From contig JAEUHK010000030.1 in assembly GCA_016795465.1 (NCBI GenBank), positions 62,001 through 126,000 of the forward strand: a stretch of DNA of 64,000 nucleotides, read 5' to 3'. Below the pieces are notes generated by a model. It saw only the letters and a list, made by a program, of their open reading frames with translations, did no database searches and was not told where the DNA came from. Below are positions 1-64,000 of the stretch, one piece after another (position 1 is the first letter of the stretch; each line of letters opens with the position of its first letter). A program made the position numbers and the translations under genes. Origin of the DNA: Verrucomicrobiaceae bacterium (lineage in GTDB: Bacteria > Verrucomicrobiota > Verrucomicrobiia > Verrucomicrobiales > Verrucomicrobiaceae).

Positions 1-2141
1 CCCTGAAGCAGCAGCACCTCAGCTTTTTCGCACAGCGTGAGATTTCGCGTCTCGGCATCAAGTTGCTTCACGGCGAGGATTTGATCGAGAACCTTCAACG
101 CGGATGGCAGATCCGCCTGACGACGATACGCAAGCGCCTGCTGACGACGCGAGGCCAGGGCGAGCGGCCCGCCTTTCTTCGCGAGCGTGTCCCAGATCTC
201 CAGCGCACGCTCACGGCCTTCCGCACTCATCACCGACATGGCAGAGAGCGCGGCGAAGTAGAGTGCGGTATCCGCCTGCGGTGATTCGGCATGCTCCTTG
301 GCCACGATCTCAAAGCTCGTGCGGGCGCTGGCGAAGTCTTCGAGCTGAAAGTGAGCTCCGGCCTCCTTCATGCGCACCTCGGGCAGCAGCGGGCTTTTTG
401 GCCAGGTCTTCGCAAAGGCCTCGCAATCGGCGATGAGTCCTTTCGAGTCTCCGCTGATCTCCCGCATCCAGAGGCGCGTGAAATCCATGCGCTGCGCCAG
501 CTTTTCTTTCGTCGCGGAGGGCTCTGCGGGCAGGCGGATGTCATCGAGCTGCTTGCGTGCCTCATCGACACGCGGCGGCCTGCCCGCCAGCATGGTCTCC
601 GCCAGCGCGATGCGAGCCTCCGGCAGACGTGGATGCCACGGACGTGTCGTGATGAAGGTGCGCAGGCTCTCCTCCGCGTCGTCGGCATGCTTCGCGGCGG
701 ATTCGAGGGCTTTGTTGAGCTGCAAATCAGCCGCGGAATCACCGGTGGCATCCTGGCTGCCACCCGCGGCTTCCAATTGAGCAAGCAAGCCGAGGTAAAG
801 CACGAGATCGCCCCCTTTGAAGGCGGAGACGGCGGCATTAAAGAGTGAGCGCCGACGCTCCGAGAGCGTCGAGGCCACATTCGCCGCGGCTTGGAAAGAC
901 TCCTGCGCCGGGATGTAGTCTGTGCGGTTGAACTGAATGGCACCTGCGAGGAAATCGACCATCGTGCCACCTTGCTCGCCGCTGAACTGGGTGCGCCACA
1001 TTTCCACGAGCTGCATCACGCGGGCATCAGCTCCGAGACCGGAGTAAATCTCCATCGCCACCCGCAGCGCGGCGCTGAGGCGCGGGTGCTCCGGATGCAG
1101 CCGGATGAAGCCCTCGAGCATGCCCGCGGCCTCCAGCGGACGCTTTCCCGCCTGCAACCACCGCGCGATGAGAAGCTCCGCATGCCCGCGAAACTCCGAG
1201 GTGGCAGTCAGCAACAGAGCGGAAGGTTGCAGCACCTGCTGCGCCTGGCTCCCCTGCACTGCCCAGCGCAGCACCGCCTCCGGCATGTCACGTGGCTCCG
1301 GCAGCGCGGACCACGCGCGGTGCAGCATGTCAAAAGCCTGCGCCCACCATTCGCTCCGCACACTGGCATCGAGCATCTTCACAAGGTGCTCGACGGCCTT
1401 CTGCGGCTGGTTTTCACGCATCCAAACCTCTGCCAGCGAGACCGCTGCCGCGTCCCGCGCATGCGCTCCACCGCTGGAAAGCTTCAACACCGCCTCCAGC
1501 GCCGGCCGCGCTTCCGACAACCGTTCGGTGAACATCAGGCAACGAGCGCGAAGCAGCCCCGTCGTGGCATCCTCCGGCTCATGAATCGCATCGAGGCGCT
1601 GCAGGGCCGCGGCCGCTTTGCCGGTATTGAGTTCGATCTCGGCCAGCAGCAGCGTGGCATGCCGGCGCAGCCCTGCGTCTGCCTCGGTGAGCAACGCCTC
1701 AACCTCCTCCTGCGCTGCCTCGTGCTCGCCGAGCGAGAACAAGATCTGTCCCAGCAGCAGCCGGGCACGCGGTCGGAGCGCCGTGGAGCCGCTGGTGAGC
1801 TCTTCACGCGCCTCTGCCTGGCGGCGCTCCAGCACGAGCGCCTGTGCCCGCCAAAAGCTCTCCTCTTCCAGTTCATGTGCATCAGCTAACGCGAGCACCT
1901 CAGCGGCCTTTCCCGTGCGGATCCAGGCCTCCGCGGCAAAGGTGGCCAGCGTCTTCACTTCGGACTTCGTCCACTGCTTGTCTTGCAACAGCCTGACCGC
2001 CTTCACCGCCGCCACCTCGGGCAGACCGTCCGCCAGCGCCTGTCGTGCCCGCGTAAAGGCCTCCGAATCCTCCAGCCCCGCGGCAAGCAACGCGGCAGGC
2101 AGGCATCCGATGACGGCAAGAATCTGAAAACAACAACGCAT
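1..2141 (-). CDS. TPR-repeat exported protein, 3' end outside window
   Basis: An uninterrupted minus-strand frame starts with ATG at 2141 and runs 713 codons to the left edge, so the C-terminus is missing. Residues 1-20 are hydrophobic and look like a signal peptide ending in Ala-rich sequence. The rest is a long chain of Ala/Leu/Glu-rich amphipathic helices with a period of roughly 35 residues (for example LLGQILFSLGEHEAA and FNAAVSAFKGGD), which is the pattern of tetratricopeptide repeats. TPR proteins act as protein-protein scaffolds; the partner cannot be named from sequence. An outer-membrane or periplasmic role like that of YbgF/BamD-type TPR proteins is inference. No partner gene is visible upstream; the next gene (minus strand, 2206-2724) ends 64 bp before it and could be co-transcribed. 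Confidence 0.8.
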   Translation of the reverse strand, partial: MRCCFQILAVIGCLPAALLAAGLEDSEAFTRARQALADGLPEVAAVKAVRLLQDKQWTKSEVKTLATFAAEAWIRTGKAAEVLALADAHELEEESFWRAQALVLERRQAEAREELTSGSTALRPRARLLLGQILFSLGEHEAAQEEVEALLTEADAGLRRHATLLLAEIELNTGKAAAALQRLDAIHEPEDATTGLLRARCLMFTERLSEARPALEAVLKLSSGGAHARDAAAVSLAEVWMRENQPQKAVEHLVKMLDASVRSEWWAQAFDMLHRAWSALPEPRDMPEAVLRWAVQGSQAQQVLQPSALLLTATSEFRGHAELLIARWLQAGKRPLEAAGMLEGFIRLHPEHPRLSAALRVAMEIYSGLGADARVMQLVEMWRTQFSGEQGGTMVDFLAGAIQFNRTDYIPAQESFQAAANVASTLSERRRSLFNAAVSAFKGGDLVLYLGLLAQLEAAGGSQDATGDSAADLQLNKALESAAKHADDAEESLRTFITTRPWHPRLPEARIALAETMLAGRPPRVDEARKQLDDIRLPAEPSATKEKLAQRMDFTRLWMREISGDSKGLIADCEAFAKTWPKSPLLPEVRMKEAGAHFQLEDFASARTSFEIVAKEHAESPQADTALYFAALSAMSVMSAEGRERALEIWDTLAKKGGPLALASRRQQALAYRRQADLPSALKVLDQILAVKQLDAETRNLTLCEKAEVLLLQ

Positions 2142-2205
2142 GAGCCCCAAGTCTAGGCCACCGCCGTGCGATGCGCCAGCCTGCGACGTGAAAAAACAGG
2201 GCGAT

Positions 2206-2724
2206 TCACACGCCCCTCGAAGCCGCCATGGCTCCCGCGGCGACCAGGCCGACGACGACGAGCAGGTAGATGATCATCATGACAATCACCACGATGCCGG
2301 TGAACTTCCAAAAACGGCGTTGCTCATGCAGCGCGGTGTTCAGATCGGCAAGGCTGAGGCTGTTCTTGAGCTTGCCAATGCGGCTGCCATAGGACCAGAG
2401 CTTGAGCGCCGGATAGACATAGAACAGCGCAAACAGGAGATACAGGCCACCCATCGCGAGCACGACCATTTTGTTGCCCATGGGGCTGCTTGGCTGGGTC
2501 TTAGCGATGGCATCAGCCATGAACGAACCGGCAGCCATCATTCCCACCCCCGCCAGCACCATGAAGCCCACACCGATCCACAACAGTATGGACATGAACT
2601 GCACCCAGCCCTTCGTCCCGGCCAGCGGGGCGATGGTTTCGGCGGCGACGCTGCCTTCCATGCTGAGGGGGTTGGAGCCGTAAGGGTGGGCGGAGGGCGT
2701 GGCGTAAGGATTGGTAGGTTCCAT
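2206..2724 (-). CDS. Small integral membrane protein, DUF5362-like
   Basis: This 172-residue protein begins with a soluble Pro/Ser/Gly-rich segment (MEPTNPYATPSAHPYG) and then has three predicted membrane segments at about residues 41-63, 84-106 and 141-166. The NPYA-type start followed by a Trp-led first helix resembles the uncharacterised DUF5362 membrane family, but that is recognition by eye only. The segment from 107 to 140 is a basic and amphipathic loop. It is transcribed away from the RDD operon, with a 95-bp divergent spacer. No function is proposed. Confidence 0.7.
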   Translation of the reverse strand: MEPTNPYATPSAHPYGSNPLSMEGSVAAETIAPLAGTKGWVQFMSILLWIGVGFMVLAGVGMMAAGSFMADAIAKTQPSSPMGNKMVVLAMGGLYLLFALFYVYPALKLWSYGSRIGKLKNSLSLADLNTALHEQRRFWKFTGIVVIVMMIIYLLVVVGLVAAGAMAASRGV

Positions 2725-2819
2725 GAGGGGTGCGGGTAAAACGTCGCCATGAGGCTAGCGGAACAAATGAAGTCTTGTCAAAACTTTCCGCCCCCGCTTG
2801 AGTACACTTCTGAAAAAAC

Positions 2820-3566
2820 ATGGCGGCGGCACGTCTGGACACTCTTCAACCTGTGGAACTCGCGGACGGCGTCGAGATCCAGCTCCGTGTGGCCGGCCCG
2901 GCGGTGCGCAGCACGGCGTGGTTGCTGGACTTGCTGGTCTTTCTCGTGGCGCTGTTGGTGATCGAAATCGGCCTCAGCATGACCATCGCGCATGTGATCG
3001 GCGGCGAGATGACGGAGGGTCTGATGATGCTGGTGATGTTTGTGATGAACTGGTTCTACAACGTGGTCTTTGAGGCCAGTTCGCGGGGCTGCACGCCGGG
3101 GCAAAAGTGGATGAAGCTGCGTGTCGTGAGCGTGACCGGCGGTCCGGTGACGGTTTCGCAGGCCATCCTGCGGAATTTCCTGCGTGTGATCGACTTCATG
3201 CCCTTTCTCTACCTCACCGGCTTTTTGAGCTGCCTCTTCACGAAGCGCTTCCAACGCCTCGGCGACCTCGTGGCGGGCACGGTGATGGTCTATACCGATC
3301 CACCGCCCGTGACGCTGCCAAAGACGACCGTGAATGCTGAGCGCCGGGCTCCGCCGAGACCTTTGAACCGTGAGGAGCAGGCGGCCTTGCAACAATTCCT
3401 CGAACGAGCCCCGAACTGGTCCGACGAGCGCCGTTTGGAGCTCTCCGGCATCCTGCAGCCGCTCACCGAAGCCGTCGGCATGGAGGGTCTGCGCCGCCTC
3501 GTGGGCATGGCGATGTGGATTCAAGAGCCGGAAGCCCCGAAACCGTCACCCCCGCCCTTTCGCTGA
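2820..3566 (+). CDS. RDD family membrane protein
   Basis: The 248-residue protein has the RDD-family layout. An Arg at residue 30 and an Asp at 37 open the first membrane helix (about 35-58), a second helix lies at about 66-85, and a TPGQKWMKLRVV segment follows at about 92-103. A third hydrophobic stretch lies at about 122-140, and RLGDLVAGTVMV closes the domain at about 146-157. The last 90 residues are soluble and proline-rich. It is the first gene of a six-gene operon and ends 3 bp before the SpoIIM-like gene. The same RDD-SpoIIM-DUF4129-DUF4350-MoxR-DUF58 order is known from many bacteria, where its function is unresolved. RDD proteins have been linked to ion transport in some species; here that is only a possibility. 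Confidence 0.85.
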   Translation: MAAARLDTLQPVELADGVEIQLRVAGPAVRSTAWLLDLLVFLVALLVIEIGLSMTIAHVIGGEMTEGLMMLVMFVMNWFYNVVFEASSRGCTPGQKWMKLRVVSVTGGPVTVSQAILRNFLRVIDFMPFLYLTGFLSCLFTKRFQRLGDLVAGTVMVYTDPPPVTLPKTTVNAERRAPPRPLNREEQAALQQFLERAPNWSDERRLELSGILQPLTEAVGMEGLRRLVGMAMWIQEPEAPKPSPPPFR

Positions 3567-3569
3567 GTC

Positions 3570-4541
3570 ATGACGCCCGCTCAATTCGAGAAACAAATCG
3601 AGCCGCGCTGGCAAAAGCTGGAGCGCCTCATGAATGACGCCGAGTCCTCGAACCCGAAGGCGGATGTCGTGGAGCTTCCTGCCACCTTCCGTCAAGTGTG
3701 CCATGACCTCAGCGTCGCGCAGCATCGCATGAGCCCGCAGCGTCTCACGCAGAAGCTGAACGATCTCGCCATCCGCGGCTACCGCATCCTGGAGCGACGC
3801 ACCGCAGGCGGGGTGGAGGCTTTCCTGAACATGATGCTCGTCACCTTCCCGCAACTGGTGCGGAAGGAATGGCGGCTGTTCTGGTGGTGCAGCGCCATCT
3901 TTTATGTGCCGCTCACCGTGCTCATCACGATCACGCCGCACTACCCCGAGTGGTCGATGGCGCTGCTCGGTGCCGATGGCATGGCACAGGCGGAGGAGAT
4001 GTATGGCCACGGCTCCGATCTGGTGGAGACGCTGCGCGGGAAGTTTGGCTCGGACTTCGCGATGTTCTGCTTCTACATCTGGAACAACGTGGGCATCGAC
4101 TTCAAAACCTTCGCCGGTGGTCTCGCGGGCGGTGTGGGCTCACTCTTCGTGTTGTTGTTCAATGGACTGCACATCGGCGCCCTCGCCGGTTACATCCGCT
4201 ATGCCGGTGATCCTGAAAGCCTGCTGCTGTGGGTGAGCGGTCACTCGGCGCTGGAACTCACCGGCATGGTCATCTCCGCGATGGCTGGTTTTCGGCTTGG
4301 CCTGACTGCTTTAAAGCCAGGACGCATGCTGCGAAAGGATGCGCTGGTGCTCGCCGGTCGTCAGGCGCTGCCGCTGATGCTCGGTGCGGCGATGATGACC
4401 TCCTTCGCCGCGGTGATTGAGGGCTTCTGGTCGCCGAAGCAGTTCGCTCCGGTCATCAAATACAGCTTCGGCATCGTGCAGTGGCTGCTGGTGGCGTCAT
4501 TTTTGATCTTCTCAGGCCGGAGGAGGACGCATGCGGCTTGA
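3570..4541 (+). CDS. SpoIIM/DUF95-type membrane protein
   Basis: This 323-residue protein has a soluble helical N-terminus (about 1-95) followed by about five membrane segments near 102-120, 163-208, 215-240, 262-283 and 300-316. The HSALELTGMVISAMAG stretch around residues 225-240 is the characteristic signature of the stage II sporulation protein M family. The name comes from Bacillus, where SpoIIM works with SpoIID and SpoIIP in septal peptidoglycan hydrolysis; nothing here suggests sporulation. Its stop lies 11 bp inside the next gene, so translation is probably coupled. In this gene order it is taken to be a membrane partner of the MoxR/DUF58 module. Confidence 0.85.
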   Translation: MTPAQFEKQIEPRWQKLERLMNDAESSNPKADVVELPATFRQVCHDLSVAQHRMSPQRLTQKLNDLAIRGYRILERRTAGGVEAFLNMMLVTFPQLVRKEWRLFWWCSAIFYVPLTVLITITPHYPEWSMALLGADGMAQAEEMYGHGSDLVETLRGKFGSDFAMFCFYIWNNVGIDFKTFAGGLAGGVGSLFVLLFNGLHIGALAGYIRYAGDPESLLLWVSGHSALELTGMVISAMAGFRLGLTALKPGRMLRKDALVLAGRQALPLMLGAAMMTSFAAVIEGFWSPKQFAPVIKYSFGIVQWLLVASFLIFSGRRRTHAA

Positions 4542-5952
4542 GGATGTCACCATCGCGCTGCGTCCACGGCTTCCTTGGGAGGCGGTGGATCTCGGCTGCG
4601 CCATGGTGCGGCGTGATTTTGGCCGTGTGCTGGCGTTGTGGTGCATCACGGTGTTTCCTGTTTGGGCTCTGATCATCGCCCTGATGCCGAATGATCCCAC
4701 CTGGGCATCGATGATCATCTGGTGGCTGAAGCCGCTCTACGACCGCGTGCCGCTCTACCACCTCAGCCGACGTGCTTTCGGCGTCGAGCCAAAGCTGGGT
4801 GAAACGCTCAAACAGTGGCCAAAGCTGTGGTTCGCCAACTTTTTGCCCGCGCTGCTGTGGCGTCGCCTGTCCTTCATTCGCAGCTTTGCCATGCCAGCGC
4901 AAATGCTCGAAGGCCTGCGAGGCTCTGCGGTGCGGAAACGCGTCAAAACGCTTGCCGTCGATGGTGGCGGCAGCGGCATGATGGTGACCTATGCGTTCCT
5001 AAAACTGGAGATCGTGCTGCTCTTCGGCCTGCTCTTCACCACCTACGGCTTTCTGCCGGAATCATGGGAGCCGGACTGGAGTGCTCTTCTCGAAGCGCCC
5101 GATGCCATCGGCCTCGACCGCACGCCCTTCGTCTGGTGGTATGTGAGCTGCTACATGCTCGCGATGACCGTCGTGGAGCCGTTTTACGTCGGCGCTGGCT
5201 TTGGACTGTATCTGAACTGCCGCACGCGCATCGAAGGCTGGGACGTCGAACTCGCCTTCCGCAAGCTCGCTGCACGCCTCGCATCGCCCGTGATGGCGCT
5301 GCTGACCATTGGCTTCCTTTTCACCAGCACCGTCATGGCGGAGGATGTGGGCAAAGTGACCGAGGAAGTGCTGAAGAGCCCCGATTTCGAGGTTCACAAG
5401 GTGAAGACCTGGGAATTCGTGCCGGACAAGATCAGCCTCGGCGATGCTCCCAAAGGCGATTTCAGCTTCATCGCCGCCATCGGCCAGGTGCTCTTTTGGG
5501 CCGTCATCATCGCCGCAGTGGTCGCGTTGGTTGTTTATCTCGTGAAGAACCTCCAGGTCTTCGCCTTCCGGCCGAAAGACGAGATTCAATACGAAGCGCC
5601 GAAGGTCGTCATGGGCATGCAGATCACGCGTGAAAGCCTGCCCGATGACATCCTCGCCGCCGCGATGGCCGCGTGGGATGCCGGAAACGCCCGCGAAGCC
5701 CTCAGCCTGCTCTATCGCGGCTCGCTTTCATGGCTCGTCACCCAGCGCCGCGTGCCCATTCGTGATAGCGACACCGAGGAAGACTGCCTCAGCCATGTCG
5801 CCCAACATGCGCCGCAGCCTGAAGCGACCTTCTTCCATCAACTCACCGGTGCCTGGGTGCAGACCGCCTACGCCACCCTTCCCGTCACTCGCGATGAAGT
5901 GATGCACCTCTGCGCCCGCTGGCCCTTCGCGGGGAAAGGAGGCGCGGCATGA
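4531..5952 (+). CDS. DUF4129-domain membrane protein
   Basis: The 473-residue protein has about five hydrophobic segments (near 28-50, 150-170, 195-217, 250-272 and 313-338) and a soluble C-terminal domain at about 370-470. In that domain DILAAAMAAWDAGNAREALS, a YRGSLSWL run and a TEEDCLSHV run match the DUF4129 pattern. DUF4129 proteins occur almost only beside MoxR and DUF58 genes and some resemble transglutaminase-associated tails. The start overlaps the SpoIIM gene by 11 bp, and the stop overlaps the DUF4350 start as ATGA. These overlaps fix it as a member of a translationally coupled operon. The biochemical role is unknown. Confidence 0.85.
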   Translation: MRLEDVTIALRPRLPWEAVDLGCAMVRRDFGRVLALWCITVFPVWALIIALMPNDPTWASMIIWWLKPLYDRVPLYHLSRRAFGVEPKLGETLKQWPKLWFANFLPALLWRRLSFIRSFAMPAQMLEGLRGSAVRKRVKTLAVDGGGSGMMVTYAFLKLEIVLLFGLLFTTYGFLPESWEPDWSALLEAPDAIGLDRTPFVWWYVSCYMLAMTVVEPFYVGAGFGLYLNCRTRIEGWDVELAFRKLAARLASPVMALLTIGFLFTSTVMAEDVGKVTEEVLKSPDFEVHKVKTWEFVPDKISLGDAPKGDFSFIAAIGQVLFWAVIIAAVVALVVYLVKNLQVFAFRPKDEIQYEAPKVVMGMQITRESLPDDILAAAMAAWDAGNAREALSLLYRGSLSWLVTQRRVPIRDSDTEEDCLSHVAQHAPQPEATFFHQLTGAWVQTAYATLPVTRDEVMHLCARWPFAGKGGAA

Positions 5953-7340
5953 GCACGGCGAAGCCAATCCAAGTGATGCGGGCACTCCTGCCCGCAGTTC
6001 TTCGCCGCCTGGCCCTCGGCTCGTTACTTGTCCTCCTCTGCTCCTGCGAAGGCCATTGGGAAGAAGTCGAAAAGGTCACTGGCTACCGCGGCAAGGCCCG
6101 CGTGAATCCCTTCCTCGCCGCGGAGCGTGTGCTCGACGAGCTCGGGCACGACGCGGAGCGGAAATTGTATCTCTCGAAGATGCCGGACTACGACGCCGTG
6201 ATGTTCCTCTCGGCCGAAGGCGGGCTTTCGGAAGGTCGCACGAAGCAGGTGCTCGACTGGGTCGAGGGCGGCGGGCATCTCATTTACTGCCTCGGCGGCA
6301 CTCGCAGCTACAACGACCACGCCACCGGCCTCGAACTCGGCATGCGGGTGCTCAACGAGGTCCTCGTCGAGGAAGGCGATCCCCTGCTCCGCGACCTCGG
6401 CATCAAAATGGAGAAGTGGGACCCCAAAAACATTCAGCAGGCGCTCAAAAAGATCGGAAAGCACTTCGAGGTCGACAAAGACTCCAAAGACAAAAAGGAC
6501 GACCAAGACGCCAAAACGCCTTCCAAGGCCGAGGAAGAGCTCAAGAAGCTCTCCGTCGATGGCAAAGAGGTCAGCGAAACGATGAAGAAGGTCGGCAGCC
6601 TCATCGAGCAGGTCGTGGACGACCAGATGGCGGAGTTCAACCTGCGCTGGCGAGGCCAGCACTATCATTTGAAGCTCGCGGGCTTCCTTTCGATGGAACT
6701 CGACCGCAAGCTCACACGCGATGAATTCGTCGTCGGCACCACCAAAGCCGCCGCGGCGCTGCATCTCATCCGCGGTGCAGGCCGCATCACCGTGCTCACG
6801 CATGCGCGGCCTTTCCGCAATCGCTGGCTCGGCGAGCACGACCACGCCCGCTGGCTCTCCGCCCTCGTCGGCGAGGACGACGTGCATCAGGTGCATTTCG
6901 TCGCCGCGGCCACGGCGAGCTTTTGGTCGCTGCTCTGGGATCACGGCTGGATGGCCATCCTCACGCTCGCTGCCTGCATCGCCTTCTGGTTGTGGCGACA
7001 CATGCCCCGCTTCGGCCCCCTCGAAAAAGTCGAGCTCGGCGAGACGCGACATTTTGCCAGCCACATCGCCGCGCTCGGCCAGTTCTTCTGGCGCATGCGC
7101 CGTCCCGATGTCCTCGTTCACGCCGCCCGCGAGGCCGTTTGGGAAAAACTGCGCCAGCATCACAGCGGCCTCGAAGTCCACACCCGCCAGCTCAGCGACA
7201 CACTCGCATCGAGCATCGCCGAACGCTGCGAAATCCCCCTCCAACGCGTCCAGGACGCCTTCCACATGCCCGCCCCGCATCAGGCCCACAACTTCATCCC
7301 CCTCATGCGTGATCTTCAAACCATGCGCATGAAGCTCTAA
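5949..7340 (+). CDS. DUF4350 lipoprotein of the MoxR operon
   Basis: The 463-residue product has a lipoprotein-like N-terminus: basic residues, a hydrophobic core and LLVLLCSC at about 26-33, with Cys33 the likely lipidated residue. Residues about 40-300 form the DUF4350 region, with a motif-like LDWVEGGGHLIY and a charged Lys/Asp-rich insertion at about 175-200. One membrane segment lies at about 330-347, followed by a helical tail. DUF4350 proteins are regular partners of MoxR, DUF58 and DUF4129. A 25-bp palindromic dispersed repeat (5972-5996) encodes part of the signal peptide. A start at the ATG at 5977 inside that repeat is also possible, giving a shorter signal peptide. Confidence 0.82.
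   Translation: MSTAKPIQVMRALLPAVLRRLALGSLLVLLCSCEGHWEEVEKVTGYRGKARVNPFLAAERVLDELGHDAERKLYLSKMPDYDAVMFLSAEGGLSEGRTKQVLDWVEGGGHLIYCLGGTRSYNDHATGLELGMRVLNEVLVEEGDPLLRDLGIKMEKWDPKNIQQALKKIGKHFEVDKDSKDKKDDQDAKTPSKAEEELKKLSVDGKEVSETMKKVGSLIEQVVDDQMAEFNLRWRGQHYHLKLAGFLSMELDRKLTRDEFVVGTTKAAAALHLIRGAGRITVLTHARPFRNRWLGEHDHARWLSALVGEDDVHQVHFVAAATASFWSLLWDHGWMAILTLAACIAFWLWRHMPRFGPLEKVELGETRHFASHIAALGQFFWRMRRPDVLVHAAREAVWEKLRQHHSGLEVHTRQLSDTLASSIAERCEIPLQRVQDAFHMPAPHQAHNFIPLMRDLQTMRMKL
5972..5996 (+). repeat. 25-bp palindromic dispersed repeat, copy 1 (inside CDS)
   Basis: The core GCGGGCACTCCTGCCCGC at 5978-5995 is a perfect 7-bp stem around a CTCC loop. The full 25 bp, including seven flanking bases, recurs exactly in reverse complement at 41143-41167 in an unrelated gene. 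Here it is read as VMRALLPA within a signal peptide. Confidence 0.85.
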
Positions 7341-7377
7341 GCCCTCCCTTTCTCCAACACTCCATCACTCCACTCCG

Positions 7378-8487
<1,110 letters not shown>

Positions 8488-8507
8488 ACGACATTCGTCA
8501 TTTCCCG

Positions 8508-9812
8508 ATGCGCCCCACTTCCACGCTTCTCAAACTCCTCACCCTGCTGCTCGGCCTCGCCTTGGCCGCGTGCGTGTGGGGCCAGTTTGTGCTGCTGTGG
8601 CAGATCGCGGTCGCTGCGTTGGTGCTCGTGATGGCACTCGATGCCTTCTCGTTGCCGAAAAAGAAGCATCTGAAGGCCGAGCGATCTCTTCCAGGTCGTT
8701 TCGCTCTCGGCGTGCCTTCGCAGGTCACACTCACCGTTTCCCACGGATTGCGTCGCAAGCTCACGCTGCTGGTCTTTGATGGCATCCCCACCGCTGCCAC
8801 GGCTCCGGGCCTGCCGCACACGCTCGTCATTCCGCCCGGCCAGTTCTCCGCGATGACTTACGAGGCCATCTTCACCGAACGCGGCCAGCATACCTTCACG
8901 CCCGCGCATGCGCTGGCCTCGTCGATGCTCGGCCTTTGGCAGCGTCTTTACCTCATCGGCACGGCACAGCAGACGCGTGCCTATCCGAACTACGAGCCCG
9001 TCGTGCGCTTTGCCTTGCTCGCGATGGCCAATCGTGTCGAGCAGATGGGCATCATCCGCCGTCGCCGCATCGGTGCCTCGCTCGATTTCCATCAACTGCG
9101 CGATTACCAAGACGGTGATGTCCTTTCCAAAGTGGACTGGAAGGCCACCAGCCGCCGCCTCAGCCTCATCAGCCGCGACTTCGACGAGGTGCGCAATCAG
9201 ACCGTGCTGCTCGTGCCCGATTGCGGCCGCCGCATGCGGGCGCTCGATGGATCGCTCAGCCAGTTCGATCATTGTCTCAATGCCATGCTGCTCATCTCCT
9301 TCATCGCGCTGCGGCAGGGCGATGAGATCGGTGTGTGCGGCTTTGGCGGCACGCGGAAGTGGCTGCCGCCCGTCAAAGGCTCGCACAGCATGCCGAAGCT
9401 GCTCAATCACCTCTACGACTACGAGGCCACCAGCGAGCCGAGCGACTTCATCGAGGCCGCGGAGCAGGTCATGGCCCGCCAGAAGCGACGCGCCCTCGTC
9501 ATCCTGCTCACCAATCTGCGCAGCGAGGACAGCAGCAGCCTCGCCACCGCCGTGCATCTCATGCAAAAGCGTCATCTGGTGCTCGTGGCCACGCTGCGTG
9601 AAGCCGAGCTGGAGGCCCACGCCTCCGTGCCCGTGCAAAACTTGGCCGAAGCCCTCGAATTCGGCGCCATGACGAACTACTTCACCGAGCGCCGCCTCCT
9701 CCTCGAAAGCCTCCGCGCCAACCGCGTGCTCACCGTGGACGAACCCGCACAGATGCTCCCCGTGGCGCTGGCCAACCGCTATCTCGACGTGAAAGCCGCC
9801 GGGACACTTTGA
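8508..9812 (+). CDS. DUF58 protein, first MoxR cluster
   Basis: The 434-residue protein has two N-terminal membrane helices (about 7-28 and 31-45) and a beta-rich middle. The DUF58 signature around residues 195-225 includes LRDYQDGDVLSKVDWKATSR. The VWA-like domain that follows starts VLLVPDCGRRM, where a MIDAS-type DxSxS would be expected but Ser is replaced, so metal binding through this motif is doubtful. DUF58 proteins are membrane-anchored partners of MoxR ATPases. This gene closes the six-gene operon, and no terminator-like hairpin with a T-tract is visible in the 68 bp before the metal importer. Confidence 0.9.
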   Translation: MRPTSTLLKLLTLLLGLALAACVWGQFVLLWQIAVAALVLVMALDAFSLPKKKHLKAERSLPGRFALGVPSQVTLTVSHGLRRKLTLLVFDGIPTAATAPGLPHTLVIPPGQFSAMTYEAIFTERGQHTFTPAHALASSMLGLWQRLYLIGTAQQTRAYPNYEPVVRFALLAMANRVEQMGIIRRRRIGASLDFHQLRDYQDGDVLSKVDWKATSRRLSLISRDFDEVRNQTVLLVPDCGRRMRALDGSLSQFDHCLNAMLLISFIALRQGDEIGVCGFGGTRKWLPPVKGSHSMPKLLNHLYDYEATSEPSDFIEAAEQVMARQKRRALVILLTNLRSEDSSSLATAVHLMQKRHLVLVATLREAELEAHASVPVQNLAEALEFGAMTNYFTERRLLLESLRANRVLTVDEPAQMLPVALANRYLDVKAAGTL

Positions 9813-9880
9813 GGTGCCGCAGGCCGATTGAAGGCCAAGATCGGCGTTGTGGTGGCGTTTGGTAAGTGCTACTTGATTGC

Positions 9881-10768
9881 ATGAAAACACTCCTCGCTCT
9901 CCTTTGCCTCGCCTCGCCGGCCCTTGCGGGCATGAAAGTGGCCACGCTACATCCCATCGTGGGTGATCTGGCCCGTCAGGTCGGCGGAGCGAACGTGGAA
10001 GTCATCGAAATCCTCAAGCCGGGAGGCGACGTCCATCACTTCGAACCGGCCACGAAGGACATCGCGGCCATGCGCGGCTCGAAATTGATCCTCGCCTCCG
10101 GCAAAGGCCTCGAAACCTACCTCGACAAGCTGCGCGACAGCCTCGGCGCGGGCGTGAAACTGGTCGAAGTCGGCGAAAAAGTGCCGTCGATTCCCTACGT
10201 CTGCGATCACGACCATTCCGAGGAGCACGACCATCATCACGGTGAGTTTGATCCGCACTGGTGGCACAGCGCCGAAAACATGCAGCGTGCCGCCCGCATT
10301 GTGGCCGATGTCTTTGCCGAGGCCGATCCGGCCAACGAACCCGCCTACGCCGCGAATGCCAAAACGGCCTCGAAGCGCTTCGGCGAGCTCAAAACCTGGG
10401 CGAAGATCGAGATCGCCAAGATCGACCGGGCGGATCGCAAGCTCGTCACGGCGCACAATGCCTTTGGCTACTTCTGCAAGGAGTTCGGTTTCGAGCCAAT
10501 CTCGATCCTCGGCGTGTCCCGCAGCGATGATTCGAGCCTGAAGCACGTCACCGAGTCCATCGCCACGATCCGCGAGCATGGCATCAAGGCCGCGTTTCCC
10601 GAAGATCAGGCCAATCCGAAGGTGCTGGCCGAGATCGTGCGCAGCACCGGCGTGAAGATGGGTGATCCGCTCGTGGCCGACGGCACCGCAAAGCATGCGC
10701 ACACCTTCGAGACGATGATCGCTCACAACGTCCGCGCCATCGTGGCAGCACTCGGCACTAAGAAGTAA
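9881..10768 (+). CDS. znuA: Zn/Mn ABC transporter substrate-binding protein
   Basis: A 295-residue cluster 9 (ZnuA/TroA) binding protein. It has a signal peptide (residues 1-16), a GDVHHFEP motif at about 50-57 with ligand His, and an Asp/His-rich loop at 109-120. DPHWWH follows (ligand His126), then AHNAFGYF (third His) and a late FPEDQANP acidic ligand region. The His-rich loop is typical of zinc rather than manganese binders. I chose the ATG at 9881 over a GTG at 9866 because it directly opens the signal peptide. It is the first gene of a four-gene transport operon. No regulator sits beside it; an MntR homologue lies 7 kb away. Zinc is the favoured substrate on the evidence of the loop. 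Confidence 0.9.
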   Translation: MKTLLALLCLASPALAGMKVATLHPIVGDLARQVGGANVEVIEILKPGGDVHHFEPATKDIAAMRGSKLILASGKGLETYLDKLRDSLGAGVKLVEVGEKVPSIPYVCDHDHSEEHDHHHGEFDPHWWHSAENMQRAARIVADVFAEADPANEPAYAANAKTASKRFGELKTWAKIEIAKIDRADRKLVTAHNAFGYFCKEFGFEPISILGVSRSDDSSLKHVTESIATIREHGIKAAFPEDQANPKVLAEIVRSTGVKMGDPLVADGTAKHAHTFETMIAHNVRAIVAALGTKK

Positions 10769-10774
10769 GCCCCC

Positions 10775-11197
10775 ATGCGAGGTTCGCCGCCCATCCAGCT
10801 GTTTTTGCTCGTGATCGCCTTCGTCGTGCTGGCGATCCCGTTGGCGCATCTTACTGGAAATGCGCCTGTCGAGCCTCCAAAAGCCGCGAAAGCCACGGCA
10901 AAGCCCAAAGAAGCCAAGTCGCTCGTTCGCGTGCGTTTTGTCCACAAGCCCGAGAAGCTCAGCGTGAAGCTCGGCGAGCGTGAATTGCTCGAAAAAGGCG
11001 ACTGGATGGACAACGCGGTCGAGTTTGAGGCCACGCTGCCCTTTAGCCTCGATCTGCTCGTGGCCGCGGATTGGACTTATGGTGCTCCTGATCAGGCTTT
11101 GACCCTCGAAATCGAACCCGATGGCCAGGATACGAAGCGTGAAACCAACTGGTCCACCGCAGGCAGCCTCAACGAAGTGTATCATTTCCAATGGTGA
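10775..11197 (+). CDS. Unknown single-pass membrane protein in metal-importer operon
   Basis: The 140-residue product has one hydrophobic segment at about residues 8-27 (LFLLVIAFVVLAIPLAHL), an Ala/Lys/Pro-rich linker at about 30-50, and a soluble domain with alternating beta-like sequence to the end. I do not recognise a family. It starts 6 bp after the binding-protein gene, and its stop overlaps the ATPase start (ATGGTGA), so it is co-translated with a metal importer. That makes an accessory role in the periplasm or at the membrane plausible but unproven. It has no Cys and few His residues, so it is unlikely to be a metal chaperone itself. Confidence 0.75.
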   Translation: MRGSPPIQLFLLVIAFVVLAIPLAHLTGNAPVEPPKAAKATAKPKEAKSLVRVRFVHKPEKLSVKLGERELLEKGDWMDNAVEFEATLPFSLDLLVAADWTYGAPDQALTLEIEPDGQDTKRETNWSTAGSLNEVYHFQW

Positions 11198-11994
11198 CCA
11201 CCCACGACCATGATCACAGCTCGTGCGGTCATACGCACGCGGACGGCCACGTCTGCTGGGGCGGCGGTGGCGATGCTTCCACGCATCATCACAAGCTGGA
11301 GGTCTCGAATCTCCGTGTCACCTACCGCGAGGTGCTCGCTCTCGATGGCATTGGTTTCGCCACCGAATGCGGCCGCAGCATTGCCCTCATCGGGCCGAAC
11401 GGAGCTGGCAAAAGCACGCTGCTCAAATCCCTCGCTGGTCTCATTCGCGCTGACAGCGGCAGCATCCTCTGGCGCGGCAAGCCGCTCACCCGCAGCAGCC
11501 ATGAAATCGCCTACCTACCGCAACGTGGCGACATCGATTGGAACTTCCCCATCACCGTGCGCGGCCTTGTCGAGATGGGCCGCTATCCGAACCTCGGCTG
11601 GTGGCGCTCGTTTTCCCGTCACGACAACGACATCGTCCAGCGTGCGCTGACCGCGATGAACCTGCTCGACCTCCAAGACCGTCAAATCAGCGCTCTGAGC
11701 GGTGGCCAGCAGCAGCGCACCTTCATCGCCCGTGCCCTGGCGCAGGAAGCGCATGTCCTCCTGCTCGACGAACCCTTCACCGGCCTCGACAAACCCGCCC
11801 AGGAGAACCTTTCCAAGCTCTTCCGCGAACTCACCCACGAAGGCCGCCTCCTCATCGCCAGCCACCACGACCTCCAAACGGCTCCCGAGATCTTCGACGA
11901 GCTTCTTTTGATCAAGCGAAGCCAGATTGCGTTTGGGACGATGGCGACGGCTTTCACGAAAGAGAACATCGCATCTGCCTACGGCGAGAAATGA
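11191..11994 (+). CDS. znuC: Zn/Mn ABC transporter ATPase with His-rich leader
   Basis: A 267-residue ABC ATPase of the metal-importer class. It has Walker A GPNGAGKST at about 68-76, a Q-loop LPQRGDIDW, signature LSGGQQQR at about 167-174 and Walker B LLLDEPFTGLD. An unusual leader of about 35 residues (MVTTHDHDHSSCGHTHADG onward) holds nine His and two Cys before the canonical start near LEVSNLRVTY. Such a leader is not part of the normal ATPase fold and could sense or buffer cytosolic metal; this is inference. The start overlaps the preceding gene, and the stop codon lies inside the left arm of an imperfect inverted repeat. Confidence 0.92.
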   Translation: MVTTHDHDHSSCGHTHADGHVCWGGGGDASTHHHKLEVSNLRVTYREVLALDGIGFATECGRSIALIGPNGAGKSTLLKSLAGLIRADSGSILWRGKPLTRSSHEIAYLPQRGDIDWNFPITVRGLVEMGRYPNLGWWRSFSRHDNDIVQRALTAMNLLDLQDRQISALSGGQQQRTFIARALAQEAHVLLLDEPFTGLDKPAQENLSKLFRELTHEGRLLIASHHDLQTAPEIFDELLLIKRSQIAFGTMATAFTKENIASAYGEK

Positions 11995-12114
11995 CGAATG
12001 AGGAATTCCGAATGACGAACGAAGGCCCAATTCCCAATGACGAGCACCCGCGAAAGCCTTTCAGGCATTCGAGCTTCGTCATTCATTCGTCATTCTAAAT
12101 TCGTCATTCGTCAT
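11991..12114. repeat. Imperfect inverted repeat built on TGACGAAT words
   Basis: The left arm (11991-12024) and right arm (12074-12114) are imperfect reverse complements made of repeated ATGACGAATGA/TCATTCGTCAT words, with a 7-bp length difference. The left arm contains the TGA stop of the upstream ATPase gene. A related half-copy lies at about 30616-30646 before the RND gene. Confidence 0.75.
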
Positions 12115-12130
12115 CCCCCCCTCCACCCCC

Positions 12131-12982
12131 ATGCTCCTCTCCACCACACTCACTGACTGCCTGGCCGAGCCCATCGCTCAGCGGGCGTTGCTGGCGTGTT
12201 TGATGATCGGGTTCGCGAATGGCTTTGTGAGCGCCTTCGTGGTGTTACAAAAGTCGGCGCTGAAGATCGGAACGCTCTCGCATGCGCTGCTGCCTGGCAT
12301 CGCGTTGGCAGTGCTGGTGGCCGGTCTGACGCAGTGGAGTGCGCTGGCGGGCGCGGTGTTCGCCGCGTTGATGGTGGGCTTGGGATCACTCTTTCTCTCA
12401 CGCACCTCGCGACTCGATCAGGACACGGCCATGGGCATTCTCTACACCACGGCCTTCGCGGGCGGCCTGCTCATCCTCACGAAGCTCGACATCCGTCAGC
12501 AGCTCGATGAATGGCTCTTCGGCAGCATCGTCGGCATGGCAGACAGTGATTTGTGGATCGCCTTCGGCATCAGCGCTGTCGCGGTGCTCGCCTTGATCGC
12601 GCTGCAAAGGCCGCTCTTGATCTATCTTTTCGAGCCCAACATCGCCGCGAGCCTCGGCGTGCCCGTGCGACTGCTTAGCTATGCGTTGTTTGGCATCACC
12701 ATCCTCGTGCTCATCTCCTCGTTGCAAGCCGTCGGCTGCATCCTGAGTGTCGGTTTGATGGTCGCACCAGCGGCGACGGTCTATCTGCTCACGAACAATG
12801 CCCGCACGCTCTTCTGGGGCGGCGGCATCATCGGCGGCCTCGGCTCCGTGGCGGCCTTTTTCCTGTCGTATCCGCTCGGCTGGAGCGTCAGCGCCACCAT
12901 CATCGTCGTGCTCGGTGGCCTCTTCGTGCTCGCCTACATCTTCAGCCCGCGATACGGCCTGTTCAGTGCTCGCAAGCGTTGA
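12131..12982 (+). CDS. znuB: Zn/Mn ABC transporter permease
   Basis: A 283-residue polytopic protein with about eight hydrophobic segments, matching the ABC-3 family of metal permeases. The family-typical LACLMIGFANGFVSAFVVLQ segment near residues 20-40 and a following SHALLPGIAL region are present, as is the conserved SVGLMVAPAATVYLL stretch near 210-225. It completes the importer with the binding protein and ATPase upstream. A 136-bp spacer carrying an inverted repeat separates it from the ATPase gene. It ends 3 bp from the convergent recO stop. Confidence 0.92.
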   Translation: MLLSTTLTDCLAEPIAQRALLACLMIGFANGFVSAFVVLQKSALKIGTLSHALLPGIALAVLVAGLTQWSALAGAVFAALMVGLGSLFLSRTSRLDQDTAMGILYTTAFAGGLLILTKLDIRQQLDEWLFGSIVGMADSDLWIAFGISAVAVLALIALQRPLLIYLFEPNIAASLGVPVRLLSYALFGITILVLISSLQAVGCILSVGLMVAPAATVYLLTNNARTLFWGGGIIGGLGSVAAFFLSYPLGWSVSATIIVVLGGLFVLAYIFSPRYGLFSARKR

Positions 12983-12985
12983 GAC

Positions 12986-13534
12986 TCACCGGCGACTTTG
13001 CATCCATTCAAAGAGCTGCCGACGCTGCACCGGCAGTCGTTTGTGAAACACATCCGCGATAGCATCGGCGGCAAGCGATTCGCCGCCCTCGGGAATGATG
13101 CCGAGGGCTTCAGCGAGGCGTTGCTCAAAGCGAAGCACCAGCGCCGGGCTGGGATCTTTGTCGCAAAGGTAATCGAGTGCCTTCACGAGCAGCGGATGCA
13201 CCTCCGGCAGCGGCGCATGACGCTCGGCCACGAGCGTGATCAGCTTCACCAGATACGTCGCGGCGAGCACGCGGCCATAGCTGGTGCGCAGGCCGAGGCG
13301 TGGATTCGTCCAGCGGGCCTCGGAAAGGATGCCGAGGTCCGTGGACTTGCCAGGCACGAAGCGCAGCTCGCAGCTCACGAAGAGGTCCAAAAGCCCCGCG
13401 AAGGGTGATTTCGGCCTCAAGGCACCTTTCGCGATCGTTTTGAAGATGCCCAGCTCCGCACAGCACCACTCGACGATCAAACTCGTCTCCGTGTGCCGCT
13501 GCCGGCCGATGAGGATGGCGTCTGTTTTTTGCAT
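12986..13534 (-). CDS. recO: DNA repair protein RecO, short form
   Basis: The 182-residue protein opens with an OB-fold like that of RecO (TDAILIGRQRHTETSLIVEW, then GIFKTIAKGALRPKSPFAG) followed by the helical domain. RecO binds single-stranded DNA and SSB, anneals strands and loads RecA together with RecR. At 182 residues it is shorter than the usual 220-250, and the Cys-rich zinc-finger region seen in many homologues is absent. It lies 45 bp downstream of the pilin-like gene on the same strand and probably shares its transcript. It converges on the permease gene with a 3-bp gap. Confidence 0.88.
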   Translation of the reverse strand: MQKTDAILIGRQRHTETSLIVEWCCAELGIFKTIAKGALRPKSPFAGLLDLFVSCELRFVPGKSTDLGILSEARWTNPRLGLRTSYGRVLAATYLVKLITLVAERHAPLPEVHPLLVKALDYLCDKDPSPALVLRFEQRLAEALGIIPEGGESLAADAIADVFHKRLPVQRRQLFEWMQSRR

Positions 13535-13579
13535 GAGGCGGCCAAGGCTTCTGTAGCCTTCGCCGCGTCGCGGGCAAGC

Positions 13580-14227
13580 TCAAGGCGTGCGCCACGACAC
13601 GATGTCGTCAGCCGTGTGCGGACGTCCGTCCTTGCCACAGCTGTAAATCGCCATGTCGAGGATGAGGAAGGGACTCGCAGGCTTGCCACCGGGGTGAGCG
13701 ATGGCCGGGTCCGTGCTCAGTGCATCGGGATTCGGCACCTGACGATCGCCATTCACATCAAGAATGACACGGAGAGGCTGCCCCCACATGTCGTGAAGCT
13801 TCAGCGGCCTCGATCCATTCAACAAACCATGGCGATCACTCTTCGCGGTCGGGAAATTGACGAACTTCGTGCCTCGCGGGTTGAGGTTGACCGCGCCCGT
13901 TTCGGCCGGCAGACCTGCCATCGAGTCCACGAGAGCATTGCTGCCATCGGTGAACCATTCTTGATCGTCGTGAGCATCGACCAGCGGCAAGCGCCCGTAG
14001 TCGGTCAAGAAGCTGCCGATGCCATTTTGCAGTTCGACGATGAGCGCTCGCGTTTTGAGGCGGTTGCCATCATCGAGGATTTTGATGACCTGGGATGCGA
14101 TGAGCGAAGAGAGCACACCGATGATGGCGATGACCAATAGCATCTCCACCAGTGTATAGCCCCTGCCCCACCGCCGTGTTTTGGCGGACATGATCCGCCC
14201 ATAAGGGAATGCGAATCGCGTTTTCAT
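13580..14227 (-). CDS. Type IV pilin-like / GspG-like pseudopilin
   Basis: The 215-residue protein carries a class III signal: a short basic leader, then Gly-Tyr-Thr-Leu-Val-Glu with the cleavage site before Tyr and the conserved Glu at mature position 5. A hydrophobic helix MLLVIAIIGVLSSLIASQVI follows. The globular part has IGSFLTDYGRLPL and DMWGQPLRVILD segments, resembling the major pseudopilin GspG of type II secretion. I used the ATG at 14227; an upstream in-frame ATG (14263) and an internal one (14191) are alternatives. No secretion ATPase or secretin is near, so it is an isolated pilin-family gene of the kind common in PVC bacteria, where many are exported proteins of unknown use. Confidence 0.85.
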   Translation of the reverse strand: MKTRFAFPYGRIMSAKTRRWGRGYTLVEMLLVIAIIGVLSSLIASQVIKILDDGNRLKTRALIVELQNGIGSFLTDYGRLPLVDAHDDQEWFTDGSNALVDSMAGLPAETGAVNLNPRGTKFVNFPTAKSDRHGLLNGSRPLKLHDMWGQPLRVILDVNGDRQVPNPDALSTDPAIAHPGGKPASPFLILDMAIYSCGKDGRPHTADDIVSWRTP

Positions 14228-14272
14228 GGGGCGGTTATACCAAACCGGCCCTTTCGCGGTCAACGGTCTTTT

Positions 14273-15169
14273 TTACCGCATCACATCCGCGGAGCGGCTG
14301 ATACCCCAGCAGAGCATCCCGGCAAAGGCGAGCAACTGAGCCCCGCTGATAGCCAGCAGGCGGTTGTGACCACGGCCCGGCTCCTCGACCAGAATGCGCC
14401 AGCTGATGAACAAGCCCACCGGAAGCGTGATGAGCGGCATGGTGAAGGCCTGCTCAAGCCCTTCGCTGAACCAGTAGTAGCCGCTCGCATGCGCCGCGGC
14501 GATCAGCAGCACGATTTCCGCCTTCGCAAAGCCAGTGCCAAAGCGCACCGCGAGCGTGCGCTTGCCGGTTTGCGCATCCTCCTTTGCATCGCGCAGGTTG
14601 TTGATCGCGATGAGCACCGTGCTGAGGCAGCCGATTTGAAAACCGGCCACGAAGCTGTTCACCAACCACTCGCCCGTGAGCACAAACACCGTGCCGGTGA
14701 CGGCCACGAAGCCGAAGAACAAGATCACAAAGAGCTCGCCGAGGCCGCGATAGGCCAGCGGCATCGGCCCGCCGGTGTAGCCAAAGCAAAAATAGAGCGA
14801 CGGGATGCCGATGAAGAGGATCGGCAGGCCACGCAGCTCAAACAACGGCAGCGCCAGCAGCGTGGCGATGCCGAGCATGACCCACGCGGCGAGCTTCACC
14901 GTGCCCGCCGAGGCCTGACCAGCGGCCGTGATGCGTCGCGGGCCGATGCGGGCCTTCGTGTCCGCGCCTTTGAGCGAATCGAGAGCGTCGTTGAAGAAGT
15001 TCGTGGCCACCTGCAGTGCGATGCAACTGCCCAGCGTGCACAGCGCCAGCTTCGTATCCACTTTGCCCGCCACCTTCGCGGCGAGTGCCCAGCCGACCGC
15101 GACAGGCGCGATGGCGGCACCGAGGGTTTTCGGGCGGGCGGCGGCGATCCAGTCAAAAAGCGAGGCCAT
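14273..15169 (-). CDS. menA: 1,4-dihydroxy-2-naphthoate polyprenyltransferase
   Basis: The 298-residue UbiA-superfamily membrane enzyme transfers a polyprenyl chain to DHNA in menaquinone synthesis. It has two Asp-rich motifs: NFFNDALDSLKGADT (first) and NNLRDAKEDAQTGKRTLAV (second). The latter is the MenA-type version that ends in GKRTLAVRFG. About eight hydrophobic segments surround them. The start at 15169 (MASLFDWIAA) is chosen because the frame extends far upstream only as an antisense shadow of the YdjY gene. Other menaquinone genes are not adjacent. A cbb3 oxidase in the same window is compatible with a menaquinone-based respiratory chain. Confidence 0.88.
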   Translation of the reverse strand: MASLFDWIAAARPKTLGAAIAPVAVGWALAAKVAGKVDTKLALCTLGSCIALQVATNFFNDALDSLKGADTKARIGPRRITAAGQASAGTVKLAAWVMLGIATLLALPLFELRGLPILFIGIPSLYFCFGYTGGPMPLAYRGLGELFVILFFGFVAVTGTVFVLTGEWLVNSFVAGFQIGCLSTVLIAINNLRDAKEDAQTGKRTLAVRFGTGFAKAEIVLLIAAAHASGYYWFSEGLEQAFTMPLITLPVGLFISWRILVEEPGRGHNRLLAISGAQLLAFAGMLCWGISRSADVMR

Positions 15170-15301
15170 GCGAGGAGTGTGGGCGGCTGTTTTACCGGGG
15201 ATGCCATGCCTGCGCAACTCTGCGGACAAAATTTGCTCTAACGCCCAAATGACACGCTCCGGCGTTTGCCCTTCCATCATCGGCTCGTAGCATGGACGAC
15301 C

Positions 15302-16018
15302 ATGAATCTGCTCCGACTTACCGCCTGCCTGCTTCTGACCACCGGCCTCGCCACGGCCCAAGATGCCGCCGCGCAGCTCGCCGATGCGAAGAAGCTGCTC
15401 AAAGAGGTCTCGCCCGGCCAGTTTGATCTCAATGGGATCCAGATCAACGCGGCCACGCGTGAGCTGCGCATCCCATGCAGCGTGCTGCATCAAAAACTGC
15501 CCATCGAATACGTTCTCTGCCACGAAGCCGGCGAAAAAGTCCACGAAACCATCCTGCAAACCGCCGTTCGCCCCATCGAGGTCCAGCTCGCCCTGCTTTT
15601 GGCAAATTACCAGCCGGGCACGAAGGGCATCCTCGACAAGCTCGATGCCAAGGAAGAGCGCCCGTATGCCTCGGATACCGAGCCCGCGACTCCCGGTGCC
15701 AACCGCCTCGCCATCCACTGCGAGTGGAAAGAGGGCGAAAAGGTCAAAAAGGTCCCGCTTTCCGACTTCATCCAAGACAGCGACACCCGCAAAACACCGC
15801 CCGACCTCGACACCTGGATCTTCAACGGCTCCATCATCGACAAAGACGGCTTCAATGCCGAGATGACCGGCTCCATCATCTCCACCTACGTGGACCGCCA
15901 GGCCGTCATCAACTCTGCCGCCAAAGGCAACCACCGCGATGATTTGTGGATCAGCATGCCGTCGAACATTCCCGCCGAAGAAACCAAGGTCACGCTGATC
16001 ATCACGCCCGCGAAGTAG
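15302..16018 (+). CDS. YdjY-domain exported protein
   Basis: The 238-residue protein has a signal peptide (about 1-19, ending TGLATAQ) and a single YdjY-like domain. Recognisable parts are NGIQINAATRELRIPCSVL, EYVLCHEAGEKVHE and, near the C-terminus, ISMPSNIPAEETKVTLII. YdjY-domain proteins are abundant in Planctomycetes and Verrucomicrobia and have no established activity. It is transcribed divergently from menA across 132 bp. Its TAG stop forms the first bases of an inverted-repeat element. Confidence 0.8.
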   Translation: MNLLRLTACLLLTTGLATAQDAAAQLADAKKLLKEVSPGQFDLNGIQINAATRELRIPCSVLHQKLPIEYVLCHEAGEKVHETILQTAVRPIEVQLALLLANYQPGTKGILDKLDAKEERPYASDTEPATPGANRLAIHCEWKEGEKVKKVPLSDFIQDSDTRKTPPDLDTWIFNGSIIDKDGFNAEMTGSIISTYVDRQAVINSAAKGNHRDDLWISMPSNIPAEETKVTLIITPAK

Positions 16019-16181
16019 GTCGGGAAGGTTTGGCGACAAAGACCACCGCCAACCTCTCGATTGCCTTCGCCAAACTTCCCGACTGCTCCCAGCGCACACG
16101 CCAGCCCCCACACGTCGGGAAGTTCGGCGAAGTTCATCTCACCCGTAATCAACGTCCTATCCGCCGAACCTTCCCGACCTA
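16016..16181. repeat. Two tandem hairpins of one inverted-repeat family
   Basis: The outer arms TAGGTCGGGAAGGTT (16016-16030) and AACCTTCCCGACCTA (16167-16181) are perfect reverse complements. Inside, 16019-16036 pairs with 16067-16083 and 16114-16130 pairs with 16161-16178, giving two adjacent stem-loops of the same GTCGGGAAG-GTT-YGGCG family. The stop codon of the YdjY gene is the first three bases. The remaining bases to 16296 show no gene. Confidence 0.8.
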
Positions 16182-16296
16182 CTCCAGCCGGTCAAAAAGC
16201 GGCCACAAAGCTCCACCAATGGTCAAGAATGGTTCTTCATCCGATGCGTGACATCTTGATGATTGACGCCGCCGCCTTCCAACCTCCCATCCAGCC

Positions 16297-17454
16297 ATGA
16301 AGCTCTCCACCCTCTTCCTCGCCGCCACCGCCGTCTGCGCTTTCGGGCAGGCCTCCACGCAGGCTCCGCGTCATGAATCGCTGAAACAGGAGCTTCGCCT
16401 CAGCGTCGAGCGAGGGCTGAATTTCCTCCGTGGCACACAGAACAAGCAAACCGGCCAGTGGGGTGAGGCCGAGCCCGTGGCGATGACTGGATTGGCCATC
16501 GCCAGTTTCATGCTCGATCCGAATCGCAAGCCCGGCGATGCCGTCCCGGCCGAGGTCGAGGCCGGCACGCGTTACCTGCTCAGCAATGCCAAGCCCGATG
16601 GCTCCATCACGATCAAGGCCCGCGCCACCTACAATACCGCCATCGCCCTCACCGCGCTCATGCTCAATCCGAAGCCGGAGAACGAGGAAGTGATGCTCAA
16701 AGCCCGCCGCTACCTCGTCACCCGCCAGCTCGATCTCGACGAGAAGGGCAAGAACGACGCCGCCACCGATGGCGGCATTGGTTATGGCGAGGAAAAGGCT
16801 ACCCACGCCGACCTTTCGAACACCACCTTTGCCCTCGAAGCACTCTACTACGCCCAGTCGCTGCTTGCGGACAAAGGTGACGCCGCGAAGAACGAGCCTC
16901 AGCTCAACTACGCTGCCGCCATCGACTTCATCCAGCGCTGCCAAAACCGCCCCGAGAGCAACAAATCGAGCTGGGTGAGCAAGGACCCCGCTGATGCCGG
17001 TGGCTTCATCTACAACCCCACCGAAACCCGCGGTGCCAAAGTGGAGCTGCCCGATGGCCGCATCGCCCTACGCAGCTACGGCAGCATCAGCTACGCCGGT
17101 TTGTTGAGCTTCATCTACGCCGGTCTCGACAAAAAGGATGAGCGTGTGAAGGCCGTGCTCGAATGGCTGCGCAACAACTACACCGTCGAGGAGAATCCCG
17201 GCCTCGGCGCCCAAGGCCTCTTCTACTACTACCACACGATGAGCAAGGCTCTCGCCATCGCCGATGTCGATTTCATCAAGACGAAGGACGGCAAGACCAT
17301 CGACTGGCGTGCGGACGTGACCAGCAAGCTGCTCAACCTCCAAAAAGGCGACGGTTCATGGATCAACGACCAAGGCCGCTGGATGGAAAGCGATCCCGTG
17401 CTGACCACGAGCTACATCCTCATGGCTCTTGGCCGCATTCATCAGACGCTCTGA
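16297..17454 (+). CDS. Prenyltransferase/squalene-oxidase-repeat protein
   Basis: The 385-residue exported protein has a signal peptide (about 1-20) and alpha-toroid repeats of the squalene-cyclase/prenyltransferase type. Examples are GLNFLRGTQNKQTGQWGEAE, TGLAIASFML, AGGFIYNPTETRGA, RSYGSISYAGLLSFIYAGL and the final LLNLQKGDGSWINDQGRWME. True cyclases carry a DxDD or equivalent catalytic motif, which I do not see, so enzymatic terpene chemistry is unlikely. Such proteins are widespread in Planctomycetes and Verrucomicrobia as extracellular or periplasmic proteins of unknown role. A 7-bp stem-loop without a T-tract lies at 17486-17507 after the stop. Confidence 0.8.
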   Translation: MKLSTLFLAATAVCAFGQASTQAPRHESLKQELRLSVERGLNFLRGTQNKQTGQWGEAEPVAMTGLAIASFMLDPNRKPGDAVPAEVEAGTRYLLSNAKPDGSITIKARATYNTAIALTALMLNPKPENEEVMLKARRYLVTRQLDLDEKGKNDAATDGGIGYGEEKATHADLSNTTFALEALYYAQSLLADKGDAAKNEPQLNYAAAIDFIQRCQNRPESNKSSWVSKDPADAGGFIYNPTETRGAKVELPDGRIALRSYGSISYAGLLSFIYAGLDKKDERVKAVLEWLRNNYTVEENPGLGAQGLFYYYHTMSKALAIADVDFIKTKDGKTIDWRADVTSKLLNLQKGDGSWINDQGRWMESDPVLTTSYILMALGRIHQTL

Positions 17455-17532
17455 GCCCTCGGAGAAGCTGTGAAATGCGGTTGCGCACACCGGCACCTCG
17501 CGGTGTGTTCGGGCTCAATTCCCTTTCCCTTC

Positions 17533-18003
17533 ATGGCACACCGTTTTACCTGCACCGAGCGCGTTCAGTTCTCCGACACCGACATGGCGGGCATCGTGCA
17601 CTTCTCGAACTTCTTCCGCTACATGGAGCGTGTGGAGCATGCCTTCTTCCGAAGCCTAGGCTTCTCGATCGTCGATCCGCCCACGCAGGCAGAAGAACGC
17701 GTTGGCTGGCCGCGAGTGCATGCCTCGTGTGATTACTTCTCCCCGCTGCGCTTCGAGGAGGAGTTTGAATGCGAGCTCCTCGTCGAAGAAGTGCGCAGCA
17801 AGGTCATCCGCCATCTCATTCGCTTCTGGAAGGCAGATGGTGAACTGGCCGCCGAAGGCCGCATCACCGCCGCGTGCGTGCGCCGTGATCCCGCGACGGG
17901 CAAAATGAAGGCCATCGAGATCCCGCAGCGCTTCCGCGATAAGATCGAGGCCGCTCCTGCCGAGCTGCTGCGCAGGCCCGAGAAAGCCTCACGCGCCGTT
18001 TGA
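17533..18003 (+). CDS. Hotdog thioesterase, 4-hydroxybenzoyl-CoA/YbgC type
   Basis: A 156-residue single hotdog domain. The N-terminal motif SDTDMAGIVHFSNFFRYMER at about 12-31 carries the Asp and the long helix of the 4HBT-I/YbgC family. It hydrolyses acyl-CoA thioesters. Given menA 2.4 kb away, DHNA-CoA hydrolysis in menaquinone synthesis is a possible role, but fatty or aromatic acyl-CoA are equally possible. The ATG at 17533 is preferred to an earlier frame start because it begins the domain directly. The last 15 bp overlap the convergent mntR gene. Confidence 0.85.
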   Translation: MAHRFTCTERVQFSDTDMAGIVHFSNFFRYMERVEHAFFRSLGFSIVDPPTQAEERVGWPRVHASCDYFSPLRFEEEFECELLVEEVRSKVIRHLIRFWKADGELAAEGRITAACVRRDPATGKMKAIEIPQRFRDKIEAAPAELLRRPEKASRAV

Positions 18004-18447
18004 GGCACCCAGCCGGCCTTTGAGCTTCGCCAGCAGCTTCGGATTGCCTTCCAACTCCTCCATCAGGAGCGTCAGCACCTCCAGCGTCTGGCGGCTGATG
18101 TGATGCTCCATGCCTTCCACGTCTTGGTGGACTGTCTCCGCATCGAGGCCAAAGCCTGCGAGCAGCCGCGTGAGCACTTCGTGACGTCGCGCGATCTCCT
18201 CGCCCACCTTGCGGCCCGTTTCCGTGAGCACCACACCGCGGTAACGCTCGTAGACAACGAGCCCGTCCGCGTCCATGCGCTGGATCATGTTCGTCACGCT
18301 GGCTTGCGAGATCTTCAAATTGCCCGCGATGTCCACCACGCGAGCGTAACCCTTCTGCGCGATGAGGTTGTGAATCTGCTCCAGGTAGTCCTCCACCGCG
18401 GGTGATCCGAGGTGGGTGGTCAGTTCCTGGCGTTTGGGCGGCGGCAT
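17989..18447 (-). CDS. mntR: Manganese-responsive repressor, MntR/DtxR family
   Basis: The 152-residue protein aligns along its length with Bacillus MntR. A winged helix occupies about 16-75 (GYARVVDIAGNLKISQASVT), followed by a metal-binding dimerisation domain. All six MntR ligands are present at a constant offset of 12: Asp20, Glu23, His89, Glu111, Glu114 and His115, the last three in DVEGMEHH. There is no C-terminal SH3-like domain, as in MntR and unlike DtxR. It should repress manganese (or other metal) uptake genes. Its targets are not shown by the sequence; the importer at 9.9-13 kb is a candidate. It diverges from the MbnP-MbnH-like gene across 97 bp. Confidence 0.92.
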   Translation of the reverse strand: MPPPKRQELTTHLGSPAVEDYLEQIHNLIAQKGYARVVDIAGNLKISQASVTNMIQRMDADGLVVYERYRGVVLTETGRKVGEEIARRHEVLTRLLAGFGLDAETVHQDVEGMEHHISRQTLEVLTLLMEELEGNPKLLAKLKGRLGASNGA

Positions 18448-18544
18448 GCGGCCCGTGAAATGCCCTGCAAACGCTCAAAAGCAACCTTCTTCCCGGCCCC
18501 TCCGGGCCATTTGCCATTTTCAGTTTTCCATTCTCAGTTCGTCC

Positions 18545-20266
18545 ATGCTCCACCGCCTCCTTCTCGTGCTGGCCACTGCGCTCACCGTGCAAGCCAGCAC
18601 CCTCCACCTCGCCATCACGCCCGTGGCAGGTGATGCGCCGCTGCTGCTCGACTCCCAACGCTACACCACGACCGCAGGCGAGACCTTCTCCATCAGCCGC
18701 TGCAGCTTCCTCCTCAGCGGCTTCGCGCTGCAAAAAGCAGACGGCACCTGGATCGAATCGCCCCACGTCGCGTGGATGGATGCCACGCAACGCCGCCTGA
18801 CAACCACGCTCGAAAGCGTGCCCGCTGGCAAATACAAAGCACTGCGCCTGCACCTCGGTCTCGACGAGAAAACGAACGCCGCGCCCGTCTCGCAGTATCA
18901 ATCCGATCATCCGCTGAATCCCAACCTCAACGGCCTGCACTGGAGCTGGCAGGGCGGCTATATCTTCCTCGCTCTCGAAGGAGCCTTCCGCGCCAAAAAT
19001 GGCTCCACCGGCGGTTTCTCCTACCACCTTGCCCGCAGCCCGAATCGCACCGCGTTGACCTTTGAGGGCGATTTCAACCTCACGGCCGATGCCGCGGCCG
19101 ATTTCGTCTTCGACGTGCCCGCCTTGCTGAATGCCAAATCGCCTCTCTCCTTCGCCAAAGACGGTCTTTCCACGCATTCGCATGACGGTGATCCCATCGT
19201 CGCGGCACTCAAAGCCAACCTGCCAGCCGCTTTCACGCTCAAGGCCATCTCAAGCAGCCTGCCTGCCATCTCGCGGCCCTCGCCCGTGAAGCCGCTCTAC
19301 CTTCCGCCGAAGCACTCGCCGTATCGTTTCACGATGAGCAGCTACTTTCCCATCCCGCCGCTGCCTCGCGACAACCCGCTCATCGAAGAACGCATCGCCC
19401 TCGGCGAGAAACTCTTCCACGACACGGCGCTATCGCGCGATGGCACGCTCTCCTGCGCGAGCTGCCATCTCAATGAGAACGCCTTCACCGATCCGCGACG
19501 CTTCAGCGTGGGCGTCGAAGGCCGCACCGGCACACGTAATGGCATGCCGCTCTTCAATCTGGCGTGGAAGACCAGCTTCTTCTGGGATGGCCGTGCGCCG
19601 TCGCTGCGCGAGCAAGCCTTGAAGCCGATTCAGGATCATTTGGAGATGGATGAGACGCTCGAAAATGTGGTCGTGAAGCTCGAAAAGACCTCGAAGGCCG
19701 ATTTCGCCCGCGCCTTCGACAGCGATGCCATCACGCCCGAACGCATCGGATTGGCTCTCGAATGCTTCTTGCTCACGCTGACCTCTTTTGACTCGAAATT
19801 CGACCGCAGCATGCGTGACGATGCCACTCTCACCGACGAGGAAAAACGGGGCTTTGAGCTCTTCATGACCGAATACGAGCCGCGCATGGGCCAGAAGGGT
19901 GCCGATTGCTTTCACTGCCACGGCGGCCCGCTCTTCAGCGATCATCAATTTCACAACAACGGCCTCTCACCGATTGAAACCGACACCGGCCGCGAACGCG
20001 TGACCCAAGACGAACGCGATCTCTACAAATTCTCCACGCCCAGCCTGCGCAACATCGCCCTCACAGCACCTTACATGCATGACGGACGCTTTCAGACGCT
20101 CGAAGAGGTCATCGAGCACTACGATCACAACCTCCGCCGCGGCCCCACACTCGATCCGAACCTCGCCAAGCATCCGTCCACCGGCATCCGCCTCAGCGCC
20201 GAGGACAAAAAAGCGCTCGTGGCCTTCCTGCGAACGCTCACGGATGAGAAGTTCACGAAGAAGTGA
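18545..20266 (+). CDS. MbnP-domain + diheme MauG/MbnH-like peroxidase fusion
   Basis: The 573-residue exported protein has two parts. After a signal peptide (about 1-18), residues about 20-240 match the MbnP family, with TTTAGETFSISRCSFLLSGF, then LNGLHWSWQGGYIFLALEG and a late FVFDVPALL segment. Residues about 270-570 are a diheme cytochrome c peroxidase/MauG-type domain with CASCH at 304-308 and CFHCH at 455-459, and TPSLRNIALTAPYMHDGRF near 500. MbnH is a MauG relative known to oxidise tryptophan of MbnP to kynurenine. Here enzyme and substrate-like domains are joined in one chain. Copper handling is the family inference. The start at 18545 gives a proper signal peptide. Confidence 0.87.
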   Translation: MLHRLLLVLATALTVQASTLHLAITPVAGDAPLLLDSQRYTTTAGETFSISRCSFLLSGFALQKADGTWIESPHVAWMDATQRRLTTTLESVPAGKYKALRLHLGLDEKTNAAPVSQYQSDHPLNPNLNGLHWSWQGGYIFLALEGAFRAKNGSTGGFSYHLARSPNRTALTFEGDFNLTADAAADFVFDVPALLNAKSPLSFAKDGLSTHSHDGDPIVAALKANLPAAFTLKAISSSLPAISRPSPVKPLYLPPKHSPYRFTMSSYFPIPPLPRDNPLIEERIALGEKLFHDTALSRDGTLSCASCHLNENAFTDPRRFSVGVEGRTGTRNGMPLFNLAWKTSFFWDGRAPSLREQALKPIQDHLEMDETLENVVVKLEKTSKADFARAFDSDAITPERIGLALECFLLTLTSFDSKFDRSMRDDATLTDEEKRGFELFMTEYEPRMGQKGADCFHCHGGPLFSDHQFHNNGLSPIETDTGRERVTQDERDLYKFSTPSLRNIALTAPYMHDGRFQTLEEVIEHYDHNLRRGPTLDPNLAKHPSTGIRLSAEDKKALVAFLRTLTDEKFTKK

Positions 20267-20316
20267 TCCCTCCGGCGGCGTTTCACCATTCGACATTCCC
20301 CTGCCGCTCGGCATGA

Positions 20317-21324
20317 ATGGCCCGATTTTCCAACCTGCACCGCATGACCCAGTTCCGCGCCCTCTTCGCCCAGCTCAAGGCAGAAATGCAGAAAGCCATC
20401 GTCGGCTACGATGAAATGCTCACCGATGTGCTCGTGGCCATCTTCTCCGGCGGTCATGTGCTGCTCGAAGGCGTCCCCGGCCTCGGCAAGACCTTCCTCG
20501 TGCGCACGCTCTCGCAGGTCATCGGCCTCGAGCCCGGCCGTGTGCAGTGCACGCCTGACCTCATGCCCGCGGACATCCTCGGCACGCACATCGTGGGAGA
20601 GGACGAGCGCGGCCGCCGCGTGTTGCGCTACGAAAAAGGCCCCGTCTTCAAGAACCTCCTCCTCGTCGATGAGATCAACCGTGCCACACCGAAGACTCAG
20701 GCCGCGCTGCTCGAAGTCATGCAGGAGCGCTGCGTGACCACCGGTGGTGAGCGCCACCCGCTGCCAGAGCCTTTTATCGTGCTCGCCACACAAAACCCCA
20801 TGGAGATGGAGGGCACCTACCCACTGCCGGAAGCGCAGCTCGACCGCTTCATGTTCAAGATCAAGGTCCCCTTCCCTGACCTCGATTCGCTGGTGGAGAT
20901 CTCCCGCCGCACCACCGGCTTCACCGAGCCGAAGCTGGGACGCATGGCCGATGGCGCACAGCTCATCGCGATGCAGCACGAGCTGGCGCAGATGCCCGTG
21001 GCCGATCCCGTGGCGCACTACGCCTCCCGTTTGATCCTCGGCACGCATCCGGAGCAGCCGGATGCCTTGCCCGAAGTGAAGCGTTATGTGAGCTACGGCA
21101 GCAGCCCCCGCGGCCTGCAGAGCCTCATCCGCGGCGCCCGCGTGTGGGCCGCTGTGCAAGGCGGCACCGCCGTGTCCACCGACGACGTGCGTGCCATCGC
21201 CCATGTCGCGCTGCGTCACCGCGTCATTCTGAATTTCGAAGGCGAGGCCGCCCAGGTCAAAGTGGACGACATCATCACCAAGCTCCTCGACCAGGTGAAG
21301 ACTCCCGCCGCACAAGCCGCCTGA
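20317..21324 (+). CDS. MoxR-family AAA+ ATPase, isolated
   Basis: This 335-residue MoxR ATPase has Walker A GVPGLGKTF at about 53-61, Walker B/MoxR motif LLVDEINRATPKTQAALLEV at about 112-131 and ATQNPMEMEGTYPLPEAQLD near 157-176. It lacks the proline-rich leader of the MoxR at 7378. A start at 20344 (MTQFRALF) is equally plausible. No DUF58 or VWA gene follows it here. The second DUF58/BatA/DUF4175 cluster (36-46 kb) has no MoxR of its own, so this protein could serve it in trans. That link is inference. Confidence 0.9.
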   Translation: MARFSNLHRMTQFRALFAQLKAEMQKAIVGYDEMLTDVLVAIFSGGHVLLEGVPGLGKTFLVRTLSQVIGLEPGRVQCTPDLMPADILGTHIVGEDERGRRVLRYEKGPVFKNLLLVDEINRATPKTQAALLEVMQERCVTTGGERHPLPEPFIVLATQNPMEMEGTYPLPEAQLDRFMFKIKVPFPDLDSLVEISRRTTGFTEPKLGRMADGAQLIAMQHELAQMPVADPVAHYASRLILGTHPEQPDALPEVKRYVSYGSSPRGLQSLIRGARVWAAVQGGTAVSTDDVRAIAHVALRHRVILNFEGEAAQVKVDDIITKLLDQVKTPAAQAA

Positions 21325-21348
21325 TCTTTTCCCCAACCTCATCCAACC

Positions 21349-22020
21349 ATGAAACGCACCGCCTTCCTCCTCGCCGCCCTTTTGACCACCTCCGCCTTCG
21401 CGGAAGAAACGTGGACCACCCTTTTCGATGGCAAAACACTGACCGGCTGGGAGCAGCACAGCGGCACGGCCGAGTATCGCGTGCAGGATGGCGCCGTTGT
21501 TGGCAAGACCGTGCCGAACACCGGCAACTCCTTCCTTTGCACCGCGAAGAAGTATTCGAACTTCATCCTCGAAGTCGAATTCAAGGTCGATCCCTCGATG
21601 AACTCCGGCATCCAGTTCCGCAGCAACTACTACACGCAGGAGACGGAGGTCGAGATCGCCGGCAAAAAGAAGAAATTCCCTGCCGACCGCGTGCATGGCT
21701 ATCAATTTGAGATCGATCCGAGTGCCCGCGCCTACACCGGCGGTGTGTATGATGAAGGCCGCCGCGGCTGGCTCTTCGATCTGAAGAACAACGAAGCCGC
21801 CCGCAAGGCATTCAAGCAGGGCGAATGGAACCAGGCACGCATCGAGTGCCGCGGCAGCAGCATCAAGACCTTCATCAATGGCGTTCCCGCCGCTGATTTC
21901 ACCGACGACATGACCAAGGAAGGTGTCATCGCCCTTCAAGTGCATGGTATCGGCAAGAAGACCGAGGCCGTGGGCAAGGAAGTGATGTGGCGCAACATCC
22001 GCATCCAAGAGTTGAAGTAA
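21349..22020 (+). CDS. DUF1080 (3-keto-disaccharide hydrolase-like) exported protein
   Basis: The 223-residue protein has a signal peptide (1-19, ending TSAFA) and one DUF1080 beta-jelly-roll domain, with WTTLFDGKTLTGWEQHSG, then FILEVEFKVDPSMNSGIQFR and a C-terminal VMWRNIRIQEL. The family resembles concanavalin-like glucanases, and some members act on 3-keto-glycosides. It is very abundant in Verrucomicrobia and Planctomycetes. The SMP-30 gene follows 19 bp downstream on the same strand, suggesting a two-gene sugar-related operon. The substrate is unknown. Confidence 0.87.
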   Translation: MKRTAFLLAALLTTSAFAEETWTTLFDGKTLTGWEQHSGTAEYRVQDGAVVGKTVPNTGNSFLCTAKKYSNFILEVEFKVDPSMNSGIQFRSNYYTQETEVEIAGKKKKFPADRVHGYQFEIDPSARAYTGGVYDEGRRGWLFDLKNNEAARKAFKQGEWNQARIECRGSSIKTFINGVPAADFTDDMTKEGVIALQVHGIGKKTEAVGKEVMWRNIRIQELK

Positions 22021-22039
22021 CCTTCACCGGCTCATCGTC

Positions 22040-23011
22040 ATGAAATCCGCCCTTTTTCTCAGCCTCGCCGCCATCGCGGCCTTTGCCGCCGAACCCGTGC
22101 CGGAGTTCAAAGGCTCCATTGAGCGACTCGACCCGGCTCTCGATGCCTTGCTGGCAACGGACGCGAAGATCGAAGTGCTCGCCTCCGGCTTCAACTGGAG
22201 CGAAGGCCCCGTTTGGAAGGATGGCGGCATCGTTTTCTCCGATGTGCCGGAAAACACCGTTTTCGGCTGGAAAGAGGGCGAAAAGGCCGCGTCGGTTGTT
22301 TTGAAGCCCAGCGGCAGTCTCAACGGCAAAGACGGCCAAGGCTCGAACGGCCTCGCCGTCGATGCACAGGGTCATTTGGTGCTCTGCCAGCATGGTGAGC
22401 GTCGCGTGGCACGCTTGGAGAAGGACGGCAGTTTCACCGCGCTCGCCGATCGCTTTGAAGGAAAGCGTTTCAACAGCCCCAACGACCTCGTCATTGCGAA
22501 GAGCGGCCTCGTTTACTTCACCGATCCGCCCTACGGCCTCAAGAAAGGCACCGATCAGCCCGAGCTCGACTTTCACGGCATCTTTGCCGTCAATGCCTCC
22601 GGCAAGGTCTCGCTGCTCGACAAGACGGTTCGCTTCCCAAATGGCATCGCTTTGAGTCCCGATGAAAAGACGCTCTACGTCGCCGTCTCCGATCCGCAGG
22701 ACACGCGAGTGATCGCCTACGATCTCGCCACGCCCGGAGCTGGATCACGCGTGGTCTTCAATGCGCAATCGCTCAAGTCGCCGCAGCGCAAAGGCGGCTG
22801 CGATGGCATGAAAGTCGATGCGCAGGGGAACATCTGGACCACCGGCCCCGGCGGCGTGCTCATCCTCGACAAAAACGGCAAACACCTCGGCTCCATCCTC
22901 ACCGGCCAGGCCACCGCGAACTGCGCCTGGGGCGGCGAAGACCGCGCCACGCTCTACATCACAGCGGACATGTTCCTCCTGCGTGTGAAAACAAAAACCC
23001 GCGGCTCGTGA
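22040..23011 (+). CDS. SMP-30/gluconolactonase/LRE family protein
   Basis: The 323-residue exported beta-propeller protein has a signal peptide (about 1-17). Family motifs include FNWSEGPVWKDGGIVFSDVP (metal-binding Glu), NGLAVDAQGHLVLCQHGERR, FNSPNDLVI with a conserved Asn-Asp, and ALSPDEKTLYVAVSDP. Members hydrolyse lactones such as gluconolactone using a bound divalent metal. With the DUF1080 gene just upstream, periplasmic sugar or sugar-lactone processing is likely. The stop codon lies within a hairpin shared with the convergent aspartate kinase gene. Confidence 0.88.
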   Translation: MKSALFLSLAAIAAFAAEPVPEFKGSIERLDPALDALLATDAKIEVLASGFNWSEGPVWKDGGIVFSDVPENTVFGWKEGEKAASVVLKPSGSLNGKDGQGSNGLAVDAQGHLVLCQHGERRVARLEKDGSFTALADRFEGKRFNSPNDLVIAKSGLVYFTDPPYGLKKGTDQPELDFHGIFAVNASGKVSLLDKTVRFPNGIALSPDEKTLYVAVSDPQDTRVIAYDLATPGAGSRVVFNAQSLKSPQRKGGCDGMKVDAQGNIWTTGPGGVLILDKNGKHLGSILTGQATANCAWGGEDRATLYITADMFLLRVKTKTRGS

Positions 23012-23023
23012 GCCACGGGTTTT
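22994..23023. terminator. Bidirectional hairpin terminator
   Basis: AAAACCCGCGGCTC and GAGCCACGGGTTTT form a 14-bp stem with one mismatch and a 2-base loop, flanked by A-run and T-run on the two sides. It lies between convergent genes and contains the TGA stop of the SMP-30 gene. Confidence 0.75.
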
Positions 23024-23049
23024 GCTGAAACGAGTCGTCTTGAAACCGA

Positions 23050-24273
23050 TCAAGCGTCGAGGCCGAAGGCCGTGTGAACAACGCGGGCGGCGTTCTCCAC
23101 TTCGCTTTCCTCGACGATGACGGCGGTCTTGATCTCGCTGGTGGAGATCATCTGGATGTTGATCTTCGCATCGGCGAGGGCCTTGAACATCTTCGCGGCC
23201 ACACCGCTGTGGCTGCGCATGCCGATGCCCACGACGCTGACCTTGGCGATGCCACTTTGCGTGCGCAGCGTGGTCTTGTCCCCCAGGCTGGGAAGCACGG
23301 CCTTGAGCGCGGCTTCGGCTTTCGGCAGTTCGGCGGCACCGAGCGTGAAGGAGATGTCCGTGATGCCGTCGTGGCTGACGTTCTGCACGATCATATCGAT
23401 GGTGATGTTCGCCTGCGAAATGGCGCCAAAGATCGCGGCGCTGATGCCGGGGCGGTCGGCGACGTCGTCGATGGTGACCTTGGCCTGATTGCGCTCGAGG
23501 GACACGCCGCGGACGACGACGGACTCCATGCCGGGGGTTTCTTCTTTCACGATGGTTCCTGGGTTGTTGTTCATGCTGTTGCGCACTTCAAAGCGCACAC
23601 CAAATTTGTTCGCGAACTCGACGCTGCGGCTCTGCATCACCTTCGAGCCGGAGGACGCCATTTCGAGCATCTCCTCGTAGCTGATCTCCTCGATCTTCTT
23701 CGCGGTCTTCACGACACGCGGATCGCAGGTGTACACGCCGTCCACATCGGTGTAGATCTGGCAAAGGTCGGCCTTGATTGCGGCGGCCATGGCGATGGCG
23801 GTCAAATCGCTGCCGCCGCGGCCCAGCGTGGTGATTTCGCCGCTCGCGGTCTCGCCCTGGAAGCCGGCGAGCATGACGATGTTGCCTTCGTCGAGCATCT
23901 GCTTCACGGCGTCGGGCGTGATGTTCACGATGCGGGCCTTTGTGTGCACGCGGTCGGTCGAAATGCCAGCCTGAGCGCCGGTGAGTGACACCGCTTTACC
24001 GCCGAGGGCGTTGATGGCCATCGCGGTGAGGGCGATGGTGGTCTGCTCGCCCGTGGCGAGAAGCACGTCCATCTCACGCTCGACGGGTTCACGCTCGGGA
24101 GAGACCTCCTTGGCCAGCTTGATGAGGCTGTCGGTCACGCCGGACATGGCGGAGACGACGGCGACGACCTGATTGCCAGCGCGTTGCGTCTCCAAAATGC
24201 GGCGGGCGCAGTTGCGGATGCGTTCTGGGTTGCCGACGGAGGTGCCGCCGTATTTCTGCACGATAAGAGCCAT
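23050..24273 (-). CDS. lysC: Aspartate kinase
   Basis: The 407-residue enzyme phosphorylates aspartate, the first step to lysine, threonine, methionine and diaminopimelate. The catalytic N-terminus shows KYGGTSVG at 7-14, a SAMSGVTDSLIKLA region, then TLGRGGSDLTAIAMA and YTDVDGVYTCDPR. Two ACT domains occupy about 265-407 (SVVGIGMRSHSGVAAKMF in the second), matching a regulated class of about 400 residues with no fused homoserine dehydrogenase. It ends at a bidirectional hairpin. Upstream, at 24290-24314, an 8-bp stem (GGGCGGCG/CGCCGCCC) separates it from the gene behind. Confidence 0.94.
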   Translation of the reverse strand: MALIVQKYGGTSVGNPERIRNCARRILETQRAGNQVVAVVSAMSGVTDSLIKLAKEVSPEREPVEREMDVLLATGEQTTIALTAMAINALGGKAVSLTGAQAGISTDRVHTKARIVNITPDAVKQMLDEGNIVMLAGFQGETASGEITTLGRGGSDLTAIAMAAAIKADLCQIYTDVDGVYTCDPRVVKTAKKIEEISYEEMLEMASSGSKVMQSRSVEFANKFGVRFEVRNSMNNNPGTIVKEETPGMESVVVRGVSLERNQAKVTIDDVADRPGISAAIFGAISQANITIDMIVQNVSHDGITDISFTLGAAELPKAEAALKAVLPSLGDKTTLRTQSGIAKVSVVGIGMRSHSGVAAKMFKALADAKINIQMISTSEIKTAVIVEESEVENAARVVHTAFGLDA

Positions 24274-24289
24274 GCTGGGTGGGGAGAAA

Positions 24290-24314
24290 GGGCGGCGAAA
24301 ATGGCACGCCGCCC
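24290..24314. terminator. GC-rich stem-loop between two minus-strand genes
   Basis: GGGCGGCG (24290-24297) pairs perfectly with CGCCGCCC (24307-24314) around a 9-base loop. It follows the stop of the PVC-type cytochrome gene (24344). There is no T-tract, so termination by this hairpin alone is uncertain. Confidence 0.4.
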
Positions 24315-24343
24315 CCGTTGCGCAAGCCCGGAAATGCCCCGGT

Positions 24344-27300
24344 TTACAGCCCCTCGATGAAGCTGAGCAGGTCCGCCATGTCCTCGACGGTCATGCCGGT
24401 TTCGAGGCCTTCCGGCATCAGGCTCTGCCCGCTGGAGCTGCTGCCTTTGATCTCGCTGCGCTGGAGCGTCTTTTCCGCGCCGCCTGGCATCTTGAGCGTC
24501 ATGCTGCTGGCCGTGTCATTGCTGATCACGCCCGCGATGGTCTGCCCGTCCTTCGTGTTCACCGTGTAGGCGATGTACTGGGACGCCACCTCCTTGTGAG
24601 GCATCAAAATGGCCTCCAGCAGTGCCTCGCGGCCCTTCGTCTTCACTGTGATGAGGTCAGGCCCCACCGCGAAACCATTCGCACCGGCCTTGTGGCAGAT
24701 CATGCAGCGGCCCATGAACTGCAACTGGCCCTTTGTGGCATCGCCCTTGGCCGCCACCGCCGGTTTGAACTTCGCCGCCATTTCCTCGCGTGACGGCGGA
24801 ATGACCGGCGCCAGCGCCGTTTTCGCCGCCGCGGCGACTTTCGGGGACTTGTGCTTGATCAGCGCCTGCACCTGCGCCGCCGAAAACGCCTCCGGCTTCA
24901 CCACCTTCGCCTCCAGCAAGGCCACTGCCCGGTCATCCCGAGCCAAAAGTGCCTCCATAGCGACACTTTGAGCCTTCGGCCCATAATGCGGCCAGTTACC
25001 AATCAAAGCCGCCGTGACCGCTTCGGAGCTATTTTGCGCCAAAACACGAATCGCAGCCGTTTGCACCGCTTCCGGCTGTTTTTCGCCCAAACACGCGATG
25101 AGAGCTGTTTGAGCTTCTTTGGATGAACTCACGCCGAGGAGTTCGATGGCATCGAGGCGGGCTGTTTCCCGTGCCGAACGATCAGCGATAGTTCTTCGAG
25201 CTCTCACAAAGACCTCAGCCAGCTTTCCATCTTGGTCTGCTTTATCCAAAGAGGAACCAGCGAGCTTCAAACCGCGAGCGAGTGCCTTGATCAGAACTGG
25301 ATCATTTGCCGAGGCCACCTGTTCGACCAGTTTCGTGATCGAAAGGAGTCGTTCATCTTCGGGGAACCACCTGGCCGGAGCATTCAATCCAGCGGCAGCC
25401 GCTTCGACGACTTTGGCAGCCTCACCTTGTTTCAGTCCGCTGTCTTTGGAATGGACCGAGATCATCCCTGCCAAGAATACTGCCGCGTCCGGGGCACTTG
25501 CCAAAAAGGCATCCAATACCCTGCCATTGTCGTCTTTGTGGGGTTTCAGCATCCCAATCAAGCGCACACACATGTTCAATAGTTCGCCTTGAGAGTCTGG
25601 CTTTTGCTGAATGCCAGTGCTTGAGGCATGGAGCCTTTTTGTCGCCTCGAATACAACCGGAGAACTCAATGCCAATTGGTAGCGCACTCGATTTTCCTCA
25701 GAATCCGTCAAACGAGCCAACAGCATGACCATCGCAGGGGCGGGACTCGATCCCCTTCCGAGGAACTGCTCACTTTTCTGGATGCCCGCCAACTGAACAG
25801 CCACGTCTTCATTCTCGCGAAGGCAGAGTATGACAGCCTGCTGAAGATCGGCTCCCAGCCCCTCCAGCGCTCCCAGCGCATGCAGCTTTGCGAGCGCATT
25901 CTCTCCACTCAGCACATTCTCCAGCATCGGCACGGCCGTTTTGTCCTGACGCTCGAAGAGCAAACGCTGCGCGGTGTCTCGGTGCCAGCCGTTGGGATGG
26001 CTGAGGGTCTTCACAAGCTCCTCGGTGGTCGCTGCGTGGAGATTCACCGCGCGGCGGAGCTTTTTGTCGGACGAGTCGGACTTGTCTGACCTGTCGGACT
26101 GATAGGCGGCATCGAGCGTGTCCGGCACGACCCGATAGATGCGCCCCCGATCATTGCCATTGTTTAGATCGATGTGCTTCTTGATCTCGTCCGGGATGCT
26201 CCACGGATGCTCGATGACCTCGCGATACATGTCGCAGATGTGCAGGCAGCCGTCGGGGGCGTTCGCGAAGTTCACAACGCGCACCCAGGTGTCCTTCGAC
26301 GCGGCGAATTCGAAGCCGTGCTCATCGGCGGGGCGTTCGCCAATCAAGCTGATGCCGTCGGCGCTGGGTTTGATGATCTTGCGATGCACGAGCTGGCCAC
26401 CAGCATCGCCGGAGAAGCTGTTGTTCACGAAGTCAGGGCCGTAGGCATCGCCGCGATAGATCGTGGTGCCGGTGGCACCGGTGAAGTAGCCGCTGACGCG
26501 TCCGCCACCCTCGACCGCACCTTTCACGACTCCGGCGATGCGCCAACGCGTGCGGATGATGCGCCAGGGCTCGTCCGGGCTGAGGCGGAAAACTTCCGCC
26601 GCGCCGCCATCGACCGCGATGCTCTGCCGTGCGGGCGGCATCTGGTAGTAGGGATTGCGGTTCGCGTATTGGTCGTCGTAAACCCAGTATTGAAGGTGGT
26701 CGCTGTTCGAGCAGCCGAACTTGCGGCCATAGTTGTCGAAGCTCATGCCGTATTGCGCGCCGCCGCCTTCGAGTCCGAACTCGAGCGTGCGCGGATCAAA
26801 CCAGAAGTCTTTGCCACCGAGCTCCATGCCCTTCAAATCAGGCCGCTTCAGGCAGGTGATGACGCCGCGATTGCCGCCACCGGCGAGGATGTGGACCTTG
26901 TTGTCCTGCCCCCATTGAAAGCTGTTCATGAGACCCTGCACGTTGAGAATTTTCAATCCGGTGCCGAAGCCGGTGAAGACTTTCTCGCGCACCTCGGCCT
27001 TGCCGTCGCCGTCCTTGTCTTCAAAGCGCCAGATATCCGGCGTGGCACCGACAAACAAGCCGCCATTGGCCCAAATCAGCCCCGTGGGCCAAGGCAGGTC
27101 GTCAGCGAAGACCTGGCTCGTTTCAAAGTAGCCGTCGCCATCCTTGTCCTGCAGCATCGAGATGCGGCCGAGGTGCGGCGTGACATCGCGCATCTCGCTG
27201 TAGTCGATCATTTCGCACACAAACATGCGCCCGCGCTCGTCGAAGCAGATGGCGATGGGGTCACGCACCTGCGGCTCATGCGCGGCGAGCTGGAGCTTGA

Positions 27301-27499
27301 AGCCCTTTTTCACCTGCCAGGTGCCGATGGCGTCCTTCGGCTCCACGGCCGGATAGCGCGGCAAATCCTTTGCCGGATCGACGGCGACAGGATTCTTCGT
27401 CTCACCGTAGGCTTTGGCGTAGGTGGTCTTCGTCACGATTTTGTCCTGAGCAAAGAGCGAAGGGCAAAGGGCGAAGAGGAAGAGGGCGATCCGTTTCAT
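24344..27499 (-). CDS. PVC-type dehydrogenase/HEAT/cytochrome c protein 1
   Basis: The 1051-residue exported protein has a signal peptide (1-17) and a six-bladed propeller of the PVC-type membrane-bound dehydrogenase family at about 50-455 (FDERGRMFVCEMIDY, DKDGDGYFE). HEAT-like repeats span about 490-880. A C-terminal cytochrome c domain carries CMICH at 932-936 and ends with a KTLQRSEIKG and LMPEGLETGMTVEDMADLLS tail. These giant proteins are characteristic of Planctomycetes and Verrucomicrobia; the substrate is unknown and sugar oxidation is often supposed. A Ser-Asp-Lys tandem repeat (468-480) sits just after RVVP at the propeller-HEAT junction. The HEAT portion encoded by about 25.05-25.95 kb is visibly less GC-rich than the rest. 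Confidence 0.88.
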   Translation of the reverse strand: MKRIALFLFALCPSLFAQDKIVTKTTYAKAYGETKNPVAVDPAKDLPRYPAVEPKDAIGTWQVKKGFKLQLAAHEPQVRDPIAICFDERGRMFVCEMIDYSEMRDVTPHLGRISMLQDKDGDGYFETSQVFADDLPWPTGLIWANGGLFVGATPDIWRFEDKDGDGKAEVREKVFTGFGTGLKILNVQGLMNSFQWGQDNKVHILAGGGNRGVITCLKRPDLKGMELGGKDFWFDPRTLEFGLEGGGAQYGMSFDNYGRKFGCSNSDHLQYWVYDDQYANRNPYYQMPPARQSIAVDGGAAEVFRLSPDEPWRIIRTRWRIAGVVKGAVEGGGRVSGYFTGATGTTIYRGDAYGPDFVNNSFSGDAGGQLVHRKIIKPSADGISLIGERPADEHGFEFAASKDTWVRVVNFANAPDGCLHICDMYREVIEHPWSIPDEIKKHIDLNNGNDRGRIYRVVPDTLDAAYQSDRSDKSDSSDKKLRRAVNLHAATTEELVKTLSHPNGWHRDTAQRLLFERQDKTAVPMLENVLSGENALAKLHALGALEGLGADLQQAVILCLRENEDVAVQLAGIQKSEQFLGRGSSPAPAMVMLLARLTDSEENRVRYQLALSSPVVFEATKRLHASSTGIQQKPDSQGELLNMCVRLIGMLKPHKDDNGRVLDAFLASAPDAAVFLAGMISVHSKDSGLKQGEAAKVVEAAAAGLNAPARWFPEDERLLSITKLVEQVASANDPVLIKALARGLKLAGSSLDKADQDGKLAEVFVRARRTIADRSARETARLDAIELLGVSSSKEAQTALIACLGEKQPEAVQTAAIRVLAQNSSEAVTAALIGNWPHYGPKAQSVAMEALLARDDRAVALLEAKVVKPEAFSAAQVQALIKHKSPKVAAAAKTALAPVIPPSREEMAAKFKPAVAAKGDATKGQLQFMGRCMICHKAGANGFAVGPDLITVKTKGREALLEAILMPHKEVASQYIAYTVNTKDGQTIAGVISNDTASSMTLKMPGGAEKTLQRSEIKGSSSSGQSLMPEGLETGMTVEDMADLLSFIEGL
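26062..26100 (-). repeat. 9-bp tandem repeat encoding Ser-Asp-Lys (copy 1)
   Basis: On the minus strand four 9-bp units of the form NGTCMGACN run in frame and encode SDRSDKSDSSDK. The 29 bp at 26062-26090 match 39022-39050 in an unrelated gene with one mismatch, in the same orientation and frame. Confidence 0.8.
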
Positions 27500-27624
27500 G
27501 CGGAAAAGAATACGGGAGCCGTCGTGAAGCGTGAAGCACGGAAAGTGCCCGGTGGTGGTATTCTGGTGATGGAGGAAATTTCACCCTGTTCAGCACTCCG
27601 CTGCTCTGCTACCCATGCCACTGC

Positions 27625-28512
27625 ATGAAGCTCAAGCTCGACCTCGATGATTTCCGTGTGCCGGACGGCAAGCCTTTCCGCATCAAGAAGGCCAAAACCA
27701 AGGTGAAGGACCTTTACCAGGATGATGCGCACTACGAATCGCTCATCGCGGAGTTCCGGGAGGAGATCGACGAACTGCAGCAGAAGATGTATGCGCAGAA
27801 CCACCAGGGCCTGCTGCTCATCTTTCAAGCCATGGACGCGGCGGGCAAGGACAGCACGATCAAGCATGTGATGAGCGGCGTGAACACGCAGGGAGTGGAG
27901 TGCCATGCCTTCAAACGCCCGACGGATGCCGAGCTGGACCATGACTTCCTCTGGCGCACGACCCGCGTGATGCCACCACGCGGCCGCATCGGCATTTTCA
28001 ACCGAAGCTACTACGAAGAGGTGCTGGTCTGCCGCGTGCATCCGGAGATCGTCACCAAAATCCAGCGTCTGCCGGACAAGACCACCAGCAACCTCACGAA
28101 GCTCTTCGACGACCGTTTGAAGGACATCCGCAACTTCGAAGCCTACTGCCACCGCAATGGCATCCGCATCGTGAAGTTCTTCCTCCATGTCTCGAAGGAC
28201 GAGCAGAAGAAACGTTTCCTGGCCCGCATCGACACACCGAGCAAGAATTGGAAGTTCGAGGAGGCCGACGTGCGCGAGCGGGCGCACTGGAAGGACTACA
28301 TGGAGGCCTACGAGGATGCGATCCGCGTCACTGGCACGGAGGACTGCCCGTGGTATGTCGTCCCGGCCGATGACAAGAAGAACATGCGCCTCATCGTCAG
28401 CGCCGCCATTCTCGACGAGATGCAGCGGATGAAGCTCGCCTGGCCAAAGCTCCCCGCCGACAAGCTCGGCGGCCTCGCCCAATGCAAGAAGCTGCTTCTG
28501 GCGGAAAAGTGA
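27625..28512 (+). CDS. ppk2: Polyphosphate kinase 2 family protein
   Basis: The 295-residue PPK2-family enzyme transfers phosphate between polyphosphate and a nucleotide. It has Walker A DAAGKDSTIKHVMSG beginning at residue 71, a Walker B/lid region FNRSYYEEVLVCRVHPE at about 125-141 and a basic N-terminal extension. The single-domain length of about 295 residues fits the class I/III group, which mostly forms nucleoside triphosphates or diphosphates from polyphosphate. Substrate (ADP, GDP or AMP) cannot be told from the motifs. It is transcribed divergently from the PVC-type cytochrome gene and 57 bp ahead of hisA. Confidence 0.9.
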   Translation: MKLKLDLDDFRVPDGKPFRIKKAKTKVKDLYQDDAHYESLIAEFREEIDELQQKMYAQNHQGLLLIFQAMDAAGKDSTIKHVMSGVNTQGVECHAFKRPTDAELDHDFLWRTTRVMPPRGRIGIFNRSYYEEVLVCRVHPEIVTKIQRLPDKTTSNLTKLFDDRLKDIRNFEAYCHRNGIRIVKFFLHVSKDEQKKRFLARIDTPSKNWKFEEADVRERAHWKDYMEAYEDAIRVTGTEDCPWYVVPADDKKNMRLIVSAAILDEMQRMKLAWPKLPADKLGGLAQCKKLLLAEK

Positions 28513-28569
28513 GCGGTTCCACGCTTGAACAAAAGCCTGGCAGCGGTAGGACACGCGACCTCCCACCGC

Positions 28570-29340
28570 ATGACAAAGTTCCGCCCCTGCATCGATCTCC
28601 ACGACGGCCGCGTAAAGCAGATCGTCGGCTCCTCGCTGCGGGATGACGGCACCGGATTGAAGACTAACTTTGTGAGCGACCGCGATGCCGCTTGGTATGC
28701 GCAGCTCTATCAACGCGATGGCCTCACAGGTGGTCACGTCATTCTTTTGGGCAAAGGCAATGAGCAGGCCGCAAAATCGGCCGTGGGCGCCTTCCCGGGC
28801 GGCTTGCAAGTCGGCGGCGGCATTAAGCCGGAAAACGCGGCGGAGTATCTCGATGCCGGAGCCAGCCATGTGATCGTCACCAGCTACCTGTTTGATGCCG
28901 ATGGCCGTTTCGATGAAAAGCGGCTCGATGCCATCGTGAGTGCGGCAGGCCGTGAAAAGCTCGTCATCGACCTCAGTTGCAAGGCAATGCCTCAAGGCTG
29001 GACCGTGGCGATGAACCGCTGGCAGACGCTGACCACGCTCGACGTGACCGCGGAGTCACTGAAATGGCTCGCCGGACATTGCGCGGAGTTTTTGATCCAC
29101 GCCGTCGATGTCGAAGGCAAGTGTGAGGGCATCGATGAGGCGCTCGTGAGCTTCCTCGGCGAGCATTCACCCGTGCCGATGACCTACGCGGGAGGCATCC
29201 GCCATCTCGACGACCTCAAGCGCATCGATGTGCTCAGCTCCGGCCGCGTGGACGGCACTGTCGGCAGCGCTCTCGATCTCTTCGGCGGCACCGGTGCGAG
29301 ATACGACGAGCTCGTGGCTTGGAACAATCGTCCCTCATAA
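28570..29340 (+). CDS. hisA: HisA (ProFAR isomerase), eukaryotic-like type
   Basis: The 256-residue TIM-barrel enzyme should convert ProFAR to PRFAR in histidine synthesis. The sequence follows the eukaryotic HIS6 pattern and not that of typical bacterial HisA: CIDLHDGRVKQIVG near the start, GGHVILLG, LQVGGGI, then ASHVIVTSYLF, KLVIDLSCK, FLIHAVDVEGKCEGID, MTYAGGIRHLDDL and GSALDLFGG. The conserved Asp in CIDLHDG and the Asp in HAVDVEG occupy the catalytic strand positions. No other his gene is adjacent. It is followed, 1 bp after its stop, by the FAH-family gene. The ATG at 28570 is chosen because upstream codons are not family-like. Confidence 0.87.
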   Translation: MTKFRPCIDLHDGRVKQIVGSSLRDDGTGLKTNFVSDRDAAWYAQLYQRDGLTGGHVILLGKGNEQAAKSAVGAFPGGLQVGGGIKPENAAEYLDAGASHVIVTSYLFDADGRFDEKRLDAIVSAAGREKLVIDLSCKAMPQGWTVAMNRWQTLTTLDVTAESLKWLAGHCAEFLIHAVDVEGKCEGIDEALVSFLGEHSPVPMTYAGGIRHLDDLKRIDVLSSGRVDGTVGSALDLFGGTGARYDELVAWNNRPS

Positions 29341-29341
29341 C

Positions 29342-30145
29342 ATGAAGATCATCCGCTTCGCCAACCCACAGAGCCACATCGCCCACGCCGCCCAACAAGA
29401 CGACGGATCAGCCTTCATCATCGAAGGCGACATCTTCGGCGATTTTCGTGTCACCGATCAAAAAGCGGAGATCGCGAAGCTGCTCGCTCCTGTGCAGCCC
29501 TTTGCCATCATCTGCATCGGTCTGAACTACAAGTTTCACGCCGAGGAGACCAAGGCCGCGATCCCGCAGCACCCCGTCGTCTTCATGAAGCTGCCGAATG
29601 TGGTGCAGCATCCCGGGGATCCCATTCTGCTGCCCACGCACCTGAAAAGCGACAAGGTGGACTACGAATGCGAGCTGGCAGTCATCATCGGCAAGAAAGC
29701 CCGCAATGTGAGCAAGGCGGATGCCTTGAAGCATGTGCTCGGCTACACCTGCGGCAATGATGTAAGCGCCCGCGACTGGCAAAAGCACGGTGGCGGCGGC
29801 CAATGGTGCCGAGGCAAGAGCTTTGACACCTTTTGCCCTCTCGGCCCGGTGCTCGTGACCGCCGACGAGATCCCGAATCCGAACTCCCTCGCGATCAAAA
29901 CCATCCTCAATGGCCAGACGATGCAGGACTGGAACACGAACGACATGATCTTCGATGTCCCCACGCTGATCGAGTTCCTCAGCGGCAGCACCACGCTCAT
30001 GCCCGGCACCGTCATCATGACCGGCACGCCCCACGGCGTCGGCATGGCCCGCACGCCGCCTGTGTTCATGAAGCACGGCGACACCGTGAGCGTGGAGATC
30101 GAAACGATCGGCACGCTGACCAATCCCGTGCTCAATGAGGCCTGA
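29342..30145 (+). CDS. Fumarylacetoacetate hydrolase family enzyme
   Basis: The 267-residue protein has the FAH catalytic domain. AIICIGLNYKFHAEET opens the fold, DYECELAVIIG carries metal-ligand Glu residues, and YTCGNDVSARDWQ holds the conserved Asp. The motif RGKSFDTFCPLGP and, near the end, GTVIMTGTPHGVG are typical. FAH-family enzymes act as C-C hydrolases, decarboxylases or isomerases on oxo-acids, for example 2-hydroxyhepta-diene-dioate isomerase or acylpyruvase. It is one base downstream of hisA, so the two are co-transcribed, although no metabolic link is evident. Confidence 0.9.
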   Translation: MKIIRFANPQSHIAHAAQQDDGSAFIIEGDIFGDFRVTDQKAEIAKLLAPVQPFAIICIGLNYKFHAEETKAAIPQHPVVFMKLPNVVQHPGDPILLPTHLKSDKVDYECELAVIIGKKARNVSKADALKHVLGYTCGNDVSARDWQKHGGGGQWCRGKSFDTFCPLGPVLVTADEIPNPNSLAIKTILNGQTMQDWNTNDMIFDVPTLIEFLSGSTTLMPGTVIMTGTPHGVGMARTPPVFMKHGDTVSVEIETIGTLTNPVLNEA

Positions 30146-30208
30146 GCCACCTTTTCGTTACCGGCCCGTCATTGCAATCCGCTGCGTGGTTGCCATTCTC
30201 CTGCCGCC

Positions 30209-30523
30209 GTGGACCTCAAGCTCGTCAATCGTGAAATCCTGCTCTCCTTCTGGAAGGTGCATGTCCTGCATCACGCCGCCGAGGGCGAGGTGATCGGCAA
30301 TTGGATGCTCGAAGAGCTCCGGCATCACGGATACGACGTTAGCCCCGGCACGCTCTATCCGCTGCTCAAGCGCATGGAGAAAAACGGCTGGCTCACCTCC
30401 ACCGCCGATGACAAACGCGGCCCCAAAGCCCCGCGCAGCTACAAGATCACCCCGGATGGCCGGAAGGTGCTCAAAATCGCGCAGAAGCAGCTCCGCGAGC
30501 TCGGCGTCGAAGTGGGCAAGTAA
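30209..30523 (+). CDS. PadR family transcriptional regulator
   Basis: A 104-residue winged-helix protein with a GTG start. The PadR motif is complete: LEELRHHGYDVSPGTLYPLL, KRMEKNGWL and PRSYKITPDGRKVLK. PadR repressors respond to small aromatic or drug-like ligands and usually control an adjacent efflux pump or detoxifying enzyme. The RND pump begins 128 bp downstream on the same strand, so regulation of that pump is the likely job. A dyad at 30587-30603 in the spacer is a candidate site or hairpin. Confidence 0.9.
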   Translation: MDLKLVNREILLSFWKVHVLHHAAEGEVIGNWMLEELRHHGYDVSPGTLYPLLKRMEKNGWLTSTADDKRGPKAPRSYKITPDGRKVLKIAQKQLRELGVEVGK

Positions 30524-30586
30524 CGCCGGTCCGCAGACACGGCACTTTTTCCTCGTCTTCGGGGAAAGAAACTTGAATCCCCACGT

Positions 30587-30603
30587 TTTACGGCCCCCGT
30601 AAA
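30587..30603. promoter_or_regulatory. Perfect dyad TTTACGG-CCC-CCGTAAA before RND pump
   Basis: A perfect 7-bp inverted repeat with a 3-base centre lies between the PadR gene and the RND gene. It could be an operator for the PadR protein or a short transcript hairpin. PadR sites are usually of the ATGT-N8-ACAT kind, which this does not match, so the assignment is weak. Confidence 0.3.
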
Positions 30604-30651
30604 GCTTGCCGCCGTTCGTCATTCGCCATTCTGGTTTCGTCATTACCCTGC

Positions 30652-33600
30652 ATGTCTCCCGTCCGATTCGCCCTTCGCCATCCCTGGACCGTCCTGGTCG
30701 CCCTTGTTGCCGTGGCGCTGGGTGCGTGGCTTGGGCTCAAGCGCATGACCCGGGACATCTTTCCGCCCCTGGGCATCCCGACGATCTATGTGGCGCAGCC
30801 TTATGGCGGCATGGACCCGTTGCAGATGGAGGGCTACCTGACCTACCGTTACGAGTATCACTTCCTCTACATCGCAAACATCGAGCACGTGGAGTCCAAG
30901 TCGATCCAGGGCGCGTCGATCATGAAGCTGCAGTTTCATCCGGGCACGGACATGAGCCAGGCGATGTCCGAGACGGTGGCGCAGGTGAACCGCAGCCGTG
31001 CCTTCATGCCGCCGGGCACCGTGGCGCCCTTCATCATGCGGTTTGATGCCGGGAGTGTGGCCGTGGGCCATCTCGTGTTCTCCACGGATGATCCAAACAT
31101 CACGCTGAACCAGATGCAGGACCAAGCGCTGAACAAGGTGCGTCCCGCCTTTGCCACGCTGCCGGGCGTCTCAGCCCCTCCGCCCTTCGGCGGCAGCTCG
31201 CGCGGCATCGTGGTGAATGTGAATCCGGACCGAATGAAGGCCTACAACCTCTCGCCGGATGACATCGTGCAGGCCATCGCGAAGGGTAATCCGATCAGCC
31301 CGTCCGGGAACATGAATCTCGATGGCAAGTATCCCATCGTGCCGACCAACGCGATCGTGACCAACGTGAAGGATCTCGAGGCTGTGCCGCTGAAAAAGAC
31401 GGACAAGGGCGCCGTCTTCATCCGCGATGTGGCCACCGTGGCGGATGCCGCCGACGTCACCACCTCCTACGCGTTGGCGAATGGCAAACGCACGGTCTAC
31501 CTGCCGGTGACAAAGCGTGCGGAGGCTTCCACGCTCGAGGTGGTGAAGACGGTGCGCGCAGCGGTGCCGGAGTTTCAGAAGCTGCTGCCGGAAGGCATCA
31601 AAGTAAGCTTCGAGTTCGACCAGACCCCGGTCGTGAACCGCAGCATCCAGGACTTGCTGAACGAAGGCGCCCTCGGTGCCCTCCTCACCGGTTTGATGGT
31701 GCTCGTCTTCCTCCGCGACCTGCGTTCCGCCTTCATCGTGGTCATCAACATCCCGCTCTCGCTGCTCGCCGCCACCTTCGGCCTGTGGATCAGCGGGCAG
31801 AACATCCACCTGATGACGCTCGGCGGTCTGGCGCTTGCCGTGGGCATCCTGGTCGATGAGGCCACCGTGACCGTGGAAAACATCCACACGCACCTCGCCC
31901 GCGGCAAATCGCTGGCCCGCTCCGCGCTGGATGGCACGCTGGAGACCACACTGCCGCGCCTGCTGGCCATGCTGTGCATCCTCGCGGTGTTCATCCCTGC
32001 CTTTTTCATGATCGGCGCGGCCCGGGCGCTCTTTGTGCCGCTCGCGCTCGCGGTCGGTTTTGCGATGTTCGCGTCCTTCGTGCTCTCCAGCACGCTCGTT
32101 CCAGTGCTTTCCGTCTGGTTGCTCCCGAAAAAGGTCCGTTTGCATGAGGACAAGCCCGGCCTCGTCGCCCGAATGTATAGCGGCCTCGTCAAAACGGCAG
32201 TCACGATGCGCTGGATCCTCGTTCCGGCCTATCTCGGTGGCGCGGCGCTGATCGTCGTGTCCTTTGGGCCGTTTCTCGGATCGGAAATCTTCCCGCAGAC
32301 GGACAGCGGCCAGTTCGCCATTCGCTTCCGCGCCCCCAGCGGCACGCAGGTGGGCATCACCGAAGGCATCGCGCAGAAGATCCTCAAGATCATCGGCGAC
32401 GAGGCTCCGGTCGAGTTTTCCATTGGCATGGTGGGCGTGCACAATTCCAGCTTCCCCGTGAATCTGGTGCATTTGTGGAATGGCGGCCCCGAGGAGGGCT
32501 GGCTGGCCCTTCAGCTCCAAAAGGACGCCGGCGTGACCGTGGAGGCCTTGCAGGAAAAACTGCGCGACATCATGCGGCGCGAGCTTCCTGATGTGCGTGT
32601 GTCTTTCGAGCCGCAGGACATCGTGAGCCGCGTGATGAGCTTTGGTGCCTCAACGCCCATCGAGGTCGCCGTGAGCGGCCCCAGCCTCCCTGCGAGCAAA
32701 GAGCATGCGGAGAAGCTCCTCGCGAAGCTGAGCGAGCTGCCTTTCCTGCGTGATGCGCAGATCGCGCAGACACTCGATGCGCCCACGGTGAACGTCCAAA
32801 TCGACCGCGAGCGTGCTGGATTGCTCGGCGTGAATGTGGAGGACGTCACACGCAGCCTCGTGGCCGCCACCACCTCCAGCCGCTTCACGCAGCCGGTGTT
32901 TTGGGCCGATCCGGGCACCGGCATCAGCTTCAATGTGCAGGTGCAGATCCCCGAAGAACGCACGAAGAGCATCGAAGACCTGGGCAACATCCCGGTGAAA
33001 TCCGCCCATGGCGGCACCGTGCTGCTGCGCACCATCGCCAAGCTCGAACCAGGCACCGCCGTGGGCACTTACGAGCGCTACAACATGGTGCGCATCGCCA
33101 GCATCACCGCGAACATTCATGCCATCGACTTTGGCAGCGCCATCAAGGCCGTGCGCAAAGCCATCGACGAGTTGGGGCCCGCCCCCGATGGCAAGACGAA
33201 GGTGGACATCCGGGGCCAGGTGGTGCCCTTCAACCAGCTCTACGAGGGTTTCAGCAGCGGCCTCGTGATCGCCATCCTGGTGATCTTCCTGCTCTTGTGC
33301 GCCAATTTCCAATCGCTGCGCCTCGCCATCGTCGTCATCTCCACCATGCCCGCGGTCATCGCCGGCGTGGTGCTCGCGTTGTTCTTCACCAGCACCACGA
33401 TCAACATCCAGTCCGCCATGGGCGCCATCATGGCCGTCGGCGTGGCCGTGGCGAATGCGATCCTTCTCGTGACCTTCGCCGACCGTGCCCGTCTGGCGAA
33501 GCAAGGCGACCGCCGTGCCGCCGCGATCGAAGGAGCGGTCAGCCGTCTGCGCCCGATCTTGATGACCAGCTTTGCCATGATCGCCGGCATGATGCCGCTC

Positions 33601-33780
33601 GCACTCGGTGCTGGCCAGACCGCACCGCTCGGTCGTGCGGTCGTTGGTGGTCTGGCACTCGCCACCGTCGCCACATTGTTCTTCCTTCCGGCCATCTTTG
33701 CCCTTCTCGCCAGCAAGAAGGCCACCTCCGCCTCACTCGATCCCGATGACGAGCAGAGCGCCCTCTTTGAAACCCGCTGA
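30652..33780 (+). CDS. RND efflux pump, inner-membrane transporter
   Basis: The 1042-residue transporter has the AcrB/HAE layout: one helix at about 10-28, a large periplasmic loop, a cluster of helices at about 335-545, a second large loop and a final cluster at about 860-1020. The proton-relay region reads LAVGILVDEATVTVENI near 400, with Asp-Glu in place of the AcrB Asp-Asp pair. The final cluster has MGAIMAVGVAVANAILLVTF. It is the first structural gene of a transporter-adaptor-TolC operon. The order (pump before adaptor) is less common than adaptor first. Substrates are not predictable. Confidence 0.92.
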   Translation: MSPVRFALRHPWTVLVALVAVALGAWLGLKRMTRDIFPPLGIPTIYVAQPYGGMDPLQMEGYLTYRYEYHFLYIANIEHVESKSIQGASIMKLQFHPGTDMSQAMSETVAQVNRSRAFMPPGTVAPFIMRFDAGSVAVGHLVFSTDDPNITLNQMQDQALNKVRPAFATLPGVSAPPPFGGSSRGIVVNVNPDRMKAYNLSPDDIVQAIAKGNPISPSGNMNLDGKYPIVPTNAIVTNVKDLEAVPLKKTDKGAVFIRDVATVADAADVTTSYALANGKRTVYLPVTKRAEASTLEVVKTVRAAVPEFQKLLPEGIKVSFEFDQTPVVNRSIQDLLNEGALGALLTGLMVLVFLRDLRSAFIVVINIPLSLLAATFGLWISGQNIHLMTLGGLALAVGILVDEATVTVENIHTHLARGKSLARSALDGTLETTLPRLLAMLCILAVFIPAFFMIGAARALFVPLALAVGFAMFASFVLSSTLVPVLSVWLLPKKVRLHEDKPGLVARMYSGLVKTAVTMRWILVPAYLGGAALIVVSFGPFLGSEIFPQTDSGQFAIRFRAPSGTQVGITEGIAQKILKIIGDEAPVEFSIGMVGVHNSSFPVNLVHLWNGGPEEGWLALQLQKDAGVTVEALQEKLRDIMRRELPDVRVSFEPQDIVSRVMSFGASTPIEVAVSGPSLPASKEHAEKLLAKLSELPFLRDAQIAQTLDAPTVNVQIDRERAGLLGVNVEDVTRSLVAATTSSRFTQPVFWADPGTGISFNVQVQIPEERTKSIEDLGNIPVKSAHGGTVLLRTIAKLEPGTAVGTYERYNMVRIASITANIHAIDFGSAIKAVRKAIDELGPAPDGKTKVDIRGQVVPFNQLYEGFSSGLVIAILVIFLLLCANFQSLRLAIVVISTMPAVIAGVVLALFFTSTTINIQSAMGAIMAVGVAVANAILLVTFADRARLAKQGDRRAAAIEGAVSRLRPILMTSFAMIAGMMPLALGAGQTAPLGRAVVGGLALATVATLFFLPAIFALLASKKATSASLDPDDEQSALFETR

Positions 33781-33793
33781 TCCTCTTCTTGCC

Positions 33794-34777
33794 ATGAAGC
33801 ATCTTCTTGTACTCTGCCTCCTCACCACGAGCGTGCTCGCGCTTGAACTGCCGGTCACCCGACCGCAGAAAGGCACTATTCACCGCTGGGTGACGCTTCC
33901 TGCCGCCTTTGCCCCTTGGCAGCAGGTCGAGCTCAAGGCCCGTGTGGCTGGCTACATTCAAAAAATCACCGTCGATAAGGGCGATGTCGTCACAGCGGGC
34001 CAGAAACTCATCGAGATCGAAGTCCCCGAACTGCAAGCAGACCTCATCAAGCACCGCGCCGAGGTCGCGGCTGCCGAGATCGAGGTAAAACGCCTCCACG
34101 AGGCCCGCGCGAAGTCTCCCGACCTCGTTTTGCCGCAGTCCGTCGATGATGCCGAGGCCAAACTCGCCATCGCCAAGGCCGGCATGGAGCGCACGAATGC
34201 CCTGATCGACCTCGCTCACATCAAAGCACCCTTCGCTGGCACGATTACCGATCGTCGCGTGGATCCCGGGGCCTTCGCCGCCGCGGGTGGAGAGTCGCTC
34301 CTGCAAATCACCGATGCCGGCACGCTGCGCCTGCAGGTGCCCGTGATCGAGGTTGAGACCTCGTTCCTCAAAAACGGCCTGCAAGTGGAGGTCAAGGTGG
34401 ACGCTCTCAACGGCTCGTCGATCAAAGCCACGCTGAGCCGCATCACCGGCACGCTCGATCCGGCCACGCGCACCATGCTCATCGAGGCCGATTTCAAAAA
34501 CGACGATGGCAGGCTCCGCCCGGGCATGTTCGCCACCGCCCGCATCGCCTTGGAGCAGCACGACAACGCTACTCTCATTCCCGTGGCCGCGCTGGTGAAG
34601 GAAAAGGCGAACAGCTTTGTCTTCAAGCATGTGGACGGCAAGGCCATGAAAACTGCCGTCAAACCCGTCTTTAACGACGGCGTGAATGTCGAGGTGCCGG
34701 AGCTGAAGACGGATGATGTGTTGCTCGTGCCCGGAACGACCACGCTGACTGACAAACAAGCCGTCACCGCCAAGTAA
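33794..34777 (+). CDS. RND efflux periplasmic adaptor (MFP)
   Basis: The 327-residue membrane fusion protein has a cleavable signal peptide (1-17, ending SVLALE). The first lipoyl half is VELKARVAGYIQKITVDKGD, a helical hairpin spans about 75-130, and the second lipoyl half ends HIKAPFAGTITDRRVDPGAF. A beta-barrel and a membrane-proximal domain follow. It bridges the inner-membrane pump and the TolC-like channel. The true start is 33794 (MKHLLVLCLL); a longer frame reaching into the pump gene is an artefact. Its stop is immediately followed by an inverted repeat. Confidence 0.92.
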   Translation: MKHLLVLCLLTTSVLALELPVTRPQKGTIHRWVTLPAAFAPWQQVELKARVAGYIQKITVDKGDVVTAGQKLIEIEVPELQADLIKHRAEVAAAEIEVKRLHEARAKSPDLVLPQSVDDAEAKLAIAKAGMERTNALIDLAHIKAPFAGTITDRRVDPGAFAAAGGESLLQITDAGTLRLQVPVIEVETSFLKNGLQVEVKVDALNGSSIKATLSRITGTLDPATRTMLIEADFKNDDGRLRPGMFATARIALEQHDNATLIPVAALVKEKANSFVFKHVDGKAMKTAVKPVFNDGVNVEVPELKTDDVLLVPGTTTLTDKQAVTAK

Positions 34778-34852
34778 GTTGGAGTCCAGGCTTTAGCCGA
34801 CTCTTTGAAATCTCCCATCCTTCCAAACCTCGGCTAAAGCCTAGACTCCAAC
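34778..34852. repeat. Inverted repeat, GTTGGAGTC-AGGCTTTAGCC family (intergenic copy)
   Basis: Arms at 34778-34800 and 34830-34852 are reverse complements at 22 of 23 positions around a 29-base loop. The left arm begins right after the TAA stop of the adaptor gene. The same family appears inside a coding sequence at 47142-47205. Confidence 0.85.
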
Positions 34853-34863
34853 CTCTGACTGCC

Positions 34864-36162
34864 ATGCCTTCTTTGATTCGATCCCTTGGACTGCTTTTGT
34901 TCGCATCTGTGTCGGTAGCGGCACCAGTCCACGTGGACCTTCCCACCGTCATGATGCTCGCGGGCGCGAACAACGACGAGATCCAGCTCGCGAAGACAAA
35001 ACACACGGAAGTGCTCGCCGAGTCAAAACTGGCGTGGCAGCGGTTTTGGCCTTCGTTGACGCTGGGGGCGGGTTATCGGCGCACGGATGGGAATGTGCAG
35101 GACATCGCGGGGGCGGTGTTTGATGTCAGCAAGCAGCAGTACACTGTGGGACCGAATCTCATGATCGATTGGTCGCCCGGTGACATGTATTACGCGGCGC
35201 TGGCGGCGAAACAGCGGGCGCTGGCGGCGGAGCAACTCGCAGAGAAAACACGACGCGACATCGTGATGCAAGCGACGGGCCGCTACTACGATCTTTTGGC
35301 CGCGGAGGCCTCGCTGGCGATCATCGAGGACGATTTGCGGCTCACGCAGGACTACGAAAAACAGATCGGCGGTGCCGTCGATGCCGGAACAGCTTTCCGT
35401 GCTGATTTGCTGCGCGTGAAGACCCAAGTCAGCCGCGAAAAACTCGCCATCCGCCAGCATCAAGAGAAGCGCGATCTCGCCGCAGCAGCGCTCGCGGAGA
35501 CGCTGCGACTGCCCGCCGACAGCGAACTGCGCCCCGCGAAGGCCGACCTTGTGCCTGTGCGCTTGATCGACCGCAAACTCGGTGTCGCCACGCTCATCTC
35601 GCAGGCCTCGCAGCATCGTCCCGAGATGAAAGCGGCGGGTGCGGTGAACCAAGCCGCCGTTTTGGAAAAAGACCGCGCCCGCGTGGCTCCGATGATTCCG
35701 AGCGTGCACGCCGGTTTTGGACTCGGAGGGCTCGGCGGTGGTTACAACGGCTCGATGGGCAACTTTGACTACTCGCAGAACCTCTATCTCGGCATCGGTT
35801 GGAAAATCGGCCCCGGCGGCCTGTTTGACAAACAACGCCAGATCATCGCCGGAGCTCAGGAAGAGGCCACCAAGCAGCAAGCTGGCCAGATCAAGGCCGC
35901 CATCGGCCGCGAGGTCGTGGAGGCTGCGGCGAAGGCGCAGAGCGCTCACGATCAGATCGACATCAACGACGAAGCCGTGACTGCGGCGGAGGAAATGGTG
36001 AAGCTGGCCAAAGAACGCCAGGCGAGCCAACTCGGTGTCGTCTTGGAGTATCTGCTGGCACGCGAAGAACTCACGCGGGCCCGTCAAAGCCGCGTGGAGG
36101 CGGTCACCAGCTTCAACAAGGCGCAGCACGAACTCAAACGAGCGGTCGGCAAGCAGCCGTGA
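34864..36162 (+). CDS. TolC family outer-membrane channel
   Basis: The 432-residue protein has a signal peptide (1-20, ending SVAAP) and two long coiled-coil repeats. The TolC/OEP pattern shows as KLAWQRFWPSLTLGAGYRRT near the first strand pair, LAAEASLAIIEDDLRLTQDY in the first helix and, in the second half, VAPMIPSVHAGFGLGGLG and a closing helix with VVLEYLLAREELTRARQSR. It forms the outer-membrane exit duct of the RND pump encoded upstream. The stop is 3 bp from the stop of the convergent FHA gene. Confidence 0.9.
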   Translation: MPSLIRSLGLLLFASVSVAAPVHVDLPTVMMLAGANNDEIQLAKTKHTEVLAESKLAWQRFWPSLTLGAGYRRTDGNVQDIAGAVFDVSKQQYTVGPNLMIDWSPGDMYYAALAAKQRALAAEQLAEKTRRDIVMQATGRYYDLLAAEASLAIIEDDLRLTQDYEKQIGGAVDAGTAFRADLLRVKTQVSREKLAIRQHQEKRDLAAAALAETLRLPADSELRPAKADLVPVRLIDRKLGVATLISQASQHRPEMKAAGAVNQAAVLEKDRARVAPMIPSVHAGFGLGGLGGGYNGSMGNFDYSQNLYLGIGWKIGPGGLFDKQRQIIAGAQEEATKQQAGQIKAAIGREVVEAAAKAQSAHDQIDINDEAVTAAEEMVKLAKERQASQLGVVLEYLLAREELTRARQSRVEAVTSFNKAQHELKRAVGKQP

Positions 36163-36165
36163 TCC

Positions 36166-38175
36166 TCATTCAAACTCGCTGTAGTGCCGCTTCGGCGGCG
36201 GAGGCGTGCTGGCGGCTTTTTTCTTCCAGGCTTCAGCCTCGCCTTCATTGCGTTTGCAGCCGTCGCCATACTCGTAGCAGGCACTGAGGTTCTTCATCGC
36301 TTCGGTGACACCTTCTTCGGCGGCTTTTTCAATGAGAGCGAAGCCTGCCTGACGTTCCTTGGTCGTCTGGCCATGCTTGAGCAGCACGAGGCCGGCGAGG
36401 TTTTTCGCCGGTGGATGCTGCGTGGCGGCACGGGCGGCGATTTCATAAACCTGCTGCCACAGCGAGGGATCGAGCTCGGCCTTCTTCCAAAGCAGATGCG
36501 CCGCGAGATAAGCCTCCAGCGGATGCTTCGAGCTGACCATCGTGGCGAGCGCGATGGCGGAGGCGCGCTGATGCTCGCCGCCGATGAAGAGAGCCTCCGC
36601 ATAGTAAAAGCGTGCCTCGCGGCTCTTCGTGGACTCGTAGGCTTTGCGGTAAAGCACCTCGCCCTCGGCGATGTTGCGCGGCAGGAGATAGCCAGCACGC
36701 AGCAAGTGGCCGTGCAGCAGCATCGCGGAGGGCACGCCGAGTTCGGAGAGCTTCTGGATTTCCACGAGGCAGGTGGGATCAGGCCATTCGCCGGTGGCAA
36801 AGAGAGCACGCGAGAGCGCATCGCAGGTCTGGTCGGTGGCGAACCGCCAGAAGGTCTCGTTCGGATGCTTCGCGGCGCTGTCGAGGATAGCAGTGAGCGT
36901 GGTCTTCGCATTGCCAGCCTTCACCAGCACGGCGAGCTGATCTTTGGCCTGCTGCATGATCTCGTCGTTGTTCAGCACCGGCTTAAGGTCACGCAGCGAA
37001 ACGGCAGGCGAGAAGGCATCACGCGAGGGCTCGGCGGTTTGGACTTCGATCTTGTCCGTGGCACGCGTGACGAGCCAGGTCTTCGGCGCGGCACGTTCGA
37101 GTGTGACAAAGAGCGTGCCGGTGCCTGTGGCGTGGCGGTTATTCTGGCCGCGGAGGTCAAAGAGATAGCGCTGGGTGATCTCGAACTGGCTTTCAGCGGC
37201 TCGCGTAGCCGTGGGTGAACCCTCGACGCGAAACGTGCGCTGCGGCCAGCGATCGCGAAAGAGTTCTTCCAGCTTCAACACATCCTCGGACGAGGGATTC
37301 GGGATCTCAAAGTAGCTCGACGGCGCGGGGCTCACGAAACGCAGCATGCCCGAGGCATCGTTTTCATTCCACGCGTCCAAAAAGGCCTTTGCAGCAGCGA
37401 ACGCATCCTCGCGGTAAGTGTCCGTGGGGGCTGCGGGAACAGGTGGTGGAGTTGGTTTGGCTACTGGCTTCGGAGCGGTGACCTCGATGGCCTTGGGCTT
37501 GGGCGCTTCGCGGACCTTCGCTGTCGGATGGGGGAAGAGGAACTGATAGCCAAAGTAGATGGCCGCAGGGGCCAGCAAGCCACCGATGACGGCGACGACC
37601 CACCAGCCATCACCCGATGCAGGCTCGGTGACAGGCGTCGTCCCTGCGGAATAACTCACGGGCGGAAGCACCCGCACATGATTCACTGGGGGCGGAGGTG
37701 GTGAAGGAAACGGCGGAGGCACGACCACCGGGGCTGCGATGGGAGCAGGCTCGGGCTCCGGCTCGGGCGCTTTCGCAGATGCTGGCGCAGGAGAGATTCG
37801 CTGACGCATGCGGGCACTGCCACCGAGCATGTAATCGCGGCGACGGTTGCTTACGGAGGTTGTTGAGGCTTTGGGCGACTCGCTGGCGAGGGCGAAATCA
37901 AGCACGTCACCTCCAAGACGAAGGCGGAAGGGCGTCTCGACCTCCATCTCGCTGGCGGTGACGCCATTCACATTCAGCCGGTGGGCCGTCGAAAGGCTGC
38001 GAAGCTGAAAGCGCGTGTCCTCAAGCCGCCGGATCTCCACATGGTGCGGCGCGATTTCTTCGCCATCGAAAGCGATGTCGCATGAATCACTGCTGCCGAG
38101 CACGAGCACGGCCTGCGGTGGGCAGGAAAAGGAGTGAGCGGCCTCCTCGGTGTGCAGCGTCAGGAAATCAGGCAT
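36166..38175 (-). CDS. FHA-domain membrane protein with Sel1-like repeats
   Basis: The 669-residue protein has three parts. An N-terminal FHA domain (about 1-100) shows VLVLGSSDSCDIAFDGEEI, IAPHHVEIRR and LSTAHRLNVNGV, the phosphothreonine-binding core. A Pro-rich linker and one membrane helix (about 192-212, VVAVIGGLLAPAAIYFGY) follow. The C-terminal half is a helical solenoid with Sel1-type units such as LAGLVLLKHGQTTKERQAG and MKNLSACYEYGDGCKRNEGE. The FHA domain is cytoplasmic and the solenoid periplasmic if the helix is single-pass. It ends the second MoxR-associated cluster and starts 25 bp after the DUF4175 gene, suggesting a phospho-dependent output. No kinase is adjacent. Confidence 0.82.
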   Translation of the reverse strand: MPDFLTLHTEEAAHSFSCPPQAVLVLGSSDSCDIAFDGEEIAPHHVEIRRLEDTRFQLRSLSTAHRLNVNGVTASEMEVETPFRLRLGGDVLDFALASESPKASTTSVSNRRRDYMLGGSARMRQRISPAPASAKAPEPEPEPAPIAAPVVVPPPFPSPPPPPVNHVRVLPPVSYSAGTTPVTEPASGDGWWVVAVIGGLLAPAAIYFGYQFLFPHPTAKVREAPKPKAIEVTAPKPVAKPTPPPVPAAPTDTYREDAFAAAKAFLDAWNENDASGMLRFVSPAPSSYFEIPNPSSEDVLKLEELFRDRWPQRTFRVEGSPTATRAAESQFEITQRYLFDLRGQNNRHATGTGTLFVTLERAAPKTWLVTRATDKIEVQTAEPSRDAFSPAVSLRDLKPVLNNDEIMQQAKDQLAVLVKAGNAKTTLTAILDSAAKHPNETFWRFATDQTCDALSRALFATGEWPDPTCLVEIQKLSELGVPSAMLLHGHLLRAGYLLPRNIAEGEVLYRKAYESTKSREARFYYAEALFIGGEHQRASAIALATMVSSKHPLEAYLAAHLLWKKAELDPSLWQQVYEIAARAATQHPPAKNLAGLVLLKHGQTTKERQAGFALIEKAAEEGVTEAMKNLSACYEYGDGCKRNEGEAEAWKKKAASTPPPPKRHYSEFE

Positions 38176-38200
38176 TGCGTCACGAAACGCGAGAACGGCC

Positions 38201-41200
38201 TCACTTTCCAGCGCCGAGTTCCTTGTAGTAGCGCTTCACGAGGTCGCGGAACTCTGCGGGCACGGGGTCGCGGTCCACTGGGGCGAGGTTTTTGCCGCTG
38301 TCCTTCTTTGAGAGCTCTTCCACCACGCGATCACGCAGCTCGATGAGCGGCGCAGTGATGCGTTGGTTCAAAAAGGACACCTGCGGGGCTTCGTTGCTGC
38401 GTTTGAGGTTCACGCGCAGCTCGCGAGCACGGTCGAGGATCTTCGCGGCCTCGTTGCGAAGCTCGGGGTTGTTGAGAAGCTCCTCCACATTGCGCAGGCG
38501 GTCGCTCCAGCGCTCGTAGCCATCGCCGGTGAAGACGCTGTTGTCGGGTTGTTCCTTGGCGTCGTCGAAGAAGAGGGAGTCAGGGAGTGCGCCGCCGATG
38601 ATTTGAGGGCGGGTGCGGTCGTTGTCGGAGTCGCGGTCGGTGGTGGGGCCGTTGGGGGTGAGGTTGGGGTTGGACGAATCTGACCGGGTTGACCTGATTG
38701 ACGGAGTTGACGGGTTGTTGGCGGTTTGAGGGGTGCCGTTTGGGTTCTTGCCGCTACCGCCTGAGTTTGAGGGTTCGGGGTTGGGGCAGTCTTCAGGGCG
38801 CTGGCTGGTGCCGGTGTTGGCGGCGGTTGGGGTCTGTCCTTTGCTTTGGCCCCCTCCGGCTTGGGTGCCGGGTTGTGGGCCGTTTTGGGCCATTTGGGGG
38901 GCTTGGCCCTGGCCTTGTTCGTTGGGCTTTTGGCCTTCGCCGGGCTTTTCTCCGGTTTGGGCGGCTTTGGGCTCTCCTTGGCCGTTTTGAGCTTCGCCGG
39001 GCTTGTTGGTGTTTTCGGCGGTTTTGTCGGACGGGTCGGACTTGTCTGACTTGTCTGACTTGTTGGACGGTTTGGAGCCTTCTTGACCCTCTTGACCGGC
39101 TGCCTGCGCTTCCGCTTCCTTGATGAGCTTATCGAGTTCGTTCTTCGCCACGCGGAGGGCTTCGCTTTCACTACCCAGAACGCTTTCAGCAGCTTTCTCG
39201 ACGCCTTTTTGCAGTTCGTCGATGGCGTTGGCGGCTTTGCGTTCGGCGTCCTTGGCTTCGGCGGCGCTGCCGTAGCGGAGTTGATCGCGGGCTTCTTGGA
39301 GATTTTCTTCGAGGCCGTTGGTCTGCGCTTTGCGGACGGCGTCGTAGAGGTTCTTGTGCAGGAGGGGCTCGCTCTGCTCGGCCTGCTCGCTGAGCTGGCG
39401 CATGTTGTTAAGGAGCTTTTCGACGTTTTCCTGCTGCTCGGCCATCTGGCGGGCCTGGCTTTGATTTTGAAGGCTCTGCGCGAGGTCGCTATCGGCGGGC
39501 TTTTGGCTTTCGAGGGACTCACTAATCTTCTTCTGCGCCTCGGCGGCTTGCTGCGCCTGCTGGCGGATCTGCTTCATCTCCTCGGCGAACTTCTTGCTCG
39601 TCTTCTGGCGGAAGTCCTCCTGCATCTGCTCGAGCTCGCGTTGAGCCCGCGTGGCGGCGTTGGTGGCATCGGTGAGCTTCTCCTGCTTCAATTGATCCAC
39701 CGCCTCGCTGACCTGCTCGCGGGTCTTTTCGAGCTGCTCCTTCGCATCGGCCATCTGCTGGGCGTTTTCGGGCTTCTCCATGCGATCCTTCAAATCATCG
39801 AGATCACGCAAGAGCTGCTCCTGCTCGGCTTGGAGGCGTTTGAGCTGGTTTTCGAGTTCCTGCTTCTCCGATTCGCTCTTGGCCTGGGCGATCTGGTTTT
39901 GCAGTTCCTTCATCTTTTCCGCGAGCGCCTCCTGGCGACGGGCAAGCTCCTTGAGGCGGTTGAGCACTTGCAGGTTCTCCTGCTGTTCGGCGGTCTGCTC
40001 CTCGCTGGCGGCCTTTTCTTCCTCGTAGCGCTGCTCTTTCTGCTTCAGCTCGAGGTCCATGACTTGGTTCTTATTCGCCTCTTGGGGCGCACCGGCCATC
40101 GGCGGGCTGTTTTGACGCATCACCTGATGCTCGCGGCTCTGCGCCCGATGCAGCCATTCGAGTGCACTCTGCTCAAAGGTGAGCGCTTGGTTCAAAGGCG
40201 AGCGCTTCTTCTCCTCCGCAGCCTGGCCGAGCGGGACGGTGGCGTCCTTCATGCTCTTCCACGCCTCGGTGAGGAACTTCTTCATCTCGGCGTCCTCGAC
40301 TTCTTCCATGGCTTCCTTCGTCTGCTCCATGGCGATGCCCTGGCTCTGCTGCACGACACCGGCATCCGGCGCGAGACTTTCCATCGGGCGACCGCCGTTC
40401 GCATCGCGAATGAGCTTCCAAGTGGCGTTCACGACCTGCTTTTGCAGTTCGATGAGCTTTTGCGCCTTCGGTTTGGGTTGGCCGGGCTCGGGCGGCGGAG
40501 CCTCGGCCTCGCGGAAGATGTCCTCAAAGTGCCGCACCTCGGCAAAGAACATGTCGCTCATGCTGCGGCGCACCTCGCCCTTCGGTCCGGTATCCTCGGC
40601 CCAGATGTAGTAGCTCACGAGCTGGCGAGGCTGAGCGCCTTCTTTTTCGAGCAACAACTCCGCACGCACGTCCTGCTTCTTCCGCGGCTCCGTGGGCGCA
40701 TGCGTGAAGGCGACCTCTTTCTCGTTGCCGTTGATGCTGAAGACCGCGCCCGATTTCACGACGCTGAGGTCGTCGGAAATTTTGGCTTCGACGGGAAGCT
40801 CCTGCAGGCTCGATACCTGGATGTCGCGCTTCGGGAAGACGACCTCGATCTTCGCGAGCTGGTTGCTCTGCACGGTGACGGTGAACCACGGCGGGTTTTT
40901 GTTCCCGCGATCCGCTTCATCGACGAGGTGCAGGCGATACTTCTGCGAGGTGGTGGCGGTCAAAACGGCTTCGAGCAGCGTGGGATCTTCGGCGGAAGGC
41001 GTGAGCGGGATGATGGTCTTGTCCTCGCCGAAGAGCTCGGCGGCGATGAGGTGGGGCTCGAAGGGGGAGGCGGTGCTGGAGTGCTGGAGAGATGGAGTGG
41101 TGGATGTTTTCGACAGAGGCGCGGCATCGAAGGGATTGCCGGTGCGGGCAGGAGTGCCCGCATCACTGGATGGGAGGAGCGGTTTGTTCACTTTGATCTT

Positions 41201-42151
41201 CCAAGCGATTTTTGAGCCTTCGAGGGCGGTGACCTTCTGCGTGTTCTTGGTCTCTTTCGCGGGGAGCTTCGTGTAGTCGGGCGGTGTGACGATGACATCG
41301 CTGCGAACGAGGGCGGGATAGTCGAAGACGGTGAGCGTATGCTCGGCGGACTTTTCTCCCGCGAATTCGACGTGGTAACGCGTGTGACGATCCGCCTTCG
41401 GGATCATGCCACCGAAGACCTGGCCATCGACGGTGAGGCGCATAGGCTGGCGGTCGCGTTCCGTGCCATCGAGATCGGTGGTGACGAGCGTGGCATCGGC
41501 CGGGACGGGGCCTGCAAAACGGGCTTCGATGATGACGCGGGAGTTCCGTTCTACTTCGGCATCGCCGGGCGTGAGGGTGGCGGTGAAGGCGGTCGATTGC
41601 TTCGCCTGCGCAGCGGGCGTTTGCTGCGTGATGCGTGATGCGTGAAGGCGGTTTTGCAGCCTCAAAGCGATGTCGGTGGCGAGGAAGGCAATCACGGCGA
41701 TCCACGCGGCGGCGAGGGCGCGGCGGTAAGGTTTGTCGGCGACGGTGACGGGCCAGTTCTGCGTGGCGGAGCGGGCGAGGGCGTGATCGATGAGGCGCTC
41801 GTGGAGGTAGCCGGCGGGTTCTTCGGCCTGCGGTTCGTGCTCAAGCGCGGTGAGCAGCAGCGAATCGAGCGAGGGATGCTTTAGCTCGATGAGCCGGGCG
41901 ATGTCGCGATCACTCCAGATGTTCCGGCGGCCTTTGAAGTAAGCGATGAAGGCCAGCACGATGATGCCGATCATCGACCAGCGGTCGAGCGTGCGGGGCA
42001 GCCGCATGCCCTGTGTCATCGCGAACAGGAAGCTGCCGCGCACGAGGATGCCGATGAGAAAGACCACGGCCATGTGCCGGAGGAGCCGCGCCTTGCGGAG
42101 GGCCTCGCGGACTTCAGTGATGCGGGCGTCGAGGATGGTGCGTGCGATCAT
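38201..42151 (-). CDS. Large DUF4175-like coiled-coil membrane protein
   Basis: The 1316-residue protein has two N-terminal helices (about 28-48 and 60-77) and a third near 148-165, then a beta-rich periplasmic region to about 560. A very long charged coiled coil (about 640-960) is rich in Gln/Glu/Lys heptads, and a low-complexity tail follows (about 980-1190, Gly/Gln/Pro/Asn/Lys). It resembles the DUF4175 family found next to DUF58 and BatA genes. The tail holds a Ser-Asp-Lys tandem repeat (39022-39072) and a degenerate version at 38676-38720. A 25-bp palindromic element (41143-41167) and a TGATGCG word cluster near 41627-41645 interrupt the N-terminal half. No stop interrupts any of them. 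Confidence 0.82.
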   Translation of the reverse strand: MIARTILDARITEVREALRKARLLRHMAVVFLIGILVRGSFLFAMTQGMRLPRTLDRWSMIGIIVLAFIAYFKGRRNIWSDRDIARLIELKHPSLDSLLLTALEHEPQAEEPAGYLHERLIDHALARSATQNWPVTVADKPYRRALAAAWIAVIAFLATDIALRLQNRLHASRITQQTPAAQAKQSTAFTATLTPGDAEVERNSRVIIEARFAGPVPADATLVTTDLDGTERDRQPMRLTVDGQVFGGMIPKADRHTRYHVEFAGEKSAEHTLTVFDYPALVRSDVIVTPPDYTKLPAKETKNTQKVTALEGSKIAWKIKVNKPLLPSSDAGTPARTGNPFDAAPLSKTSTTPSLQHSSTASPFEPHLIAAELFGEDKTIIPLTPSAEDPTLLEAVLTATTSQKYRLHLVDEADRGNKNPPWFTVTVQSNQLAKIEVVFPKRDIQVSSLQELPVEAKISDDLSVVKSGAVFSINGNEKEVAFTHAPTEPRKKQDVRAELLLEKEGAQPRQLVSYYIWAEDTGPKGEVRRSMSDMFFAEVRHFEDIFREAEAPPPEPGQPKPKAQKLIELQKQVVNATWKLIRDANGGRPMESLAPDAGVVQQSQGIAMEQTKEAMEEVEDAEMKKFLTEAWKSMKDATVPLGQAAEEKKRSPLNQALTFEQSALEWLHRAQSREHQVMRQNSPPMAGAPQEANKNQVMDLELKQKEQRYEEEKAASEEQTAEQQENLQVLNRLKELARRQEALAEKMKELQNQIAQAKSESEKQELENQLKRLQAEQEQLLRDLDDLKDRMEKPENAQQMADAKEQLEKTREQVSEAVDQLKQEKLTDATNAATRAQRELEQMQEDFRQKTSKKFAEEMKQIRQQAQQAAEAQKKISESLESQKPADSDLAQSLQNQSQARQMAEQQENVEKLLNNMRQLSEQAEQSEPLLHKNLYDAVRKAQTNGLEENLQEARDQLRYGSAAEAKDAERKAANAIDELQKGVEKAAESVLGSESEALRVAKNELDKLIKEAEAQAAGQEGQEGSKPSNKSDKSDKSDPSDKTAENTNKPGEAQNGQGEPKAAQTGEKPGEGQKPNEQGQGQAPQMAQNGPQPGTQAGGGQSKGQTPTAANTGTSQRPEDCPNPEPSNSGGSGKNPNGTPQTANNPSTPSIRSTRSDSSNPNLTPNGPTTDRDSDNDRTRPQIIGGALPDSLFFDDAKEQPDNSVFTGDGYERWSDRLRNVEELLNNPELRNEAAKILDRARELRVNLKRSNEAPQVSFLNQRITAPLIELRDRVVEELSKKDSGKNLAPVDRDPVPAEFRDLVKRYYKELGAGK
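38676..38720 (-). repeat. Degenerate 9-bp tandem repeat in DUF4175 tail
   Basis: On the minus strand five 9-bp units with a GTCA or GTCC core repeat in frame and encode STPSIRSTRSDSS. The units are diverged relatives of the repeat at 39022-39072. Confidence 0.55.
39022..39072 (-). repeat. 9-bp tandem repeat encoding Ser-Asp-Lys (copy 2)
   Basis: Five 9-bp units (mostly AGTCAGACA or AGTCCGACN on the minus strand) encode SNKSDKSDKSDPSDK in the low-complexity tail. It shares 28 of 29 bp with 26062-26090 in the PVC-type cytochrome gene. Confidence 0.8.
41143..41167 (-). repeat. 25-bp palindromic dispersed repeat, copy 2 (inside CDS)
   Basis: This is identical, in reverse complement, to 5972-5996. 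It is read in a different frame from copy 1, as SDAGTPAR in place of VMRALLPA, showing that the DNA and not the peptide is conserved. Confidence 0.85.
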
Positions 42152-42164
42152 GGCGTGGAGTGTG

Positions 42165-42794
42165 TCAATTTTTGCCGGGATCAGTGGTTATGTCGGTGAG
42201 ACGGAGACTCCCATCTTTCTGCAATTCGTGACGGAAAATCAAAACACCGTCAAATCCCTTCAATCCGAGCATGGCAAAGTCCTCGTCTATGTGCTGCGCC
42301 TTGGGCATGAAGCCCCAAGCGCGAACGATGATCGCCCCGTCCTTGGCAAAACTCGCTTCCGATCCCGGGTTTGCAGTTGTGGTCAGCATATCCAGCACTT
42401 TGGATTTTGGGTGCCCCTTGCCGTCTGGAAGCTTCATCAGGATGGCCCGGCGTTTGGCAACCCGGTAAAACTGAGCGCCCCCCATCAGCCTGCCTGTTCG
42501 GAAGTTTACCAGCAGCAGTTTACTATCCGGCGACCATTGGCACCGAACGTTTTCCGTGGTTTTACCCCAAGTCCCTCCTCTGGAATCCACTTCCTCAAGA
42601 GGCCCGATCTTCCGCTCCGTGCGAGCATCCACGAGGAGAACGGTCCCATCCGCTTCATCAATGAACTCTGTTTTTTGAGGATACACCGCCACAGCAAACT
42701 GTTTGTTTGGCGAAAGCCCACCCTCGACGATCACCCACTCCGTGGCAAGGCAGCGGCTAACAATAAGAAGCGTGGCGAGCGTGATGGCTTTCAC
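42165..42794 (-). CDS. Unknown exported protein within second MoxR cluster
   Basis: The 209-residue protein starts at GTG 42794, which opens a signal-peptide-like segment (VKAITLATLLIVSRCLATEW). The frame extends further upstream, but that part overlaps the BatA-like gene by 91 bp. The mature part has propeller-like strands, for example LSPNKQFAVAVYPQ, then CQWSPDSKLLLVNFRTGR, resembling single blades of WD/TolB-type repeats. I do not recognise a family. Base composition is visibly less GC-rich than in the genes on both sides, and DUF4175 and BatA genes usually sit together, so it looks like an insertion into the cluster. Confidence 0.7.
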   Translation of the reverse strand: MKAITLATLLIVSRCLATEWVIVEGGLSPNKQFAVAVYPQKTEFIDEADGTVLLVDARTERKIGPLEEVDSRGGTWGKTTENVRCQWSPDSKLLLVNFRTGRLMGGAQFYRVAKRRAILMKLPDGKGHPKSKVLDMLTTTANPGSEASFAKDGAIIVRAWGFMPKAQHIDEDFAMLGLKGFDGVLIFRHELQKDGSLRLTDITTDPGKN

Positions 42795-42814
42795 TACTTG
42801 GACAGTAACAGAAA

Positions 42815-44809
42815 TTATGCAGGTCGTGCGACTTGCCTTGAACGGCCAGCGAGGGCTGTTTCGAGCAAAAGCACGGCCAGGAGAGCGATCAAAAACCACC
42901 ACCACAGGTGCTGGCGCTGCTCGCTGTCCGAGGCGGTGAGGCGCTGGTCGCTCGTGCTGCTCTCGGAAGCGCTTTCAGCGGCATTCGAGAGCTTCAATCC
43001 GTATTGAGCGAGCTTTGCGGCATCGATGGGCAGGACGCGGCTTTCGTCAGGAGAGAGGTTCACGGCGAGGGTGTGGGTATGCGCGGAGGTTTGCAGCTTG
43101 AAGAGACCGGGCTGCGAGGCCGTGAACCGCTCGCCGGGCTTCAGGTTGTGCGTTTTTCCCTCGGGATCGGTGATCGTGTGCGGCTGCGCGGCATCGAGCG
43201 GCAGCTCATCGCCGACGAAAAGCGTGGCGGCGGGATCGTGGCTGAAGCCCGCGGCGGCGAGCCAGCCATACAGCAGCGGCACAAACTTCGTGCTGAGGGC
43301 CAACTGGCTGTCCGCCGGATGCCAGCCGGAGGCCAGCACGATGAGCGTGCCCTTGCCCACGCGGGCGCTGAGGATGGCGGGATGGCCGTTGTCAAAGGTG
43401 GCGAGCGTTTCGAGGCCTGCGCCCGCGATGACGCGATGCTTCCAAAAGCGCAGCTTGGTGAAATCACGCAGCTTCGGATCGGCGAAGGGTTTGAGCAGCG
43501 GATGCTCGGTCTTCACCTCGGCCAGCATGCGGTAGTCGTCGCTGGTTTCCGGCGTGATCGTGAGGTCGAAACCGAGCGCTTTGAGCAAGGCGGCATCGCT
43601 GGGTGCGACAACGAGGAATCCGCCGCGCTGAAGGTGATCGCGCAAACCCTCGGCAGACGCGTTGCCGACCGCGAACACGATGTCAGGAGCCTGCGCGGGG
43701 AGCTTTTCATCCGCGGTGAGTTGCGGCGCGAGTGTAGCGGTGGGCTGCAAGGCACGGGCGAGGTAGTAAAGCGGCGCGGAGGCCTCATCGCGGCTGGCTT
43801 CTTTGCCGAGGAAATGAATTCGAACGGCCCGCGGCTGCGGTGGCGTGATGAAGACGCGGTTGTCAAAGTCGTGCTTGTCGCCGCTGAGCGTGAGCGTGGT
43901 GGTGTTCGTGCTGTTCGGCGGAGCCGGAAGGATGCGCGAGGCCCCCGGCGGGAGCTGCGCGGTGATGGCATCGGCTTTCGCGCCGCCTTCCCAAGCGAGC
44001 GTGAAGTCACGCAGCGCGGAGTCGCGAGTGTTCGAGAGGCGCAGGCGGGTGGAAAGGCTCGATTCTCGGAGAGAATCGGCCACTTCACTGGCGGCGAGGG
44101 CGAGGGAGAGGTTGTCGTTCACCGCCGCGTCGATGCGATGAAGCTGCAAAGTGATCTCCGCCGGCCAGGCGATGGTGCGCAGGGCATCGAGCTTCGCGCC
44201 TTCTTGAAGGTCGGAGATCAGATGGATGCGTTTTTGCAGCGTGGAGGTGCTCGAATCAAAACTCGGCACCGCGGCGATGAGAGCGCGATCGAGGTGCGTG
44301 GGTGCCCAAGTGGGCGAAAGAGCCTCCAAACGGCTTTTGAAGGTCGTGAGACGGTTCGCGGGGCTTTGGCGGTCTTCGTCAAAGGTCCACAGCGGCGTGA
44401 GCTCGCGATCAAACACCGCGAACGCGATGCGATCGGTGATCTTTGCCTCGCGCACGAGCTTTTCCGCTTCGGCCACAGCCTTCTTCCAAATATCCTCGCG
44501 GCGCATCGAGGCACTGCGGTCGATCAGGATGAGCGAGGCGCGGCTCGCGGAGGCGGTCACGGATTGCTCCGAAGGCCAAAACGGCCTCGAGAACATCAAG
44601 GCGAGCAAAATGAGGGCGAGGCAGCGCAGCAGGAGCAGCAGCCAGTTTTCGAGGCGACGCTTCGAGACGGGCATCGGCGTCTGCGCATCCAGGAAGAGCA
44701 GCGAACTGAACTCCACGCGGTCCTGCGGTGGACGCCGACGCAGGTGCAGCAGGATCGGCGCGAGGATCGCGGCCGCACCGGCGAGATAGAGGGGAAAGAG
44801 CCAGCTCAT
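42815..44809 (-). CDS. BatA-like VWA membrane protein
   Basis: The 664-residue protein begins with the aerotolerance-type N-terminal region (FPLYLAGAAAILAPILLHLR, then RRPPQDRVEFSSLLFL). A second helix lies at about 56-77, followed by a VWA domain with an intact MIDAS-type DRSASM near residue 97. A long periplasmic region and a final helix (about 637-655) complete it. It combines features of BatA/BatB-like proteins. These act with MoxR and DUF58 proteins in envelope stress or aerotolerance, a role known from Bacteroides and disputed elsewhere. Its start overlaps the DUF58 stop by 4 bp, so the two are translated together. Confidence 0.87.
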   Translation of the reverse strand: MSWLFPLYLAGAAAILAPILLHLRRRPPQDRVEFSSLLFLDAQTPMPVSKRRLENWLLLLLRCLALILLALMFSRPFWPSEQSVTASASRASLILIDRSASMRREDIWKKAVAEAEKLVREAKITDRIAFAVFDRELTPLWTFDEDRQSPANRLTTFKSRLEALSPTWAPTHLDRALIAAVPSFDSSTSTLQKRIHLISDLQEGAKLDALRTIAWPAEITLQLHRIDAAVNDNLSLALAASEVADSLRESSLSTRLRLSNTRDSALRDFTLAWEGGAKADAITAQLPPGASRILPAPPNSTNTTTLTLSGDKHDFDNRVFITPPQPRAVRIHFLGKEASRDEASAPLYYLARALQPTATLAPQLTADEKLPAQAPDIVFAVGNASAEGLRDHLQRGGFLVVAPSDAALLKALGFDLTITPETSDDYRMLAEVKTEHPLLKPFADPKLRDFTKLRFWKHRVIAGAGLETLATFDNGHPAILSARVGKGTLIVLASGWHPADSQLALSTKFVPLLYGWLAAAGFSHDPAATLFVGDELPLDAAQPHTITDPEGKTHNLKPGERFTASQPGLFKLQTSAHTHTLAVNLSPDESRVLPIDAAKLAQYGLKLSNAAESASESSTSDQRLTASDSEQRQHLWWWFLIALLAVLLLETALAGRSRQVARPA

Positions 44810-45768
44810 GCGGCGGCGCGTTTGGAGGTTTTCTTGCGTTGGCGGGCGCTGAGGAAATCGAAGAGCACTTCTTCCAGCGGACGGTCCGTGGGGCAGAAGT
44901 GGTATTCGACGTTGTTGCGGTCACAGGCGGCCTGGATGGCATCGCGATGGGCGCGAAGCCGCGTGAGGTAGGTCTCGCGGGCGATTTGCGGATCGATGAA
45001 GCGCTCCGTGCCGCTTTCGAGATCGCGGAAGTGCGCGGACTTCTCGAAGGTAAAGTCGATCTCCGCCCGATCCATGAGGTGAAAGAGCACGAGGTCATGC
45101 CCCATCGCCCCGAGCAGGGCGAGTTGCTTCTCCAGATGCTCGACAGGGGCGAGCAAATCGGTGATGAGGCAGATCATGCCGCGCTTCCGCAGCACCTCTG
45201 CGAGCTGACCGACCGAGAGATCGAGCGAGGTGCCGGCCGCTTTCGCGGGCCTCTCCAGCTCGGTGAGCAGCCGCCGCAGATGCCCGGGGCGATTCCGCGC
45301 GGGCAGATGCTCCTCGATGCCATCGGCAAACGTGGTCAATCCAGCCGCATCGCCCTGCTTCATCAGAAATGAGGCCATCGTCGCGGCGAGCGTGGCGGCA
45401 TACTCTGCCTTCGTGAAGCCCTGCGAGCCGAATTTCATCGACTTGCTGTGATCGATCACGAGCTGGCAGCGCAGGTTCGTCTCGTCCTCGAACTTCTTGA
45501 TGTAGGTGCGGTCACTGCGAGCGAGCACCTTCCAGTCGATGTAGCGCGGATCATCGCCCTGCACGTAGGCGCGATACTCGCTGAACTCGACCGAGAAGCC
45601 GTGATACGGGCTGCGGTGCATCCCTTTCCAAAGCCCCTCGACGACCACCTTGGCCCGCAGCTCGAGCGATTTGATGCGCATGAGCGCCGCCGGATCGAGA
45701 AACGAGGCGGCCGGAGGGCGGGAGGATGACGCGGAAAGGCTCACAAAAGACAATGACCGCCTCCACAA
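44806..45768 (-). CDS. DUF58 protein, second MoxR-associated cluster
   Basis: The 320-residue protein is a soluble DUF58 protein with no membrane helix. The core is DDPRYIDWKVLARSDRTYIK at about 93-112, followed by a VWA-like domain with an intact DHSKSM motif (MIDAS DxSxS) near 127-132. This contrasts with the DUF58 at 8508, whose motif is degenerate and which has membrane helices. The start is uncertain: ATG at 45768 adds about 29 weakly conserved residues, and MRIKSLELRAK at 45681 is the alternative. It heads a cluster running DUF58, BatA-like, unknown, DUF4175, FHA. Confidence 0.87.
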   Translation of the reverse strand: MWRRSLSFVSLSASSSRPPAASFLDPAALMRIKSLELRAKVVVEGLWKGMHRSPYHGFSVEFSEYRAYVQGDDPRYIDWKVLARSDRTYIKKFEDETNLRCQLVIDHSKSMKFGSQGFTKAEYAATLAATMASFLMKQGDAAGLTTFADGIEEHLPARNRPGHLRRLLTELERPAKAAGTSLDLSVGQLAEVLRKRGMICLITDLLAPVEHLEKQLALLGAMGHDLVLFHLMDRAEIDFTFEKSAHFRDLESGTERFIDPQIARETYLTRLRAHRDAIQAACDRNNVEYHFCPTDRPLEEVLFDFLSARQRKKTSKRAAA

Positions 45769-45835
45769 CGCCCGCCAAGGGGGACTTTGTCGGAGAATCG
45801 CGATGCGTGGCGATTCAGCGCCACGAGAACGCCCC

Positions 45836-45895
45836 GTAGCATAGCCTTTCTAGGCTGTGCTTTTTGAGGAGCACCGGCTAGAAAGCCGATGCTAC
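45836..45895. repeat. Inverted repeat, GTAGCAT-CTTTCTAG family
   Basis: Arms at 45836-45861 and 45870-45895 are reverse complements at 22 of 26 positions around an 8-base loop. The right arm covers most of the TAG stop codon (45892-45894) of the cytochrome gene, read on the minus strand. Confidence 0.8.
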
Positions 45896-48800
45896 TTCCC
45901 CAGCAAGAACGCCAGCAGATCACTCATCTGCTCCTTCGTGATGGCGGCCTCCAGACCATCCGGCATCAGGGTGCGATCCAGGCTCTTCATGTCTTTGATC
46001 GCGGTGCGGGAGAGCGTCTCTTTCGCGCCGCCGGGCATGGCGAGGACGATGGCGTCGGTGGTTTCGCTTTGGATGAGGCCGGCGAGGGTGCGGCCGTCTT
46101 TGGTTTCGATCTGGTAGCCACTCCAGCGGGCTTCGAACATGCGGTTGGGATCCAAAATATCGCTGAGGAGGGCTTCGGGGGGCTTGACCTTCACGTCGGA
46201 GAGCGGCGGGCCGACATCGACGCCGAGCTGACCGTGCTTGTGGCAGGTGATGCAGATGGTGGCGAAGAGTTGCTGGCCTTTTTTGGCGTCGCCGGGCTTT
46301 TTGGCGGCGTCGAGGTAGCTGGTGACGACTTTGGCGCGGTCGCTGTTGGCCTCGCCGAAGAGCTTTTTGGCGAGTTCGGCCATTTCGCCTTTGCCGCGCT
46401 GGTAAGCCCAGCGTTTTTCGACATCGACCCACGCGGGCGGGAACTCGCCTTTGTCCATGCGCTTGAAGAGTTCGAGCGCGGTGGTGGCGTTGGCGGTGAG
46501 GATGGTCACGAGGTCGCGTTTGAGGCCGGGGCCGGCTTTGGGCAGGAGTTCGTAAATGAGCGGCGAGGTACTGGTGGAGCTGAATTTCTTCAACAGGGCC
46601 ACGGTGGCCGCGGTGAGCTCCAGCGGCTGCGTGGTGGTGAGCAGGTTTTTCACCACGGGCTCGACGGCGGCCCATTTGCGCGAAGCAAGCAGCGGCAGCA
46701 CGGCGAGGCGTTGATCGAGCGGTGCTTTGGCATCGGCGATGATGGTGTCGATCTTCGTTTGAAGTGCGGCGATCTCCTTGGCGGCGTCTTCGTGGCCTTT
46801 CGGGAGCTTGGCGAGACCTTGGAGAAGGGCGGGTTTCCACCAGAGGAGTTCGCCGGGTTGTTTTTGGAGAAGCGTGAGCAGTGACTTGATGTCGTCGGCA
46901 TCGCCATCGGCGAGTGAACCGGCGGCGAAGGTGCGGATGGTGTCGCTCTTGGTGGCGGAGAAGCGGCTGAAGAAGGCATCGCCGAGCTGGCTGAGGATGT
47001 GGCCCATGTTCTTCGCGGAGACGCTGGCGACCATTTTGGCCATCCACGGGTCTTCGCCGTGTTTCGTGAGGATGGCGGCGAGTTCGGCGGTGTCGGTGAT
47101 GGTGGGGATTTTGAGGAAGAGGGCGCGTTCGGGGTGCTCGGGTTGGAGTGTAGCCTTTAGGCGATCTGGGCCTTTCCCTGAATCGGCTAAAGCCTTGACT
47201 CCAACATACCCTTTGGGAACGACACGCCAGATACGCCCATGGTTTTCGCCCTGGCGCATGTCGTGGGTTTTGACGAACTCCTCGGGGAAGAAGCGAGCGT
47301 GGTCGATCCAGCGGCGGTAGATGTCGCAGATGTAGATCGCGCCGTCGGGGCCGGTGGTGAAGTTCACGGGGCGGCTCCATTCGTCGCTGCTGCGGAAGAA
47401 CTCCGTGCGGTCGCCGACACGCGTGGCTTTGAGCGAGGCACCGTTGGGCTCGATTTTGTAGCGGGTGACGAGCTGGCCGGTGGGATCGGGCACGAAGACG
47501 TTGTTTTTGAGTTCGGGCATCAAGTGACCGCGATAGACGCCGAGGCCGCTGCAGGCGGTGTTCGTGCCGGCGTGGGCATCGGCGGTGGTGTGGGTGATTT
47601 GCAGCGGATAGACGCGGGTCTCCGCTCCGGGCGTGGCGATGTCTTCATGCACCTGCGTGATGCCGGCGTGCGGATTCCGCAGCATGGCCTCGTAAGGCAT
47701 GACGGTGAACATGAGCGGGTTGCGGTTCGAGCAATAGAAGTGGTGGCCGTAGTCGTCGAACGCACCGCCGTATTGGCCGCGACCGCCGGTGGGGGTGATC
47801 TCGCCGGTCTTGGGGTTCCATTTGAAGTTCGAGCCGGGAATGCCGACGACCTTCGTGGGGGCATCGGCGGGATAGATTTCCTTCGCATCAAGGCCGTTGT
47901 TAAAATGCACGCAGCCATCTGGACCCCAACGCGGAGCGCTGACCTGGAGCTGGCTGTGCTTCGGATTGAAGCCGCGGATGAGCGGCTTGATGAGGTCGGC
48001 CTTGTTGTCGCCGTCGGTGTCTTTGAGGAAGAGAATCTGGCTGCGCGTGGTGGCGATGAGGCCGCCGTCGTAAGGCAGCAGACCTTGGACGTTGTCCATG
48101 TGGTCGGCAAAGGTCACCGCCTTGTCCATGCGGCCGTCGCCGTTCTCGTCGGTGAGGAGTTGGATGCGGGAAAGCCAGGGATCGCCGGGATTCGGCGGGC
48201 CGAGCGGGTAGTCGCGCATGTCGGCGACGAACATGCGGCCTTTGTCATCCCAGGTGGCCTCGACGGGATCGAGCACGAGCGGCTCGGCGGCGACGAGTTG
48301 CACCTCATACGGGCCGTCGAGCTGGATGCGCTTCTGGCTTTCCTCGGGCGAAAGGGCCTCGCTTTGACCATCGCGCACCGCGCCGATGTCGCTGCCGCCG
48401 CTGGCCTGGATGGCGGACCATTTCTCTTTGAACTCGCCGAGCGGATACAGCTCGTAGCGACGCACGATCATCTCCGCGCCCTCGGTCTGCAGGAGGATTT
48501 TGCCTTCGCTCGGTTTGCAATCGAAGGCCTCATTCACCATCGCGCCATTGACGAAGTATTGCAGCGTGTCGCCCTTGGCGATGACTTCGAGGCGGTTCCA
48601 CTCGCCGCTGGGGCTTTCGACATCGTTTTTGCCGCGGAAGCCCACCGTGTCGCTCCAGTCCTCATCGCGGCCTTTCCAATTGATGCGGCCTTTGGTCACC
48701 GTCTGACGCGGGGAGCCTGCTTTCCAGATTTTTTCCTTGTCGCGGTCGAGCGCGAACTCCGCAGAGAGCGAAGTCGTGAGCTCCGTGCCGTCCGCGAGCT

Positions 48801-49230
48801 TCGGCGAGAGCACCAAGATGTCGCCCACGCCACCCTCGATGATCTGCGCCTCGATGCTGGCCATCCAGGTGTCGCTGTAGGCACCGTGCGGGCCGTAGGC
48901 GTGGAGGAGGATGCCGTTGTCCTTCGCTTTCTTTTCGCGGGCACCCCAGGTCTTTGTTCCCCATTTAAATTCGAGGACGAGGTGGTAGTCGCGGTAGTTT
49001 TCCTTCGTCGCCACATAGCCGTAGCCGCGGCCGGAGATGTTGAAGGTGCCATCCGCGGCGAATTTCCAGATGTCCTTCGGATCATCGTGGAAATCCATCT
49101 TCGGATTCACGTGATGCTCGACGTTGCCCGATTTGATGACTTCGAGCAGATCGATCTTTTTCGTCACCGGCTGGGCGGAGGCGAAAACAGGCAGGAGCAG
49201 GGAAAGAGCGAGGAAACGCATGGCGAGCAT
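45892..49230 (-). CDS. DUF1080 + PVC-type dehydrogenase/HEAT/cytochrome c protein 2
   Basis: The 1112-residue exported protein has a signal peptide (an internal ATG at 49221 gives a tighter one). A DUF1080-like jelly roll occupies about 30-275, a PVC-type propeller about 290-670 ([20 protein letters not shown]), and HEAT-like helices about 700-920. A cytochrome c domain carries CITCHKHG with heme-binding Cys993, Cys996 and His997. The C-terminal [11 protein letters not shown] and [20 protein letters not shown] closely match the protein at 24344. A repeat element encodes residues about 676-697, just after RVVP. The DUF1080 domain suggests a carbohydrate target coupled to electron transfer. Confidence 0.88.
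47142..47205 (-). repeat. GTTGGAGTC-AGGCTTTAGCC family element inside a CDS
   Basis: Arms at 47142-47164 and 47183-47205 are inverted repeats of the same family as the intergenic element at 34778-34852. It is read through in frame as part of the linker between propeller and HEAT domains. Confidence 0.8.
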
Positions 49231-49235
49231 ACGAG

Positions 49236-49247
49236 GAATACGGGAGC
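49236..49247 (-). promoter_or_regulatory. 12-bp GCTCCCGTATTC motif upstream of cytochrome 2
   Basis: The minus-strand 12-mer GCTCCCGTATTC lies 5 bp before the ATG at 49230 and is identical to the one 8 bp before the ATG at 27499 (27508-27519). It could be a shared -10-like promoter element, TATTC being the AT-rich part. Confidence 0.35.
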
Positions 49248-49313
49248 GGATTTGCCCATGCGGAGCGAAATGGGGCCAAGAATGGTGCTTTTGTGATGGG
49301 GCGGGAATGCGCC

Positions 49314-49341
49314 TTGACGCACCGGATGCCGCTCCTACTAT
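49314..49341 (+). promoter_or_regulatory. Putative sigma-70 type promoter of sucC
   Basis: TTGACG (49314-49319) and TACTAT (49336-49341) are separated by 16 bp and lie 27 bp upstream of the sucC start, which would give a leader of about 20 bases. Confidence 0.55.
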
Positions 49342-49367
49342 CGCGGCTCCTTTCCCCCGCCCCCCAG

Positions 49368-50555
49368 ATGAACATCCACGAATACCAGGCCAAGCAGTTG
49401 TTTGAAAAATTCGGCGTCGCCACCCCCAAAGGCATCGTCGCCAGCACGGCCGAGGAGGCTGGAAAAGCCGCCCGCGAGATCGGCGGCCCGGGCCTCGTGG
49501 TGAAATCCCAGATTCACGCCGGCGGTCGCGGCAAGGGTACCTTCAAAAACGGCTTCAAAGGCGGCGTGCATGTCGTCGATACTCCGGAGCAGGCAGAAGA
49601 GATCGCCGGCAAAATGCTCGGCCAGACGCTCGTGACGCACCAGACCGGCCCGGAAGGCAAGCTGGTGAGCAAGGTGCTCATCGCCAAGGCGGTCGATATC
49701 AGCAAGGAATACTACTTTGCCATCCTGTTTGACCGCGGCAGCAGCGGCCACGCCATCATCGCTTCCACGGAAGGCGGCATGAACATCGAAGAAGTGGCCG
49801 AAAAGACCCCGGAGAAGATCACGAAGGAGTTCATCCACCCCACGCTGGGCCTCCAGAGCTACCAGTGCCGCAAAATCGCCGCCTCGCTCGGCCTCCGCGG
49901 AACCCTCGCCAATCAGGCCGTGAAGCTCTTCACCGCCATGTGGAACCTCTATTTGAAGAGCGATTGCTCCCTCGTGGAGATCAATCCGCTCGCCGTGACC
50001 ACCGACAACCAGGTCGTGGCTCTCGACGCCAAGTTCAATTTCGATGACAACGCCCTCTACCGTCAGAAAGACGTCGTCGAGATGCGCGACAAGACCGAGG
50101 AAGACCCGCGCGAGGTCGCCGCGAGCGAATTCGGCCTGAACTACATCGGCCTCGATGGCAACATCGCCTGCCTCGTGAACGGTGCCGGCCTTGCCATGAG
50201 CACGATGGACATCATCAAGTTCCACGGCGGCGAACCGGCGAACTTCCTCGACGTCGGCGGCGGCGCGACGAAGGAGCAGGTCACCGCGGCCTTCAAAATC
50301 ATCCTCGGTGATCCGAACGTGAAGGGCATCCTCGTGAACATCTTCGGCGGCATCATGGACTGCAACATCATCGCCACCGGCATCATCGCCGCGGCGCAGG
50401 AAGTCTCGCTGAACATCCCGCTCGTCGTCCGCCTCGAAGGCAACAACGTCGAGGCCGGCAAGGCCACCCTGGCAGCCAGCGGCCTCGCCATCACCAGCGC
50501 CGACGGCCTCACCGACGCCGCGCAGAAGATCGTCGCCGCCGTGAAGGCCGCGTAA
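49368..50555 (+). CDS. sucC: Succinate-CoA ligase (ADP/GDP-forming) beta subunit
   Basis: The 395-residue beta subunit of the TCA-cycle succinyl-CoA synthetase has an ATP-grasp N-terminus ([31 protein letters not shown]) and [10 protein letters not shown] near 206. The C-terminal CoA-ligase domain shows [20 protein letters not shown] and [13 protein letters not shown]. It normally pairs with the alpha subunit SucD encoded right next to it. Here a hairpin terminator follows at once and no sucD is in the window. The start at 49368 matches the family N-terminus exactly. Confidence 0.94.
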
Positions 50556-50580
50556 GCGATCCCACCGCACACCACTCACC

Positions 50581-50612
50581 ACGCAGGGCGGGCCGAAAGG
50601 TCCGCCCTGCGT
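50581..50612 (+). terminator. sucC terminator hairpin
   Basis: ACGCAGGGCGG (50581-50591) pairs with CCGCCCTGCGT (50602-50612). GCC/GGT extends the stem to a GAAA tetraloop. Only a weak T-content follows, so termination may be factor-assisted. Confidence 0.65.
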
Positions 50613-50624
50613 CGTTCAAGCGTG

Positions 50625-50692
50625 GGAGTGCTGGAGTAGTGGAGTGTTGGAGTGCTGAAACTGAACCCAATACTCCACTACTCCAACACTCC
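50625..50692. repeat. Inverted repeat, GGAGTG-TGGAGTAG family
   Basis: Arms at 50625-50650 and 50667-50692 are reverse complements at 24 of 26 positions around a 16-base loop. It lies downstream of the sucC terminator in the 303-bp gap before the oxidase operon; the rest of that gap holds only the dyad at 50738-50766. Confidence 0.8.
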
Positions 50693-50737
50693 ATTTCCCC
50701 AGCCGCCCCTCGCTGATCTTGTCCGCATCACGCCAAT

Positions 50738-50766
50738 CTTGCGGATTGTTGCATGAGCAACGCAAG
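50738..50766. promoter_or_regulatory. Nested dyad upstream of cbb3 oxidase operon
   Basis: CTTGC and GCAAG flank a perfect GTTGC-ATGA-GCAAC palindrome about 90 bp before the first oxidase gene. It could be an operator for a redox regulator. It does not match the FNR consensus TTGAT-N4-ATCAA, so the binding protein is unknown. Confidence 0.35.
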
Positions 50767-50858
50767 ATGCGTGCTGTCTCGGGCAAGCATGGTGGAGCAG
50801 CGAAAGCAGGGCGCGGCATAGTGCCGCAGTGAGAGTTCTTCTCCTCTCCTTACGCGCC

Positions 50859-51068
50859 ATGGAAGTTTTCGCCGTCACCATCTTCGTCAGCCTGATGTTC
50901 GCCGTCTTGTTTGCGGCGCTGTTTCTGGCGGAGCGGCTGCAAAAGCGGCGCGTGAGCATCGAGCAGGTGGCTCTGCTCCCCCTCGACGACGGCGGCAGCC
51001 CCTCCGCCGCGAATTTCACCCGACCCCATTCCCATGACCAGCACATCCGCCACCAAAGTACCCATTGA
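50859..51068 (+). CDS. ccoS: CcoS-like small membrane protein
   Basis: The 69-residue protein opens MEVFAVTIFVSLMFAVLFAA, a single membrane helix, followed by a charged LAERLQKRR segment and a soluble tail. Size, topology and the position just before a cbb3 oxidase fit CcoS, a copper/heme cofactor insertion factor, though the sequence is too short for certainty. Its end overlaps the ccoNO gene by 35 bp. A frame start at 50829 would add ten residues; the ATG at 50859 is preferred. Confidence 0.55.
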   Translation: MEVFAVTIFVSLMFAVLFAALFLAERLQKRRVSIEQVALLPLDDGGSPSAANFTRPHSHDQHIRHQSTH

Positions 51069-53421
51069 GTTCAACGACAAGGTCGTGCGCCAGTTCATGC
51101 TGGCCTCGATCATCTTCGGCGTCGTTGCCATGCTCGCGGGCGTTTTCATCGCCACGCAGCTCAATTTCCACCAGCTCAACCTGGCGGAGTTCCTCACCTT
51201 CGGCCGTCTGCGCCCCCTTCATACGAACGCGGCCATCTTCGCCTTCGTGGGGAACATGATGTTCGCCGGCGTTTACTACTCCACGCAGCGCCTGTGCAAG
51301 GTGCGCATGGGCAATGACACGCTCTCAGCGATCCACTTCTGGGGCTGGCAGCTAATCATCGTGGCCGCGGCCATCACGCTGCCGCTCGGCTTCTCCCGTG
51401 GCAAGGAATACGCCGAGCTCATCTGGCCCATCAACGTGGCCGTGGCGGTCATCTGGGTCGTTTTCGCCATCAACTTCTTCATCACGCTGCACAAGCGGAA
51501 CGAGCCCACGCTCTATGTGGCCCTGTGGTTCTACATCGCCACCATCGTGACCGTGGCGATGCTCTACATCGTCAACCATCTCTCCATTCCCACCAGCCTC
51601 ACGCACAGCTACCCGATCTTCGCCGGCGTGCAGGACGGCCTCGTGCAGTGGTGGTATGGGCACAACGCGGTCGCCTTCTTCCTCACCACGCCGATCCTCG
51701 GCATCATGTACTACTTCCTGCCGAAAGCGGCGGAACGTCCGGTCTATTCGTATCGTCTCTCCATCGTTCACTTCTGGTCGCTCGTCTTCCTCTACATCTG
51801 GGCCGGCCCGCACCACCTGCTGAACACCGCCCTGCCGAAGTGGCTGCAATATCTCGGCATGTTCTTCAGCCTCATGCTGTGGGCTCCTTCCTGGGGCGGC
51901 ATGCTCAACGGCCTCCTCACCCTCCGCGGTGCCTGGGACAAGCTGCGCACCGATCCTGTGATCAAGTTCTTCATCGCCGGCGTCACCTTCTACGGCATGT
52001 CCACCTTTGAAGGCCCGCTCCTTTCCATCCGCGCCGTCAACGCCCTCTCCCACTACTCCGACTGGACTATCGGTCACGTGCACAGCGGCGCCCTCGGCTG
52101 GAACGGCTTCATGGCCGCTGGTCTCTTCTACTGGCTCGCTCCGCGTCTCTGGAACACCAAGCTCTACTCCGTGCCGATGGCGAACTTCCACTTCTGGATC
52201 GGCACCTTCGGCATCCTGCTCTACGTCGTCGCCATGTGGATCAGCGGCATCATGCAGGGCCTCATGCTCAGCCAGGTCACGCCGGATGGTCTTGCCTTGA
52301 AAAACACCTTCCTCGACACTCTCCAGGCCATCCGTCCGCTCATGGGCCTGCGTGTGATCGGTGGTGCCATGTTCCTCGTCGGCTGGCTCGTGATGTGCAT
52401 CAATCTCTTCAAGACCATCGCGTCCGGCAAAGCCACCAACGAAGTCCGCGAGGTCGCCGTCATCCAGCATGACAGCAGCCAGCAGATGGGCCTTGGCGAG
52501 ACCTTCTTCAACGACCCGCTCACCTACTCCATCGGCGGCATCCTTCTCGTCTGCGGCTGGCTCTTCCTGCCTCGTGGTGCCGATGTGGCCTCTCTCGCCT
52601 GCGCCCTCGTCTTCGCCTTCATGGCCGTGAAGCGCTTCAAGAGTGCCCACCAGAACTGGTCGTTCTGGTATGAGAAGCTCCTCCACAATTACCTGCCCTT
52701 CACCATCCTCACCTTCGTCGCGGTGGTCATCGGCGGCCTCATCCAGCTCATCCCCACCATCACCGTGAACACGGCGAAGAACATGGAGGACCGCATCCAG
52801 AAGCTCTATGAGCCCCTCGAACTCGCCGGCCGCGACATCTACGTCTCCGAAGGCTGCTACAACTGCCACTCGCAGATGATCCGCACGCTCGTTCCTGATG
52901 TGATGCGCTACGGCGACTACTCCCGCCTCGGCGAGAGCATCTACGATCATCCTTATCAGTGGGGCTCGAAGCGCACTGGCCCGGATCTCGCCCGCGAAGG
53001 CGGTGCCCGTCCGAACTCCTGGCACTACGAACACATGATGGACCCGCGTTCCATGTCCCCGCAGTCCAACATGCCGCCCTACGCGCACCTCAAGGACAAG
53101 CCCTTCGATCAAAACGCCCTGCCGAAGAAGATCGCCGTGATGCGCCAGCTTGGCGTGCCCTATCCCGCCATGGATGCCACCAGCATCAAAATGAAGGCCC
53201 TCGAACAGGGTGCTGCCATCGCCGAGGATCTCAAGAAGGCCAACATCGTCGTCCGCCCGGACAGCGAGATGGTCGCCATCATCGCCTACCTGCAAAAGCT
53301 CGGCCAGTATGACACGCCCGCCGTCGAGGAAGTCCTCACGAAGAAGAGCGGCGGCGGCGTCCCCTTCCCGCTCACGCCCGTGAATCCCGACAAGGCCCGC
53401 AGCGCCATGGTCAAACCCTGA
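51034..53421 (+). CDS. ccoNO: cbb3 cytochrome oxidase fused subunits I+II (CcoNO)
   Basis: The 795-residue fusion joins CcoN and CcoO. Residues 1 to about 480 hold CcoN: RLRPLHTNAAIFAFVGN with a heme-ligand His, WWYGHNAVAFFLTTP and AGPHHLLNTALPKW with CuB ligands, and HVHSGALGWNGF. Extra helices span about 485-530, a CcoO-type anchor helix about 555-580, and a monoheme cytochrome c domain carries CYNCH at 608-612 followed by a RTGPDLAREGG region. The enzyme reduces oxygen with high affinity and pumps protons. Fused CcoNO is known in several non-proteobacterial phyla. It is followed by a CcoQ-like gene and CcoP. Confidence 0.92.
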   Translation: MTSTSATKVPIEFNDKVVRQFMLASIIFGVVAMLAGVFIATQLNFHQLNLAEFLTFGRLRPLHTNAAIFAFVGNMMFAGVYYSTQRLCKVRMGNDTLSAIHFWGWQLIIVAAAITLPLGFSRGKEYAELIWPINVAVAVIWVVFAINFFITLHKRNEPTLYVALWFYIATIVTVAMLYIVNHLSIPTSLTHSYPIFAGVQDGLVQWWYGHNAVAFFLTTPILGIMYYFLPKAAERPVYSYRLSIVHFWSLVFLYIWAGPHHLLNTALPKWLQYLGMFFSLMLWAPSWGGMLNGLLTLRGAWDKLRTDPVIKFFIAGVTFYGMSTFEGPLLSIRAVNALSHYSDWTIGHVHSGALGWNGFMAAGLFYWLAPRLWNTKLYSVPMANFHFWIGTFGILLYVVAMWISGIMQGLMLSQVTPDGLALKNTFLDTLQAIRPLMGLRVIGGAMFLVGWLVMCINLFKTIASGKATNEVREVAVIQHDSSQQMGLGETFFNDPLTYSIGGILLVCGWLFLPRGADVASLACALVFAFMAVKRFKSAHQNWSFWYEKLLHNYLPFTILTFVAVVIGGLIQLIPTITVNTAKNMEDRIQKLYEPLELAGRDIYVSEGCYNCHSQMIRTLVPDVMRYGDYSRLGESIYDHPYQWGSKRTGPDLAREGGARPNSWHYEHMMDPRSMSPQSNMPPYAHLKDKPFDQNALPKKIAVMRQLGVPYPAMDATSIKMKALEQGAAIAEDLKKANIVVRPDSEMVAIIAYLQKLGQYDTPAVEEVLTKKSGGGVPFPLTPVNPDKARSAMVKP

Positions 53422-53472
53422 TCGCTTCACGCCACCTGCATCGCTGATCGCTCATCTCTTATCCCACATCTC

Positions 53473-53628
53473 ATGTACAAGCGCATCATCTACGAAAACT
53501 GGCACGCGATCATCCCCCTGCTCGCTTTTGCCACCACCGGCGTGGTCTTCGCTGTCATGACCATACGCGGCATGCTGCTGCGCAAAGAGAAGTCCGAACA
53601 CATGTCCCACCTGCCACTCGACGACTAA
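53473..53628 (+). CDS. ccoQ: CcoQ-like small oxidase protein
   Basis: This 51-residue open frame begins MYKRIIYENWHAIIPLLAFA and has one membrane helix followed by a basic segment RGMLLRKEK and an acidic end. It lies between ccoNO and ccoP with 51 and 7 bp gaps, the usual place for CcoQ/FixQ. Sequence similarity in this family is low, so position and topology carry the call. Confidence 0.7.
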   Translation: MYKRIIYENWHAIIPLLAFATTGVVFAVMTIRGMLLRKEKSEHMSHLPLDD

Positions 53629-53635
53629 TTTAGCC

Positions 53636-54307
53636 ATGGACACTCATCCCACATCCTCCTCCAACGAGCCGAAACTCCGCGATCACGTCTATGACGGCAT
53701 CCAGGAGTATGACCAGAAGCTCCCGAACTGGTGGCTTTTCACGCTCTACATCACCATCGTCTGGTTCATCGGCCACTGGCTCTGCTACTACCAGCTCGGC
53801 ATCGGCAGCTCCGACCAGGACGAAATGGACAAGGTCATCGCCGAGCAGAAGGCCGCGCGTGACAAGCAGACCGAAAACATCACCGACGAGCAGCTCTGGG
53901 CCATGTCCCGTGACCCGCAGGCCGTCGAGGCTGGCAAAGCGGTCTTCATGACCCCTGGCATGTGCGTCACCTGCCACGGCCCCGACCTCACCGGCACGCT
54001 CGCCGGAGCCAAACTGCCCGGTCTGCCGCTCCACGATCAGGAATGGAAGTATGGCGGCAAGCCCACCGAGATCTTCAAGATCGTCCGCAAAGGCTCACCC
54101 GATATCACCAAGGGCATGGCCGCCTGGGAAGCCGTGCTCGGCGTGCAAAAGGTCAGCCAGGTCGTAGCCTTCGTCCTCAGCAAGCACAAGGAAGGCGAGC
54201 CCATCACCAAGGCACCCGATGCTCCCGCCGCAGGCGCTGCCGCTCCTGCTGCTGGCACTGCCACTCCGGCACCTGCCCCAGCTCCCGCACCTGCTCCCAC
54301 CAAGTAA
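53636..54307 (+). CDS. ccoP: cbb3 oxidase subunit III (CcoP), monoheme
   Basis: The 223-residue protein starts with the FixP/CcoP N-terminal region (DHVYDGIQEYDQKLPNWW at about 16-33) and one membrane helix (about 32-55). A single cytochrome c domain carries CVTCHG at 110-115, and an Ala/Pro-rich tail follows from about 195. Classical CcoP has two hemes and about 290-310 residues; here only one CxxCH motif exists. It delivers electrons to CcoO/CcoN. A strong intrinsic terminator follows. Confidence 0.9.
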   Translation: MDTHPTSSSNEPKLRDHVYDGIQEYDQKLPNWWLFTLYITIVWFIGHWLCYYQLGIGSSDQDEMDKVIAEQKAARDKQTENITDEQLWAMSRDPQAVEAGKAVFMTPGMCVTCHGPDLTGTLAGAKLPGLPLHDQEWKYGGKPTEIFKIVRKGSPDITKGMAAWEAVLGVQKVSQVVAFVLSKHKEGEPITKAPDAPAAGAAAPAAGTATPAPAPAPAPAPTK

Positions 54308-54330
54308 GCAGCCCTTCCAAACCCTCTGTT

Positions 54331-54364
54331 GCGCCGCGTGAAACCCACGCGGCGCTTCTTTTTT
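54331..54364 (+). terminator. Rho-independent terminator of the cco operon
   Basis: GCGCCGCGTG pairs perfectly with CACGCGGCGC around an AAACC loop and is followed by TTCTTTTTT. It is the best canonical terminator in the window and is placed after ccoP, before a convergent gene. Confidence 0.92.
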
Positions 54365-54368
54365 GGCC

Positions 54369-55151
54369 TCAATAGGTTTGCCGCCACGACTCGATCATCT
54401 CATCACCCACCGGCAGTCGGCTCTTAATCGCCACTTCGATCTGACCTGAGGCCGACACGACATAGAAAATCGTCAAGTAATGCTCCGGCGGCAAATCTTG
54501 GCGGATCACTTCATTGCGACCCGCGATCGCCGCGAGGCTGCCATGCTGCGCCGCCTTCAGCGCCATCACGGTGGAGAGCACGAGACCGGGTTTCGGATTG
54601 TTGTTCCAAAGAATGCCACCCTCCGCATCGAGGATCGTCAGCAGCGAGCCAACAGGCAGCGCCTCCAAGGCACGCCGAGCATACGCGGCCAGCCTTGCCT
54701 CCGGTGTCTCGACCACCGGTGCGGCAGACTCGATCACGGGCAGCGAGTGACTCAAGATGCCCGCCTCGGCCGCACGATGCCGGATCATGCGCAAACGCTC
54801 GCGAATGCGATCCAGCGGCGGAGTAGCCTCCGGCTCCGTATGCACGGGCGTGGTATCCACGGGAGCCTCATCATGAGCCTCTTCGGGCTCTGCCGATGCC
54901 TCAGGCTCCAAAACAGGCTCTTCACGCATTGGCGGCAACGGAGGAAATTCGTCTCGAACAGGCTGCAAAGGCTCCACAGGCTCTGAAACAGCCTCTTCGA
55001 CAAAAAACGCCATCGGAGCCTCCGCGTCCGTTTCCGGCAGCGTGGCGATCTCCGCGGTCTCGGCAACCTCTTCAAGAGCCGCAGGTGCCTCCAGACGCTC
55101 CAGCAGGCTGTGCAGATGCGTCTCGTCAATCCAGGAGACTCGCGTGTTCAT
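54369..55151 (-). CDS. Acidic protein with roadblock-like C-terminal domain
   Basis: The 260-residue protein starts MNTRVSWIDETH at 55151 (an upstream in-frame start is less likely). Residues about 20-110 are acidic, Pro/Glu/Ala-rich and disordered. The C-terminal 105 residues have an alternating strand-helix pattern with GSLLTILDAEGGILWNNNP, VLSTVMALKAAQHG and a YLTIFYVVSASGQIEVAIKS strand pair, resembling a roadblock/LC7 (Longin-like) fold by eye. That is a weak call. It overlaps the ParA gene by 26 bp, so both are translated together; roadblock proteins pair with nucleotide-binding switches. No annotated family is certain. Confidence 0.65.
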   Translation of the reverse strand: MNTRVSWIDETHLHSLLERLEAPAALEEVAETAEIATLPETDAEAPMAFFVEEAVSEPVEPLQPVRDEFPPLPPMREEPVLEPEASAEPEEAHDEAPVDTTPVHTEPEATPPLDRIRERLRMIRHRAAEAGILSHSLPVIESAAPVVETPEARLAAYARRALEALPVGSLLTILDAEGGILWNNNPKPGLVLSTVMALKAAQHGSLAAIAGRNEVIRQDLPPEHYLTIFYVVSASGQIEVAIKSRLPVGDEMIESWRQTY

Positions 55152-55935
55152 GAGTTTTCTCGCGTTGTTTGGACATCCCGGCACGTTGCTCCAGCTCGGC
55201 GGCGATTTGATCAAAGATCAGCGCCTCCGGCGGCGGATTGCGTTTCGTCAGCGCCACCGGCACTCCGAGGGCGCTCGCATCGAGGAAAGACGGCATGCGG
55301 GGGATGCTCTGTTGGAAAAGAAGGTTCGCAGGCAGCATCTCACGCAGCTCACGGGCCACACGCAGGCTCATCTCATGCTCGCGCATCACCATCGTGAGCA
55401 AAATACCCGCCACTTTCACGCCCGCGCCTTCCGCACGAAAGCGTGCGAGCGTCTCCAGCATGTGCGGCACGCTGCGCACAGCCAGCGGCTCGGCCTGCTG
55501 CGGCAGGATCACATAGTCACACGCCTTCACAATCGTCTCCGACATGCCGTTGAGGCCTGCCGCGGTATCAAACAGCACGCAATCAATGCCGCGCAGCTCC
55601 GCCGCCCGCAGCAAATCGGCCACACGACCCGGCGCCTCGTGCATCACGGCCATCACGCGGGCACTCGCGTCCGTGAGGCCGGCCGGCATCACCTCCAGCT
55701 CGGGCAGGCGTGTGGTGATCACGAGGTTTGGCAGGTCACCACGCTTCAAAACGAACTCATAAAAGCCCTCGCGGCTTTTCGCACTCTTTGCCAATGACAG
55801 GCCCACGCCGCCCTGCGGGTCTGTGTCCACCAGCAGCACCCGCCAGCCGCGGCGGGCGAGCGAGTAAGCGAGGTTGATGCAGAGCGTGGTTTTACCCACG
55901 CCCCCTTTTTGACTGGCTGTTGAGATGGCGATCAC
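55126..55935 (-). CDS. parA: ParA/MinD-type ATPase
   Basis: The 269-residue P-loop ATPase has the deviant Walker A KGGVGKTTL at about 10-18 (with the signature Lys10), the Walker A' region VLLVDTDPQGGVG at about 33-45 and Walker B DCVLFDTAA near 117-125. The C-terminal segment SIPRMPSFLDASALGVPV is typical of ParA/Soj. No ParB gene is adjacent and nothing else points to a plasmid. The partner is the downstream acidic gene, which overlaps it by 26 bp. Chromosome or cargo positioning is a family inference. Confidence 0.9.
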   Translation of the reverse strand: MIAISTASQKGGVGKTTLCINLAYSLARRGWRVLLVDTDPQGGVGLSLAKSAKSREGFYEFVLKRGDLPNLVITTRLPELEVMPAGLTDASARVMAVMHEAPGRVADLLRAAELRGIDCVLFDTAAGLNGMSETIVKACDYVILPQQAEPLAVRSVPHMLETLARFRAEGAGVKVAGILLTMVMREHEMSLRVARELREMLPANLLFQQSIPRMPSFLDASALGVPVALTKRNPPPEALIFDQIAAELEQRAGMSKQREKTHEHASLLD

Positions 55936-55996
55936 GCGCCGATGCTAGGCTGTGTTTGAAAACAGGCAAACACGCCTCTCAACTTTCCACCCGGGC

Positions 55997-57367
55997 TCAG
56001 CCGGGACGAGCCAGGCTGATCGTGAACTGCGTGTGGCTGCCCTCCGCCGTGTCCACGCTCACCTCCCCGCCCATGCCCTGGATCATGCGGTAGCACAGGC
56101 TCAGGCCCAGCCCCATCCCCTGCCCCACCGGTTTCGTCGTGAAGAAGGGATCGAAAATCTTCGCCAGATTCGCCTGCGGAATGCCGGAGCCGTTGTCACG
56201 CACGATCAAAAGCACGCGTGAGTCCTGCTCGAAGGCTTTGAGCAAAATCTGGGCCTCCGCACGGCCTTGCAGCGCATCGAGGCTGTTTTGCACGAGGTTC
56301 AGCACGATCTGGATGAGATGGTTTTCATCCCCTTGCGCGATCAAGCCCTCCGGCACCTCGTCCACCAGCGTCACGCTGCGGTCGCTGATCTCCTTGTTCA
56401 GCAGACGCAGCGCCTTCCGCGTGATCTCATGCAGATTCACCGGCCGCGAGCCTCGATTCTCCGGGTGGGCAAAGGTGCGCAAATCGCTCACGATGGCCGC
56501 CACGCGGTCAATGCCCTCGCCAATGTCCGCCGCGATGCGGTTCACGGAATCGGCCACGTCCTCCGGCAGCCCTTTGCTCTTCTTCTTCAGCAGGAAGATC
56601 GCCGACTTCACATAGTTCAGCGGGTTGTTGATCTCATGCACGATGCCCGCGCTGAGTCGGCCGATGGAGGCGAGCTTCTCGCTTTGATCGAGCTGCAGCT
56701 CCGTCTCGCGCAGGCGCTTCAGCGTCGCAGTGAGTTCCTCATTTCGTGCGGCCAGCTCCTCGCGCTGGTCTTCGACCTTGCATCGTGCAGCAAACTCCCG
56801 CAGCCGGATCGCATGATGCTGACGGCTGCCAAAGTAGAGCACCACGCAATTCAGAAGGATGAAGCCCGTGTTGTTCACGAAGATACCCAGCGCCTTCGGA
56901 TCGCCACCGCGGAGCAGATTGGGCACGGTGGATGCAAAATAGGCCGCCAGCACCAGTGCCAGCGTGATGCCGATCTCGCGGAAGGTCCAGTGGAACACAA
57001 ACGACGTGGCCACGATGCACAGCGTGAGGCCCGCGTAGTAGCCGCTGCCCGGATCGCCGCTCAGATACATCATCGCCGAGATCATCACCGCCGGCAGCAG
57101 CGGCAGCACGATGGGATACACGCGGCACCAGCGCTGCCCCCACGAGCCATTCAGCGCCAGCAGCAGCGGCACGCACGAGGCCGCGCAGGCCAGCCGCAGC
57201 ACGAGGAACTCCCACTTCCGCTCCGGATAGGCCATCCAGTCCAGGAACCAGCACAGCGGCACCAGCACCATCACAAACCACGCGCCCATGCGTGCATTGC
57301 GCAGGTTCAGCTCCTGCTGCTCCTGCGCAAAACGGCTCTGGTTTGAGTCTGGAAGGCTCTCCGGCAT
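55997..57367 (-). CDS. Orphan membrane sensor histidine kinase
   Basis: The 456-residue kinase has about six N-terminal membrane helices (about 27-200), a short coiled linker (EELAARNEELTATLKRLRET) and a HisKA domain with AGIVHEINNPLNYVKSAIF (phosphorylated His in HEINN). A HATPase_c domain follows with NLVQNSLDAL, RDNGSGIP, FDPFFTTK and GQGMGLGLSLC. The membrane part resembles the multi-pass sensor of quorum or redox kinases with no periplasmic domain. No response regulator is adjacent. It is transcribed divergently from glycerate kinase over 126 bp. Confidence 0.92.
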   Translation of the reverse strand: MPESLPDSNQSRFAQEQQELNLRNARMGAWFVMVLVPLCWFLDWMAYPERKWEFLVLRLACAASCVPLLLALNGSWGQRWCRVYPIVLPLLPAVMISAMMYLSGDPGSGYYAGLTLCIVATSFVFHWTFREIGITLALVLAAYFASTVPNLLRGGDPKALGIFVNNTGFILLNCVVLYFGSRQHHAIRLREFAARCKVEDQREELAARNEELTATLKRLRETELQLDQSEKLASIGRLSAGIVHEINNPLNYVKSAIFLLKKKSKGLPEDVADSVNRIAADIGEGIDRVAAIVSDLRTFAHPENRGSRPVNLHEITRKALRLLNKEISDRSVTLVDEVPEGLIAQGDENHLIQIVLNLVQNSLDALQGRAEAQILLKAFEQDSRVLLIVRDNGSGIPQANLAKIFDPFFTTKPVGQGMGLGLSLCYRMIQGMGGEVSVDTAEGSHTQFTISLARPG

Positions 57368-57493
57368 GTGATTTGATGGTACTTAACGGTGAAGCCTTCC
57401 CGCTGGCAAGCCGCGTGGCATGTTTTTGCCACCAGCGGCAATCCAAAGCACACCTCTCCTTGTCTCCCCGCCGCCCTGTTTCATTGTCACCGC

Positions 57494-58621
57494 ATGCGCA
57501 TCCTCATCGCACCGGATAAATACAAAGGCAGCCTCTCCGCCACCGCCGTGGCGCAAAGCATCGCGGAGGCCTTCAATGGGCAGCCGGGGCACTTTGAGCT
57601 CGATCTCTGCCCCATCGCCGATGGAGGCGAAGGCACCGCCGAGGCCATCATCACCGCGAAAAACGGCTCGTGGGTCGAATGCCAGACCCTCGATGCCCAA
57701 AACCGCAGCGTGACCGCGAAATATGGTCAAGTGGCCTCGGAGGCCGTCATGGAGATGAGCGCCGCCAGCGGCCTCGCGATGGTGAGCGATCTCCCGCTCG
57801 ATCCGGCCACCGCCAGCACCTACGGCACCGGTTTGATGATGCTCGATGCCATCCGCCGCGGAGCCAAACGCATCATCATCGGCATCGGCGGCAGTGCCAC
57901 GAACGACGGTGGCACCGGAATGGCTCAGGCGCTTGGCTTCCTCTTTCTCGACGAGCATGGCAAAGCCCTCGAAAACGTCCCGCAAGACCTCGACAAGCTT
58001 CATCGCATCGAAGCGCCTTCAACTTGGGCCACCGAAATCCTCGTCGCCTGTGATGTGACCAATCCCCTGCTCGGCCTCGAAGGTTGCACACGCGTTTACG
58101 GCCCTCAGAAAGGCGTGAAGAACTTCGCCTTCTTCGAAAGCCGCCTCGAACGTCTCGCCCAAATCGTCGCCCGAGACCTCAACGTGAATCCGGCCGACGT
58201 TCCCGGTGCTGGCGCAGCAGGCGGTCTCGGCTTTGGCCTCATGGCCTTTTGCGGAGCAAAGCTCACCAGCGGCTTCGATTTGATCGCCGACCTCATCGAC
58301 CTCCGCCGCCGCGTGCAGGCCGCCGATCTCGTCATCACCGGTGAAGGCCGCGTGGATGCCCAAACCCTCCACGGCAAAGGCCCGATGGGTGTCGCACGCC
58401 TGGCTCGCGAGTTCGGAAAACCTGTCGCCGCCATCGCCGGCCTCATCGAGGCACGCGAGGCTCTCACGCCTCACTTTGATCATCTCATCCAAGTGAAGCC
58501 GGAAAACATGCCCATCACCGAAGCCATTCAAAAAGCCCGAGAACTCCTCACCGCGGCCTGCCGTGATCAATTGATGCCGAAAATCACAACTGCGGCGTCC
58601 AGCGGTGCTTGCGGCGGATGA
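57494..58621 (+). CDS. Glycerate kinase (GarK/GlxK type)
   Basis: The 375-residue enzyme phosphorylates D-glycerate. It has MRILIAPDKYKGSLSATAVA at the start, then PIADGGEGTAEAIITAKNG, IIIGIGGSATNDGGTGMAQA and GAGAAGGLGFGLMAF, and VITGEGRVDAQTLHGKGPMG near 310-330, all typical of the type II glycerate kinases. The ATG at 57494 is chosen because the longer frame start adds 35 unconserved residues. The 3' end overlaps the convergent ftsW gene by 38 bp. Confidence 0.93.
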   Translation: MRILIAPDKYKGSLSATAVAQSIAEAFNGQPGHFELDLCPIADGGEGTAEAIITAKNGSWVECQTLDAQNRSVTAKYGQVASEAVMEMSAASGLAMVSDLPLDPATASTYGTGLMMLDAIRRGAKRIIIGIGGSATNDGGTGMAQALGFLFLDEHGKALENVPQDLDKLHRIEAPSTWATEILVACDVTNPLLGLEGCTRVYGPQKGVKNFAFFESRLERLAQIVARDLNVNPADVPGAGAAGGLGFGLMAFCGAKLTSGFDLIADLIDLRRRVQAADLVITGEGRVDAQTLHGKGPMGVARLAREFGKPVAAIAGLIEAREALTPHFDHLIQVKPENMPITEAIQKARELLTAACRDQLMPKITTAASSGACGG

Positions 58622-59729
58622 CGGGGAGGTCTTCGCGGCGGAGGTGGACGCCTTGGCGGTGGATGTTGATGAGGATGCCGATGGCGATCATCGCGGCGAG
58701 CAGGCTGGAGCCGCCGTAGCTCACGAAGGGTAGCGGCAGGCCTTTGTTCGGCAGCAAAGCGGTGGTCACGCCCATGTTGAGAAGGGCCTCCATGCCGAGG
58801 AGGAAGGTGAGGCCGCTGCCGAGGAGTTTTCCAAAGCGATTCGGGGCATACGCGGCCACCATGAAGCCGCTCATGGCGAGCACGGCAAAGCCGAGGACGG
58901 TGCCCGCGGTGCCGCGGAGGCCGAGTTCCTCGCCAACCATGGGGAAGATGAAGTCGGTGTGGGCTTCGGGGAGGTAGGAGAGCTTCATGCGGCCCTCGCC
59001 GAGGCCACGGCCTTCGAGGCCGCCGGAGCCGAAAGCGAGCTTGGACACCCACTGCTGGAGGCCGAGCTTGTCTTTGTTGCCTTCGAGATCAAAAAGCACC
59101 ATCACGCGTTCGAAGCGGTTCGGGAGGAATTTGATGCCTGCGGCCAATCCACCGCCGACGAGCACAACGATGACGGCCAGGTAGCGCAGCTTCGTTCCTG
59201 CCACGAACATCACACCGAGGCCCACGACGGACGCGAGCAAGGCGCTGCCGAGGTCGAACTCGCAGCCGATGAGGCCCACGATGCCCATGAGGACGAGACC
59301 GGGCAGCAAAAAGCCGCGGCGGAAGGTGCGGACCATCGTTTCATGCGTGGCAAACCAGCCCGAGAGCGCGATGAGCAGGGCGATCTTCGCAAATTCAGAG
59401 GGCTGAATGCGAAACGAGCCTATCCCAATCCACCGACGCGAGCCATTGATCTTCACGCCCACGCCCGGGATGTAGCAAAGCACGAGCAACACGGCCGCGC
59501 CGATGAGGATGTGCCAGCGCCAGCGATGCCAGGCATTGAAATCAATCATCGCCGCCGCCCCACAGGCCACCAGCGAGATGCCGAGCCAGCTCAACTGCTT
59601 CCACACCGTCACATAATCCTCCGTCCCCTCCTGAGCCACCTCGAACGTCGTGCTCGCCAGCATCGTGATCCCCAGCGCGAGGAGTCCGATGACGGAGGCA
59701 AGAAGCAGGATGATGGAGTGACGGGACAT
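58584..59729 (-). CDS. ftsW: Cell-division SEDS protein FtsW
   Basis: The 381-residue protein has ten hydrophobic segments and SEDS motifs: KINGSRRWIGIGSFRIQPSE (loop with Arg-Trp), FPMVGEELGLRGTAGTVLGF and LLPNKGLPLPFVSYGGSSLL. FtsW polymerises septal peptidoglycan together with FtsI. The position in a mur cluster favours FtsW over RodA. The start at 59729 (MSRHSIILLL) fits; a frame reaching further upstream covers an antisense and repeat region. Its end overlaps the glycerate kinase gene, so it terminates this cluster; murG and murC are not adjacent. Confidence 0.9.
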   Translation of the reverse strand: MSRHSIILLLASVIGLLALGITMLASTTFEVAQEGTEDYVTVWKQLSWLGISLVACGAAAMIDFNAWHRWRWHILIGAAVLLVLCYIPGVGVKINGSRRWIGIGSFRIQPSEFAKIALLIALSGWFATHETMVRTFRRGFLLPGLVLMGIVGLIGCEFDLGSALLASVVGLGVMFVAGTKLRYLAVIVVLVGGGLAAGIKFLPNRFERVMVLFDLEGNKDKLGLQQWVSKLAFGSGGLEGRGLGEGRMKLSYLPEAHTDFIFPMVGEELGLRGTAGTVLGFAVLAMSGFMVAAYAPNRFGKLLGSGLTFLLGMEALLNMGVTTALLPNKGLPLPFVSYGGSSLLAAMIAIGILINIHRQGVHLRREDLPVIRRKHRWTPQL

Positions 59730-59737
59730 GGGGAATT

Positions 59738-60121
59738 CTAGATTTTTGATTCCTGATTTTTGATTCGACGCTCGCGAACGAGAGTCACCACCTCGCGCAC
59801 AAGGCAGACAGCAAAAGAGATGATCAAGGCAGGCAACCACCCAATGATAATCAAAGGGAAAACCATCCGCAGAGCAGGAAAGTGATAACACACGCGAACA
59901 TCCTGAAGCAGCAACGAAAGTATCTCCGGGACGACGAGTGACATCACACAGGACCAAACCAACAAACCACCCCACCCTGGAATGATGCCAGAACGAATCC
60001 GGCAGTCATTCCAAACTGCTCGCGCACATGGAATCAGGAAGACGCAGAGTAGGACCGCGCCGCCCCAATTGGCTATGGGTTTAAGCCAGTCTAGCTCAGC
60101 GGTATATTCATGGGCCTTCAT
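59738..60121 (-). CDS. Small membrane protein inserted before ftsW
   Basis: The 127-residue protein has three hydrophobic segments (about 17-35, 50-71, 84-108) and basic ends. I do not recognise a family. The C-terminus RIKNQESKI is encoded by two 12-bp direct repeats GATTTTTGATTC (59741-59752 and 59755-59766, plus-strand sense) just before ftsW. Its base composition is lower in GC than in flanking mur/fts genes, and no such gene occurs at this place in standard dcw clusters. It could be a recent insertion. If real it is co-transcribed with ftsW; 8 bp separate them. Confidence 0.6.
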   Translation of the reverse strand: MKAHEYTAELDWLKPIANWGGAVLLCVFLIPCARAVWNDCRIRSGIIPGWGGLLVWSCVMSLVVPEILSLLLQDVRVCYHFPALRMVFPLIIIGWLPALIISFAVCLVREVVTLVRERRIKNQESKI

Positions 60122-60162
60122 GTTTCAGAACTCTACGCCCTTCGCTCTTCGCCCTCTGCTTG

Positions 60163-61383
60163 TTACTTCGCCGGAATCGTGAGCTTCATCCCTTCGCGCA
60201 TGGCGTTGGGGTTCTTGATGTTGTTGGCCTTTTGGATGGCGGCGACGGATACGCCGTATTTGGCGGAGAGGCGGTAGAGGGTCTCACCGGAGGCGAGGGT
60301 GTGCGTCTTTGCGGTGCTCTTCGCGGCGGCGGGCTTCGGCGGGGTGTCTTTGGTGGACTTTTTCGTCGTGGCTTTGGGTGCGGGAGGAGCGTCGGCGAGG
60401 CGTTTGGTCATCTGGCTCGGTGTGGGAACCGGGTTGGGCTTGGCCAGCGGCTTGGGCTCGGGCTTCGCGACGACCTTTTTCGGCTCGGGCTTGGGTTCTG
60501 GTTTGAGTTCAGGCTTGGCTTCGACCTTCGGTGCGGGCGGAGGCTCGGGCTCGACTTTGGTGGCGGGAGGAGCGTCGTTGGCAGCGGCGAGGGCCCTTTC
60601 GGTCTCGGCGGTGGCATTGGCGAGTGCGGCCATGGCTTCAGGGTTCACGCGGCCGGTGATTTGCACGGCAGGAGCGGCATCGGTGGCCAGCGCGGCGATG
60701 GCGGGAGCTTCGGCGGCGGCGCTGAGGCTGTTGCCGACCGCAACGGACTCGCCGGGAGCGAGGAGGGACAGCGGTGCCGTGACCGCCGCGAGGCTCGCGG
60801 GGGCGTTTTCGGGCTTCACGAGCTCGCCCTGCGTTTCCGGCGGGGACTGGCGGCTCATGGCGAGGGCGGTGTCGCGGTCCACCGGCACGGCGGAGGGCAC
60901 GTCCTGCTTGGGCACATTGAGCAGCGTGCCGGGCTCGATCTGGATGCCTTTGTCGAGGCGGTTCATCTGAATGATGGTGTCCTCGGAGGTTCCGTGTTTT
61001 TCAGCGATGCTGCGGATGCTGTCGCCGGAGGCCACGGTGTATTGCTCCGTATGCTCATCGGGATTCGCGACGGCATTGGCCTGGGCATTGATGATGTCCT
61101 GGCTGGCCTGGGGAAGGCCGGAAGAGCTGGTCTGCGCACGAGCGGCCTGGGTGATGGTTTGCGCGGGAGCTTCCTCCTCGCCCATGAAATCATACACGAT
61201 GATGCCGCCGATGAGGACGACGTGGATGAGCAGCATGACCACGAACATGCGGGCCATGCCGGTGTTGGGCTCGTGCTGGTTCCATTCACCTTCGTCGGTG
61301 ACGAGGGCCACACGATGCTTGTGACGGTCGCCATCGATCAGTTTGATGATGAGCGAGTCTTTTTTGCTCCGTTTTGTTTTCAT
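60163..61383 (-). CDS. LysM-domain membrane protein in dcw cluster
   Basis: The 406-residue protein has a basic cytoplasmic start, one membrane helix (about 45-66) and two LysM domains. The first is at about 113-160 (YTVASGDSIRSIAEKHGTSE), the second at about 359-406 (HTLASGETLYRLSAKYGVSV). They are separated by a long Ala/Pro/Lys/Glu-rich linker. LysM binds the glycan part of peptidoglycan, so this is probably a periplasmic wall-bound division or cell-shape protein anchored in the inner membrane. It lies between murD and ftsW, where most bacteria have no gene. The membrane-plus-LysM layout recalls FtsN-like or SPOR proteins but with LysM. Confidence 0.87.
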   Translation of the reverse strand: MKTKRSKKDSLIIKLIDGDRHKHRVALVTDEGEWNQHEPNTGMARMFVVMLLIHVVLIGGIIVYDFMGEEEAPAQTITQAARAQTSSSGLPQASQDIINAQANAVANPDEHTEQYTVASGDSIRSIAEKHGTSEDTIIQMNRLDKGIQIEPGTLLNVPKQDVPSAVPVDRDTALAMSRQSPPETQGELVKPENAPASLAAVTAPLSLLAPGESVAVGNSLSAAAEAPAIAALATDAAPAVQITGRVNPEAMAALANATAETERALAAANDAPPATKVEPEPPPAPKVEAKPELKPEPKPEPKKVVAKPEPKPLAKPNPVPTPSQMTKRLADAPPAPKATTKKSTKDTPPKPAAAKSTAKTHTLASGETLYRLSAKYGVSVAAIQKANNIKNPNAMREGMKLTIPAK

Positions 61384-61429
61384 GGTGTGCGCTGGGTTCG
61401 GGTTGGTCGGGTTGTTGTCTTGAGAAAAA

Positions 61430-62734
61430 TCAGGTCAAAGCATTCACAGCATCGCGGAAGGCATCGCCGCGATGGCCGTAGCCGGTGTACATGTCGAAAG
61501 AGGAAGTGCCGGGGCTCAGGATGATGGCGTCACCGGGCTGGGAGAGCTGCGTGGCGAGCGAAACGGCCTCGGCCATGTCCTTGCCGCGTTGGCAGGGCAG
61601 CAGATCGCCAAAGGTCTGTTCAAGCTGCTGCGCGATCTCGCCGATGAAGACCATCGCACGCACCTGGCCCTTCAGCTCGGCACGCAGCGGCGTGTAGTCG
61701 AGCTGCTTGTCCTTCCCACCGGCGATGAGCACGATGGGTCGCTCTTGCGAACGCAGGCAGGCTTCGAGCGCATGGAGGTTGGTGGCCTTGGAATCGTTGA
61801 TGTACTCGCGATCCGCGAGCGTGCGGATGAGTTCGCAGCGATGCCGCGGCACTTCGTAGTCGGCCAAAGCCTTCAGCATGGCATCGAATTCAAGGCCGAA
61901 GACCTTTCCAGTCATCAAAGCGGCCAAAACGTTCTCCATGTTGTGCTTGCCACGCACTTTGAGATTCGCGGCGGAGCCGATCTCGTGGCCGGAATAGTAA
62001 AACTTGCCGTTTGCGTAGCTGTAGTCGGCTTCCGCGCCGTAAGCGGAAAACGTCCAGCGCTGCGCTTTGCCGCTCGAAACGCTCTCTCCGGCCCGGACGA
62101 TGGCGACATCGCTTTCCGTGCAGTTTTCGAAGATGCGGGCCTTCGCGGCAAAATACTCCGCCATGCCGGGATAGCGGTCGAGATGATCCGGGGCGAAGTT
62201 GAGCCACAGGCTGGCTTTCGCGCGAAACTTGCGGATGGTCTCCAATTGGAAGCTGCTGATCTCACACGCGAGCACGTCGTAGCGCACTCCGCTGGCGACG
62301 ACTTCACTCAAGGACATGCCGTGATTGCCGCAAGGAATCGACTTCATGCCGCAACCATTGAAAAGTGCCGCGATAAGCTCGGTGCAGGTGCTTTTGCCAT
62401 TCGTGCCGGTGATCGCGACGATCTGCATGTCGGTCAGGTTGAACGCGAACTCCGTTTCACCGACGAGCGGCACGCCCACAGCAGTGAATTTGGCCGGAAG
62501 CGGCCAATGCTCGTCCAAACCGGGGCTGATGATGACGAGATCGAAGTCACCCGGCTTCACAATGAGATCACGAGCGGCCAGGCCGAGCACGCATGTGAAG
62601 TCCTCGACCAGCTTCGCCTTGTCGCCTTCATCGAAAATGGTGACCGCCGCGCCATGCAAACGCGCCAAACGAGCGGCACCGAGGCCGCTGCGTCCAGCAC
62701 CGAGAATGGCAAGGCGTTGTGAGGCGAATTTCAT
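61430..62734 (-). CDS. murD: UDP-N-acetylmuramoylalanine-D-glutamate ligase
   Basis: The 434-residue Mur ligase adds D-Glu to UDP-MurNAc-L-Ala. The N-terminal Rossmann domain shows LAILGAGRSGLGAARLA. The ATP-binding loop is AITGTNGKSTCTELIAALF near 109-127, followed by FAPDHLDRYPG and YINDSKATNLHALEACL (the DSKAT motif near 310). The C-terminal domain has VLIAGGKDKQLDY and LSPGTSSFDMY. It is in the usual place after mraY. The 87-bp gap to mraY is filled by an inverted repeat. Confidence 0.93.
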   Translation of the reverse strand: MKFASQRLAILGAGRSGLGAARLARLHGAAVTIFDEGDKAKLVEDFTCVLGLAARDLIVKPGDFDLVIISPGLDEHWPLPAKFTAVGVPLVGETEFAFNLTDMQIVAITGTNGKSTCTELIAALFNGCGMKSIPCGNHGMSLSEVVASGVRYDVLACEISSFQLETIRKFRAKASLWLNFAPDHLDRYPGMAEYFAAKARIFENCTESDVAIVRAGESVSSGKAQRWTFSAYGAEADYSYANGKFYYSGHEIGSAANLKVRGKHNMENVLAALMTGKVFGLEFDAMLKALADYEVPRHRCELIRTLADREYINDSKATNLHALEACLRSQERPIVLIAGGKDKQLDYTPLRAELKGQVRAMVFIGEIAQQLEQTFGDLLPCQRGKDMAEAVSLATQLSQPGDAIILSPGTSSFDMYTGYGHRGDAFRDAVNALT

Positions 62735-62742
62735 GGAGAAGG

Positions 62743-62815
62743 TGATGCGTGAGGAGTGATGCGTGAAACTGGGAAGAGGGTCGAGCGTGGTTCACGCATC
62801 ACGAATCACGCATCA
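62743..62815. repeat. Inverted repeat, TGATGCGTGA family, between mraY and murD
   Basis: Arms at 62743-62767 and 62791-62815 are reverse complements at 22 of 25 positions around a 23-base loop, composed of TGATGCGTGA words. The same words occur inside the DUF4175-like gene near 41627-41645. Confidence 0.8.
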
Positions 62816-62821
62816 GGAGGT

Positions 62822-63967
62822 TCATCGGAGTTTAAGGGTTGCGAGGCCGAGCAGCGCGAAGAGGAGGCTCATGATCCAGAAGCGCACGATGACCTGATTC
62901 TCGTGCCAGCCCGCGAGCTCGAAATGATGATGGATCGGCGCCATGCGGAAGATGCGCTTGCCGCGTGATTTGAAGCTCCAGACCTGCAAGATCACGCTCA
63001 TGGCCTCCATGACGAAGACACCGCCGACGAGCGCGAGGACGATCTCCTGTTTGCAACCGATGGCGAGCGCCGCAATGCAGCCGCCGAGCGCGAGAGAGCC
63101 GGTGTCGCCCATGAACATCTTCGCGGGATGCGCATTGAACCACAGGAAGCCCAGGCAAGCACCTGCGAGCGCCATGGCGATGATGGGAAGCTCATTGGCG
63201 AGGCTGTGATGGGCGACGCCGAGGTAGTCGGAGTATTTGGCGTTGCCGCAGATGTAACCGAAGCCGGTGTAGGCCAGCGCGGTGGTGAGCGAGCAACCGG
63301 TGGCGAGACCGTCGAGGCCGTCGGTGAGGTTCACGGCATTCGAGGCACCCACGATGATCAATGAGAACATCGCGACGGCAAAGATGCCCATGTCGGTGAT
63401 GACCGCGTCCTTCACGAAGGGAATGTACAGCGCCCGCAGCGTATGGCCGCTGTCCTCTGGCACGAGATAGGCGAAGGCGAAACCGGCGATGACGGCCACG
63501 CTGGTCTGCCAGACAAGCTTCGTGCGGGCGGAGACGCCTTTGGAGTTCTTTTTGCTGATCTTCAGGTAGTCATCGCGGAAGCCGAGGGCCCCGAGGCCGA
63601 TGGTGGTGAAGAGGACGATCCACACCATGATGTTGTCCCACTTGGCCCAGAGCAGCGTGGAGAGGATGATCGTGCCTAGAATGAGGATGCCGCCCATGGT
63701 CGGCGTGCCGGCTTTCTTGCCGTGAAGCTCGGCGAGCTTGTGTACTTCCTCGGCGGTGCGGATGGGCTGGCCGATCTTCAGGGAGATAAGCTTGCAGATG
63801 AGCTTGTCGCCATACAGCAGCGAGAGCACGAAGGCCGTGATCGCGGCTCCGCCCGCACGGAAGGTGTGGTACTTGAAGAGGTTGAGGATCTTGTAGAGCG
63901 CGGCGTCATCGCTCATCCAGTTGTGGGCGAGCATCCATTCACGCAGTTCGTAAAGCCAGTACATCAT
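62822..63967 (-). CDS. mraY: Phospho-MurNAc-pentapeptide transferase
   Basis: The 381-residue membrane enzyme makes lipid I. It has about ten helices and the family motifs GTPTMGGILILG (near 92-103), AVNLTDGLDGLATG (with catalytic Asp), FNAHPAKMFMGDTGSLALGG and MAPIHHHFELAGW near 340. All catalytic Asp and His positions are present. Its ATG overlaps the stop of the upstream murF as ATGA, so translation is coupled. The gene order murF-mraY-murD is standard. Confidence 0.94.
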   Translation of the reverse strand: MMYWLYELREWMLAHNWMSDDAALYKILNLFKYHTFRAGGAAITAFVLSLLYGDKLICKLISLKIGQPIRTAEEVHKLAELHGKKAGTPTMGGILILGTIILSTLLWAKWDNIMVWIVLFTTIGLGALGFRDDYLKISKKNSKGVSARTKLVWQTSVAVIAGFAFAYLVPEDSGHTLRALYIPFVKDAVITDMGIFAVAMFSLIIVGASNAVNLTDGLDGLATGCSLTTALAYTGFGYICGNAKYSDYLGVAHHSLANELPIIAMALAGACLGFLWFNAHPAKMFMGDTGSLALGGCIAALAIGCKQEIVLALVGGVFVMEAMSVILQVWSFKSRGKRIFRMAPIHHHFELAGWHENQVIVRFWIMSLLFALLGLATLKLR

Positions 63968-64000
63968 GACGCTTGAAAGTGGGTGAGAACCTTTTCCATG
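63964..64000 (-). CDS. murF: murF, last codons only
   Basis: The minus-strand frame entering from the right edge ends MEKVLTHFQAS-stop with its TGA at 63964-63966, overlapping the mraY start. The short C-terminal ME-VL helix and the position before mraY fit the end of MurF, the UDP-MurNAc-tripeptide-D-Ala-D-Ala ligase. Only 11 codons and the stop are visible, so the call rests on context. Confidence 0.6.
   Translation of the reverse strand, partial: MEKVLTHFQAS

Follow-up and report, generated by a model that had tools for sequence, protein, structure and literature searches.

How have two related cytochromes of one bacterium come to carry different DNA repeats, each translated in frame, at the same linker between two domains? 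The question is raised by the window analysed here, a stretch of 64,000 nucleotides that forms part of contig C21 in a 6.76-Mb draft genome (G000; completeness 95.4, contamination 7.5). The near relatives named by protein searches are Prosthecobacter sp. and Verrucomicrobiaceae bacteria, from which the genus of G000 was inferred.

The two cytochromes and their repeats

Both proteins are PVC-type cytochromes, each with a propeller domain scoring above the curated cut-off and a CxxCH domain. P0001 matched TIGR02604 with 387.1 bits and TIGR02603 with 143.8 bits, and P0002 with 345.1 and 137.1 bits (curated cut-offs of 122.2 and 68.15 bits, respectively); PF23500 was also matched by both, together with HEAT_2 in P0001 and PF06439 in P0002. 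The TIGR02604 match spans residues 66–460 in P0001 and 308–674 in P0002, so that the end of the domain coincides with the RVVP motif in both proteins. The following features of the window are relevant:

24344–27499, minus strand: PVC-type cytochrome P0001, 1051 aa (propeller, linker with 9-bp array, HEAT part, CxxCH domain)
26064–26100, minus strand: 9-bp tandem array (GTCSGACNN) in the P0001 linker, read as SDRSDKSDSSDK
34778–34852, strand not assigned: a further family-A hairpin pair, intergenic
39024–39068, minus strand: third 9-bp array, in frame, read as NKSDKSDKSDPSDK, within an unrelated gene (38201–42151)
41143–41167, minus strand: single family-C unit, in frame (DAGTPAR), within the same gene
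45892–49230, minus strand: PVC-type cytochrome P0002, 1112 aa (N-terminal PF06439, propeller, linker with hairpin pair, C-terminal CxxCH)
47142–47205, minus strand: family-A hairpin pair (REP-doublet-like) in the P0002 linker, read as 21 residues

The original prediction placed both repeats directly after RVVP. In fact, eight residues (DTLDAAYQ) separate the motif from the array SDRSDKSDSSDK in P0001, and three (KGY) separate it from the 64-bp inverted repeat of P0002, which is translated in frame. The latter has 24-nt arms, in which 20 positions are paired, and a loop of 16 nt; its fold z-score is −4.7 and none of 200 shuffled sequences folded equally well. A chance inverted repeat at this position is ruled out by these shuffle and fold statistics. 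The two-unit 9-bp pattern (one mismatch allowed) was matched five times in the window, against a shuffle mean of 0.04. The 25 bases of the family-C unit recur in inverted orientation at positions 5972–5996.

Copies of families A and B and of the 9-bp array are scattered over the genome. The 9-bp pattern occurs at 94 places in G000 compared with 2 for the reversed control, and the family-A hairpin arm at 20 + 20 places compared with 2 + 3. The idea that the same linker holds different DNA repeats in the two cytochromes was thereby confirmed, both repeats being members of dispersed families. To locate the copies, the window was pooled with six contig stretches of G000, giving an 861-kb sample that is 87% coding and contains 558 called genes. 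Eight of ten family-A elements are intergenic, both coding copies residing in PVC cytochromes, and four of five family-B elements are likewise intergenic. Family C has six of its seven elements in coding DNA and one in intergenic DNA, unlike classical REPs, and eight of ten 9-bp arrays are coding. Exact-arm patterns, too strict for counting copies, were found for family F in 13 of 48 genomes and for family G in 2 of 48, at three places, two of which are the linker of P0002 orthologues; in this exact search the dispersal of family G depends on one copy outside the linker.

The linker in paralogues and orthologues

The RVVP–HEAT junction was then surveyed across the PVC cytochromes, as the original prediction had proposed, using the 38 readable linkers of TIGR02604-matching genes in G000; L113, in which the linker motif is absent, and L091, L104, L114 and L115, which are fragments or have no propeller end, were left out. 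A repeat was scored when the inverted-repeat score was at least 11, or when at least 19 of 21 positions matched the 9-bp pattern, and 949 windows of 120 nt taken from the PVC genes surveyed served as controls. Repeats are enriched at the linker, being present in 8 of 38 linkers compared with 16 of 949 control windows (Fisher p = 1e-6). They comprise five hairpin pairs belonging to four families and three 9-bp arrays:

Linker doublets in G000: family A in P0002; family B in L080 and L085; family C in L082; family D in L086
Linker 9-bp arrays in G000: P0001, L111 and L112 (the last also above the hairpin score)

Several control matches turned out to be more doublets elsewhere, including one in L080 just upstream of the heme domain and two different inverted repeats found at one propeller loop in the paralogues L085 and L086. 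One of the 16 control matches is the L112 linker array itself, caught by the window grid.

Comparison with the sister genome G016 was possible for 29 of the 38 linkers (matched at 89–100% identity across no fewer than 110 residues upstream; three loci of G016 were each paired with two G000 genes). Orthologues can be almost identical in the propeller part and still differ in the repeat that follows, or have no repeat at all. The P0001 array has no counterpart in G016 (98% identity over the 200 upstream residues), and the same holds for the family-C doublet of L082 (98%), whereas the family-A pair of P0002 is matched by a decayed family-F doublet although the 200 upstream residues are 98% identical. 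L085 and L086 share a single G016 partner gene, the linker of which is an unrelated sequence above the hairpin score. The family-B doublet of L080 is common to both genomes (upstream identity 98.5%), so copies can be inherited. In 23 of the 29 pairs the linker is free of repeats in both genomes; nevertheless, several of the linkers are wholly different (L083, L087 and L097 among others).

A similar picture was obtained from an alignment of P0002 with the best 119 of its listed relatives, mostly 82–97% identical. The RIWRVVP-EHPERALF stretch contains the least conserved 20 residues of the protein (mean identity to P0002 of 0.18, compared with 0.87 overall). The length variation that had been predicted for the linker is present but modest, with 19–32 residues in 110 of 120 proteins. 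Ten linker types, consisting of unrelated peptides, were labelled, and they change 33 times on a 120-protein tree built without the linker columns. The repeat versus non-repeat state changes 17 times, types I, J, K and R having been labelled from peptides alone and types I and J scored as repeats in this count; the changes may include allele exchange between strains as well as new insertions. At the DNA level, 37 of 42 orthologous loci were parsed and 11 exceeded the hairpin threshold, L171 probably by chance; L150, L151 and L158 resemble doublets that have decayed. RVVP is directly followed in L278 by a doublet whose ends are exactly GTAG...CTAC, at the place where L268–L270 have KG(A/K)KAPK(I/V)EAAP. 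Within the P0002 group a repeat replaces another linker sequence, and clean insertion into a present gene was not seen there.

In the P0001 group the full-length array is found in 7 of 120 aligned proteins (P0001 included) and a shorter form in two; the remaining relatives mostly have KGAERIGQKVNLADAS-like or GWQRAKGEERRGNIAGAS-like linkers. Linker identity in this group is 0.31 compared with 0.71 overall, and there are lower stretches near residues 613–643, so the linker is not the minimum. If this were ordinary conserved protein sequence, distant orthologues would be expected to share the residues without the repeat. They do not: their residues are unrelated and the repeat is confined to some of the relatives. 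Ordinary conserved sequence at the linker is accordingly excluded. Two structure models, with mean pLDDT of 48.5 and 61.5, are too poor to judge the flexibility of the linker; in the P0002 model the pLDDT is below 50 in the linker and likewise in most of the propeller.

These data also bear on the exchange of whole modules by homologous recombination, with the linker as a breakpoint and the repeats as passengers or sites of crossing-over. Such exchange could explain why 20 relatives are 92–100% identical to P0002 in the N-terminal part and 75–100% beyond the linker, why long and short forms are intermingled on the tree and why several G016 pairs share the propeller and differ beyond it. However, members of these repeat families are also found in unrelated genes and between genes, and the paralogues of G000 hold different families; we regard this explanation as very improbable.

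Repeats beyond the linker and their reading frame

PVC and PSCyt2 genes make up 7.1% of the coding DNA in the 861-kb sample, and harbour 9 of its 15 in-gene doublets (p = 1.5e-7; 8 of 14 with the window excluded) and 6 of its 8 coding arrays (p = 3e-6; 5 of 6 with the window excluded). Among the matches listed for the genome, 10 of 31 arrays fall inside PSCyt2 domains, which account for 35.7 kb of the 6.76-Mb genome (p = 7e-16). When 38 of 60 PSCyt2 places were examined and 22 loops parsed, nine of the latter were found to hold a 9-bp array after LTGLPP. A single PSCyt2-PSD1 gene, L266, combines a 9-bp array with a family-C and a family-E doublet. For families A and B, 21 of about two dozen clusters were classed as genic or intergenic from codon score and ORF position; the eight found in genes are distributed over six TIGR02604 genes and two sulfatases, and the two sulfatase copies lie at one shared edge of the sulfatase domain.

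The linker DNA might be a true insertion target, the RI-W/Y-RVVP coding sequence or its context attracting the elements. In line with this, elements of four or more hairpin families, like the 9-bp array, begin 0–9 residues from the RVVP motif, and the arrays recur in the one PSCyt2 paralogue loop described above. Yet the distances between element and motif vary, no target is common to the families, elements also reside elsewhere in PVC cytochrome genes and in intergenic DNA, and linkers without repeats diverge as well, which makes targeting very unlikely. It is mainly because repeat-free linkers also diverge wholesale that we prefer tolerance over either targeting or a need for the repeat. The linker had been proposed to be a 'hotspot or safe site'; the second term fits better, given the divergence of repeat-free linkers and the acceptance of repeats by other loops and families.

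The Ser-Asp-x frame is used by 13 of 14 arrays (the exception is L257), and all nine in-gene copies of families A and B are read in a single frame per family. This near-constant frame is consistent with the loss, by selection, of copies that encode harmful peptides or stops. It could also be taken, together with the hydrophilic nature of the peptide encoded by the arrays and the retention of the L080 family-B pair in G016, as a sign that selection maintains the repeat-coded peptides for some function in themselves, such as a spacer between the dehydrogenase and heme parts or an mRNA hairpin slowing translation from one domain to the next. A constant frame is, however, equally expected if only a single open frame is tolerated; 30 of the 38 G000 linkers are free of repeats, and orthologues swap or miss the repeat at 98% upstream identity. 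We therefore doubt strongly that such a function is involved.

Untargeted copying-in followed by survival at a tolerant linker is thus likely to be the best account of the in-frame repeats in Prosthecobacter-like PVC cytochromes. A more far-reaching reading, which we put forward tentatively and which falls short of being probable, is that this one linker is a shared landing pad on which unrelated repeat families have been swapped dozens of times between near relatives, that mobile DNA rather than point mutation writes the linker, and that the same applies to loops in two or more further large families, PSCyt2/PSD1 proteins and sulfatases.

Hairpin anatomy, RAYT genes and known repeat systems

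The arms of families A, B, D, F and G consist of a tag and a short palindrome, for instance CCGGCTTTAGCCGG, which comes directly after the tag or a few bases on. The tag is GTAG in families B and F and in the L278 element, GGAG in families A and D, and GTGG in family G; family C is without a GTAG-like tag. The hairpin pairs are composed of two inverted units with a variable spacer and, judging by their sequences, have the anatomy of REP doublets (REPINs). Work by Bertels and Rainey in 2011 (PMC3116915) reportedly dealt with REP doublets, or REPINs, together with RAYT transposases.

The Y1_Tnp profile gave 12 matches in G000, 8 of them above the cut-off. One of the genes, L229, encodes a REP-associated tyrosine transposase (RAYT; NF047646, 86.1 bits, cut-off 80) and is flanked by family-F-like units: on the 5' side a GTAG-tagged F-like doublet ends 5 bp upstream of the ATG, and on the 3' side one F-like unit lies inside the gene end and another beyond it. 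A RAYT-like frame, low-scoring (36.7; cut-off 80) and possibly damaged, is located beside a family-D doublet, which lies 10 bp downstream of it (L234). A doublet is also present upstream of L231, which scores 61.8, under the cut-off. No RAYT gene adjoining family-A or family-B copies was found. Doublets are predicted to multiply within the genome, probably with RAYTs as the copying enzymes, and these enzymes may also have moved the in-gene copies. Purifying selection would then remove copies that break the frame or the fold, so that safe sites would remain in linkers and loops; copies inside genes would survive if the frame stays open and the extra residues do little harm, and almost any open peptide would be acceptable in the linker.

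As described by Di Nocera et al. (2013; PMC3733652), REP doublets, BIMEs and REPINs likewise consist of a tag and a small palindrome in two facing units, several families coexist per genome, and a RAYT gene has related units alongside. The same account includes intragenic REP dimers coding for 20–30 residues, found mostly among the GTAG REPs of O. terrae, a verrucomicrobium, and different REPs at about one recB site in two Xanthomonas species. The present case differs from the systems portrayed there in that one linker, followed across paralogues, holds several hairpin families as well as an unrelated 9-bp array, in that repeats are swapped among close orthologues, and in the hosts, which are PVC and PSCyt2 cytochromes here and mainly DNA repair genes there. 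In Rickettsia, orthologues have RPE-4, RPE-6, RPE-7 or no element near one site, and insertion hotspots are considered by the authors (PMC3767692, PMC2229807). RPEs resemble the pairs studied here in being palindromic elements in frame within protein genes. They are set apart by length, RPEs being 100–150 bp (84–192 bp in the RPE-4/6/7 cases) and the pairs here ~53–75 bp, and the latter, unlike RPEs as characterised in these papers, recur at the linker of a paralogous family. The host proteins themselves are ordinary members of the PVC-type (TIGR02604/TIGR02603) and PSCyt2/PSD1 families (PMC5615132).

The original statement that no description of such a case was known is therefore too strong, since both Rickettsia and Xanthomonas have published cases of in-frame palindromic repeats, some with different elements at roughly one position (PMC3767692, PMC3733652); for linkers or loops of PVC or PSCyt2 cytochromes, no report of DNA repeats was found in the open-access literature. 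The kind of event is known from in-frame REPs and RPEs, and what is new is that, within one family of paralogues, several repeat families have been exchanged for one another again and again at a single linker.

For annotation, the peptides SDKSDKSD, VVPASAG...AGTT and DAGTPAR...GKSARIT should be recognised as translated DNA repeats and not as conserved protein motifs. More generally, these genes provide a natural, often repeated record of protein sites that accept random insertions of ~15–25 residues, and indicate that, outside Rickettsia too, linkers and loops can quickly gain new sequence from mobile DNA.

Repeats in PSCyt2-bearing genes

An additional family of doublets, pairs of REP-like hairpin arms lying face to face, was found in four PSCyt2-bearing genes of G000, the draft genome containing the window, after SEAY/SETY/SAAY-type residues:

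C32:176929, GTAGAACGAGTTTTCCAACTCGTT... doublet
C55:52659, GTAGAACGAGTTTTCCAACTCGTT... doublet
C55:56681, GTAGAACGAGTTTTCCAACTCGTT... doublet
C64:138867, GTAGAACGAGTTTTCCAACTCGTT... doublet

The four doublets appear to occupy one common site, located within the PSD1 (DUF1553) part in the one gene checked of the four, and were possibly inherited from a single ancestor. One loop of the G000 PSCyt2 paralogues, the one that follows LTGLPP, repeatedly carries tandem 9-bp arrays (9 of 22 parsed loops; examples are loci L244, L253, L256, L262, L264 and L266); in L257, also a PSCyt2 gene, the array is read in a different frame.

Repeats in other genes and in the window

Two sulfatases on contig C131 of G000 (L022 and L025) carry family-A pairs, in each case at the C-terminal boundary of the match to PF00884. 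Other repeats in the window are an inverted repeat of ATGACGAATG type and 8-bp arrays of GGAGTGNTG type, which jointly account for:

11991-12114
50617-50714
41070-41104

Propeller and linker of PVC-type cytochromes

In one propeller loop, lying between GRARP and PWEFEVF, the inverted repeats differ between the G000 paralogues L085 and L086. Orthologues from G000 and the sister genome G016 have near-identical propellers, whereas the linker following RVVP and the downstream part are often strongly different, a contrast that may reflect module exchange.
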